Shown here: positions 1-64,000 of the stretch, piece by piece
How positions within the stretch are numbered: the stretch's first letter is position 1
Layout: every line of letters starts with the position of its first letter
Origin: Deuterostichococcus epilithicus
Lineage: Eukaryota > Chlorophyta > Trebouxiophyceae > Prasiolales > Stichococcaceae
Assembly (NCBI GenBank): GCA_033439295.1
Contig: JAVTLE010000003.1
Span: forward strand, 496,001-560,000
DNA length: 64,000 nt
Reading direction: 5' to 3'
Position numbers and translations under genes: made by a program
The notes under the pieces: model-generated
Database searches by the model: none
The model's input: the letters and a program-made list of their open reading frames with translations, nothing else
What the model was told of the DNA's origin: nothing

Positions 1-3000
1 GACCCGCGCCAGAAGGTGCGCGTGGCGCTGAGCCCGCATCCGCCGTGTGCGACGCTTCAGAGTGAAACCCTCTCCCCGCCCTTGTGCAACGCCCTTGGGC
101 CGGGGCTACAATGAGTCCTGCAACTGGCGATGTCCATTTCGGTCTTGCTGGCATATTGTTCGCTGTTTGTGCCATCACCTTGGCACCTGCAGTAACCTCA
201 GCACGAGCGGACATGGCATGGACCCCTGCTGCGTGCAGGTGGCCGTGGTGGGCAGCATCGCGCAGCACATGAAGGAGCACCAGTGGGAGGGCGTCCGCTT
301 CCTTTGGCAGTCCATCGTCATCGACCACGCGGTGCGCTGCCGGCGGCTGCTCTGAAGTCGTCAGGGACACGACCGCAGTCCATGTTCCGCAAGCCCTGTG
401 GACCCCCTCTGCAGCCGCCAGCCTTGCACTGGCAGCCTTGGAGGCGGCCTTGAACGCCATCATGTCCGGCTCGCTGTGCACTCACTGCACAGCATGGACA
501 ACGTCAGGGGGCTCATTACTTGCGAAGGGCTCGCCAAGTGCACTGGGGGCACATATCGCTGCTGTTGTGTCAAGCTGGGTGGGCAATGACGGAATGCAGC
601 CAGGCCACAGGGCGTATCGCGTGAGAAAGGGCCACAACAGGTTCTGTATTGTGCGCTGCAGCAAGTGGAGGCGACAATGGAGCACGATGCGGACGAGGAG
701 ATGGGCGGCTGCATCCTGGCGCACAGCATGGGGCTGGGCAAGACGCTCCAGTCGATTGCATTCCTCCACACCTTCCACAGGTGCGCCCCTCTGGCTGCAT
801 GCCAGTTGGAACGTGTGTCTTGTGCATCTTTCCTCACGGCACCTAGTGCCAGCCGCATGCGTGCACCTGATAGCATTTGCGACTCGACCCGCCACCGCCA
901 GTGTACCTCCCTTGTGGATCTCCCTTGTGTTCGCGACGACTGATGGCGTTCCACACGCCGTATTACACCCCTCAGGCACATTCCTGACCCGCCTCCATGT
1001 ATTGGCGCAGCTTCTACCCCGGGCAGCGGTCCATGCTGGTTGTGCCCGCGAATGTGACGCACAACTGGAAGGAGGAGGTGCGGTGCTGTTGTGTTGAGAG
1101 CATACAGGCACTGTGTTTCCTCTGCTAGCAGCATCTGCCCCGATTAGCAAAGCCTGCGTTCATGCTCATTAGGTGTGCATCTGCTGCCTGCAGCTGCGCA
1201 AGTGGCTACCCAAGACCGCGACATCGGAGCTCACCTTCGGCAAGGTGACTCACTGCCCACATACATGCTCTGCCGGTCCAGAAGCATCAGCACTCGCTTC
1301 TGCACTGTTTGAATCTTCGTTCGATCCGGGCCTGTCGAACCGTGAACCTCTTGAACCGCATGTGCTCACTTCAGCACGAGTGCAGCTGCTGATTTCCGGC
1401 AACTCCCCGTCAGTTGTTGCAGCCATGATCAGCATGCTGCCGCATCACGTGTAGGTGCTGCTATTCGGCAAGTCCAGCGAGACTGATGTGGTGCGGCAGT
1501 GGGCCGCGTCCAACGGCGCGGTGCTCATCATCAGTTACAGCATGCTGACGCGGGCGCTGGGCGTGACGGCGGACGGCAGCAACGGCAAGGGCAAGGGCGT
1601 CAAGCGCAAGAGCCCGGCGCCCGCGGGCGGCGAGGAGGCGGGTGCCGCCGCGGACGGAGATGCTGCCGGCGCCGGCGCTGCCGCCAGCATGGCCGACCCT
1701 GTCAAGGAGGTGGGCAGGCCGCATTGGTCGCCCATGCTGCCGCGTCATCGCTAGCAGCGTGCTCAAACGTGCGAAAGAGAGGAGAGACGACGGCAGTGAG
1801 GACGGAAGGAGGCAAAGCCTAAACTTTTCCAAGTCACAATCCTTCGTGGATCGCTCATCATCATTGTCAAGCCTTCGAGCGACGCATCGCGCCGCCCCCT
1901 GCTCTGGCAGCAGGCTGTGCTGTGACGTGCAGCAGCTCCCCCTGCTGCAGGAGCTGGCAAACCTGCTGCGGAAGGAGGCGGAGGTTATCATCGCAGATGA
2001 GGTGCGACATGCCAGCCGCATTCACACCTCAAAGCTTTCATATGTCAGTATGATCACTCGTTTGTCGGTCCAAGACTGTGCAGACAGCGCATCCAGGCAG
2101 CAGCATGCTTGCAAGGCTCCTTTGCGGCGCCAACATGCTTGCTGCCGCGCTGGCCTGCAGCCCTTCGTCTGCAAGCAAGCTTCCACGTATTGCACTGGAT
2201 GTGCAGGCGCACATCCTCAAGAACGAGAAGTGCGCGTTATCCAAGGCCATGATGCAGCTGTCAACCAAGAAGAAGATCGCGCTGACCGGATACCCGCTGC
2301 AGGTGGGTCTGGCTGTCGTCCTTGCTGTACCGTGATGACTGCTATGCTGTGTGTCAAAGTTTAGCGGCTGGAGACTTGTTCCTGATTTGGGTGTCGCTGC
2401 CCCTGCAGAACAACATTCGTGAGTACTACACGATGGTAAGCACACATGTGCATTGTGGCCTGTCTGTGCCAGTGCCATGAGAGTGCATTGGCTCCGGCCG
2501 GAGGTGTGACTCTGCTGGGCTCGCACCGGCCGGAGGCACATGCAGCTTATCGATGCCGCACTGCTGCGCCCGTGCAGATACAGTGGATCGCGCAGCCCGT
2601 CTTCGAGGATGCGCGCTCCTTCGAGAACAGCTTTATCAACCCCATCACCAGAGGCGCGCACGCATCCTGCACGCCTGTGCAGTGCACCTGTCCCTGTGTA
2701 CTGCTGCCACAATTAAGATTGCTCTCAAGGTGGCAACCACCCCCNCNCCCCAGCGCAGCTCCTCTGCTGTACTTCACCCCTTACCCCTCAGCATTCAGCA
2801 CGTACACAGCGGTGGTGGGGTTTCTATGCTGGACTCGCAGTCTTGACGTCAGCATGAAATGACCCTCCTGCGACTGACCTGCAGGCCAGGCGGCGGACGC
2901 CACGTCAAAGGAGAAGCGCGAAATGATTGAGGCACTGTCCGTCCTTCACGACTTCACGCAGAACTTCATCCACCGCAAGGTGTGCGCCGCGTGCTCAGAG

Positions 3001-6000
3001 GCATGTCTGTCCGTGCCTGCTGGGGCTTTGTTGAGGAACTTGCAGTTCGCAAGCGTTGCCCACGGCCCCTCTCCTGACGGGCTGCTGCCTTGGGGCCTGG
3101 CTGCAACTCGAAAAGCTCCTGCCCAGTGCTGCGCTTTGGGTGTCGCCACTTGCTCCTTTCCGTTGTCACTCGGTGGCACTGAAGACGTGTCTGACCTAGG
3201 AGGTGCCACTGTGCAGGGCCCAGCTATCCTGGAGGCTGGCCTGCCTCCGAAGGAGGTGCGTACCCTCTCGGCGCCTGTTCCGCCACTCCATCACAGTGTG
3301 CCGCTCGTCCCGAGCCAGCTCTGGCGCTGCACCGCCCTGCTGCCCTGGTCCCTAGCGTCGGAGCTCCCGTGCACTGCTGGTGCCCTGGCACACGCATCAT
3401 CAGCCGGCTGTGCCAGCGACTGCACATGCCACCCTGCCGTATGCTGCAGAGGAAGAAAGATTGGGATCACAGTGATGAAGTCAGCCCCAGACGATGCAGC
3501 TCAACCCCCAGCCCTGTTGCGCCGACTTGTAGGAGCACATGCTGCTGCTGCGACTGACGCCGCTCCAGGAGCAGCTGTACCGCATGTTCTGCGAGGTATC
3601 CAGAAACCTTGCGAACATCCCTTTGTCTCTCTGGAGTTCACACCCTTTCATTGAAAAACCTGCAGCGCTCAAGCCTGCTGAGACGTGTGAACTGCAATCG
3701 CACCACATCCTGCAAACCCCTCGTTGGTTGGCAGCCTGCAAGGCTGGTTCTCAGCGGAAATACAAATGTGCCGCTGCAGGAGATGGCGGACCCCGGGCAG
3801 CGCGACCTGTTCAGGGACAAAAACATCCTGCTCAAGCTGTGCAACTGCCCCCAGGCCTTTGTCAAGGACATCCGCAAGGTGGGCCCCGCTGTATTGCACA
3901 CTGTGGAGCAAACTCTGTTGCACAGCCCTCGTCGCTCGGGGGTCCATCCAGAGATTGCACTGCTACCCTCCAGCGGCGCTGCTCGCTCAGCACTGCGCAG
4001 TGCTTATTTGTCATCAGAACCAAGGCACCAAGTGAGAGTGCGCTGTATGGATGCACATTGTCACCGCTGGATGCTGCGAAATCGCCTGGCCTTTCCTTCC
4101 GAAGCCGCTATGTTGGGTCTGAAACCTAGGGCGCCTCCTTCGTGTGTCCCGCGCAGATCGCAGCGGGCCATGCACAGCTCATCTTCAGCCAGACGGACGA
4201 CCCGGCGCTGGCGGCGGTCACCGACTCGCTCGTGGTGGGGCCGCCGGGTGGCGCCTCGGGCGACGGCGGTGGCCCCAGCAGCGACGGCCAAAGAGGGAGC
4301 GGTGGCGGCGGCGATGCCGGGGAGTCGCCACAGAGCTCTGATGCGGAGGAGGATGAGCCAGTGGCGGGATCTGTCAAGAAGGGCAAGAATGTCAAGGAGC
4401 ATCAGAAGCTGCTGGCGTCAGGTGCGTGTGCACACACAGTGTCTTGCGCCCAAACTTCCCTGATCTCGTGGTGCCCTGTGCCTGCACGACGATGCACGGC
4501 ACAGAGGAGCGGTTGTGCAGGAGCTGGTGATACGATTGCAGATAACACGAAGCAGCCACACGAACGGGATGCGGCTGCCTGCCAGAGAGACGATGCTGCC
4601 TGGCTGAGAGACGGCAGGTCAGTGCCACCAACCCCTGTCTGCCCTGCAGTGACCATCACTGCCTAGCAAGTTGTGCCACCGCGACGCAGGTCTGGCGCAG
4701 CGCATGTGCGACCTCATCGACAAGCATGAGGGCAAGGGGATGCACTCGACGGACACAGCCAAGGCGTGGATTATCCGCCAGCTGTTGACGTCGTGCCTGG
4801 CCTCGGACGAGCGGCTCATCGTCTTCTCTGAGACGTGAGTTGCCGACCTATGTTGGCGTCCACCCTTTCACCATGGGTCCTACCGTTTTCTGTTTCATTG
4901 AGGATGGTCCCGATGGAAGGGAGGCCGGGGAGGAGCAAATGCAGCCAGCACGGAAATAGCAACCAACAAAAACAATTTTCTTGTATGTGAGCCATGTTGA
5001 CCGTGGGTTTGCCAACATTGCAGGCTCGACAATCTGAATGAGACGGCTACCATCCTGCGGGAGGTGAGTGGGCCTTGTGAGCACAGTATATGCCACGTTA
5101 TACCCTGCTGCCACAGCCATGACATTTGCAGGAGTATATCCTAGGCGTTGTGCCTCGGCCATTCATCGCCGTTCATCTGTACCCTTGACTTCCAACCATG
5201 CGCTGAGTTCTGTGCCTGCTGAGCGGCTGTGTGGCCCGAGCACAGGAGTTCAGATGGACCGAGGACGTGCAGTTCCTTAGGTGTTCATAACCATGTACCT
5301 GGACCTGACATGCGGCGGCATCCAGACTTGCACCTGCTCGACTTCGTGCCGCCTCATTCTCTGCAGCGCACTTGGCTGCAGAAACTCCCTTCTCCTGCTT
5401 GTGATACTTTTTTCCCGCGCCAGCCTCGCCTGGTGTACCTGCCTTGACCTCCCGCTGCATGTTTCGGCAGGCTAGATGGCAAGGTATCACCGGAGCAGCG
5501 GCAGCGCCTGGTCAGCCGATTTAATAGAGCTGAGACGAAGGCCCGGGTCTTCCTGATATCCACCAGAGCAGGTGCAGCCTGTCTGGCTTGTTGCTTTTGT
5601 CACATGTCTGGCTCGCCTCCGCAAGTGCCTGATGCCGCATGTCTTGATCTGAGCTGGCACACCGCGAAATTGAAGGCTTGCGTCCTGCGGGGATCCTGAA
5701 ACCCTCTCAGCAATCATGCAGGTTCCCTGGGCATAAATCTCACAGCCGCCAGCCGCATGATCATATTGGATGAGCCCTGGAACCCCGGTGCTGCTCTGCT
5801 CTGCGCTGCTCTGTGCGTCGAGTTTGGGTGTGGACTATCTGGGTCTGGACACCCTTGCTGCGGCCGGTTGCAGCTCATGCTCGTTTCGTAGTGCTGCAGT
5901 CCATCCGATCAGTCCTGCGGCATCGCTGACCATGCTCGGCCACCGAAAGCGCTGCCAGCCCTGCTCGTGATTGCCGCCTGCGCCTCACTGCCAGTACAGC

Positions 6001-8213
6001 TCACCTCGCTGATGCCTGCTGCCGTGCAGTCCACAATGCTCAGGCCATCGGGCGCATCTTCCGCTATGGGCAGGTGATACACTTTTCGTTTCCATTCGAT
6101 TGTGTACCTGCTGCAGTTGCGCACCGGCTGACAGTTGTCCTGATGCGAAGCACTGATCCATGCTTGGGAGGATGCTGAGTCGCCTCCAGGTTGGTAGTCA
6201 CGACACAAGGATTTTCAGTCCTTTGCTCTAACCAACTGAGCTACCTGAACCTTTTTTTTGTTTTTGTGGACGGTTTTTTCATAAATAAAAACAAAAATTA
6301 TCTCGTTGTTGCAACTTTTCTCTGAGCATGCACCAAGTGTGCAAGACAATCGTAGCAGCATGGCAACAGCTTCTACATTGACGCAGACGCGCCCAACGTT
6401 CGTGTACCGGCTGCTGTACGAGCACACATTTGACTACCGCTGCTACCGGCGCAATTTGGACAAGGAGGGCCTGTTCGGGTGCGACGGGAGTTATGTCTTG
6501 CTGCTGGTCGGCCGCAGCGGATCGAGCAAAGCGATCAGTTTGGGTGTGGGCTGTGGCGGGGTGCTGGGCTGGCGCCGGGGCCAATCATGGGCGACAGCAG
6601 ATGCAGCCGCCATGCTCTCCAGCGGCGCCAAAACCCTGCCTGTTGACAGGGCAGCGACCGATGTGCCGTGACCGCTTTGCAGGCGCGTGGTGGAGAAGAC
6701 AAATGTCAAGAGTGAGTTGCTTTCAGCGCGCAAGCGGCAGCCCTGCTCTGCGCACCTGCACAGCATGCGCCGTGATCGTCGAGCACACTCTTGCACACGC
6801 AACAAGGCAGCAGCCTCGGCCCCCGTCTGCACTTGCTCACTGGATCTGCTGCCAGCAGTTCTATTTGGCCTCTCATCACCACAGATTGGATCACTCACAC
6901 GCCCCTCCTTGATCCGGCCCTTGTCCGACCCACGCAGGCGTCAACAGGAAGGCAGACAAGGAGATCTACAACTTCCCCACGGCGGCGACGCTGGCACGCA
7001 AGCGGCGCGACGCCGTCGTGCAGGGCTGCGCCTGCGACGCCGCCTTCGACGGTCTCATTGCCGCGGACCAGGCGCCCGACGGCCCGCACTGGCTGTCGAA
7101 GTGGGAGCGCCACCAGGACAACCTGCCGACAGACCCCTCGGCGCGTCCCCTTCTTGTCTCATACCAAACCACAAGCTGGTTCACGATCACCAAGCCAATG
7201 CTGCTTGCTTCGTCAGCCACTTGAGCCACAGCCTTACATCAAGGGCTACAAGGGCTGCAAGCTGCACATCAGCTTGCCAGCACTATGTAGTCTCCGTCCC
7301 TGACGTGGGGTCCGGTCGCGGCAGCGCAGCGCTGCACCTGTTCAGCTGGCATGGGGGCCCGCTCGAACCCTCAGTCAATGTCCTTGGCCTCGTATGAATG
7401 CGCGCCTGCAGCTCAATCGGCGTTACTTCCTGCTTGACTCATGCTGCTTGTCCAGAACTGCTCAATCTCCGCTGCTTGCGTCATGGCACTGGACCACTGC
7501 CGGATGTCCCCATGCTGTACGGCCGCTTACAGTTCGCCCCATGCTGCCGGCACCCGCAGCTGTGCCCACGCTGCTTGACCTGGGCAGCAGTTTTCCGAAT
7601 CTTACAACATGTCATGAGACTGCAGGAGGCACTGACGGAGGAGCAAAAGCGGCAGGCGGCCCTGACCTACACCAGCCGCCGCGTCGGCCCCGCCGCCGGC
7701 CGCCGCGCCGGCGGCAGCGACCGTCAGTGGCGCCTGCTGAAGCGGGTGCGCCCTCATCACCCATCAGCACCGACATGGCGCCCAGCAGCCTCGCAGATGG
7801 AGCAGCGGCCCGTCTGCGACCTCTGCACCGTCTCTGCTAGAAACCATTAGCCATGCTCGCCGGCACCAGGCCTTCCTGCGGTGTCATGTCGAACCCACCT
7901 GGCCACCTCTGATAGTGCAGCCACACATGCTGACGCATCTTGCTATGCTTGCGCGCAGCGCCACAAGATCGACGAGAAGGACGTCCAGGCCGCCGCAGAG
8001 GCAGCTGCGGCGGCGGCGGCGGCAGAGGCCGCTGCGCGGGATGCCGAGGCAGCTGCGTTGGCACGGGCGAAAGCCGCAGCGGCAGCGGCGGCGCAGGCAG
8101 TCGACGCCCGTGCTGCTGCCTGCGCTGCCGGCGCCCATGCGGATGCCCTGCAGCAAAACGTCGGGCCTAGCTCGTTCGGTGATACCTCGCCCACGCCGTC
8201 GGGTGTATCATAA
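1..8213 (+). CDS. ATRX/RAD54-like SNF2 chromatin-remodelling ATPase (5' partial)
   Basis: A nuclear Snf2-family ATPase that would translocate on DNA and remodel nucleosomes. The N-terminus lies outside the window and more than 20 exons remain. Seen in order: the Q-like region 'HMKEHQWEGVRFLW' (exon from about 239), motif I 'GCILAHSMGLGKTLQ' (near 700-750), motif II DEAH split between exons ending at 2001 and starting at 2207, motif III 'ALTGYPLQ' (exon 2207-2302), a 27-nt micro-exon (2409-2435), then 'FINPIT', the ATRX-subgroup signature. The C-terminal helicase lobe follows: 'RLDGKVSPEQRQRLVSRFN', 'SLGINLTAASRMIILDEPW' and motif VI 'AQAIGRIFRYGQ'. The tail has the ATRX-like 'LTEEQKRQA' and an Ala-rich coil, ending at TAA 8211-8213. 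A Gly/Ala/Lys-rich insert sits in the first lobe near 1560-1710. The intron after 'FINPIT' appears to use a GC donor at 2654. No ADD zinc finger is visible here. The subgroup call rests on motif resemblance. Confidence 0.85.
6202..6251 (-). pseudogene. Truncated organelle-type tRNA-Phe(GAA) in an intron
   Basis: Read on the minus strand, this has a 7-nt 5' acceptor strand (GGTTCAG), a D arm (GCTC/GAGC), a perfect 5-bp anticodon stem (AAGGA/TCCTT) with loop CTGAAAA and anticodon GAA, then GTGTC. The T arm and 3' acceptor strand are missing, since the next bases do not pair. The 5' half resembles plant and algal mitochondrial trnF. It lies in the helicase intron 6075-6386, antisense to that gene, next to an AT-rich stretch (6252-6300) unlike the surroundings. 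I read it as a fragment of organelle DNA inserted in the nucleus. A plastid source is less likely but not excluded. Confidence 0.7.
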
Positions 8214-8766
8214 TTGGTGCGCCACTGCTGCATGCGCCGCTGCGGTGTGCACAGGACGAAGCCTGTAAAGCCCATCCTGCAGCAACTGCAAAAGTGCTCT
8301 GGCGTTGCTGTGCGTTGCTGTTCATGCGTCTGCAACAACTGCAGGGAAAATGGCCTGTGTGCTCTGGGGAGCATTTAAACAAAGCAACTTGTGCAAGTCT
8401 TACCATGTCGTCTGCGCAGGGTGTAGCGCAGCTCGGGCTTGCCTGCGTGAGGACTTGGAGAAGGGCAGCAGTTCATGGTGTGCCACTTTCAGATATGTGC
8501 AAGGTCTGGCACTGAAGATTGCAGTGAACTTCAGAGGTAGACGATGCGGGGTGCGGATGTGAGACAGCATCCATTCTTTTGGCGGTGGTTCAATGGAAAG
8601 TTTCTGTCTGGTGAATGTCTCAGATGGGAATGGTGTCCTTCGCCCGGGATCTGTTAGCTAGGCTCTTGTAGGTAGCTAGCTTTGGTTTGCTGATAGCAAT
8701 CGGTTTACAGTGTTGAGAGTGTCTAGAACTTCATGTCATGGACAAGCTGCTGCTCCAGCGGTCGCC
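8214..8766. other. Tail-to-tail spacer between the helicase and NDUFB8
   Basis: Convergent 3' flanks. A TGTAA motif, the green-algal polyadenylation signal, lies at 8264-8268, about 50 bases after the helicase stop. No other convincing gene is seen. Confidence 0.5.
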
Positions 8767-9758
8767 CTATTTCCGAGCAAGCTCCAGCTTTAGGTTGTCA
8801 TACGGGTATTCCCGCGGCGCCTGCGTCGATGATAGAAATGTCAGCAAACAGAAGGATGCCTTGCCCTCGAAGAGGACAACAGCCCCGGCCGTGCAACAGG
8901 CTCCCGCTGCCTGTTCGACGGCAGTGAGCGCTCTGCATCATGAGCATTTGCCATGCAGCAAATGCTCATGCGCCTGGAGGTTTGCGGCGATTTGCCTCAT
9001 GTGACTTACGAATGGCACTTTGGACGGCTTGTCAACCCAGGCGGCGAAGTTGTACAGAGCGACGAAGAAGCCCAGGCCCGCGGCCGACGCCCCCAGCGCC
9101 TGCCACTGCGCAGGTTTGACAGCAGATGTCAGTCAGGAGACAAATCTTGGCGGAACCAGGCGTCCAGCACCCCTGGCGCTCATCATTTGAATCCACAGCT
9201 TAGTAGAGTTTATAGCTCAGGCTGGAACAACTGCACAATTTCAATCCATAGAGCAGAAAGGTCGACGCATCCCGGCCGGCCCCCAAGCGTGCATTCAGGA
9301 ATGCAGCTAAACTGTGCATGCTTCAAGCGCACAGGCAGCAGCGGCCCCTGAACTCGCCCGCCTCACCATGGTTCCCTGCGCAAACTGCAGTATGCAGCTT
9401 CGGAATGTCACCTTTGTGACGAGGGTGAATTTGTCCAGGCAAGGCTCCGGCGTGGCCGTGCCGTCGTCCCACATCAGCTCATCCTCCTCCGCCAACTGCA
9501 GGCATTGATGCGGCAATCTGCATTGAGGATGCCGTTTCGTGTGGTCTGTAGCACCGTGCCGCTTGCTGGGCTATGAGACGCAACAGCCTTGGCAATGGCG
9601 CACGCATTCTGGATGACCGCGCAAGCACGTACCGCCGCTTGGGGTGGCAGACGCAGCGCCACGGGCCCGCCACCACCACCCTTTGTCGGCAGCGCCGACT
9701 TTGGAGATGCGATCCGGCGCGCCAGACCGGCCAGCGGGCCCAGCCTCGATGACGCCAT
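8767..9758 (-). CDS. NDUFB8: NADH dehydrogenase (complex I) subunit NDUFB8 / ASHI
   Basis: An accessory subunit of the membrane arm of mitochondrial complex I. Four exons on the minus strand join in frame: 9758-9633, 9495-9412, 9105-9010 and 8820-8767, giving 119 residues. The N-terminus is short, basic and Ser/Ala-rich, as in a mitochondrial leader. The middle carries the plant-type motif 'DELMWDDGTATPEPCLDKF'. One transmembrane segment, 'GLGFFVALYNFAAW', follows, then 'KVPFAPREYPYDNLKLEL', which matches the conserved C-terminus of plant NDUFB8 and the 'YPYNNLYLERGG' of animal NDUFB8. All three introns are phase 0 with GT-AG ends. The length fits plant homologues of about 125 residues. The ATG at 9758 is the first in frame. 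It is head to head with the poly(A) polymerase gene. Confidence 0.93.
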
Positions 9759-10191
9759 GCTGCCAAGAGGTGTGTGCAGCCACTAGCGAGCTCTCCGCCC
9801 GCTAGCTGGGCTCGTGTTGATGTAAAACAGTAACTTCTGCTCGCCTTCACGGCTGCCCGGCCTTGTGACCGGGCCTTCGCACCAATACACGAGTTTGGGG
9901 CTGGATGACTACTTGCGCGAACTTCGAGTCCTGGCACCGCGTGCGCGCACCAGCCTACTGGAAGACCAAACGATAGCTATTGCAGTCTATGCTGCAAGCT
10001 AGACTGTAGAATCAGCGCGGCATCGCTGCCTGCTGCCAGAAGTGGTGAAGGAATCTAGGTAGAGGTGCCCTACATGTAGTCTCTTTCTGTTGCTCCAGCG
10101 TCCAGCCCGAGGTGCACTTGCTTCCAATAGAACTCTCCAGCTTGCGACACCACTACATTATGTCTTGAGGCGCCTCATCCGTCTGCACACG
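9759..10191. promoter_or_regulatory. Shared head-to-head promoter region, NDUFB8 / TRF4-like
   Basis: About 430 bases separate two divergent start codons, so both promoters must fall here. I see no clear TATA box or named element. Confidence 0.45.
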
Positions 10192-13100
10192 ATGGAGGCG
10201 CAAGAGCCTGTCAAATTCTTGTATTCTGTTGCGGTGCCAGCCCTTGGGGAAGGCGCATTCTCGGCGCCTGATGATGCCGAACCCATCAGCATGCCCTTCA
10301 GGGCCTCAGCAGCAAGCCTTGATGACGCTGCGCAGGATGCCTTGGGGTCCGAGAGCCAGGTGAGCGGGATGCATGTCCTAGAAGCAGAACAACAGAACCA
10401 TTTGGAAGGAACTAAACGACGGAATATTGTTCTAGACGATCGAAGCACATCTGTGCATCGAGGCACGCCGTCCGCAAAGCACCGCGTATGTTGCGCAGGA
10501 CGGCACGCAGGAGCAGCGGCCGCCGCCAGGCGGGGAGCCGGATGACGAAAACTTAGACGGCTTTGGCGACTTCTTCTCCCTGGACGATGTGCCGCTGCCA
10601 GCGGCCAGCATGCCAGGCAGCTCGGTGACATCACCGCAGCACGGAGTTGCAGTGGTGGTCGCGGCGGCGGCGGAGGATGAGGAGGCGGAAGGGGATACCA
10701 CACCCGCAGGGCAGGGGCAGGACCGTCTGCCATGGACGCGTGCCTCGCGCCGCATCCGGAGCCCGCTCCTGCGCCTGCACAATGGTGAGAAGCATGGCTT
10801 TTACGTTATGAACGCCCTCTGCCAATGGGCATCTGGGGCGGGATCCGCAAAGGATGGACATGCAATGAGAGTTCATGCCATGCGCATCTGCAGCAATTTG
10901 GTGCCAATTGAGGCATCCTGCTTGTCATATGGGTTGTGTACTTGTCATGGACAGTGTCCCACGTTTCTTCACAACCTTGCAATCCTACAGGTCATGAGAG
11001 TTGAATGAGTGTTGCAACAGAGATCGCCGAGTTCTGCCGCTTCTTGGAGCCGACGGCAGAGGAGCGGGCGGCGCGAACTGCCGCTATGCAGCGCGTCTCA
11101 GACGTCGTCACCGCCATCTGGCCCACTGCCCAAGTGCAGGTGGGCCTCTCTCCGATCACACATTGCATCCCTGTTGCACGCTGGCAAACGCGTGTGGGGT
11201 TGCATCCCTCTTGCTTGGGTCCCAACAGTTGGCTGTCATCCATTTTGGATTGGCGCACCTGCTCTGGCTGTCCCTCAGGGTAGCGTGCCGGCTTCACTTG
11301 CAAGGGACCACACGAGTATGGCTTCCGAATGAGGCTTTCCCATCACAGCCTGTTGACCGACGGCCAGCGCTCGCCGGGAGCAGAGTCAGGAGGTCGCTGG
11401 GCTGGATGGCACGGATCCTGCATGCACCCTGGCGCCGCAGGTGTTCGGATCCTTCGCCATGCGATTGTACCCTATCCACCTTTCCTCCAGCAACACAGAC
11501 CTGGCAGTTGAGGAACATTCGTCTCGCCATGGTGCAACAAACCTCCCCCTGAACCTCCCTTGGACCCCTGTCGCCGCAGGTGTTCGGCTCCTTCGCCACG
11601 GGGCTGTACCTGCCCACCAGCGACATGGACCTGGTCGTCACCGAGTCGGGCTGCCTCGACGTGCGGTCCGGGCTGCGGGCGCTGGCGTCCGCGCTGTCGC
11701 GCAAGGGAATGGCCAAAAACATGCAGGTGGGCTGCCGGCATTGTTTCCAAACTTTAAACACACATCTTGTGTGTGTCGCCCCTTGGTCTTGGGCAGCATG
11801 CAGGCTGCACCGCCAGCGCCCTGCCTGTGCATCGGCCTTTTCAGGGACAACCATACGATGATAGAGAAAACCCTGAAATGAAAACCACATTGCGAAGGGG
11901 CTGTTTCAGGCGCCGCTGGCATGCATTCTACGGTGCAATGAGACACGCTGTCCCGTCATGCGAGTGGGGGCTCTTCAAGGCATGGCTAGATGGTCATCTC
12001 AAGGTTGGCACTAGTCACTGCCTCGGCCGCCTTCGCCCGCTCAAGATATTACCCATACAGTGTCTTGTAGATGCTATATGGATGTGGTCGTTATATGATG
12101 CCGGTTGAGGCGGGTAGCTCCCCACGGTTGCAACAGGATGTGTCTGCTTCTCTGTGCACCGTCCCTGCATCTGGTGCTCAGAATTCCAGCCCAGAATGCG
12201 GCCTGCAAGCTGTAAGGTCAAACTTCATGATGCAAGCACTCACCTGGCGACTAGGACTTCGCACACCACATGGCTAGATTGCTGCACACCTATACTCGTA
12301 AGGTCATCATCCCGCAGACAGTATGCCTGGCCGGCCTCAGGCATCTTGCCGCACCCAGTAGCTTATGACACGCGCCGCAGACGTTGCTTGGCTGGTTTGC
12401 TTGGCCCTGACGCCGGCTGGCCTGGTCTTCTCACGCCTTTCTGCGGCCCTGGATCCTCTTCTTCTGCGGAATGCGACATCAGGTCGAAACTTCATAACAC
12501 CCTGACGCAGGTGGTGGCCAAGGCCAAGGTGCCCATCATAAAGTTCGAGGAGGCGGCCTCGGGCTTCAACTTCGACATCTCCTTCGACGTTGCCAACGGC
12601 CCGGTGACCGCGGCGTACGTGCGCGAGCTCATGGCCAAGCTGCCGCCGATGCGCCCGCTGCTGTTCATCCTCAAGATCTTCCTGCAACAGCGCGAGATGA
12701 ACGAGGTGCCCGTCCATTCTGCAGTTCCATCATTCAGGCACCCCGGCTCGTGGTGGCCTCCCCACGGCGACGGGCCAGGCGCCGAGCCGCCACACCAGGT
12801 CGAAATGCGCCCTTGCGACTCAAGACTCGCATGGTTCACCGCCCTTCTGTCCGGACCTTAGACAATTTCGCCCTATCCACCTGAATCCTACCCCATGCGG
12901 CACCCCTGCGCAGGTGTATTCCGGCGGCATTGGAAGCTACGCGCTGCTGGTCATGGTGGCGGCATTCCTGCAGGCGCACCCGTCGCGAGCCCCGCTCAGC
13001 GCCCACAGCCGTGCGGCGGCGCCCCTGGAGCCCTCGCTCGGCGTCCTGCTCCTGGACTTCTTCCGGCTTTTTGGCCGCTCGCTGTTTGCTGACTACGTGG

Positions 13101-15879
13101 GCGTCTCCTGCCGGTGCGCGGCGCCTGGTGACAGAAAGGGCTCCCTGGAAGTTTCACCTAACCACTCACATTCGAGCCATGTGCAAGCAAGCGTCCTGCT
13201 CCTGGACCGTCTCTTGCTGTACGGCCGCTGCCTTCTCACCGAGTGTGCGGGCGACTCCTGCGGGTGCGGGGCTGACCTTGCAAGTCCGGTGCTTCAATGC
13301 CTGCTGATGTGCAGGGACATGACGATGCCAACCTGCCTCGACTGCTCTGCTTCTCTCTGCTCACATGATGCACATGTGTCGTGCACATCTGCGCTGCCAG
13401 TCGGCCTTGGCTCCGTCATGGCCGCCCAGAGTACTTTGGGGCGCTGCAAGCGGGGCCTGCGCGATGTCATAGCATGCATGCCTCCAGCACAACATGCATG
13501 CCTCCAATCCTGAAGCCAACGCCCCTTCCACGACCCAGACACACGTTGAGGTGCAGGCAGGGCGCGCCATGTCACAGCACGCGGTCGCAGGGGCACCGCC
13601 AGTACGAGCGCCTCACACTGTCTGCCGACTCTTGGGCTCCGTGACCCCCCATTGCAGCAAGGGCGCGGCGTTCTACGACAAGCGGTCGCGGGGGCACCAC
13701 CAGTACGAACGCCCCTTCATGCTGTCGGTGGAGGACCCCAACGACCCGGACAACGACCTGGCCAAGGGCTCCTTCAACGCGCCGCGCGTCCGCCAGGTGA
13801 GCCCGCAGGCAGCCCGCTGGCCAGCAGGCAACGGAGCCTCACTCCCACGCGCTGTGTGCATGCCCTGGCGCGGGCATGTGGAGTGCAGCCGGAGGCTCCT
13901 TCGACGCGCCGCGCGTCCGCCAGGTGAGCGCGCAATGGGTCGCGTGGCGCAACAGAGTGTGACGACAGAGGCCAGCTCACTTGCCTGCGGGTGCGCAGCA
14001 GCAGGTTCTGGGGTTTTGGGGCTGCTGTGAGACCAGCCCCACTCCAAGAGCACCTCCCACTCGCCGCGCATGCGCCTTGCGAGCGTGCACACTGGGTTGC
14101 GGCAGAGAGACCGGGGGCGCTTGCCGGCACGATCGCAGCCGGGTTTGGGAGCTTTGGAGCTTGGGATCGCTGCAGCCTGGTGCCACGCTGCAAGCACACG
14201 GGGCTGCGGTCAGGCTGTGGTGCATCAGCTAGGTCCCTACCGGCAAGGAGGTCACAGGAGCTGGTGAGCACAGACTGCAAACCCCACGCCTGGCTGGCCC
14301 CGCAGGCCTTCGAGTACGCGTACACGCAGCTGGCGCGCGGCGGCGCCCCGGGCGAGAGCCTCCTGGAGCGCGTCATCCGGCTGGACAGCGTGCTCGTGGA
14401 CCGGCCCCGCCCGGCGGCGCTGCCCGACTACGCTGACGCGCCGCCCGAGGTGCGCGTCAAATCTTTGAGCTTCCAAACCTTGAATTTCAAAGTCTACGGC
14501 CTGCTTGCGCTGCCCGACCACGTGGACGCACCTCCTGAGGTGAGCGAGATGCGTTTCTGGAGTTTTGTTACTTTCTTGGGCAATTCGGCTTGAAGCTGCG
14601 CTTTCAGTGCCGCGCCTCGGCAGCTGTCGAGCCTACATTCAGAGCCACGATTGAGGCCTGCCCCGTGCCCGGCTCGCTGCAAACACCTGTGTCTGGATTT
14701 AGAAAACTGGAATTCCTATGTTTTATAACAATAAAATAGCACCGTATCGCATCTGCAGAAATAAAATCAGTGTTGTAGTACGACTAAGCTTGGTGCAGAC
14801 CACAGAAAACGTCCTGTGCGGCCTCCGGGCTCCCAGCCTGCGGCCCTGACACCGACCTCTCGACAGTCCTGCGTCATGATACACGGGATGGAGCACTGCA
14901 CTGGACCCCTACACCCTAAACCCTGCGCAGGCAGTGGGCGCAGCCAGCGAGGTGGAGGCAAGCGAGGCGCGCTCCGACGGTTCCGACGGCGAGGCCCCGC
15001 CAGGGAGCTGGCAGGAGAGCGCGCGGCAGCGGCGGCGGCGGGAGGAGGCGGAGAAGAAGGCGGGACGGAAAAGCAAGAAGGAGCGCAAAAAGCGCAAGGT
15101 GGGCGAGCTAGAAGCGCTCTCTCTTGAGAGAGGTGGCAGAGTTCTCCCTTGAGCATTGCGTCAGGCTTGCACGCCAGGTGCTAGTACGGAGGGTTGCGCC
15201 GAAGTGTCAGGGACGATGAGCATCGCAAGCTGTTGCGCACTTGCACACAACCCAAGCATGCCACGACTCCTCTCGATCCACCCCAAACTGGAGCGGACGC
15301 GTCGCTTCTTGCCCAGCAGCGGGTGCGGGAGCGGGATATTGCTTTCGGCGCGACGCCGGAGGAGCCCAGCTCGGCGGGCGAAGACGACGAGGCGCCGCCA
15401 AAGAAGCAGCGCCGGCACGAGAAACATCATCACAGGTGTGGGGCCGCATGGCGCACTGGGTTGCTGTTCTGTTGCCGCCAGCACGACGCCCTGCAGTCTT
15501 TTGCGCTACTGTGCAGGTATGCGGTCATGGCAAGTGGTGACAAACATGCCGTGCTGGCGACCCAACCGCATGGCTGCTAGGCTTAGGCTTGTGTGCTGCA
15601 TCATGCAAGCAGCACTTCTGCTTTGGTCGACGGAGCATGCATCTCTGCTGCTGCAGCCATGGCAGCAGGCACAAAACTAGCCAAGCCCAGGACCAGCCGG
15701 CCGGCAGCCGAGCGCCGTACGCGATTGGCGGCAGCCGCTCGGCAGCTGGCAACGGCGGCGGCGGCGGCCACAAGCACCGGAGCCACGCGGCATCTGACGG
15801 CGGCCACAGCAGCCGCCGCCATGATCGCGGTGGCGGCGGTGGTGGCGGCGGAAGACACAAGCACATACGCTTTGACTGA
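10192..15879 (+). CDS. TRF4: TRF4/PAPD5-type non-canonical poly(A) polymerase
   Basis: A nuclear nucleotidyltransferase that would add short A tails to RNAs for exosome decay or trimming (TRAMP-like). Eleven exons join with matching phases: 10192-10359, 10499-10784, 11021-11139, 11580-11726, 12511-12705, 12914-13113, 13658-13796, 14306-14449, 14931-15098, 15320-15435 and 15657-15879, giving 634 residues. Residues 1-150 are acidic and disordered. The catalytic core has 'FGSFATGLYLPTSDMDLVV' (GS plus the DxD pair) and a third carboxylate in 'FNFDISFDV'. The central domain has 'VYSGGIGSYALLVMV' and 'LLLDFFRLFGRSLF', both typical of TRF4. 'HHQYERPFMLSVEDPNDPDND' contains the family's ED-P motif before 'VRQAFEYAYTQL'. 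The C-tail is Lys/Arg-rich (nuclear-localisation-like), then His/Gly-rich. Several introns carry decayed copies of exon edges. The ATG at 10192 gives the first exon; two to three upstream codons cannot be excluded. Confidence 0.92.
11431..11640 (+). repeat. Exon echo: copy of the exon-4 acceptor and 5' end (TRF4-like)
   Basis: 11431-11510 repeats the real junction at 11571-11640. Both read GCCGCAG followed by GTGTTCGG and CCTTCGCCA, then diverge with a small indel. The copy keeps the acceptor AG but loses the reading frame. Confidence 0.8.
13040..13275 (+). repeat. Exon echo: copy of the exon-6 3' end (TRF4-like)
   Basis: Intronic 13189-13275 is a diverged copy of 13040-13125, the exon-6 end and its donor. 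Shared blocks are GCGTCCTGCTCCTGGAC, GGCCGCT and GACTCCTGC/GTCTCCTGC followed by GGGTGCGGG/CGGTGCGCG. Offset is about 149 bases. Confidence 0.75.
13554..13725 (+). repeat. Exon echo: copy of the exon-7 5' end (TRF4-like)
   Basis: 13554-13623 repeats 13651-13725. Shared blocks are GCAGGCAGGGCGCG/GCAGCAAGGGCGCG, GCGGTCGC, GGGGCACC and CCAGTACGA. Offset is about 98 bases, with the acceptor region included. Confidence 0.75.
13767..13929 (+). repeat. Exon echo: near-identical duplicate of the exon-7 donor
   Basis: 36 bases at 13894-13929 match 13767-13802 with one mismatch (GAC for AAC). The match runs through CGCGTCCGCCAG and the donor GTGAGC. The intron therefore holds a second intact 5' splice site 127 bases downstream. 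Confidence 0.9.
14417..14545 (+). repeat. Exon echo: copy of the exon-8 donor (TRF4-like)
   Basis: 14507-14545 repeats 14417-14458: GCGCTGCCCGAC, then GACGC, CC and GAGGTG with substitutions at third positions. The copy ends in GAGGTGAGC, a stronger donor than the real GAGGTGCGC. Confidence 0.8.
14700..14770. other. AT-rich islet with two AATAAA boxes in an intron
   Basis: Inside the TRF4-like intron 14450-14930 the base composition drops sharply and two AATAAA motifs occur about 30 bases apart (near 14729 and 14759). It may be a small insertion; nothing coding is visible. Confidence 0.4.
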
Positions 15880-16417
15880 CTAATTTGGTGAAACCCAGAG
15901 GCAGCTGAATCGACCCCCGAGGCTTTCGCCAGGTGTCGAAGCCGGGCTGTGTTCGTCCTTGACCGACTTGACTGCTGTCTAGAATGATTGCTGCCTTTTG
16001 CTCTTCTGCGCGCTGTTGGTCTGTTTGGAAAAGGTGGCACCCGTCCTCAGCTGTGCCTGTCAGCGTTCGTTGCCATCCCTGTGCATTGTATAATGTCTGC
16101 ACGCCAGATCCAGCAGCTGGTGCCAGCTGCTGAATGACACTGTTGAAGTGCTGAGCTGGCGCGCAACGTGCTCATGTCAGATGCAATAATTTGCAATGCT
16201 GTGATATTCAGTGAACCCATAGCACCGTGAGATTCGTGATAACAAATTCGCCTTCTTTGCGCGCATCAACGTCCCGACAAAATTCGCGGAGTGCCAGAGC
16301 ATTCTAGTGTAGGGATTGAGAGTCACTCAGCTCCTGTGCCTCGCTGAACGAGCTTCGAGGCCGTTTCCTCGTCCTTCTGGATGTAACTCGGGATGTAATC
16401 CGGAGTGCGCAAGCGAG
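15880..16417. other. Spacer: TRF4-like 3' flank and ALKBH6 promoter
   Basis: Same-strand spacer of about 540 bases, less GC-rich than the exons. No ORF with supporting similarity was seen. Confidence 0.4.
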
Positions 16418-17904
16418 ATGGTGACGATCGATGTGAAAAAGTTGCTGCGGGATGATCGCCAGCGGCGCGCCTCGCCAAAAGCTCCCGTGCTGGAGCATGA
16501 AGCGGACGAGACCGGCGTGCTGGAGCAGTCGCTGGATCTTAATAAGCATACGGTGGGCAGGGACCACCTGCAGGCGAGTCGTGCGCCTGCTGCATACATC
16601 ACGTTGCGCTTGTATCGGTGATATGCGTACCGGAATAGCACTCGAGGAATGTCGAAGTTCTGGCACGGCGTCACGTGGTGCGTGTGATGGGTGGACAGGG
16701 TCTTTTTTTCATTCGAGACGCCCTGACGCGGCGGCAGGAGCGGGAGATACTGGACGGAATCGACTCAGCGCCGGCATCGCGGTACGGAACGCTGCAATGG
16801 TTTGATATACCATTCGGGCGGTTGCTGGCGAGTGGCTCTCCCTGCATGCTGGAGGACGGCGGTTTTTTCGGTCTGCTTTGCCGATGTGCAGTTGCTGTGC
16901 CTGCGACTGCAGGTGGGTGCAGGCTGAGGGGCGGCGGGTGCAGAACTGGGGTGGCAAGCCCGGCTCGGCCGCAGTTACAGAGGTGCTGGCGACTGACTTG
17001 CCAGCCCAGTCAAGACTCACCCCTGAATGTATGAGAAGCAAGATGGCAACCTCTCGCATGCATTCGTCAGCCTGCATGACTCATGCAGAAGAGGAACAAC
17101 CCTGGCCGTCCTCTGCATGGTGCAAGGTCATTCGAAGAAAGACTGTGTTGACAAACCACTTGCAGGAACTGCCGCTTTTCCTGTCGGCGCTGCTGGACCG
17201 ACTGGAGGCGGCCCGCGTGTTTGGCGCGGGCGAGCGGCCCAACCATTGCCTCATAAACAGCTATGAGCAAGGGGCACCTTGCCCAGTGCATCAGGACGGG
17301 CCGCTGTGTGAGCACCCCTCGCTGCTTCTCAAGCCCAGCATATAGCAATGATTTCCGGCACACGCCGCACTGGTTGGCTCAGACAGGATTTGTTTACGCG
17401 AACCTGAGCGTTTGGCTGCCGTTCGATTTAATCTGGCTTGCCCTCCGTTTGGGCTCCCGAGTGGATGTAATTGTGATGCTGCTGCTGCCGGCAGACCTGG
17501 ACAAGGTCATCACGGTCACGTTGGGCGGCCCTGCTGTCATCGGCTTCTACCGCAACCTGCCGGACGGGTCGGCGTCTCCTGACACTGTCACCGAGGTGAG
17601 CTGAGACGCATGACGGTGGAAGTGCCCCTCGAGCCCAGCTTCAGACACAGCCGGACTGCCGCAGGACTTCCAACAGCCCAGCGCCTGTCGCGTGCAGGTG
17701 CTGCTGCAGCCGCGATGCTGCTTCGTGGTGTCGGACGAGGCCTACTCGCGGCACCAGCACGGAATCGAGGCCAGGGAGGTTGACGAAATCAGTGGGCTGT
17801 GCTGCAACCGTGACGCCGCGGGGGTGGCAGTGGGGCAGCTTGTGCCGCGCGCAGCGCGGCGAGTGTCGTTGGTGTTTGTGCGAAAGATACAGAGGACAGA
17901 ATGA
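16418..17904 (+). CDS. ALKBH6: ALKBH6-type 2-oxoglutarate/Fe(II) dioxygenase
   Basis: An AlkB-family oxygenase predicted to use Fe(II), O2 and 2-oxoglutarate on nucleic acid; the ALKBH6 substrate is not settled. Six exons fit in phase: 16418-16552, 16699-16799, 16913-16982, 17166-17307, 17495-17595 and 17698-17904, giving 251 residues against about 240 for animal ALKBH6. Family motifs: 'FFIRDALTRRQEREIL', 'RRVQNWGG' (RLQNWGG in animals), 'PNHCLINSYEQG', the iron-binding H-x-D in 'PVHQDGPLY', 'ITVTLGGPAVIGFY', the distal His in 'RHQHGIEARE', and the terminal Arg strand 'RRVSLVFVRK' for 2-oxoglutarate. The junction of exons 1 and 2 is the least certain. An ATG-less extension upstream exists, so 16418 is the first ATG in frame. 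Confidence 0.88.
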
Positions 17905-18425
17905 TGGTGGCACGTTGGCGGCATGGGCAGCAGAGGCTATCAGCATGATGGAGCATGTCGCCATTTGCTTGGTGTCGCCACGGCGACACTGGACATTGTT
18001 CAATGTATTGCCGCCGTTTCAGCAAAGTTTTTGTTGCAGCGGGCTCTAAACTACTGAGGTCGATAGGGTTTAGCACTGGCAAACATGCATCGTTGCGAGC
18101 CGCCCTGCTTGCCAGCGTCCCTTTTCGTCAGCCGAGCAGTGGTCTCGGGCCGGAGGCGCCTCCAGCAACTGCAGGTGAGCGTCCATCTGCGCGCCCGGGT
18201 CGGCAGCGGCTCACAGCAGGGCTCTGTGCGGAGCCATCCGGTTGTAGAGCAGGCCTTGCAGAGTTATGCTACTGCACGGCCAGGCGGGCGCTGGAACGTG
18301 CGGCAATGCGGAGGCTACTGCTTGCACAGAGTTCGGACGGATCAGCGCTGGCGTGGCAAGCGAAGCCGGTCTCAGAGTGCAACTTGTGATTGTTTGCCTC
18401 GCGCAGGCAGCTCAGCTTTGCCGTC
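17905..18425. promoter_or_regulatory. Spacer and eL29 promoter / 5' UTR
   Basis: About 520 bases between the ALKBH6 stop and the eL29 ATG. A 5'-UTR intron may end at GCGCAG near 18407, but no donor can be fixed. No other gene seen. Confidence 0.4.
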
Positions 18426-18845
18426 ATGGCGAAGAGCAAGAACCACACGGCGCACAACCAGACGTACAAGGCGCACAGGCACAGCATCAAGAAGCCGAAG
18501 AAGACAAAATACGTTTCGCGCAAGGGGGTGAGCTTAGCGGTCGCACAGTTGTACGCAAAAGAGAAAATTACACCCTGCAACGTGCGCTGTGCCTATTCAA
18601 CCTGCAAACCCCTAACGCACTGCTGTGCCCGACATGCAGATGGACCCCAAGTTCCTCCGGAACCAGGTGAGCATTGGCACAACCCTTGCACATGTTGCGC
18701 CTGCAACTGCGGCGAGCCCCTGCTGCTTTCACCGAGGTTGCAATGCATCCTGTACCACTGACCTTCCACTTGTCGCTGACCTTCTCCTCCCTCTCGCTGA
18801 ACGCAGCGGTACGCCAAGAAGCACAATGACGCCGTCAAGGAATAA
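18426..18845 (+). CDS. RPL29: 60S ribosomal protein eL29
   Basis: A small basic protein of the large cytosolic ribosomal subunit. Three exons, all phase 0: 18426-18527, 18640-18666 (a 27-nt micro-exon) and 18807-18845. The product is 55 residues. It opens with the near-invariant 'MAKSKNHTAHNQTYKAHRH', continues with 'IKKPKKTKYVSRKG', then 'MDPKFLRNQ' and 'RYAKKHNDAVKE'. This matches eL29 (L29e) closely from end to end, and the length is normal for short plant and fungal forms. The middle exon begins with ATG, but this is an internal Met. Confidence 0.97.
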
Positions 18846-19451
18846 GTGCTGCCTGGGGTGGCGGGATACGCTTGGCAGCGGAGTGACAGGCATGCAGCTG
18901 GCGGCATGTTGCGGCGAGAGCAGCAGAGCCTGGAGCTGCGGGAGTGGAACCGGCAGGAGAGCTTGCTTCAGTCTCACACACCTGCCAGTGGCCTGCTGCT
19001 CGGCCCGCGGCTGTGGCGATGACTTGCGCGGGCTGCACGGGCAGATATGGCATGATGCTCGTACTGCATGGGGCTGTTTCTGGTTGCTCTTGCAGTCGTA
19101 TGGGTAAACCTCTGTTCAAAGTCATTGTTCCAATGGGTGACGCGCGGGAGTGCAACCTCCATCTCCTTCCCTACAGTTGCAGCCATAGTCTAAAACTCCA
19201 GATGCTGGCGATGCTGTCTCACCCAGCTCCAAGCGGAAGGCCAAGTGCATCCCTGATGCAGGTGTCGTCCTGCTGCCTGCCGCGCACGTGCATCTTTGCC
19301 AGCAAAGAGGACGAACAAAAGGAAATTGATGTGTGATCAAATTCCACCGCTTTTACAGCAAAAGCAGGCCTGCATGGTTTGCAAGCCAGCATTTATCAGT
19401 GCAGCGGACCAGGCGCAATCACCCTACCCAGCTTTCGTGCGCGAATGTTTA
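18846..19451. other. Tail-to-tail spacer, eL29 / PH-domain gene
   Basis: About 600 bases of convergent 3' flank. No TGTAA signal was found near the eL29 stop and no supported gene was seen. Confidence 0.4.
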
Positions 19452-22400
19452 CTATGTGATTGGCTGCCAATCCTGCATGCGAAGCGCCAGACGCTGCGTT
19501 GAATCAGGCGCCTGCCGCATCGCCTGCTGCTCCGCTTCAAGTGGAGGCTCTTGCCGCGGCGCCCCCATTCCCCGTTCTCCTGCAGCTCCCGGCTGCTCGC
19601 CTGCGCCCCAGCTGCCCGGCAGGATGGCGTCTGTTTTCGAGTCAACTTCCGCTGTTGCCGACGATGTTCCAGACGGCTGCGGCAGGCTGTCCGCTCCAAT
19701 CAACGCATTGCTGCAGGCTGTCACCGACGAGCGGCCGTCGGCCGCCAGCAGGGTCGTGAATGCCTGCGTCGAGGTGGCGGTGGGCAGCGCCCAGCACTGC
19801 ATGGCGTCAGGCGGGCCGGCGTCCATTGGCGGGGAATCGGATGACGAGAAGGAGCCTGCACCCTGCACGCCAACACAAGCTTTGCTGTTGGCAAGCTTAC
19901 ATATGCCGTCTTCAACTCGTATGCCAGTCACAGTCAGTTGTGCACATGCGAGTCAGGCATGGTCGAGGCGAGCAGGCATGTACGAGTAGTCAAGCAGACC
20001 TCGGGACATAAGCACGGCCCCAGTCGAGGCGACAACTCACCATCTGCAGCGGCCGGAAGGCGGTAATCACGCGGCTGAGCGTGCGGCTTATGCGGCCCGC
20101 CTTGCCGTAGTCTGCCAGCTTGCGCTCTACTGGCGACATCGCCGCGGCCGACAGCGCCGCGATCCATGCCCCCTGCAGTGTTCAAAACCCAAGTACTAGT
20201 CCTGAATGACATCCGGCGGAATCAGCTGACCTGCAAAGCGTGCAACGAGGCAACACTCCTATGTGGCACCTGCGACTCGGCGGTTTTGGCGCTGAAGACG
20301 TACGTTTTGGGCAGCGGTGATGCCACGGTCAGTGCGAACGGGTTGCGCCAGGCGTCTCTGGCTCTCGACACACCCCGCGCCTCCACCTGCGCCCCTGCCA
20401 GCGGCAGGGTTTTGACTGCCATGGCGCCGCGGCTCTTGCAAATGTTCAAAGCGCCACCCTGCAGGTGACAAGGAATAAATTGGGTATTCCCTCAAGTACG
20501 TAGCTTGACGTGTGAGCCTGCTGCTGCGTCTTCGGGCTGCACACCTTGATCAGAGCATGCCGCTTGTTCCACCGCCTCGGGCCAAGCCGTGACACTGCAC
20601 GGACGACACCGGTGTGTGTGAGGAAACCTGATGGGATCCCAATGAGATGAATGTGCGAGCTCCCTAGTCTGGGTTTTGTGCAGCGCCGTCTGCAGCAGGT
20701 GCTGCGCAGACGTCGGAGTTGGCCGACCTCGGAGTTGCTCAAGCTCGTCGTCCATCCTTATGCCGTCAGCTCCCGGCATACTGCTTTTAAAATCCTTAAA
20801 AACTATCGGAGGACCCAACACCTCGCGACACGCGTCTTGCGACACCTGCACCTCGTGTCGCGACCCGGGAGTAGCGAGTCGCGTCCAGTCAAGACCGGCG
20901 ACAGCTGACCCCCAGAAACGCTGAACTTCGGAATCGCGAGATTCACACTTATTTCAGCAAGGTCGTGGAGCGGCAAATTTGATACAGCCGGCCAGGTCCA
21001 CTCTACAGAAGTCCAAAGGCCTAGGAGCTGACTATGAGCTGGCAGTGCTACCTGTCAAACGGAAAACATGAAGGAAATTGCATAAGAGCTTCAGAGCTCA
21101 GTCATTGGAGCTTCTAAAAGCTTGTCAAGGCTTTGTTTGGCGCACGAGCAGACGGCTCTGTTGCCTGAGCGACCGATGTACACGGCGACCTGGCCGCCCA
21201 AGCAGAACCGCCTGGCTGCTGTGCCGATGCTGAATAGCATTGCAGACGCAGCAATTCCAGCCGTACATGAAACGTTCCGACCCAAAAGTCTTCGCTCACC
21301 TCGTCCGCGTCAGCGGCTGAGGCTGCGGCGCAGCCCCGGAAGGAAGCGCCTCACACAGGAAAGGGCCAGTAGTTGCTGCCCCTCACACCCGCGCCGCTAG
21401 AAGCTGCCCGCTCTCAGTCCTGCGCTGCCAGCAGCTGCACGGCGGCGATGGCGCCGTTGTCCAGGTGCGGCACCAGCCGCCACAGCGTGGCAAAAGTTTC
21501 CAGCTCCTCAGGCGGCGTCTCCAGGCCCACCGCGCCGTCCACTAGCCGCTGCATCACGACATTCGAAAAGGTTGTCGGACGAAGTGATCCGTCCTGAGCG
21601 ACGTGCACGAGCCGCCACGATGCATCGCAGGCCCAGATCCTCAGGCGGCGGCTCCAGGCACGCCGCGCCGTCCACCACGAACGCGGCTTTAATGTGTGAA
21701 GTGATCAGCCGGCAAGTCGAACAAGTTAACACAGGTGCGCCGCTGTGCTTGCAGCGCCGTCTCTGAGAGCGTTCAGCGCTGCTGGCACCGTCCATTGGTG
21801 CTTATGGTGCATGGTTTGGGATGTGCGAGCACCCATGTGCGCCGCCCTGCTGCACGGGCACAACTGCCACGGGGACGCGCTGTGTCTGCAGCATGCACAG
21901 CATTTCGGGCGGTCGCACCATCATCCGGTGCTCCTGCTCAATGGCGTCCACGATGCTGGCGACCAGCAGAGCCGTGTCCTGCCCTTCGGCAGCGCCGCCC
22001 GGCAGCCCCGACTCCCTCATCCCTGCCGGCATGTGGTCAGGCAGTGAGAAATGCAAGCGAAAGGCGTCAGCGACCCGTCGCCCAGCCTGCGCAACACAGC
22101 GCGTGCAGCATGGCCGGTCCTGTGCATGCAGTAGTGATGAGGCCGCATGATGCTTCAATGCTGCAACGTCGCGCCGCCTTGTGGGATCGTGGCTCACGGC
22201 GATCGCAGGCCAATGGTCAGCAAGCTCCGGGTATGGCTCACCTTGGGAAGGCTCTGCGTTGGGCTCCGCAGCAAGGGACGTGAGAGCAGCCTGCACCGCA
22301 GAGTCTCGGTGTTTGTCAGGTGTTGGTCACGGTGTCGCGGCACTGCCTTCTGCATCATTCAAGGGCAAGCAAGCAGACAAACACACAGAGCAGGAACATG

Positions 22401-23430
22401 AGTGCCGGGATACCCACCTGCTCGAACTGCGACGCGGCCGCTTGAAGACGCCGGAGAAGTATCTCGCACGACCGCACTGAGACGTGCAGCCGCTCCAGAG
22501 CTGCGTCAATCTGTTCCGCCAGCGTCCGCCCGGGCTGCCCCGCCGGACCCTTTGCCGCGGCATAGCGGCTGAGAGCTTCTGAATCCGCCTGCGCGCTGTG
22601 ATCAATCCATTAAGACGTGAATGTTGTGATCACTCCCTTGCTTCCACAGCCCCTGCGAGCGAGAGTGAAAACCTGCTGTGCAGGTGGGTGCCACCGACGC
22701 ATCTGCGCACACACCACTGTCACAGATCTGAGCCTGGACCACCTGCAAGCGTAGCCGCTGCCACAGCTTTGAGCTGCCTGGCAGGTCAGCCAGCGCCAGG
22801 CTCGCAAAGAGGGACTGCAGCGCCGCCAGTGCGGCTGCGCCCTGAGACCGGTGCGCCAGCCACTCCTGTTTCAACATATCCGGCATTCAGCCATTGTATT
22901 CGTGTGGGACTGACGCCTCAATGCGTGGCATCAAGCAGGCGTCTGCAGCTTTACCTCGAGAGTCGCCACGAGCGGCGCAGGGATCGACATGCAGAAATGT
23001 TTGCAGACACTGTGCGTGAGGAATCGCGGAGGGAAGCTCAATTTCCTTTGCGGTCAGCGGACACTGGAAAGAGTCAGGCAGAGCGCCGGCCAGCGGGCTC
23101 TTTGCCCACCAAAACCCACTCCCCGCATGGTGCCCAACATTTCCACCTGCTCACATATACGGCCTCAGTGCGCGGGCACAACATGAAAGCTGTAACATTG
23201 CAAAAAACCTGCACACAACCTCATCATATCGCTCGTACCGTTGCTGCCTGCCTGAAGGTGACGCAAGCCCGCGTGCGATCTGGGACCGAACTCTTGTGCC
23301 ACTGTCAACGATCCGAGCGTTGTGCTGCGCCGAGAACTGCATCGCCCGCTTCTGGAAGTTTGGAGCTCTCTCACAACTGTTCACAGCGCCAGCACGGTTT
23401 CGCAGCATCGCCAAGCTTAGAGATCCTGGG
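19452..23430 (-). CDS. PH-domain protein, family undetermined
   Basis: Minus-strand, many exons. The clearest part is a pleckstrin-homology domain, which binds phosphoinositides or proteins at membranes. It runs over exons 20594-20545 ('RLGPRRWNKRHALIK', strands 1-2), 20458-20270 ('ALNICKSRGAMAVKTLPL', 'NPFALTVASPLPKTYVFSA') and 20172-20041, whose 'GAWIAALSAAA' is the closing Trp helix. Phases agree. The last exon, 19862-19452, is a disordered 136-residue Ser/Ala/Pro tail. Upstream exons I can see include 22592-22428 ('GRTLAEQIDAALERLH', helical, coil-like), about 22050-21920 ('LLVASIVDAIEQEHRMM'), about 22870-22750, and possibly 23430-23300. A helical region before a PH domain could be a BAR-like or exocyst-type coil, but I cannot support either. 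The 5' end is a guess. A tandem intronic duplication lies at 21462-21710. Confidence 0.6.
21462..21710 (-). repeat. Exon echo: tandem duplication in the PH-domain gene
   Basis: 21462-21590 and 21602-21710 are diverged copies. The best block is CTCCTCAGGCGGCG / ATCCTCAGGCGGCG followed by CTCCAGGC and CCGCGCCGTCCAC. Flanking agreement includes AGCCGCCAC and GAAGTGATC. The minus-strand translations are related (VDGAVGLETPPEEL and VDGAACLEPPPEDL). Confidence 0.8.
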
Positions 23431-23749
23431 TCCATGAAGAGCAGCCTCAAGCGGAGCTCGGGTGGGTCCTGCGGTGTCACATCGCGCGTATTGATATTGA
23501 TATTGTTTGTGCTGTGAACGGTGTGTGTGAGGTGGCCCAGGGTGCACAATGAGTGATGATGGCACCTGATGGCACTGTCTGTGTTCGCGCCAGACCCCCC
23601 CACACCAGCGGCAGAGGGTAGCAAGCGACGCAAGCAGTCCAGGTGGGGCTCACGATATCCTGCCTTGCTGCTCGCTGTAATGAAGTCCACCATAGTTGCA
23701 CGACCCAGCTGACGACTTTTAGCCACGTTGTGACTCCACCCTAAAGTGC

Positions 23750-26700
23750 CGCGAGCAGGTCATCGGATGCCACTCGCCGCACCCCCAGCACCGGCAAGGA
23801 TGCCGTGGCCCCTGGCGACGGCGGCCCCAGCGGCAACGTCGGCGAGCTGGGCGAGCTGTTCCGAGACGAGGACATCGCGCAGCTGGCGTCCAACTTCCCG
23901 CTGCCCGGCGGCGCGGAAGCAGGAAGCCCGGGCGCGGGCGGCGGCAGCGGCAGCGGCGCGCTGCCGGGCCGCCGCGGTGGCGAGACGGTGCTGAGTGAGG
24001 AGGAGCTGCTGGCGCAGCGCGGGGAGGCGCTGTCGCAGCTGCATGACATCTACAAGGTGCGGCAGCGAGCAACCCTTTCACGGCCACTGCCGCAGCAGAG
24101 CAGGTTGCCAGATGCAGAGCAGTCGCGGCACCTTCGCCTTTCTGTGCAATGCAGGACGTCATCGAGCACACATACTCTCTCGAGGCGTGTTCCACAACCT
24201 GGGCTGGGCATCGATCTCTGAGCTCAGAGACTTGCAAACATAGGCGCCTGGTCCCAAAGTTTGTGCCGCGTGCTATCACGCAGGAAGAGTACTGGGCGCT
24301 GGCGGAGGAGCTGCGGACGCGGCACCAGCAGTTTTGCGCCGCGGGCGGCACCGCCCTCAAGACGCCAGGTCAGGCCTAGACAATCGGAACCTCTATTTGC
24401 CAGCTGGCAGTCGCGATGCTGCAGCCCCCTGGCATTGGCACACAGCGGCTTCACGGGCCGCAGGCTCCGCACGCTGCTGACCGTAGCCACTCCCGGCAAG
24501 GCAGCTTACGTGGCACCGGGGCCGACCAGCAGTGATGCGACCCGGGAAGACTAGCAGGGCCAGCGACCCTCGCTGGAGCGGCTCGCTGGCTCCAAACCCC
24601 AATTGCTTTGCAGATGCTGCTGTGCTGGCAGCAGGTCCAACGGAGGTGGCAGCGGACTCCGACGAGGAGCTCAGCGTGCGCCGGCTGTACCGGCAGCTGC
24701 ACCCTGTGGCCTCGCGGTCGGAGGGCGCAGCGGCCGGCGGCGGCGGCGGCGGCGGCCCAGCGGCATCCGCCACGGCGGTGGGCCGGCAAAGGGCGAGCGG
24801 CGGTGTCGGGCGGGAAGGTTCGCGCAGCGAGGCCAGCGATCAGGTTGGGGCCCTGGCCCCCACCCCGCGCCCTGTCACTGTCCCCCCCCAACTGCTTGCG
24901 CCGAGGCAGCAGGCTCCTGGCCTCCGGCAGGCCATGGCACTGAGCAATGCGCCCTGCCGGCCCGATGGCCTGACAGGCCGGAGCAGCCGCCGCTCGGCCG
25001 CACCACCAGAAACAGTCGACACCTGGCCGCGGAGTCGCTGGCAGGGCTCGGATGGTTGTCCTGAACCTGCTTCTTGACGCAATGCCCGGGAGCCCGAGCT
25101 CCCTTCCGACCTCGGTCACTGTGCTGCTGCGCAGGAGTGCCCGGCGGAGTCGCACGCGGAGTCGGCCGTCCTGCGGCGGGCAGGACGCCTGGTCAGACCC
25201 TACTTCTTCTTGAAGGGCGCCAAGTCGTTTCTCGAAGGGTGCCAAACCTTGGGTCGGTGCTGCTGCGCAGGAATGCCCGCCGCAGTCGGATGTGGAGGAG
25301 GTGGTGCTGCGGCAGGACGCCTACGGCCCGGCACGCGACACCGCCGCGCTGCTGCGGGGGTATGGCAGCTTCCGCTCGCGCCTGCAGCTCGTAGGTGCGG
25401 ACAGAGCGGATGCAGCAGGCATGGCAGCATGAGCACGGGCACCAGCAGCGGGGGTCGCTTGGCTGGCGCTTGTGACCTGGCGCGTGGACATGGTTTCAAA
25501 GAGGGGTTCCAGGCGCTGCCAGCCGGCCCCTTCTGCGCAGCGCCCTGGCATTTTGCAAGGCTGGCTTGCAGCGTGGACTGCTTCGTCACCGTCCCGACCC
25601 ACGTCTTGCAGGGCGGCTGGAGGAGTGCGCGGCGGCGGCGGACGGGCGGGAGATGGACGGCAGCAGCGCGCTCGCCAAGCTGGTCGGCACACGCCTGCAG
25701 TTTCTGATCCACCGCACCACCGTCGTGCTGGGGCGCGCCACCTCCGCAGCCCCCGGGGTATGTCCTCTCGATTGATTGTTTTCCAAGTAATCCAGGCAGT
25801 TGACCCCCAATGAGTCATCACAAAGATACAGATGTACCTGGAGAGATTGCCAGGCCCTTCACTGCCGGCGCATTGCAGCAAGCCTGAGACCCTGCACCCT
25901 GAACCCTGCATGGCTCGAACCTGGCCTTCCGAAACGCTGCAGCGGGGGCACGTCGACATGGCGGCACAGGACGACATTGCGAGGCGCTTGGCTCTCTAGC
26001 TCTAGCTGAAAACAGCCGTCTCCACACCTGCTGCTCCGAAATGCATCAGGCAGACGTGGACAAGGCAGCGCAGGGGCGCCGGCAGGGCTCGAGACGTCTG
26101 CTACATTCAACGCTGGGCTTTGCCAACCGATCCTGCCAGCAGGCTGGCCCGGCAGCGGACACCGTTGTTATAGGATCTAGGTCTCACTGCCGCAGCAGGA
26201 GGACAGCATGACCGAATCCTGCGGTCTGCAACCCCGCAGCAGGTGGACGTGGACCTGGCCGCGGAGGGCGATGCGCGCAAGGTGTCACGCCGCGCCGCGA
26301 GCATCACGCTGCACCGCGACGGCAGCTTCCGCCTGCGCTGCGTCGGCCGTCGCTCGGTGCGGAGCTTTCGCTCCATCTCATGTGCCGAGGGCCCCTGGAG
26401 GGCCCGTGCCTCCGCAGGGCCGCTGCTGCGCGCAAGTGCGCTGCGTAAAGAGGGCCGCACACGGAGCGCGCCGGCGTCCCTCGCTCCGCGCAGGTCGACG
26501 CCAAGTCGTCTCGGGACAGCTTGGGCCTGTGCGGTGTGTGCGAAAACGTCACGAGCGTGCATCCACTGCTGGCCGGTGCCGCACACGAAATCCGTCTGGA
26601 GGCTGGCGCCGCACTGGGGCTTCCACAAGCGGTCCTCCCGCAATTCCCAGCCCTGAGCCCCTGCTTGACAAGGACGCCCGCCGCAGGCAGCCTGCTCAAG

Positions 26701-26916
26701 CATGCACAAGACCAATTGTGCCTCGACAAGACTGTCTTTCTCCCCGTGCAGGTGCGCGTCAATGGACAAGAGGTGGCGCTGGGGCAGGCGGCGCCGCTGC
26801 CGCACCTGAGCCTACTGGAGGCGGGCCGGGTGCGGCTGCTGTTCCACGTCAATGCCGGCGCGGTACGCCGCGTCGTGCGCCGCTCGCGTGCCGTCACCAT
26901 CCGCCAGGACGCCTGA
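23750..26916 (+). CDS. MCRS1: MCRS1-like FHA-domain protein
   Basis: The C-terminus is a forkhead-associated domain of the microspherule protein 1 type, a subunit of INO80 and NSL chromatin complexes in animals and plants. The FHA covers an exon at about 25616-25757 ('LVGTRLQFLIHRTTVVLGRA'), then 26243-26356 ('VDVDLAAEGDARKVSRRAAS') and 26752-26916 ('VRVNGQEVALGQ', 'VRLLFHVN'). These parallel the MCRS1 sequence GRATKDNQIDVDLSLEG...KISRKQG...RRPIYIDGRPV. Stop TGA is at 26914-26916. Upstream exons encode acidic low-complexity sequence, 'SEEELLAQRGEALSQLHDIY' (ending 24056), 'FVPRAITQEEYWALAEELR' (BSD-like), and 'DEELSVRRLYRQLHP'. Whether all of these belong to one gene is inferred from common strand and spacing. 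The start is not fixed; the first exon may begin just after 23757. Confidence 0.68.
25114..25322 (+). repeat. Exon echo: copy of an MCRS1-like exon start
   Basis: 25114-25190 repeats 25252-25322. Both have GTGCTGCTGCGCAGGA, TGCCCG, GCAGTCG/GGAGTCG and a CTGCGGC...CAGGACGCCT end. The acceptor GCGCAG is kept in both. Offset is about 135 bases. Confidence 0.85.
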
Positions 26917-28546
26917 CGGCTGCGACGCCTGCGGCAGGATTGTGCACGTGGGGAGACACAGGCGGCGACGGATGCGGCCGCCGTGAGTGCAGTGGCGTTT
27001 GCAGGATGTCTGCCTGTCAGCGAGCCTCGGCGATTGTTTAGACGAGCGACATGCTGGATCTGATCTGCAGCTCTGTTCCAGGTTGCATGTTTGAGGGGTC
27101 TTCAGCACGGCTTCCTGGGGTGGTGCTGTGTGCCGGAGGCAGTGGGCAACTACCAACATCCCAGCAACGATGGAAAGCATCCCCCAAGCGCCGGCGGGCG
27201 GAATGCGCTCGATTTTCAAGTTGCCATACTGCAGTCTTTCTTGGAGCACAACTCTCAGAACGGCTCTGATGGCTTGGGTCTTCCCTTGCTTTGACGCAAG
27301 CCAGATAGACAAGGGATCACGCACCAGGCACCTTTGATGCTGACCTCATGCACTACAGTAGAGCGCGATTTTGCAAATGTCAGCCAGTGACACATGATTG
27401 CGTCACCTGGTCGTAGCCGCGGGACTGCGTGCGTTCAATTTCGGCGTTTTTTCAACGGAACATCAACATATCTCTCGCGCCCGGAAGTCGGCGCAGTGGA
27501 CCCCGCAGGTGAGGCTGCCGAGCCTGGTTCGGGCAGGGGGAGCCTGGCCGCTCTCGTGTTGCTGTAGCTGCCCAGCCAACCCGGGACTGGGGAACACATA
27601 CGCGCCGACGGCTAAGAGGTGCGAGCACGCCCACGCCCACCCTCATGCCTATGTGCCTAGGAAAACATGATGCGTAGAATTGTGTGACCGGTGACCTGAT
27701 CCGGTCTCGTGCTTCTTCACGCCGCGGTCCGCGGGGCGACGGCCTCACACATGTCAGCCAGCAGCTTTGTACATGGCCGCGATGCGGCTCGCACGGGGCA
27801 CACAGTGTTCGGCGGCCGCGGTCTCGCTGTTCATTCCATGCCTGCGGTAGCCGAATGGGGCCCTCCGCGCTGTGCTGCGGTATGTACTGTCAGCTCGACG
27901 GGCCAAAACTAGCAGGTCGGAACCCAGCAGCGCGCCAGCAGACACATTCGCCGGTGTTGAACGGGCAGCCCACTGTCGCAGCGCCAGCCTAGCCTGGCAG
28001 GACTGTCTTTCTCCGGGCCGGAAAGAGGCGAGAGGCTGCCGCCCCTTGATAATAACATTAGGCCACCGCCTGCCCAGCTATATCGGTGCCTTGCGGCGAA
28101 CTCCGGCGTCGGGCCGTAGCTGCCTGCGCAGCGACAGCCGTAACTTCATGCGCTGCCGGCCTGCCGCAAGGTCACGCGACTCTGCCCAGCCAGGTGGCGC
28201 AGGCCAGCTCTGTACTGCCCTTTTTCACATACTTTCCACGCAGCATCGTCATTGTCAGCTGGCAGCTGGCCATAGGGCAGATGCACTGCACTGTCCGGGT
28301 CACTCGCTGATTCTGAGGCGCACTCGGGTGCTCATTCAATGCAGCCCAAGGGCCGAGTCAGCCGCCTGGGATCAGGAACCACACGGCTGGGTTGGTTTGC
28401 GAACGCTTGTCTCATGGCATATTGAAACATGCTCTGCTGGAGACACTCGAGACAGCGGGATTGTCGCTGCTTTGGTTTGTCTCCATGCCAGCGGCTGACG
28501 CTCGCCGGTGCGCACCACGGCTGCAGGGCGCTGCCAAAGATATGCC
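26917..28546. other. Spacer of 1.6 kb, possible small unrecognised gene
   Basis: Contains no gene I can name. An ATG at 27394 opens a short basic exon (residues begin MIASPGRSRG) that ends at a GCAG|GTGAGG donor at 27508/27509. Its composition resembles a mitochondrial leader, but I could not find reliable following exons. A minus-strand reading frame over 26812-27324 has a hydrophobic stretch without other support. Confidence 0.25.
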
Positions 28547-31500
28547 ATGGACGAGGTGCCGGTCCCGACATCTGCCATGCCCGAGCCCAGGCCGCTGTCC
28601 CGCAGCAGCAGCTCGATCTCTCCCGGGTCCTGCCCTCGCAGCAGCTTCGCGCCGGCTCTGACAGGCGGACGCAGCAGCAGCCCAGATCACAGCGGGCAGC
28701 CGCTCACAAACGCAGCAATGCACCCAGCCGCAGCGGAGTCAGGCCGGTTCCGTGGTGGCAGCGTTGAGCCGGCGCCCAGCTCGCCGATGCCACGCGAGCA
28801 GGCGGCGGGCCAGCCATCGGCAGGCTCGCCGCCAGCAGCCTCGCGCGGCGGCGGCCGGCTGCCTCTGGGGCCTGCAATGGCCCGTGCGGCGGCGCTCGCC
28901 GCGCCGCACAGCAGCAAGGCGGCCCCCAGCGCGGCAGCGCTGCCGCCGCTGCCGCTGCTGTCCGGCGGCAGCGTCCGCCGCCCCAGCTTTGGCTGGCGTC
29001 TCCAGGCGAGCGCTGAGCAGGCCAAGGCCAGCGCGGTGCAATCGGCGGCCGGCGGCCAGCCCGCGGTCAGCAGCCAGCCGACGCTGGGCAAGGGCCTCAG
29101 CCTGGGGCTGCCGGTGACGCCCGGCGCCTGGTCCCTCGTGGCGGCTCCTGTGGGCGTGGCCCCCGGCAAGCGCAGCCCTTCGCCGGCGCCGGCGCCCATG
29201 CCGCTGCCGCTACCGTCGGTGCGGTCGACGCCCTCCCCGCTCGCGCAGCGGTCCTCGCCCTCGCTGCAGCCGCAGCAGCAGCCGCGGCAGGAGGCCGCCT
29301 GGAAGCCGCCGGCGGCGCAGGCCAGTGGCGCCGGTCGCGTGGCGACGCCCGCCGCACCCACGGCGCGGCGGCAGCACCCGCCGCCGCTACACCTGCCGGC
29401 GGCAGCCGCAGCTCCAGGCCTGGAAGGCGACCCGGAGTGGGCGCCGTCGCAGCGGGACGCCGCGGCGGCGGCGCCGCGGCGGGGCGCGCAGCGGCGCACC
29501 GTCAACGTGAACGATGCCCACGCGCTGCTTGCGGTCGCACAGAGCGAGGCAGCCGCCCTGGAGCAGGCCTACAGGGTGCGCCGCCGAGCCCGTGCCCTGT
29601 GTGCGCCCTGCGTGGCAGCCGCCTCGGCAGCCGCCCCACTGCAGCAACTGCGCACGTGGTGCTGCCATGTTGTGCTACGGGGGGTGAAGCACGACTCCGG
29701 CTCCAGCAAGGGGCATGCTGTCCGCGGACTTCTTGTTCGCTCAAGTCTGTCGACCGAAGCTCGTCGGATCTCCGCTGCAGGCCAAGCGGCAGCGCAAAGA
29801 CGCCGGCATGGTACGCGGCAGCCGCGGCAGCTTGGGTCACCAGGTGTGTCAGCGTAGTAATGGGCTGGCCGTTCAGTGACCCTGCTTGCCGCTGCGCCCC
29901 CTCCTCAGGACGCATGTCCAGATTGCCGCGCTGCTCCGCAGCGCAGCAGCTGAGCCTGTACCTTGCGAAACCACAATGTGTGGCACAGCCAGGCAGCCCT
30001 CGGGTTTGCGTGGCACAAGTGCAACCCGTGACGCATGACGCTCGGGCTGCCGCCGCGCCAACGCTGCACTGCCCCTCTCGTTCTCGGCGAGCATCGAGGC
30101 TCCAGTCAGCCGTCTTGACCGCTCGTGATCTGGCAGCCAACTCTCTGGGCTCCGCGGTGCAGGACGCGCCCCCCCCTGCCTGGGCGGGCAGCGGCGTCGG
30201 CGCACCCGCTCAGCAGTTCGCTGACAGCGCCGCTGCGGCAGAAAACGTGCACTGGCAGCAGGTGGGCCAGCGTCACTGCTCCTCATGTTTCCTCCCGTTG
30301 ACCCTGCCTGCTTGGGGGACATGCAGGGGAGTTGCATACCCTTTCAAGTGCGTTCATGCGCAGCTCTCCGACTCCAGCCTGCTCTCTTGGTGCATGTGAG
30401 CAAGCTCCCTGTTGGCACCGGGTTCGAGGGAACTTGAGGGCGCCGATTCCAACTCGTATTTGCCTCAACCCGGAATCCACCTAGACCCTATTTGCCTAAC
30501 ACCACCAGCAGGGGGCGGACGGCGCTTTGGGCGATGCGCGCAAGGCGTGCCCGCGCTGCCGCGAGGTCAAGTCCGTGTCGGAGTTCCACCGCAAGTATGC
30601 CGACGACCCGTCATCAACGCAGACCTACTGCCGCAAGTGCCACGGCGACATGAAGCGGGAGAAGGGCGCGGTGCGGCCCCGTGCTCGTGTTGGCTGATCC
30701 CCACTGCCCAATGGGGAGCTCCCACGGCTCTGGAGGTCCTTCGGCTCCCTGCCAGCCCCAGCACCGCGACTCTTCAGAGCACTCAGGCGGGTCTGGAGCA
30801 CCGTTGCAGGCTGCGGTCGGGGGGCCTGGTCGACAGGCAAATTTGGGCGCTTCGTTGCCTGCCTGCTGGCTGCCCGAGCATGAGCCGGGCGGATGACGTC
30901 GTGCTGCAGCAGGGATGCTGAGGCCGCTGCCGTCGAATGCAACCTGCAGGTGCGGGCGCCGACCGTGGACGAGAAGCAGTGCCCGCACTGTGGGGAGGTA
31001 AAGCGCGCGGCGCTCTACTACCCCAACACCATCGCGCCGGACGGGCTGTCGGAGAAGTGCCGCTCCTGCTGCAAGAGCCAGGCCGCCGAGATCCGGCGGC
31101 AGTCCATGGCGGAGGACGCCGCGGCCCGTGGCGAGGCTGCCGGCGGCGGCGGCGGCTGCGACGGCACTGGCGAGCACAGCAGCGGCCCGCAGTGTGGGTA
31201 CGGTCCCTCCGGGGCGTTCCATGGCGCAGCCAACGGCGGCGTTGCGGCCGACGGCTGCACCTGGCCCGGCGGCGGAGGTGGGCGCCTGCGGCGGGGCCAC
31301 TCCTCAGACAATGGCGTGCAGTACGACTCCCTGGTGCCGCCTGACGGCGGCGGGCCGGCGCCGCCGAAAGCGGGCGGCCTGCGCCGTGGCGCCGCCAGCG
31401 AACACATCACACCGGGTGCGCGGGCGCCGCGCNGTCCNCGCTCGGCGCCCCGCGGCGGCGGCGGTGGCGGCGCTGGCAGGGGCCGCCGCGGCGGCCGCGC

Positions 31501-32531
31501 CAGCCGCCCCGCCTCCCCTCCGTCGGATGACGAGATGGGGGACGGCCACGATACAGGCGAGGACCGCCGGCCGTCCCCGCAGCAGTACCTACGGCAGCAG
31601 CAGGCGCAGGCGCACCAGCATTTGCAGCTGCAACTCCAGCAGCATGAACGGCAGCAGCGGGAGCAGCATCATGACCAGCAGCAGCAGCAGCAGCAGCAGC
31701 AGGACCCGGTGGCAGTGGCGGTGCACTTCAGCCAGGCCTTCGCCGCGCTGCAGCATAACCAGCGTGCCGGCCAGGCGTTTGTGGAGCCAAGTACGGCGCT
31801 GCGGCTGGCGGCGGCGGAGGCTGTGCGAGCCCAGACAGCTGCCGTCATCCATGCGGCAACCGATCTGGCTACCCAGGTGTGTGCCCCCAGTACTTATCTG
31901 CGATCGCCTGCTGGTGTTAGCGATCGCAGAGTCTTTTGTGCGGCACACTTGCACTGCAGTTGTACAAGTTTCAGCGTTGCTCAGTTGCCGAATCTGGGCA
32001 CCAGTGTGCCTCGAGTCATGCGAACCCTGTGTTTTGGCAGGCGCGCACGCAAGCGGCTGTGGCTGTTGCGGTGTCGGGCGACGTGCAGCAGGCCATGGAG
32101 TGGGAGGCGGCGCAGCAGCAGTTGCCGCCGCCGCCGCTCACGCCCGCACTGGTGCAGCAGTGGCGGTGCGCCTCATTCCTTTCAAACCCCTTTGGCACCC
32201 TGATCGACACCCCCTTGCAGCTGGGCTGCATGCATGGCCGGCCGCATTGTCGCTGTCGAACAATCGCCTGCAGGGTTGAATCAATTCTCAAGGCCACATG
32301 GACAGTTGGCCTTCCAGGCAGCCCGCTATTTATGGCAAGCTGACGCCCCCACCCGTGTGCATACGCCGCAGAGTGCTGCTGGAGAGCCACCCGGCGATGT
32401 TGCAGGTGCTGGCCATCTTGTCGCCCAACATGCTGTCCAGCGTCGGGCGTGTGGCGGAGCCGCCGCCGCCGCAGGCGCAGCAGCTGCCGGCCTTCCCCTT
32501 CCCGCCGCCGCCGCAGGCACCCCGCTCGTGA
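28547..32531 (+). CDS. Protein with two zinc-ribbon/treble-clef motifs and polyQ, unknown role
   Basis: Six exons fit in phase: 28547-29575, 30163-30261, 30512-30670, 30950-31876, 32041-32165 and 32372-32531, giving about 832 residues. Residues 1-343 are disordered and rich in Ser, Ala, Pro and Gln. Two related Cys motifs follow: 'CPRCREVKSVSEFHRKYADD' ending in CRKC, and 'CPHCGEVKRAALYYPN' ending in CRSC. Each is CxxC-x(n)-K-x(4)-F/Y-x(n)-CxxC, the pattern seen in HNH/endonuclease-VII-like treble clefs, but the catalytic His residues of HNH nucleases are not evident. After that come Gly/Arg-rich and Gln-rich segments with a CAG run near 31677-31701, then a helical 'LLESHPAMLQVLAILSPNML'. Two motifs in tandem suggest DNA or RNA binding, by inference only. 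Bases 31433 and 31438 are N. Confidence 0.75.
31676..31702 (+). repeat. CAG microsatellite encoding polyQ
   Basis: Nine CAG triplets in frame within the zinc-ribbon gene, inside a longer Gln/His-rich segment. Confidence 0.9.
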
Positions 32532-33824
32532 GGGCGCCGCCAGCAACTCGCCAGGCCTACCGCAGCGGCCCGGCAGGGGCCGGCGCTGCCTGTGACTGAT
32601 GAGGCCGCCACTGGGCCATGCTGGCGACCCACTCTGGGCTGCCGCTTGTTCTGGCCATGCCCCTGCACGTCAGAAGCTCGCACACAGTGGTGCAGCGCGC
32701 GGCAGGGAACTGCGGCCCCAGGCCGCTGCCTTGCCGCAGCGGCCGCGCTGCCCCTGACCTTAGATCCGTCCTGGAGAGGACCGTAACCGAGCCTAGATCA
32801 TACTTTGGGGTTCCAAGTGCACACGCTTTTGTAGTTCAGCGTGACTCGCAGCAAAGGTGCGAGAAGGCACTATCTAGGGCAGATACGTGTTTTCTGGGTC
32901 ATGCACACTCAGCATTATGCATACTTGTTAGATGCAGAGAACTAGACTGCCGACAGGGCGTAGGATGAATGTACTCGATTCCATTTTATGGCGAGGGTTC
33001 GTAAGGCACCGGGTCACTGGAGGCACGCCAGTGCCCATAGGGCGATTTGACGTTTTGCTAAGGGTTTGGGAGCCGTCTGGCCACCACTGTTCAGGCCGAG
33101 GGTGGTGTGGCGTAGTGCCACAAAGGCAGGCCCCTGCTCGCTTGTACCTATGCTGCTTGGGTTGTGTGGCGTATGGCTGTGCCGCCGTCACAACAATCTG
33201 ACTTTGTCTGGCGGCTTGAACGATACACTGCTCCAAGCCTGCCGATACTCGGCGGCGGGCCATGCGGTTTGCATGGTGTACATATCAGCTCCAAGATTGT
33301 CAAGGCGAGCAGCATTTTAATGTCTGTAAACCTGTATGGTATTTGGTGGGCGGAGCTGTACTTAGAGCCGTAAATGACAATCAGGGTGTGCATCGGAAGG
33401 TGGACGCTGCTGGCTGTCATTCACCTTCATGTGGCTGAGTTGGCATTACCCTCACGACTGACCAGGTACAAGACACTTGGCAGAAAGGCGCCGCAATCAC
33501 CTACCGGTTTTGTCTGTTCTAGTGAGAGCGTACGACTGCGTTATAAGCGACAGCCTCTCGATGGCTGTCGGACATGCAGCCGTTGTGTCGATATTGATAT
33601 TGTGAAAGGCTCCAAAACAAGGCGCTTGAAGGATCCACTTGCCGCACGTCCAAACACCGAAGCTCGTTCTTGTACACCTGTGCAACTCTGGATTCTCATT
33701 CCCATCGCATGCCCTGTCCGAAACGCCTGCGGCACGAGGCGAGCGATTTGTTGGCAATCTCGCCACCTGCAGAGATTCACTTATTGTTTCGGCAAGAGCC
33801 TCTTGCACGTGCGCATCGGCTCAG
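32532..33824. other. Spacer of 1.3 kb, 3' flank and IPC synthase promoter
   Basis: Less GC-rich than the genes. A TGTAA signal at 33325-33329 could end a long 3' UTR. No gene seen. Confidence 0.4.
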
Positions 33825-36800
33825 ATGGGATCCTCCTCGACGAGAGAAACGGTTTGTGAGCGGCTCGTAGAGGAATTCAAAGTCGAGGCGAGCGCATGCC
33901 ATGTGCTAGGTCACCTTCAGTTGCAGAATACGCTAATTGATGTCTGCTTTGTGCAGCAATCTATCGGGAATTGCGTGTGCTACTTGTTTCAGATGTTCTG
34001 CATGACCACTGCATTACGTTTCGATATCACATAACTACGCCCATGTGCTGCAGTGCGGTCTGCTCAAGAGCAAAGGGTGGATCCTCATCCTGGGAGCGCT
34101 GTTCCAGTACGTTCATGGCGCCTTCACCGCAGTAGGTGCAGATGGTTCTGCAGCCAGCATGTTGCTCGTCTCTGAGCTTCCGGCGCCTGTGGCGTACGAT
34201 GATGACTTGCGTTATGTACCGCAGCCTACCACATGCATGAGCCGCAGGAGAGGCCTCTCAAGGACCTCGGATTCATGATACTGCCGGTGAGTGATCCTCT
34301 TACAGTTGACGGTCCACACCCGCCGATCGCACATGCGTAGCCACTGCTTGGAAAGCTGGGCCATGCATGAGCACATCCCAAATACATGCCCACCGCCCGC
34401 AACAATGCGCCTGCATGCAGGAGCTCGGCGAGCGTTACGACTGGATCAGCGAGTCGCTGTTCTGGACGCTCTTCGTCTCTTTCCTGGTGTTTGCATTCAC
34501 GCCCTTCATCCGGCGGCGGCCCAAGTTCTTCACCGTCGTGCTGTTCAGCCGCTTCCTCAGTATACTGTGCAGTGTGTCGCTCTTTCTCCCGTGCATTCTC
34601 TTCAGCTCCTGACCACGCGTTGATGGTGCATGTTTGCTGACAGGGTAGCTGAAACCTGCAGTGTCTAGCGCCCATGCTTCCAGTGTGCATAAGCGGCATA
34701 GCAGGCCGGCTGGCTATGGGACCCGCAGAAGCGGGCCCGCTAGGCCACATCCCATGCATGCCAATGATGTTTCCGCTGCAGCGTGCCAGGCGCTCCGGAT
34801 AGTGTCCTTCCTGAGCACCGGGCTGCCGGGGCCCGCGTACCACTGCCGCCTGGGCAAAGCCACCGCGCATCTGGCCTGGCCGCAGCACTGGTGGCAAAAC
34901 ATCTTCTTTGACATCAGCACACAGGTGGGTTAGAGCCTGGCGAGACTAGCCAGCACCATTGCTTGGAGAGCAGACGCACCTCGTGCATGCATGCATGCAT
35001 CATTTCCAGCGTCGCATCAGTGCAGCTTGTCTGCTGCCTGATGTCTGACGACATGCTGGCATCCGCTTGGTGCAGGCAGCACACTCTTGTGGTGACCTGC
35101 TCTTCAGCTCCCACACCACGTTCATTCTCACAGGTATCTGAGGCTGCCTTTTTCCTTATGCGTGCCAACCCCTTGGAATCTCATATATGCTAGAGGCACT
35201 GATGCAGCAGGTGGACTTGCTTCAACTAAAACTGGTCATCTGCGATTGCAATAGGCGCCTACACATACACAGTGTACGGCAGCCACAGGGCGATCAAGGC
35301 CGTGGTCTGGCTGGCAGTCATGTGCATCTGCTGCCTCATTATCGCCTCGCGGAAGCACTACACAGGTGGGAACGGAATCGCTTGCCCAGGGTCTGCTGTG
35401 CCTGCGTCTTCACGCCTTTCTTCGTGTCTGATTTGCCTGCAACCAGCACACAATCAGCTGGTTGCTGACAAAAGCCAATGTGTGCGTGCAGTGGACGTGG
35501 TGGTTGCCTGGTGAGCTTTCCGGCCATGACCCACTGTGCATGACCCACTGTATGCGATTGCCAAGACGTACAGAAGCACTTTTGCAGCATGATCGCATGG
35601 CTGGCCAAAGGGATCTCACACAAACGCACCGGCGCAGGTATGTCGTGCCACTTGTGTTCTTCACCTGGAAGCGCTTCTGGACGACGCACCGCACTGAGGA
35701 GGTGCAGCTACCCGACTGGGAGCCCATCAATGGTGCGGACTTCAATAGAGCCTGCGACACTGGCGAGCTGCGCTTGGACACTCTGAAGCCATCCTGCATT
35801 GCAGTTGGCAATTGCCGCCCCCTCATCACGTGCTTTAATCGATCGTGCACATGCATGCACTGTGCTGCTCCCAGCCTAAGACGGTCAGGTACTAGCCTGC
35901 TGCTGGAGCAGGTGGCATTCCCAAAGGTGACTCGTCCGACGATGAGCTGTCGGACATCGTCGTGACCAGCGGCAATGGCAAGCACGGCGTCGAGATGACG
36001 CCCTCGGTGCGAATCGGCTCTGGCAGAGTGCTTTGCTGCCCGACGAGTCATCTGGCTGCAAAGCGCGGTATAGCTTGCCCGAGGACCCAGATTGCTGCAA
36101 GCCGCAGTGTAACTGCCTGCAGGCCGCAATACAGCCATGCATGTGAAGTCCCGGACCATTTCACCTTTCAGCAATGCACACTGGCTTTTTGCTCTTTGCA
36201 TGTCCATTTGTACAGTCGCCTGACCCTCAATCATCGAACAGAATGTTTAAGAACGTACGTATCGTACGCTTGGCCCCAGTACTGTAGGGGTCGAAAGCGC
36301 ATGCCAAAGTGCTGGGCCAGGCGTACGATACGTACGTTTAGGAACGTTCAATTCAGTGATTCAGAGCTATGCCACTGCACAAATGGACATGCAAATAGCA
36401 ATAAGCAGCAGGGAGACCCTTGAGCATGTCCCAGTCGACAACGAATTCCAGAGCATGTTCCCTTGCTGCACAGGTGCCGCCAGAGCTGCAACAGGCGCTG
36501 AAGCATGGGGCGTCCCAGAGTCAGTTTTCAACCGACGATTCCGAGGCATCTGTGCTCCTCTATGGCAAGTGCCTGCAAACATCGACTCTGGTCCTCAAAG
36601 ATGGCAAGCACGTGCGCGTGCGAGCTGAGCTCCTCTGAGCAGCTTGGCATTCAACCATGTCAGCTCGACAAGCTGAAAACACTCTGCGGCCTACTTCGGA
36701 ATCTTAATCTGCATCATGTGCTGCCTGCAGGCCACGGTAATGGCAGCTCGGCAGCGGGCTACAAACAAAACAAACAACAGCAGAGGCGCAGCGGTGGCAA

Positions 36801-37413
36801 CAGCCACACCGCAGGCAGCAGCACCGACGGCAGACTGTCTGGCGCCCATGGCGGTGGCCCTGGCCCCAGTGACGGCGCCGCGGCGCGGCTGTGCAAATTC
36901 ATCTCGTCGCCGCCGCCAGAGCGCGCAGACGTGGTAACGGTTGCCGTGGTCCTTCAGACTCCCGTGGTCCCTTTCGTAAAGCCAATGCCTGTCATGCGGC
37001 CTGCCAAACAAAGTTTTGCTTCCAAGCCTGCTCCTGTGACACCCGCCTGCTTGCTGCTTGTGAGCAGGTGTCTGAGGGCACCTCGACCAGCGTGCTGCCG
37101 AGGGGCAGTGCCATGACCAATCGCGGGCAGGGGCCGTCTTCCACAGGTCGGTCCAGGCTCACTTTTTCTGTTCGCTCTCGGCCTACGATGTCCCTCGATG
37201 TCCCTTGATGGGAATGCAAGCACACACGTCAGACTCACTTGGGACGCCTCAAAATGTCCGCGATGTTTGGAGACAGTGCGGTTCCACAGCTGTGCCAATG
37301 CTTGCGCAGGCCAAGCGAGCAGACGCTACAGCTCGCAGCCCGATGAGTTTGTGTACCCCGTGCACGACGAGGACGCCACCGCAAACAACATGGCGAATGT
37401 GCCGCTGGAGTAA
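33825..37413 (+). CDS. IPCS: Inositolphosphorylceramide synthase (plant-type IPCS)
   Basis: An integral Golgi-type enzyme that transfers phosphoinositol from phosphatidylinositol to ceramide, making sphingolipid heads. Exons from 34054 onward join in phase: 34054-34135, 34225-34286, 34421-34559, 34782-34924, 35076-35133, 35255-35365, 35492-35510 (19 nt) and 35638-35732. Motifs follow the Arabidopsis enzyme: 'GLLKSKGWILILGALFQYVH', 'CQALRIVSFLSTGLPGPAYH', 'CGDLLFSSHTTFILT' with the catalytic His, and 'IASRKHYT' plus 'VDVVVAWY' with the second His and the Asp (PAP2-C fold). Several hydrophobic helices are evident. The first exon starts at 33825 (MGSSSTRETV); its donor is unclear, possibly GC at 33888. 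A cytosolic tail follows: acidic 'DSSDDELSDIVV' near 35930, then Gln/Ser-rich sequence, ending at TAA 37411-37413. The tail exons after 35732 are less secure. Confidence 0.88.
36189..36401. repeat. Long inverted repeat (foldback/MITE-like hairpin)
   Basis: Arms 36189-36283 and 36308-36401 are imperfect reverse complements, with a 24-base loop. Perfect blocks include ACGTACGTATCGTACGC on the left against GCGTACGATACGTACGT on the right, and TTTGCATGTCCATTTGT against ACAAATGGACATGCAAA with one change at an edge. The element lies in non-coding sequence of the IPC synthase gene tail. I see no clear target-site duplication. Confidence 0.88.
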
Positions 37414-37981
37414 GGCCTGATGACACGGCGATGACCCTACCAGCAGCCCGCTTATGCCATGAACCTGGCCCACTTGACATGAGACGCGGCTGTGGGGCAG
37501 GAGCCAACATGGCTGGACATCGCTGCACCTTAACATAGAATGCAGATATAATATTGATGCGATTGCTGCAGGCTCTAGATATTTAGTGCTTAAGTCTCAA
37601 GTTTTGTCTGTCACCGTTAGCGGCATTGAGATGCCACGTGCTTGCTCTTGTGTAGAGTACCTTGCGTCTTTCGTGCGGGATCTACTTGCCTTGACCGACC
37701 TCAATTCCCCACTTCTTCAAGCAAATGTACACTTGTTGACCAATGAGCGACTCTTGATTCGACACCCTCCCACCAATAAATGCACCGGCAACAGGGACTC
37801 ACGGTCTGAGTTAGTCCCGGCGGCTGGGTGTTTCGACAGCCATCACTTCCGCAATCCGCCGGAAGATATGTCCTTTTCGAGCGGTGCCGCAGGACGATTG
37901 AACTTGTGATATCGAACTTTGTCTGCAACAGCTCTTCCCCCTGCTAGTGCCAGTGGCATACTGGTGCTGGAGGCGAGCGCG
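37414..37981. promoter_or_regulatory. Spacer and DAHP synthase promoter region
   Basis: About 570 bases between the IPC synthase stop and the DAHP synthase ATG on the same strand. Relatively AT-rich around 37530-37620. No named element identified. Confidence 0.4.
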
Positions 37982-43730
<5,749 letters not shown>

Positions 43731-44474
43731 GTATAAGAGTCTGGTCGTGACAGGACGCCTCTAGCGTCAGGCGATATCAGGCTGCACATTTTTGAATTTG
43801 AGACTGCTGCTGGCAGGGCATGCGCCGTTGGGACGGGCTGGCCTGTGCGTTTGGCTGGGAGCACGATTGTCTGACAGCGGTTTCGTCTGCTAGAGCACTA
43901 GAACAAGGGCGTTTAGGGTGTAACTCCGGAGCATAGGTCACCAGACTTCGGAAAGCAGACTGCGACAAACATCCTACAGCTCGTAGAAAGAGAATTTCCC
44001 ATTCGCCAGCCTTGCTCGAGCTGAAAATGGGACGAAAACAAAATCATCACCAGTCTGTTTTTCAACGATGAAATGCTCAGTGCAACATCAAACTCGCCGA
44101 CGGTCTTCGTGCCCTGAACGAAATCGTTCATTACACGCACTTCCTGTCAGCGTGCCGTGCCGATGACAGTCGTCGCAAAAATGCCATGCTGCTGCCACAA
44201 AATTGGAGCCTCAACGCAACCGTTCTGGAGAGCCATGTCGCCTTGCCCAGCCATGCCGCCGTGTTCAGCCATGAGGCCACCTTCCTGCGCCAGGAGGGCT
44301 GCCAGGCTCTTCACTAATATCCGTCGTCCACCAGCCAACAAACACCTGCGGAGTGTCTACAAATGCCCCTGCTCCCTATGAGGCCACCCTGCGCCCAGCA
44401 CCTGCAAGTGCCTTCACCCGGCATCTTTCTCGCCTGTAGACCTTGTCCACGTCGGCAGCGCCTGCGCCGTAATG
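43731..44474. other. Tail-to-tail spacer after DAHP synthase
   Basis: Convergent 3' flanks of about 740 bases with TGTAA at 43919-43923. No gene seen. Confidence 0.4.
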
Positions 44475-45985
44475 TCACAGGCGCCAGTCCTGGATGAGGC
44501 TGGTCGGAACCCACGGAACTTCAACGGTCTGCAGCGGGTCGCCAAAGAGCAGCAGCGCCCGGTCCACCAGCGATCGCGGCCCCCGCCACTCGTCCTGCGG
44601 CGTCACAAGATGCTCAAGTGTGCATGAGTTGCCAATGGAGCTGGTCTGCCGCCGCAGCGCGATCACAAACTGGGGAAGAGGGTTTGTGTTCGCTGGTCCG
44701 TCTCAATGTGGGGTCGCCATCCTGTGGGGTCCCGGAGGAGACCAGGCTGTGATGCCAGGCCACCAGCAGATGGCAAGCTCCACATGGTTCGCCGCCCGAC
44801 CCACCTGGAAGAAGAACTCGTCGGCGGTGGCGCTGGGGTGGCCGCCGGCAGTCAGCACGGCGGCCAGCAGGCTGGACTCGGCGCGGCCCCACCAGGCGTC
44901 CTCCTCCCCCCGCAGCGACACCGAGCCCTGGATGTCCGCCGGCCCACGCAGCGTCACCTGTTGCGTATGGGCAGGAGACCCTTGGCAGCCAGCAGCTTGC
45001 GCAGTGGAGGCCGGCAGCAACCCTCCAGGGATGTCCATCCCCTGTGGCGACCTCGCTGCTGTTTGCACGAGCGACCAGCGGAACCCCGGGATTTGAGGGA
45101 TCGGCAGCACTCTGAGCGGGACCTGGCAGAGTGCCTGGTACAGCTTCCGCATGGTGGCTCTGCAGCAGTTGGTCCGGAGGCACACACGGCATTGCTGCAG
45201 GCGCACCTGGAACACTTTCGTGGCATCCGCGTCTGGTNGGCCCGCACCGGCCGGCGCGGCGCCGTCCGCCGGCGCCGCCACTACCGGCTCGCCGTAGGGG
45301 CGCTCAGGCAAGTTGGGGAGGCCGCCCCACGCCACCCGGTAGTCCTCCAGGAAGCCGCCGTCCTTCAGCACCTGCAGCGTTTGTGTGACCGCCGCCTGCA
45401 GCTGCTCTGGCGCCGCGGCGCCGCCGCTGTCTGCACATCATCAGCGGCAAATCGCAGCAAGTGAGCGCGCGGCAGCAAGCAAAGCGCTGCTTGGGCGCGT
45501 GCGTGCAACCCACCAGCGTTCTCACACACACTGCGCGCTGCAGGACCACGCAGGGTGACAATTTTGTGCTCGGGAGGCGCCGCAGCGCGTTGCCAGAGTT
45601 TGCACCCTCTGCTGCAAGCCATGCTCCTCACCCGCGGCGGACTGCCTGGCGAGCTGCAGCTGCTGGGGCACGATCTGCTGGGCAAGCAGCTGCCCCGCGC
45701 GCCGCGTGAGGGTCTGCCGCTCCTGCGGATCCGTCACATGCCGCGCCGCCACCTGCGCCGCAACAGCGCCAGCAGCTGAGTGCCGTTGCCGAGCCAGGTG
45801 AGGGACGGGCACATCAGGTCGGAGAGCAGGCAGGGCACCAACAGCAGCGATTGAAAACCGGCATCGCTGGTTGGCCGACAGGGGTAGGATAGATACAGCC
45901 TTGCAGTTGGGACAGACGCTGGGCTGGACGGTGTCCTGCCCGTCGTTCCTATGCTGACAATCTGACCAGATGCAACGCCAAGCAA
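44475..45985 (-). CDS. Unrecognised protein, multi-exon
   Basis: I do not recognise this gene. The last two exons are firm: 44957-44805 (51 residues, with 'GEEDAWWGRAESSLL' and 'TADEFFFQ') and 44669-44475 ('FVIALRRQTSSIGNSC', 'EHLVTPQDEWRGPRSLVD', ending 'SLIQDWRL' and a stop). Their junction is phase 0. Upstream, about 45428-45200 reads 'LKDGGFLEDYRVAWGGLPNL' then an Ala/Pro-rich loop with an N at 45239, and about 45770-45640 reads 'HVTDPQERQTLTRRAGQLLA', a charged helix. The first exon may hold 'MCPSLTWLGNGTQLLALL' near 45810. The protein looks soluble. Its start is not fixed. It lies just downstream of the plastid twin-arginine gene on the same strand. Confidence 0.5.
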
Positions 45986-46045
45986 CAGAGCGCCAACAGC
46001 CCAGGTGTGGTGGTGGTTGTTTTCAGGCCGCCAAACAGGGGGTGG

Positions 46046-47024
46046 TCATTGGTTTTTGGTTTGCTTGACCACCTTCCACAGAATGTAGTAGGTGAAATTG
46101 AAAACCACGTCGCTCAGCCCGCCTGAGGCTTCCGACAGGTCGGGCACGCCAGGCAGCAGAGTCGCGTGAGAGGCCCTGTAGTAGGGGTACTCCCGGTCCC
46201 GCAGCCGGAAGATCTCCTTCTGCAGCTCCTGCTCGCCCAGCGGCTGCAGGCAGGACACGGCAGCGGCGGTGCTTGACTTCATGCTTGTTGTGTGGCGCCG
46301 ATGCAATGGCTGCTTGCGGACAGCGTTTCAGAGCCTGGCAAGCGGCGTGCAGACGTCATGCAGTGGCTCAACACCTCGAAGGCTGCAGGGAAAAGCCTCT
46401 GAGGTCATGTTCGGCAGAGCTGCAGCAGTGGTGAGGTGCATGTGGTTGAGCGACAAATGTAGATCACCTGCTGCTGCAGCAAGGCTTCATACACAGACTT
46501 TGTGAATGCCGCCGCAAGCTCCGGGCGCAGCCGTCTGGCGCCGTCCGCCGCCGCCGGCGCGGCGGCGCCGCCGGCGCCGTTGCCCAATTGCCACGGCAGC
46601 TGGAAAGCGATTGCCGGCTGCCCGGCGCTGCGGGCGATGTCTGCAGACGACGCACATGATGCACAACATGCTCAGCCATGCCTTCAGGATTCGTCACTTG
46701 CGTTTCTCGGTTCGCAAAGCAAGCTGCAGACGTGAAAGCTCGACAGCCTCCGAGCATGTCGGAACATCCAACCGGACCTGCTGTGACTGCTGCAGCGGCG
46801 CCCAAAACAACATAGCGCCTGCTCGCCGCAGCTGGAAGTTGGCACTGGGCTGGCTTGCTGTCGCGTGCTGGACCATCCATCGAAGCATTTTCGCTGCGGC
46901 TGCACTGCGCACGGGCTGCAATGCGAGGCGAGCTCAACGGCCGCCTAGCGTGTGCAGCGGCGGCGGCATGGCCGCAGCACGCCTGAGAGGCTGCATGCAG
47001 CTGCGGTGAATAGACAGCTTCCAT
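46046..47024 (-). CDS. Putative plastid protein with twin-arginine leader, unknown function
   Basis: Three exons agree in phase: 47024-46778, 46640-46468 and 46243-46046, giving 205 residues. The N-terminus is Ala/Ser/Arg-rich with few acidic residues, like a plastid transit peptide. Around residue 68 comes 'SRRYVVLGAAAAVTA', a twin-arginine pair followed by a short hydrophobic run, as in thylakoid-lumen proteins imported by the Tat route. The mature part has 'ELAAAFTKSVYEALLQQQ', 'QELQKEIFRLRDREYPYYR' and 'LSDVVFNFTYYILWKVVKQ', ending at a stop on 46048-46046. I cannot assign a family. Lumen or thylakoid location is inferred from the leader alone. It is head to head with the EFR3-like gene. 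Confidence 0.6.
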
Positions 47025-47811
47025 GGGCCGAAAATTCCCTCAATCTCTATCGATCCAAAGTCCGGCACCGTCTGGGAGGCACAAGCTGATGGCCTGGGCG
47101 CCGCAACTGTTAGAACATGGAAGGAGTGCAATGGCTGCGAAGATGATGCGCGATCGGAGACCCTTGCACGAAGGCTGTTTGTCAATGCATGCTGGGTGCT
47201 GTCTGCTGTATGTACCGCTCCAGACCTCAGATCCTGGCACAGAAGATGCCGAGGGGCGATCCTCGCGACATTTTACGTTGATCAGCCGTGCAGCACGAGT
47301 CATCTCTGCAGTTTTGAGCGATTCCGGCTTGGCCTTGCGCCTCGCATTAATGAAGCGAGGCGTGGCGACGGCAGATCACCTCGATCAGCCAGAACGTCCC
47401 CGAGTGTGAAGGCGCCCTCAGCTGGGTTCGGTCCCCAGCGTAAACTCGCCGACATACATCAATGCCTTTTTCACACGCTCTTCAGCCGGCAGCTGGTCGC
47501 AGAGCATTTTAGAAGGTTCCAGCTTACAGCATACGCCGCAAGCGGTGCTTCACACAGCAGCACTGAGCAGGCGCAGCTTGTGCAAAGGGCTCAGAAGGCG
47601 GCAGATCGATCGGGCGTCTGCTCTACCGTGATCGAGTGCTGGGGTGTCAACACTTCTCAACTGCTGTCTGGCGCACCGGTAGTGGGTGCAGTAGCGATCC
47701 CAGGGGTCAGCTTAGCATACGCGGCGCACGAGCCTGGAAAAGCAAGCGCTGTGCTGTGCAACAGCACCGGTACAGCGCAGCGGCGACCTCGACTCATCGC
47801 CAATCTCAGCC
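47025..47811. promoter_or_regulatory. Head-to-head spacer, plastid protein / EFR3-like
   Basis: 787 bases between divergent start codons. Both promoters are expected here. No TATA-like element was recognised, and the ORFs in it look like chance. Confidence 0.4.
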
Positions 47812-50800
47812 ATGAATTGCGGCTGCAACTGCTTCGGCATAGCGGCCAGCAGCGCGCGGCCCATCAAGCGCTACAACTTGCTGGTGCCAGACGTGTTTCC
47901 GAAGCAGCAGCCGCCGGCCGACGCGCCGGTCGACGCTGCCACCGCGCGCAAGATCAAGCGGCTGCTGGAATATGTCGACAAGAACCCACAGCGTGGCCCC
48001 AAGGCAAGCTGCCCCGGAGGGCAGTCCCCACGAACATGTTTGTCGCATTGATTTGAACACAAGCAGCATGCCACGGCCTGTCTGCCCCCAAATCAAATGC
48101 CTCTGTTGCATTGAGCTGAACAGAAGCAGCATGTTACGGCCTGTGTGCCCCGAATCAGAGGCATCGGAGCGATGCAGGCGGCACCAGCTGCACCATGTGT
48201 GACGGTCGGGTTTTGTCGGGCGCAGGAGGACGCACCTCGCCGATCCTACACTGCAGAATCCCTGCCACCAGTTTCCCAAGTGCGCCACGCAGGTGTCCAG
48301 GCGGCTGGCAAGGCGGCTGGGTTCTGACATGCGGCGTGGGCACTGGGGCTTCGCGCTGCTAGCGGCGCGGACTTTCTCCGCGCTGCTGGACGGGCTGCGG
48401 CCGCCGGACACCGCGCTGCTCGCTCGCGAGCTGGTCGTGCAGCACGTGGTGCGATGCCGCATCCATGCAGCAGGGCACGCCATGTCACTGCCCCGTGCCA
48501 TTGTCTGAGAGCCTGTTGTGCTGCCGCCGCCGGGGCAGCCGGTGTCCAGGCAGGCTGCTTCATCGGGTGTTGGCTTGCATGTGCTGCACCGCCGGCTGGC
48601 AGGTGCACCTGCAGGTCAGAGGGAGCCGACAAGGTGTTGGACACAGGCACGAGGCCAGTAGTGCTTCTGCCTGCGGCCTTCTGCTTGTGTCCAAGTTCCC
48701 ATGCATTATGCCTGACCTTGAAACTTGGAAATTGATGTAGTCGACATGCAAGCTCGCCTGCTCGACCCCTTGCAGGTGAAGGGTGCGCAGGTGGACGCTC
48801 TGACGGATTCGGGCGGCCTGAGCAGCAGCTGCTGCTCGGTGCCCGCTGGGGGGCAGCCGCCGGCGGAGGCGGCGCAGGGCAGCGTGGTCGGCCGGCTGCT
48901 GCGGCACGACCGGCAGGACCTGCGGACCGAGGGCGCCGAACTGTTCCGGCGCTTTGCCGACCTGCAGGTGACACGCCTGTCTGCAGCCCCCCAGTCTCAG
49001 TACAGTACTCACTTGTGGCTGCGCTCACATCCACACTGCATCCGACCAGCAGCGCAGCCACAAGTTCCTGCTTGCTGGTCCCATCGCCGAGTCTGATTCA
49101 TTGGCATGCAATGTGCTGAAATGCCTGAGGACGTGCAGCGTACCGCGCAGCAGCGCTCTGCGTTGGCATCATCTGGGACCCTTCGCTTGTGGCAAGGTGG
49201 CTCCCAATCTGAGATCCGGTGTTGCCTCCGCGCAGGACACAGCAGACTATGTGCCGCAGCTGAACGCCATGCTGTCGGCGCTCTGCACTGACGCCGCCGC
49301 AGCCGGCGGCGGGAAGCCGGCGGCGGGCAAGCCCCAGACTGGCAGCACCAACGAGCTGGCTGCTGCTGCGCTGCGAGCCCTGAATGCGTATGATGGGCTG
49401 ATGGCGCGACTGGGAGGGCCTGACTCAACGTTCCCCGCCATTGCGGCGGCCCTGGTGGCAGCGTATGCAAGCGGCCTGCCCGGCAGGTAGGCGATTAATT
49501 GTGCTCAAGTTGCGGCTCAACGATGATGTCTGAGTAATGCCGGTGCGAGCAATGCCACAGGACTTTGATCTGGCAGGACACATGCCGACGAGACGCTCGC
49601 TACTCACACCTTGGCGCTGAACTCGCACGCCGGCAATTGGTTTTATCAGTGCTATGTTCGACAGGGTCGCGAACGGCAGCGCAGCCATTGAGGCAAAGGC
49701 ACTGGGAGACGGCGACGGTGCAGCGCCAGAGCAGGCGTCGCCGGCGGCTGCTGCGGCGGCACAGCTGGCGAGGGACATCGGCTCGCGGGCGCAGGTATGG
49801 CAGATTGGTCACCACATCGCAACTTTTCTGCAACCTGCATGGCTCTCTGGAGCAGGACCTCGCCACACATGTCAATTGAGCGCCTCGATCCTGACGCACA
49901 GCGCTGACTGCCTGAAAACAATGTACTTACATACCACGATATTGTTCTCACGGCCTGCATCGAAACAGTGCTTCACCTCTAGACAGCCACAAACCTTGAA
50001 GCAGGGCTAGGTTGTCGTTCTCGTTGCTGGTGACCCAGCTGCAGCTGCACCGCGCAGCTGCTCGGCATATGCTCAGCTGCTGCCGCCGCCTCCATGTTCG
50101 TACCCTAGCACGCTCCGCTCGTGCCGACACGGTATGGTGTGTCGCCGCAGGCGCTAACGGGCGCGCAGGATCGGCTGGCGGCGCTGTTCGATGCCGTGCG
50201 GGGGGCGCGGCTGTGGGGGTCCCCGGCGGGCGGCCGCCTGGTGGCGGACCTACGGGCGGGGCTGGCCGAGCAGCACCAGATCTACCTGGCGTTTGAGGCG
50301 CTGCTGCAGCACTGTGTGGCGCTGCCGGCCGCAGACCAGCAGGTGCCCGTTTCTGAGGCGCTCACTGTGTCGCCACCGCTTGGTGCCACAGGACAGCAGC
50401 ATGCAGCATATACTGCTTTGCACTGAACTGCGGGATGCTGTGCCCATGAGGTGCCTCAGCCGTGATGTTGCCAGCTGCCACTCCTGGCTGGAGGAGCAAA
50501 ACCCACCAACGATCGCTGTCTTGCGCCCAATAAACTCACCACGTGCGTTGGTCATGCGCTGCAGCAGGTGCTGCGCGTCGCTGTACCCTTTGCCCTAGCG
50601 CTGACCGACTCCTTCGCCACGGCGGCGCTGGCGCTGCTGCTGCGGGCAAGCACGCGGCTGCCGGCCACCGCTGACGCTGGCGCGGCCGAGGAGCTGCGGC
50701 TCAGCGTGAGGTGAGCTGATCTGAATTGCAGTCTCTCATTCATTGTGTTTCATCTGGTACTCGATCAGCTATTACATTTGATGTGTCTCTCTATCGTTTT

Positions 50801-53731
50801 GTGGCAGCTTTGCGCTTGCGGTAATGTCGCAATTAATGAGGATCAACCGAGACGCGACTGTTGTTGGTCGAAAACAAAATTCAATCCCCGTCATTGTGGC
50901 TTCGGCCCTTTGACAATTTCTGGACGGAGGGTGCTTCGGCTGTATCCCTCCCAACACTACCCCCCAACCCTCCACAAACACACCACCCCCACTTATCCAT
51001 ATCGTCGTTCCTGCCCAACACCGTGCTGAGCACCTGGGCAACTTGCTGACAGCGCACCCTTGACGGCAGGGATACAACAGGAACAGACGCCCTTGCACCA
51101 TGCTGCAAGCAATTGGTTTTCAGCCTCCATGTCTCTGTTGGACCGCAGGCGCCTGGCGGAGCACTGCGGGCCGGTGCGCACAGTGGGAGCGCTGACCGCG
51201 CTGCTGCAGCGGCGCTGGAGCGGACCGCCTTCGCCGCTGGCTGTCGCCTGCATCACCAGCGCCGCGCGGGCGCACGAGGCATGCCCTTCCTTCGAAACTG
51301 CTGTTGACAAACTGCTGTTGATGGCGGGCCTGAGGGTGACGCTTGGGTGTGCAAATCTATCGGAGTGAAGTATCGTGTCGTTCTGTGCATCATTGACACC
51401 GCTGTTGGTACTTGAGTTGCAGCGAACACCCAGCCCAGCGCAGGGTTCAAACCATTCAGGCATGCTTATCATTCTTGCACATGTCCGACTTGAACGTATC
51501 TCCCTTTGCCCGCAGCCACTGCTGCACGGCGCGGTGGCGCCGCTGCTGCGCGACGCGGCGGCGCTGCTGGTGGCCGACGCGCCGCCCCCCGGGCAGCAGG
51601 AAGCAGCACACGCCACCCTGCAGCAGCTGGCCCTGGCGGAGCCTCTAGGGGAGGTCGACGCGACGCTGATGCTGTCCGCTCTTTGGCACCAGGCAAGTGG
51701 CTACTTCGGCTTCCCTGCTCGCTCGCTCTGACAGATAGCGAGACTCGTGGCGGCGCGGTCCCGCTTGGCTCGCCGAGCAGCTGGGCATGCGGCGACAGTG
51801 TCTCGCACATGGAAGCGGTGGTCTCGCCAGTGCGCAAAGCACCACGCTGTAAGGTGATGGCAGCGTTCTGCAATTCACGATGTGCTGTGCCAACGAGATT
51901 GAGTTGACTCTCTAATCGGTGCCTCTTCGCGTTGAATCTCCTGGTGGCTACTCCGACCCCGCAGGCGGCATCCCCGGTCAGCACCCCGCCTCACTTCGCG
52001 ACGCTGGCAAGGACTGTTGCGTGGCTGGCTGGCGCCGCCGATGTCGGCGGCCTCTCGGCGGCGTCCTCGTTCTGCGGCAGCCTGTGGGTCGCGGCCACTG
52101 CGGCGACCGGGACCCTAGCGTCGACGTCGGCAGCACGCCGCTCGGCAATCATCGCGCTGCATTGCGCTGCGGCCGCGGCCATCGCACGGGCCGCAGGTGA
52201 GCTCAATGTGCTGCTGCAGGAACAGACTTGTGTGCAGGGCAGATGTGGACTCGTCAGCTGATGTCGGAGTCAGCGTCGTGCATCATGCTAGGCGTCAACA
52301 GACTGGCTCTTCGACTTTAAACCTGACCGACGCTGCACAGAGACTCAACAAACAATCTCCTGCCCAATGCCGCTATGGTCCCTAGACAAAATATCAGCCT
52401 TGGCGAGTCTGAGCGCAGGCTCGGGGGAGCTGCCGCCGTTGGCAAGCGAACGCGCCGCGCAAGACGCGCTGCAGGCGTGCTCACACCTGCGGGTGGAGGG
52501 CGCAGCCCTTATCGTCATCAACCCAGGTGGCACTTGCTGTCTGCCAGGAGCACATTGCTGTTTGTTGAACCACCTGCTCGCCACCTTTGGCTCCCGACAA
52601 GAGGAGGACCTGCCAGTTGAGATGCATATCGACTCAGGAAGCGGCATGCGCCGAGATGCGTCCATCCCCCCAGCACCTACTATGAGGCAGTGCCAGGGGC
52701 GGCGCTGCACGCGGGCTGCAGTGCCTGCTTCCACAGCATTGCGGCTGCGCTGTGGCGTGAACGCTGTTGATGCCACTTTGGACGGCGTGCAGGCGAATGG
52801 TCGGTGGAGGACGAGGCGGCCGCGGCGCCATTGCTGGCGGGCTTCGGCGCCGGCGGCGCCCCGGCGCCCGCCGCTGCGCTGCTGGCGGCACACCCCGGGC
52901 TGGCGGCGGCGGCGGCACGGCCGTTCGCTTTGGTGCCCTGCGCTGCGCTGCGCGATCAGTCGCAGGTGTGTTCAGGGACGAATGTTCTGCGGGCCGCCCA
53001 GAGACCGATTGCGCCTCTGGACAGGCGACTGTCGTGTCAATGCAGTAGCCTCAGCCGTTGGCGAGGCTTCTGCACAGGGCTGCCCTCGGTGAATTCATTG
53101 ACATGCGCTGTTGCAAGCAGCCTGGAGAGTTTCTGGCATTCAGTCAGCCTGCTGCACCTGCGTTCGAGCATGCTGCTTCTCGCAGGGCCGGGACGCAACC
53201 GCCGAGGCTGCTCGAGACGGCGGCGCCGCCGCTGGCACAGCCGCCGGCGCGGCCCTGGCAGCGCACGCCGTGCAGCCCGCCTCGCCGCCCGCGTTCGCGC
53301 CTGTCGCAGGCGGCGAGCGCTCCCGCGAGCCGGCGCGCGTCACCCGCCGCAGCGGCAGCCCCAGGGTGGGCTCGACGCCAGTGCCCCTGTCCCCGCAGTC
53401 CCCCGGATCGCCTGTCAATGCTGCCGGCGACAGGCAGGCTCTACCATTCAGTCATTCCCCCACCCAGCCGCCGGCCGTCGCCGGCGTGGCGGCATCCGGT
53501 GCCGCCGGCGGCGGCGGTGCAGACGAGGAGGTCGACGCCGTGGCCGTGGTCAGCCCTGCTGGCGGCGCGCCGGCAGGACCGAGCCAGGCTTTCATGCAGC
53601 CGGTGGAGCCTGCTGCAGCGGACGGGGGAGCAGCCGAGGCGGTCGCTGCATTGGACGCGCTGCTGGCGTTGCATGGCGTGCCGGCGCTGCAGCGGGACCC
53701 GCCGCCTGGCCTGAACACCGCGGCCGCCTAG
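47812..53731 (+). CDS. EFR3: EFR3-like plasma-membrane scaffold for PI4-kinase
   Basis: EFR3 proteins are palmitoylated helical-repeat scaffolds that hold PI4-kinase III alpha at the plasma membrane. Exon 1 (47812-48003) opens 'MNCGCNCFGI' (a Cys cluster for lipid attachment), then 'RPIKRYNLLVPDVFPKQ' and 'ARKIKRLLEYVDKNPQRGPK', which parallel plant EFR3 (RQPVKRYKKLLADIFPR...RKIGKLCEYASKNPLRIPK). Exon 2, from 48293, continues 'VSRRLARRLGSDMRRGHWGF'. About eleven more exons encode Ala/Leu-rich helices, for example near 48770-48968, 49235-49487, 50150-50340, 51150-51300, 51515-51690 and 51965-52230. The C-tail is disordered, ending at a TAG on 53729-53731. Intron 1 uses a GC donor (AAG|GCAAGC). 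Only the N-terminal 110 residues give direct family support; the helical repeats fit but are not diagnostic. Confidence 0.75.
48046..48163 (+). repeat. Tandem repeat of two units in EFR3-like intron 1
   Basis: 48046-48107 and 48108-48163 are diverged copies sharing TGCATTGA, TGAACA, AAGCAGCATG and ACGGCCTGT. The unit is about 60 bases. Here the repeat is intronic and not related to an exon edge. Confidence 0.85.
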
Positions 53732-54920
53732 GAGCTGCATATGCCTCCGGTACTGGCGCCAGGGGCTGTGCAGAGCCGGAGTGGCTTGGGCGGTGGAGGA
53801 ACCTGCTTTGGCTTGGGCGTCGCTGGACACTGCTGCTGTGAGGGTCGAGTATGCTTTTGCACCTCTGCGGCAGAGGATGATGATCCGGCCATGTGCCAAC
53901 AGTCCCACCGCTTGGTCCTACCTCCTTCTGTCCGAGATCACTTGTGCGTGCTGCGCTGTTGCGCACGATCTGTCGGAACCTGTAAGTGACGCACTACTAA
54001 AAGCCAGACACGGTAGTCCGACCAGCCGAACAGACTGTGGACACAAATCGGCGCGGGACAAGTCGGGGCACCGCATGTCAAGATGACAGCAACCACCGCA
54101 CCGACACTCGAGCAAGAGCTTTCGGCAGCAAGGGAATAGGGAAGATCAACTAGACTAGAGCAATTACAATACCTACCTACTCACATATGTAGGCATGCAA
54201 GCAAAATACTGGACCAGTGTGCGAGTCAGTCGATGATAACGACCAAATGCCTACAGAATAGCCGGAACAACAGTAGCAAAAATCAAACGAGAAGGTGCCG
54301 TCAATGCGCTGATTGCGGCGCATCAGCAGGAGCGGCCACTTGCTGAAGGCCGCTGACTGCTGGCCTGACCAGCCTATACCGCAATCAACGGTGGTAAAGG
54401 CACAGCCGCAGCCAGGAACCAGTGCGCATGCCCTCTTGGCTGACTCCCGGGGGTGATGGACCCGGAAGCAGGGCAGTCCCTGGAAGTTTGCGCCCTCTTG
54501 GCTGACTCCCGGGGGTGATGGCCCCGAAGGCAGGGCGGAGCGTCCTGGGACGGACGCCAGCTGGCGCCGTTGCTGTTTTCTCCCAGGCGGTGCAGGTTTG
54601 CCATGTCATGTGCTGCGTGTGTTGCACACCGGCTGCTCAGGTTACCGCAGGCGCCCGCAATTCCTGCGCCGCCGCTGTGTGGTGGTCTAGACCAGCACCG
54701 GGCGCGGGAGCGATGTCCCTGGAATGAGGCGGGCATGGCGGCTGGCCGACCGCCCGTCTGTTGAGCTGCCTGACGCGCTCTGGATGTTGGCGGCCAGACC
54801 AGTGAGTCCGGGACCGCCGTCTGGGCGGCAGGGTCCCGCCGCCCAGCAGCAGCAGACAGGACCTCAGCACTGCACCCGTGTGCTGGAAGGCTCGTGGCGG
54901 CACCGCGCCCGTGCGGGGCC
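53732..54920. other. Tail-to-tail spacer, EFR3-like / STAT-like
   Basis: About 1.2 kb between convergent stops. It holds the direct repeat at 54430-54536 and a moderately AT-rich section at 54120-54300. No supported gene. Confidence 0.4.
54430..54536. repeat. Direct repeat of about 46 bases, two copies
   Basis: 54430-54476 and 54492-54536 share GCCCTCTTGGCTGACTCCCG and the following GGGGTGATGG with only small changes after it; spacing is 62 bases. Confidence 0.92.
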
Positions 54921-55453
54921 TCAGCAGCAGCGCCTGTCGGCATAGCCGGGAGCATCCGAGTCGCAGAAGCACGGCGGAACTTCCACCAGCTTCAAGCGGC
55001 GCGGCAGCCGCTGCTGTGCGGCGAGCGGCTGCAGCTGCAGCGACGAGCCGTCCAGCCGTCCTGCCGTGGCATTCGGCGAATAGGGCTGCTCGACCTGCAG
55101 CCGGGTGCTGCTGCTGTGGCACGGCCGCTGATCCCCCAGGTGCGCCCGCCGCTGTGGCTGCTCGGCGACGGGTGCCGCGGCCGCCGAGCCGCCGCCGAGC
55201 CTAAAACCCTGCTGCAGGGCCTCCAGCTGCTGCTGCTGCCGCTGAGCAGCTTCCTGCCGCTGCTGCCGCACCCGGTGCTGCGCCTCGGCCAGCTGCAGGG
55301 CGAGCGGCGAGTCGAGGCTCGGGCTGCGGGCCGCCGTGCCGCCACCGCCGCTGCCACTTCGGCCCGGCCCGCCGCCGCCAACGCTGCTGCCGCCACTCAG
55401 GAAGGCGCCAGTGCCAAGACGGGGCCACGGCTTCAGCGCCGACAGCGCCCCAC

Positions 55454-55500
<47 letters not shown>

Positions 55501-56018
55501 GAATGAGCCTGTAGCTGGTCGGCGGCGCCGGCCGACGCCGGGGGGGCGCCGCCAAACACCTCCTCCTGCACGCCAACACGTATAACAGTGACGGCGACCT
55601 CCTCGCATCGGCAACCTGCTCCTGTGCGTGTGCCCACTCACATTCAGCCTGACCTGCCTAACATGGCCTGCAGTGCATCACAACATGACCGCCTGCGCCA
55701 CTTCAGGACAGCAACCCACCGCGATGTGCCGCCGCTGCAGATCCGCTGGCCAACCCGATTTTTCCCTAACCCCCCTGTCACAGCTTCGAGGTAGTTCATG
55801 TGAGCCTACCCACACATTCGCTGCGACATTCCAAGGCTTACAGCAAGCAGCACGGTGACTTGTGGGCACACCACACACCTTGGGCAGCAGGCGGCCGGTC
55901 GGCGCGTCCAGCAGCAAGGCCGCCTGGCGACAGGCGGCCACGTGCGCCGCGAGCGGCCGCTCCGCAAGCGTGGCGCCGNCCAGCAGCTGGTGGGACACGA
56001 GCGGCGTGCTGCCGCCGC

Positions 56019-56060
<42 letters not shown>

Positions 56061-57427
56061 TGCCGCCGCCGCTGCCGCCTGGAGGCCCCGCCACACGCGC
56101 CGAGATGGCCATGGCGCCTGGCTCCTCCGCCAGCCTGTGGCGCAGGCACTGATTTGACTCAGCGTCTGTCACTGCTCCACCGCCCAGCTGAGGCGATGGA
56201 GACTGGTTGACCGCAGCGGATGCAGCATCCAGCGCCGCCGTCAATGCAGCTGCGCCTGCCGCATCCGGCCGCCTGCCAGGGCCAGCAAGCTGGGCGGCAG
56301 TGCCAGCAGTTCGTCAGTGGTGGCGTCCGAGTCGCGATTGCACAGTCGAGGCCATAGGGTCATGCACCAACAGGCGTCAGCTTAGTGGCGGCAACAGGCG
56401 TGCGCGCCTGACGAGGAAGGCGCCCATGGGCTGGTCCACTAGCGCACGTTCGGCAGAGTCCCGTCCCATGGCGAAGCCCGCGATGGCCGCCGGCACGGCC
56501 GACTCCCACAGGTGCCCGGCGCCCGCCAGCAACCGCAGCGCCCGCGCAAACCAGTCCCTGCGACAGCACATCAAGCGACTTCTGCTCGCCAAGGTGTGCA
56601 GGCTCTCGAAGCGTGCTGGCGGCTTGGCCTGGCCCTCTACCTTCGCGAGGTGTGCGTGCGCAGCCAGGTGCTCAGAGACGGGGCATTGATGGCGACATTC
56701 TCAGTGGCCTGCCTGACAGAGCTTCTGTGGCTCTTCGTGAATCCCAGTGCCATGTCCAGGCACCTGTTGGACGAAGCTGGCAGGAAACGCGCTACCGCCA
56801 AGTCTGAGGCCTTGCCACTGTGCAATCAAGTGAGACGAATGCCAGAGCACTCACTTGAAGGCCAGCCAGTCGTCCGGCGAGGCGGCGGTTGCGGCGCCGC
56901 CGGCAAAGCGGCCGCCTCCTCGCCGGCCCGCCGGCAGCCCGGCTGCGGCCTNCAGTGCCGCCATGTCCGCCGCCGCCAGGCGCCGCGTCAAGCCCGCCGC
57001 AGCATAGCGCCGGTGCACCCACCCGGCGACGGCGTTTGCAGTGGCTGCTGCTGCCGCTGGCCGCTGGCCGCCGTCGCCCTCGTCATCACTGCCTGCGCAA
57101 GGGGCAACAGCGAATGCTGAGGCGCAGGTGATGGCATTCCAGACGGCATCGCATGCTAAACCCACATTCATGTGCCCGCAGGCACTGGGCAGCAGCAGCC
57201 AGTACATGGCGACGCATGGCAGATGCACGTATCCCCTACTGTTGGCCTGCGCTGCGCAACAGAGAGCTGGCCGGTGCACTGCCAACCTTGCTGTTGCAGG
57301 ATGCTGCCCTGCATGTGATACACAACTCCAACCAGACTCACTGTCGTCAGGGCCGCCGAACGGCTGGTGCTGCCACGTCCCGCCGCCCTGAGCGGCCGCC
57401 TTCTGTTGATCCCCCGAGTGCTGCTGG

Positions 57428-57460
<33 letters not shown>

Positions 57461-60000
57461 GGCTGCATCGGGTGCTGCTGGAAGCCGCCCGCTGCCTGGC
57501 TGCCAACAGGGTGGAAGTTGGGCAGCAGCGCCGCCACGCCAGGAGCCATGCCGCCGTAGGTGCCGCCAAAGCCGCCCAGAGCAGGTCCGCCGGCACCGCC
57601 GCCGCCGCCGCCGCCGCCGCCACCGGGGAACGGTACCGCCGCCTGCGGNGGCGCCGGNNACGAGTGCGCCAGCGGCGGCGGCGGCCGCTGCCGCTTTGCC
57701 GGCGGCGCGGCTGCGGAAGCGCCGCCGAGCGGGCTAGAGGATGCCACGGGTGCGCCGGTCAAAGTCTCCAGCGCCTTGGCGAATTGGTCCGTGCGGCGAG
57801 AGATGATGACAGTCGGCAGCATGTAGATGCTGTAGAGCAGGTCATCCTGCGGAGCGGAGCAAGGCGGCAAGTTTCATCATTGGCCTTTCAGTTCTGAAAG
57901 GAGCCGTACTCAGGCTCCTGAGGTCACGCCCTTATATGTCTCGACCCTTGACGTTGGCACAGCGCAGTCCTTCGATCGCAGGTGCCTAGGTCACCCAGGT
58001 CATTGGTCACAAAGCCACGCAGCTGCCTGTGCGTCCAAACGCTCTCCTCCCACTTCTGCGAGCAGCTGTGTGCCAGCCTGCAGCGCTGCGCCCAAGCGAG
58101 ACCCACCTTGATGCGCAGCGCGAAGACCAGCCAGCGCTTGGACATGCGCGAGGACTTGATGAAGCGCAGGTCCGCAAAGTCAAAGTGTTCCACGTGGGTG
58201 CACTCCCCGCCGGCGTCCGCCGTGCCGCCGATCTCTCCGCTTGACGGCACCTGCCAGTGAGGTGAACACGTCAAGCATGGGCAGGGGTAATAATCGGCAC
58301 GTTGGCATGACCCAAGCAGGACCGCCTTGGCTCGGCATGGCCGAATGGAGTCGGATGATTCTCAGAAGCCCGATGTCTTAGGAGCATGCCAGGGGTTGCA
58401 GGTTGTTAAGCGCCTCGCCTGGATGTGTCGGATCATGCGCGTGTTCTCGATCTCTGCCTGCGCGGGGTTCTGATCCGGCTTCCAGGCGGCCGGCTTTGCC
58501 AGTTGGGCGTCCACCATGGTCGCCACGTCCACGCGCACCGGCAGGCTCAGGCGGCCCCTGTAGCGAAGCTCCAGCCGCACCTATAGTAAGCAGCCAGGCT
58601 TCGGCTGCAGCAGGGAAGAAGGCACCAAAAGGATTGTCGAGCTCGCGCGGTCAAAAGGTTGCGGCTTGCCATGCGATTTCAAGGGACCAGGTGGATGGCG
58701 CTGCAGAAACACTGCTCGCTGAGTTGCGCGCAGCTCCACAACTGCATGCGAGCGCACATCGCACGTGGGCTCTGGCGGCAACAGTTCCGGGGATGTCGTT
58801 CGTGAGTGCACCCACCTTGAAGGACGGGCGGAACAGCTTGCGCTGCACCATGGGCCGCGCGAAGGAGGCGGGCGCCTGCACCAGCCGCAGCCCCACCGAC
58901 AGCGGGTACGCCTCACTGACCTGTGTCGAAAACAGCCCAGCATTCCGAGTGACATCAGCTCTCAAAACATGTGGAGTGTGTTCAAGAAGCAGGGCTCCAG
59001 TGGGCACGATGCTGTCAGAAGAGAGACGACGGGACAGCCGAGATGGGGTGCTGGTGGCCGGCGGAGCTGGACGGCCGCGCCTGCGCGGCGTCGGCGACAC
59101 GGGGCGCCTGGCGTGCACCGCTGTGCCTCCACGCCAGCGTGCATCGGTGGGGCTCGGGCCGAGGAGGAGAGCGGGGCAACCCCACCTGTCTAACCATGGT
59201 GGGGTCGCCAAAGTTGCTGGTGGCCTCCGCCAGGAGGCTGTCCTGCTGCCGCCACTGGTCCAGCCGGTGCGCTGCGGGGGCGCGGACACAGCGTGATGGC
59301 CTCGGGCCCCGCAGATCGAGTCGCATTGCTGCAGTTTGGAATGCATTCAGCATCGACCCGCAGCATGCCATCTGTGGGGCAGCATGCGCGGCGGGACCGC
59401 CGCAGCCGCAGCTCATTGGCAGGAAGCTCATGGAGGAGTGCGCAGTCATGGATGTGGCCGGCAGGGTGTCCCAGCATACCTTCTTGCATGGTGCTGTAGC
59501 GCACATACATCTGCTGGTGCTGCTCCAGGGCCGGCTGCAGAGCATGGCAACAGGAAATCAAGAGCACCCCTGTGGGGCAGCGAGCAGAGCACGAACCGCT
59601 GACAATGAAACTCATGCAGAATCACTGCAAGCAAGAGCGAAAGGTCTCTGGCGACATCCTGTGCAGGCATACCTGGGGCAGGCCTGCCATCTCGTCTGCA
59701 GCCTGCGGCAACAGGTGCGAGCGAGTTCAGCAGCCATTCCAGGGGCAGTGGCATGCATGAATCAGACAGGATGCGATGCAGGCACAGATGAGGCTGCCGC
59801 TCACCGCCAGGAGGGCTGCTGTCTCTACCTCTGTGCCCGCACTGAAGTTCCACTCCTGGGCCTTCTGTGCCGCAGCTGCAAACCACACAGCGTCAGGGTT
59901 TGAAGATGCAGCTCGGGTCCGGTGCAGCGGCTCGCGATTGATCGGTGCAGAAGGACAACATGCTACCTACCCAGACTCAAGTGGTCCATGGCTCCCTAAA
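54921..60000 (-). CDS. STAT-like transcription factor (coil, DNA-binding, linker, SH2)
   Basis: Twelve minus-strand exons join in phase: 59875-59829, 59702-59673, 59534-59480, 59271-59195, 58920-58816, 58580-58419, 58250-58107, 57846-57342, 57092-56855, 56557-56408, 56134-55879 and 55565-54921, at least 804 residues. The order is that of STAT proteins: a helical coil ('ALEQHQQMYVRYSTM', 'HRLDQWRQQDSLLAEA'); a DNA-binding barrel ('FARPMVQRKLFRPSFK', 'VRLELRYRGRLSLPVRVDV', and 'LPTVIISRRTDQ', like 'LPVVVISN' in animal STATs); a polyQ/Gly insert; a linker ('WLAFK', 'DWFARALRLLAGAGHLWES'); and an SH2 ('AGFAMGRDSAERALVDQ', 'GAFLVR', 'LAEEPGAMAISARV', 'GRLLPK', 'EEVF'). The FLVR arginine, which binds phosphotyrosine, is kept. 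The tail is Gln/Gly-rich and ends 'DAPGYADRRCC'. The start codon lies upstream of 59875 and is unknown. Two introns have GC donors. Confidence 0.8.
55455..55501. repeat. CTG microsatellite (polyQ in the STAT-like protein)
   Basis: About fifteen CTG units, read as CAG (Gln) on the minus strand, in the last exon after the SH2 domain. Confidence 0.9.
56005..56085. repeat. CCG-type repeat (poly-Gly in the SH2 region)
   Basis: A run of GCCGCC units encoding poly-Gly on the minus strand. It sits between two SH2 strands, an unusual place for a low-complexity insert. N at 55979. Confidence 0.85.
57420..57490. repeat. CTG repeat (polyQ) in the STAT-like insert
   Basis: CTG units encode about ten consecutive Gln, interrupted by His and Pro, on the minus strand in exon 57846-57342. 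A poly-Gly CCG run follows at 57593-57625. Confidence 0.85.
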
Positions 60001-61570
60001 GCTGCCGGGAGTCCACCACGCGGCGTTAGGACAGGTGCCTGAGCTCGCCGCACGCGCCAGCTTGGCTGCGTCCCACTGCGGGCGTCAGTGCAGGGCGGTT
60101 GGCAAAGCTTGACGATCCACAAGGCAGTCAGCCCTCCGGAAGCTGTTTCCCAACAGGAGCGTCACCAACCGGTGCGCCCCCAAAACGAACAGCAGCGAGC
60201 AGCTCCAACGGTGATCAGACCGCGCTACACCGAGCGACATTTCAAACCAAGCATCGGGACCGAATTCGAAGGTGCCGTCAGGTATTGGATGTGGATTCGA
60301 AGTTTTAAGCGCGTCTTGTCAGACAACTCTGACAAATTTCATGGGATTTCGTAAGGAGCGTGCCACACACACGCGCCAAAGCGTCGTAAGTGCAGGGCAG
60401 CATCCGCGGCGCGGCGCCGTCGGTGCAGCCTCGGCATGGGTCAAGCTTTCAGGAGGACCTGATACCGATGGGTAAAGTTTTAGTGCTGGGCTTGTGCACG
60501 GCGCCGCACCTCACAGCCGGTACTTGAAGCGCGTTGGAACTTCAGCTCAGAACTTCACCGCCAGCTCCAGTCACGCAATCCACACGGATTCATTATAGCG
60601 ACGAACTCCGAAGAGTTTGCGAGCGCGCATTCCCGAGCCTGCCTCTGCCAGATCGTCCATCCTGCGGGTACTTGCTGCTCCGCACCGCTGCCGACCAGCT
60701 GGCAAGCTTGTCACCGCGGTGCTGCGCGCCAGACCAGCTCCTTCCTTCCGAGGATCCGGCAGATGCAACGCGCTCGAGATGGGTCACAGGCGGCTTGGAA
60801 CCGGCTTGCACCGGCTTTCCCACTGGAGGAGGGTTGAGTCAGTTCAGCAGTCTGGATTTGTCAACCGCACGCTGCCCCGACCTACGCGCGCCTCTCAATT
60901 CTTTCCCTCGTGAACTCCAACTTTGAGACAATTTTGAGTTGGCCGAATTCATGCTGTGTTCAAGGGCACTAACTTCTCGCAAACAAATGAGACAATCTGC
61001 ATAGGAGAGTTCCAGCCAAACCCCAGTTACACACGGCTTTGCTGCCCTGCTCTTGTGGCTACCCGGAAACTTGATCACGTGTTGCTGGAGCATGCTGGAT
61101 CTAGTCGTTGCTGATCTAGCTCGCGCGGTACCACATAGCTCCCCGCAGGCGTCGCGCAAATCTGAACATCCGTTTGCACGCCGGCGCTTGCCACCGCAGT
61201 CCAGAGCTTTCAAGGGCACGGCGGTGTCGCAGTGCAGTCACGGTGCGCCGCCATGCGACACTGGTGTACAGGCACCATAGGGCACAGCGCTCCCAAGATT
61301 GGGAATGCTGAACTTCTGCGTCTTGTGACTGCAATGACTGTTGATTCTGCATGACCATCTCACTGGCAGTGACTTCAATGACCCGCTTTGGCAGGAAGCC
61401 TTGCGGCGCGGCCGGCAAATGCTGGCGCAGCCTGCTGCGCAAGCGGCTCAGCGCGCAGCGCCACCCAGCAACCAGACCGACGCCGCGAATTTGCAGTAGC
61501 TGAGGTGGTACGTCCAGCACCCAGCGCAGAAAAGCCGAGTCCAGTGCAACACCCAATCGCAGCGGGCTGC
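60001..61570. promoter_or_regulatory. Head-to-head region, STAT-like 5' end / CofD-like promoter
   Basis: Should contain the first exon(s) and promoter of the STAT-like gene and the promoter of the CofD-like gene. I could not fix an exon here. A minus-strand frame near 60823-60593 could be a leader exon but has no support. Confidence 0.35.
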
Positions 61571-64000
61571 ATGGCATCAGAAGCCAGCGACGGCAGCGGC
61601 GGCGGCGCCGCACGGGGTGGCAGCAACGGCAGCAGCAGCGTCTGCAACGGCAGCGCGGGCGCGTCGCCGGCGGCCAGCGGCAGCCTGAACGACGCGCATG
61701 CGTGGAGCCCCCTGTCGGCGTCCATGCAGCCGAAGCGGCTGCCGTCGCTCGTGGTGTTCAGCGGCGGCACCGCCTTCAACACCGTTGCTGGTGGGTGGCC
61801 TTGCATTGAGGCATGCCTGCTGCAATGAGACCTGAGCAACCACCTCTGGGGACATTTTGCAGTTCCACACGCTGCCGACCAGCCCGCCGGCGTCAGGTAT
61901 CCGGCAGAAACTCCTGCGCCTGCTGCCTGCTGCGGACTCCAGCCCCGCTGCCGAAAGAGGATCACCCGCATGGCCTGGAGCGCCGAGACGAGAGCCTCCA
62001 GCGGTGCAATGCCCCCTTGAGCGTTGCGCTCGAGCTGTGGCTGCTGTCCCGCTCGCCGACAGAGCTAGCAGCTCAGCAATCCCTGCACGACTGAAGTTCT
62101 GCAGACTAAATGTCACCCCTCATGCACCCCATCATCTGTAGCCCAGGGCCCTAGACTCTACATCTGGGGGCGCATGCCGCAGGCCACATGAGGGCGCTGA
62201 CGACGCGCGTGGCGCACGTGCTGCCGGTGTCCGACGACGGCGGCTCCACGGCGGAGATCGTGCGCGTGCTGGGCGGCCCGGCGGTCGGCGACATCCGCTC
62301 CCGCTGCCTGCGCTTGGCCGACGACAGCAACGAGGAGGCGCGGCCTCCCTTCCTAGCGCCGCTGCTGTGGCTCTGCCACTGCGGCGCCCGCTGCCATGAT
62401 GCGAGGCGCCTCGTCTCTGCTGGGGCGCCTGCATGCATGTGAAGTTGTAGGCCTGCAAACACCGCATCCCTGGGAAAGACGCTGCGTTCGTCTTGGCTGG
62501 GGCCCGGCACGTCAGCTCCGTCCCGGCATCTCCTGTGACACCAGCGGCGAGGGCGCTGCGTGCTCTGTGGGCAGCAGTCTGCCACAGGCAGCGACCTGCT
62601 GCAGGCAGCGCCCGGCTCGGCATGAAAAGTGCCGCACCTTGGCAGGCAGCCGGCACGTCAGGCGCTGACCACGCCTGTCATCCTGCCACAACCGCTCTGT
62701 CGTCGCTCTCTCTCATGTCACGTTTGGGGTTTCACATCCGTCCTCGTCCATGCACATGAACATGTCCTCAGCGGTTGCGCTCCACAGGCTCGGGCAGTGA
62801 GGGAGCTGCTGGCGTACCGCCTGCACCCGCACGACGCGGCGGCGGCGCGCCGCGAGTGGCACGACCTGGTGGAGGGACAGCACGCGCTGTGGGGCGGCGT
62901 GAGCGACCCCTACAAGCACACCATCCGCGCCTTCCTGGTGCACTTCCACTCCGCGATCCTGCGCCACTCGTCGGAGCGGTTCAACTTCCGCAACGGCAGC
63001 GTCGGTGCGCGCAGTTGCTCATGAGGCTGCGGGACCCCGAACCCCACTTGCGCATCCAAGGGCAGCTCTCTTCGTGGCGTGTGACTTGAGAAACAGGTCT
63101 GCATGAGGTTGGCCAGCCAGGCCCGCAGGGGACACAAGCCCAACAGTTGGACTCGGTATCCCCCGAGGCCTGCGTGTGGGACAGGCCTGCTTCCTGGGGT
63201 CGTCACTGCCTGCAGCTTCAGGAAACCATTGCTGTGATACTCCTGATACTCCTGCTACGCAATGGAGGCAGAACATGCTGTAGTGCTCACTCAACAGGCG
63301 ATTTTGTTTCCTGCGCTCCCTGGGAACCGCCATCTTCCCTCCGCAAAAAGAAGTTCTCACATAGATGCGTGCTCAACACTCAGGCAATTTCTTCTTCGCG
63401 GGCGCCCGCCTGTTCCTGCGTTCCCTGGAGGCCGCCATCTTCCTGTTCTCCCGTGTGGCGCGCATCCCGGACGGCTCCGCCGTGCTGCCCGCCATCTGCA
63501 CCGAGGGCGTCATCACCCTCGGCGCCGAGCTGGTGCGATTGCTTGTTGTTACTGTGCCAAAATGGCAAGTCGGTAATTCCTGCCGAGCCGGTGCGGTTCT
63601 TGTCTGTGGCCGGCAGACGCCGGCGGGCAGCTGGGCCACAGGGTCGTGCGGAATGTTGGGCACGCTTCCTGCTGGTCGGTTTTTTGGGGCCTCAGGGCAC
63701 GCTCATTGCGCACTGCGCCGCAGGCCCAGTGTGATGCCCGGTTGCACGAGCGGCAGCACTCGAGTGACACCTCGCGCACCCGGCCTTGGTTCAGCCAGCT
63801 CTCGTGCAGTGGCTCATGCAAGGCTTCGACGCGTGTGTGCGCAGGAGGGGGGCGCGGTGATCCGGGGGCAGAACCAGATATCGCACCCGCCGTGTGCAGC
63901 CGGCACGGTGGACAAATCCACTGGGGGGCCCGCGCTGCCGGCGCCTGTGCGCCGCATCCTCTACCTCTCCTCCGAAGGCACCCAGCAGGTCACGCCCCCA
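61571..64000 (+). CDS. CofD/YvcK-like (UPF0052) protein, 3' partial
   Basis: A Rossmann-fold protein of the 2-phospho-L-lactate transferase (CofD)/YvcK superfamily; the role in algae and plants is not established. Exons in phase: 61571-61790, 62183-62337, 62788-63004, 63384-63532 and 63845 to the window end. After a Gly/Ser-rich leader comes 'LPSLVVFSGGTAFNTVAG' (nucleotide loop), then 'RVAHVLPVSDDGGSTAEIVR' and 'GPAVGDIRSRCLRL', 'EWHDLVEGQHALWGGVSDPY', 'KHTIRAFLVHF', 'SERFNFRNGSVGNFFFAGAR' and 'VLPAICTEGVITLGAEL', 'VIRGQNQISHP'. These match the plant form closely. The exon-2 donor appears to be GC (GAG|GCGCGG), since this gives the right frame to 'ARAVRELL'. The 3' end is outside the window. 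The leader could be plastid or mitochondrial; undecided. Confidence 0.9.
63519..63613 (+). repeat. Possible exon echo at the CofD-like exon-4 donor
   Basis: GCCGAGCTGGTGCGATT at the exon end recurs about 57 bases on as GCCGAGCCGGTGCGGTT, both followed by a CTTGT-rich stretch. Short, so less certain than the others. Confidence 0.55.

Follow-up and report, generated by a model that had tools for sequence, protein, structure and literature searches.

The window, that is, the whole stretch of 64,000 nt analysed here (contig positions 496,001-560,000), comes from the 46.8 Mb genome of Deuterostichococcus epilithicus, which is assembled in 21 contigs. It is intron-rich and has a GC content of ~63%. 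Pfam families were matched by a TRF4/Cid1-type poly(A) polymerase, a class-II DAHP synthase and CofD; the PH-like and MCRS1-like gene models matched no Pfam family. Single N bases are dotted through the assembly, and 12 of them fall in the window, for example near 41702 and 41715.

Introns of these genes hold copies of the start or the end of the neighbouring exon, which we call echoes (Table 1). A preliminary description of the window had reported such copies, and an unguided blastn comparison recovered the ones that it had named, and between 11.4 and 42.1 kb the count came to 15 copies, spread over 10 introns, once small exons predicted on some of the echoes were set aside. Four other pairs in the same range (23792, 29263, 30542 and 32364) were left uncounted, and the same blastn list also contains a weaker exon-start candidate at 26043/26236 (79% over 33 bp, score 19). 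The frame status originally assigned to two of the DAHP synthase copies was borne out, the one at 40174 being broken by its two gaps and the one at 39365 being free of gaps. The copy suspected in the CofD gene fared less well: the pair was recovered, but it sits inside the predicted exon rather than at its start.

Table 1 Echoes, their partner exon edges and the DAHP synthase gene, in positions of the window
Feature	Position	Strand	Partner	Identity/length	Offset (bp)	Remarks
TRF4-like exon start echo	11427..11471	+	11566-11610	87%/45 bp	139	exon begins 11580; 3' splice motif included
TRF4-like exon end echo	13191..13272	+	13041-13122	72%/82 bp	150	
Next TRF4-like exon start echo	13552..13612	+	13653-13713	79%/61 bp	101	
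Near-identical echo, exon end and donor	13894..13934	+	13767-13807	95%/41 bp	127	intron flank unalignable, p=0.59
Second, older echo of the 13767-13807 exon end	14044..14089	+	13762-13807	74%/46 bp	282	
Exon end and donor echo	14507..14546	+	14417-14456	82.5%/40 bp	90	
Exon start echo, minus-strand gene	21633..21675	-	21500-21542	91%/43 bp	133	gapped 79%/71 bp
MCRS1-like exon start echo	25121..25180	+	25257-25316	80%/60 bp	136	flank p=0.11
DAHP synthase exon start echo	39365..39437	+	39482-39554	77%/73 bp	117	ungapped
DAHP synthase exon start echo, frame-broken	40174..40231	+	40295-40354	80%	121	two 1-base gaps
DAHP synthase exon end echo	40919..40972	+	40840-40893	72%/54 bp	79	
Second echo of the DAHP exon end 40840-40893	41031..41061	+	40846-40876	84%/31 bp	185	
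DAHP synthase exon start echo	41805..41853	+	42075-42123	84%/49 bp	270	
Short echo of the DAHP exon start at 42075	41909..41934	+	42073-42098	88%/26 bp	164	
Echo of the DAHP exon start at 42075	41984..42033	+		86%/50 bp	90	3' splice motif included
Possible CofD echo	63308..63338	+	63413-63443	87%/31 bp	105	29 bp inside predicted exon start
Class-II DAHP synthase gene, echo-bearing introns	38892..43397	+				PF01474 6.9e-192 for the join lacking echo-derived stretches

Sampled loci and gene models

For comparison we sampled 21 nuclear loci of 10 kb each (210 kb), which are named here by L-numbers (L010, L025 and so on). A simple gene finder was trained on the TRF4-like and DAHP synthase exons and then self-retrained on 295 kb; its predictions, made from sequence only, have GT-AG introns with a median length of 242 bp and exons of around 116 bp. 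Because some echoes were themselves predicted as exons, they are absent from the resulting intron list, and nine such pairs were handled apart. The locus L030 lies on a contig of 97 kb (C20) with ~30% GC in the stretch read, as against 58-66% for nuclear DNA, and this contig is probably organellar.

Echoes across the sampled genome

The preliminary description had proposed a controlled alignment of introns to their flanking exons as a check on its claim. We aligned 536 predicted introns to their own flanking exons and used as controls the same exons reverse-complemented and the exons of other genes. At a score of at least 18, a flanking exon was matched by 41 of the 536 introns (16 upstream and 28 downstream matches), compared with 5 for the reverse complements (2 + 3) and ~1.2 per round for the exons of other genes (0.6 + 0.6). 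Raising the score to 25 left 18 matches and none in the controls; lowering it to 14 gave 95 matches (35 + 60) against 46 for the reverse complements (16 + 30), so that the excess persisted although the controls were no longer small. The excess over the controls is real, and it confirms that copies of exon edges exist in these introns and that they also occur outside the window.

In 35 of the 44 alignments the copy began no more than 14 bp from the exon edge, as would be expected if the duplicated unit spans the border. In a stricter set of 35 (edge distance of at most 20 bp, offset of 60-200 bp), the offset averaged 121 bp with an SD of 23, and 32 of the 35 offsets were within 80-150 bp. The introns that carry echoes are also longer than the rest, as had been surmised, with medians of 440 bp (n=35) and 235 bp (n=501), respectively (p ~2e-11); longer introns offer more room for a chance match, an effect that is bounded by the controls. 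Grouped by predicted gene, 19 of the 35 echo introns fall in 4 of 70 genes (p 0.0002), and this clustering counts against a uniform process; grouping by locus gave no significant clustering (p 0.20). Finally, among 21 cases the spacer between an echo and the working 3' splice site always measured at least 45 bp, as though a branch point and tract must be retained, whereas the spacers on the donor side (14 cases) go lower.

Orientation and spacing of repeat pairs

The window was also compared with itself by blastn, a comparison in which no gene models were used and pairs were kept at a score of at least 20 and an offset of 50-200 bp. It returned 20 direct and no inverted pairs. Over the same range of offsets, the 21 sampled loci (210 kb) gave 35 direct pairs, some of which are coding repeats (L018, L020, L021), and again no inverted ones. 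At offsets of 2-10 kb the density did not exceed 0.43 pairs per 100 bp of offset in either orientation; the excess of direct pairs was at its maximum at 75-150 bp and had mostly gone past 500 bp. A predicted splice site was spanned by 34 of 72 pairs, in a list that holds coding repeats; shifted controls gave 24.1 (p 0.0045). Only two of the 72 were intron-only or intergenic pairs at an offset of 75-150 bp, both within the L025 arrays described below.

That the echoes are a product of chance, low-complexity sequence or assembly error is hardly credible. Some of the listed pairs are indeed coding or low-complexity repeats (L018, L020, L021 8003), but the reverse-complement and other-gene controls were near zero at scores of at least 20, the pairs at 50-200 bp did not include a single inverted one, and the many substitutions and frameshifts held by the copies are unlike a mis-join.

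Two other kinds of repeat were seen in passing. Short tandem duplications with offsets of 51-65 bp and 84-96% identity, a size class unlike that of the echoes, lie in predicted non-coding DNA at 54430-54536 and 48041-48154 of the window and at L016 1299-1401 and L027 2576-2685. An imperfect inverted repeat of 224 bp (36184-36406, 74%) lies within the predicted intron 36007-36473 and could form a long hairpin.

Decay, reading frame and splice motifs

Mismatches between copy and exon amounted to 0.19, 0.21 and 0.26 at the first, second and third codon positions over 44 alignments (0.18, 0.22 and 0.28 in the stricter set). Among the 35 copies of that set, the frame was broken by 26 of the 27 gap events, and 16 copies had at least one such gap. 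On both counts the copies look like non-coding relics and not like coding exons under constraint. Near-identical copies are scarce: identity of at least 90% over at least 40 bp was reached by one of the 35, plus two that had been predicted as exons (13894 and L025 4813).

The copies had been said usually to include the splice site, which holds in part. Of the 21 acceptor-side echoes, 14 have an AG no more than 3 bp from their edge; since this is expected by chance at 34% of random intron positions, some of those AGs were not inherited. On the donor side, 12 of 14 have a GT equally close to the edge. The mean acceptor score of the 14 edges with AG was 3.1, between the 5.6 of real sites and the -0.2 of random AGs, and the 12 donor edges similarly averaged 2.5, between 5.1 for real sites and -0.2 for random ones.

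Scores intermediate between real and random sites would suit the retention of echoes, ongoing or only lately ended, as alternative or poison exons, in which the exon part is conserved above its flanks. The L025 pair 4813/4946 could be read in the same way, as its exon part is 92% identical and its five differences are all synonymous by eye. Nonetheless, we consider such retention quite unlikely. Divergence was nearly equal at the first two codon positions and only slightly lower there than at the third, and the frame-breaking gaps speak against a coding role as well. Nor did the codon pattern differ between copies with and without splice dinucleotides: a hand count had pointed to a surplus of third-position changes in splice-retaining echoes, but the scripted test did not back it (p=0.27). 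Moreover, the DAHP synthase protein is collinear with its family once the echo-derived stretches are omitted, residues 7-421 corresponding to profile positions 22-438 (415 vs 417) in a PF01474 scan that covered only the join lacking those stretches.

Full-unit tandem copies

Clear copies of a full unit were found at L010 7118-7345, where 108 of the 120-bp unit is repeated, and at L025 4530-5006 and 1925-2561. The spacers are repeated in the L025 arrays as well as the exon edges. One predicted gene at this locus, whose exons by eye resemble a putative DNA cytosine methyltransferase, carries three multi-copy exon-start arrays (360-840, 1880-2560 and 4500-5010), and two successive units of ~261 bp are ~70% alike. 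In the window, the DAHP synthase intron before 42080 holds three copies; their spacers share short runs by eye, and a formal test was negative. Since full-unit duplications do occur in this genome, we retain local duplication of the tandem type as the base process. A tandem unit was found for the L010 and L025 pairs, and so the group as a whole is not classed as border-spanning tandem duplication.

The missing intron half

Recurrent local tandem duplication across exon-intron borders had been put forward as the simple account of the echoes. A tandem unit of ~120 bp that spans a border is half intron, so that both intron halves should be alike. Homology of the intron halves was found at p < 0.05 in only 1 of 33 pairs (local test; two of 35 were dropped for short spacers or flanks), in a set that omits echoes predicted as exons and is partly non-independent, one L025 echo having been entered twice, against both its exons. 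Among the nine further pairs that were predicted as exons it was found in three (L025 4823/4956, L025 2267/2505 and L010).

By comparison, when neutral tandem duplication was simulated at the identity and length of the pairs from the intron list, the flank stayed recognisable in 18-23 of 35 cases, or in 16-21 of 32 over five indel regimes. Simulations with uniform ages gave recognition in 63-85% of detected cases, at a mean mismatch of 0.09-0.16 as against ~0.22 observed. We therefore reject neutral tandem duplication at a steady rate, which predicts recognition of around half to two-thirds of flanks when matched and of 63-85% under uniform ages. A burst of uniformly old duplications would leave fewer recognisable flanks, but its copies would be less alike too, with an identity of 0.73-0.75 at K 0.4-0.5 as against the 0.79 observed.

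Measured against real introns, flank similarity had a mean z of -0.38 (same position) or 0.58 (random intron segments) over 34 pairs. A shuffled-sequence control had given a false flank signal (mean z 1.7), which was gone with real introns as the control. The similarity runs a median of 6 bp into the intron (34 pairs). In-register identity of the flanks on the acceptor side was 0.35 at 5-10 bp, compared with 0.27 in the control and 0.47-0.60 in tandem simulations; on the donor side it was 0.33 at 7-12 bp and 0.38 at 13-20 bp, with control values of 0.25 in both cases. An intron half so rarely recognisable relative to the simulations means that the exon half was either preferentially kept or preferentially copied. 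Plain tandem duplication across the border is thus not supported as stated: the copies are local, direct and anchored at the edge, they lie in longer introns and they extend beyond the window, but the intron half that the account demands is mostly missing.

A possible, if doubtful, alternative is that copying was limited to the exon edge, so that the edge and a few splice-site bases entered the nearby intron without their flank, for instance by capture or template switching during break repair, perhaps aided by the splice motif itself or by exon-specific chromatin or RNA. The abrupt end of similarity near the exon edge agrees with such copying, as do the flank identities below those of the tandem simulations at 5-10 bp and the 95% copy at 13894, which lacks an alignable flank. 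Yet a few pairs clearly contain the flank (L010, L025), and the donor-side identity at 13-20 bp exceeds its control. Random local capture would moreover be expected to take in the interior of exons and to yield inverted copies as well; most copies here start at an edge, and none of the pairs at 50-200 bp is inverted. We know of no repair process that respects splice sites. It is unlikely, in our judgement, that introns of this lineage grow by a copying that observes boundaries and repeatedly places exon edges and splice sites, free of flank, ~120 bp into the introns of certain genes.

That flanks are missing and that near-identical copies are scarce would both be accounted for if duplication had taken place between diverged homologous chromosomes of a hybrid or outbred diploid, with one haplotype contributing the left copy and the other the right, since the introns would then have been mismatched from the start. 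The L025 pair 4813/4946 fits this scheme. The third-position excess is small, however (0.26 vs 0.20), and haplotypes so similar at silent sites should not have introns that are unalignable, which makes such an origin very unlikely.

Searches for another source

A search of the genome's own DNA with the DAHP synthase echo region showed no second copy, and thus no paralogous source, among the matches listed; for the L025 region, the matches listed were the local repeat and a weak one at a second locus (78% over 69 bp, contig C12). Neither flank of the 95% echo at 13894 had another match in the genome among those listed. Spacers with a better-than-control partner nearby numbered 4 of 33, three of them in the L025 gene, and the other 29 had none; together with the unmatched flanks at 13894, this rules against a filler or mobile spacer. 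An mRNA template was rejected on the comparison of each echo flank with the exon across the intron, in which 34 cases gave no match (mean z 0.16). Matches between different introns of the 536 came to nine rows, or five pairs, of which three were within one locus and two were of 26 and 35 bp. An introner element was therefore rejected too, there being no intron family common to unrelated genes among these introns.

Discussion

The nearest precedent is the RdRp gene of potato (PMC4974935), where the last part of one intron and the first part of the exon after it were duplicated in tandem; the 3' splice site in use is that of the second copy, and some of the first exon copy has turned into intron. 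As in D. epilithicus, the duplicated stretch crosses an intron-exon border. The potato gene is a single case of recent date; duplication of its intron half is plain, and the outcome was a new intron. Here, dozens of old copies lie in introns that already existed, and for most of these copies no intron half can be recognised. Tandem duplication of exon segments that contain AGGT counts in one review as a way of gaining introns that has been demonstrated (PMC3443670, which cites Gao and Lynch 2009 and Hellsten 2011). In both settings the arrangement of exons and introns is shaped by local tandem duplication, but under the AGGT model exon sequence gives rise to a new intron and in D. epilithicus existing introns lengthen.

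In vertebrates, repair-mediated duplication by proximal capture gives short linked copies, some with parts of exons or splice sites, and 'doublets' are mentioned; two duplicated exons were free of coding constraint (PMC2671141). In that study, pairs within 50 bp were excluded, mean separation was 1.2 kb, one exon copy was inverted and partial exon/intron donors made up 4 of 824. The copies here are by contrast direct, ~120 bp away and mostly from exon edges. They do not have the pattern of proximal repair duplication, in which either orientation and any donor would be seen, as no pair at 50-200 bp was inverted and 35 of 44 alignments were anchored at the edge. Fill-in at breaks with 3' overhangs produces small tandem duplications (PMC8355091) and would be a plausible origin of short direct duplications such as these, but the abstract describes no link to exon edges, and full units would be expected. 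Introners resemble the present case in that many introns of one genome are changed (PMC9860276), and differ from it in that no intron family is common to genes among the 536 introns studied here. Among the open-access titles listed, a scope mostly outside subscription journals, many copies of exon edges in the introns of one genome were not described.

For copies that are local, direct and edge-anchored, that decay as relics do, that lie in longer introns and that cluster in a few genes, the best explanation in our view is recurrent local duplication in direct orientation with survivors that splicing tolerates, although we give it only about an even chance of being right. Short stretches straddling a border would be duplicated locally, in direct orientation and in units of ~80-150 bp, and we infer as their source the repair of breaks or nicks, or else replication slippage. 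A duplication within an exon would harm the protein and be lost. One that crosses the border could survive, with one copy remaining as the exon edge and the spare joining the intron, which would grow as a result; the survivorship step, too, is one that we infer. The spare copy would then decay free of coding constraint, and its weakening splice motif would linger for a time. Recurrent duplication with splice-tolerant survivors leaves one anomaly unaccounted for, namely that the intron half vanishes faster than neutral decay predicts. The small number of near-identical copies and the rarity of intron-only pairs count against it as well.

The way in which introns lengthen and the origin of spare splice sites are long-standing questions. 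The mismatch between the survival of the exon half and that of the intron half adds a concrete puzzle to them. In D. epilithicus, by our own gene models, the exon piece once received can still be made out in approximately one of every 13 to 15 introns (41/536 by score, 35/536 with the limits on edge distance and offset). With exon pieces visible in so many introns, the growth of introns becomes datable and testable.
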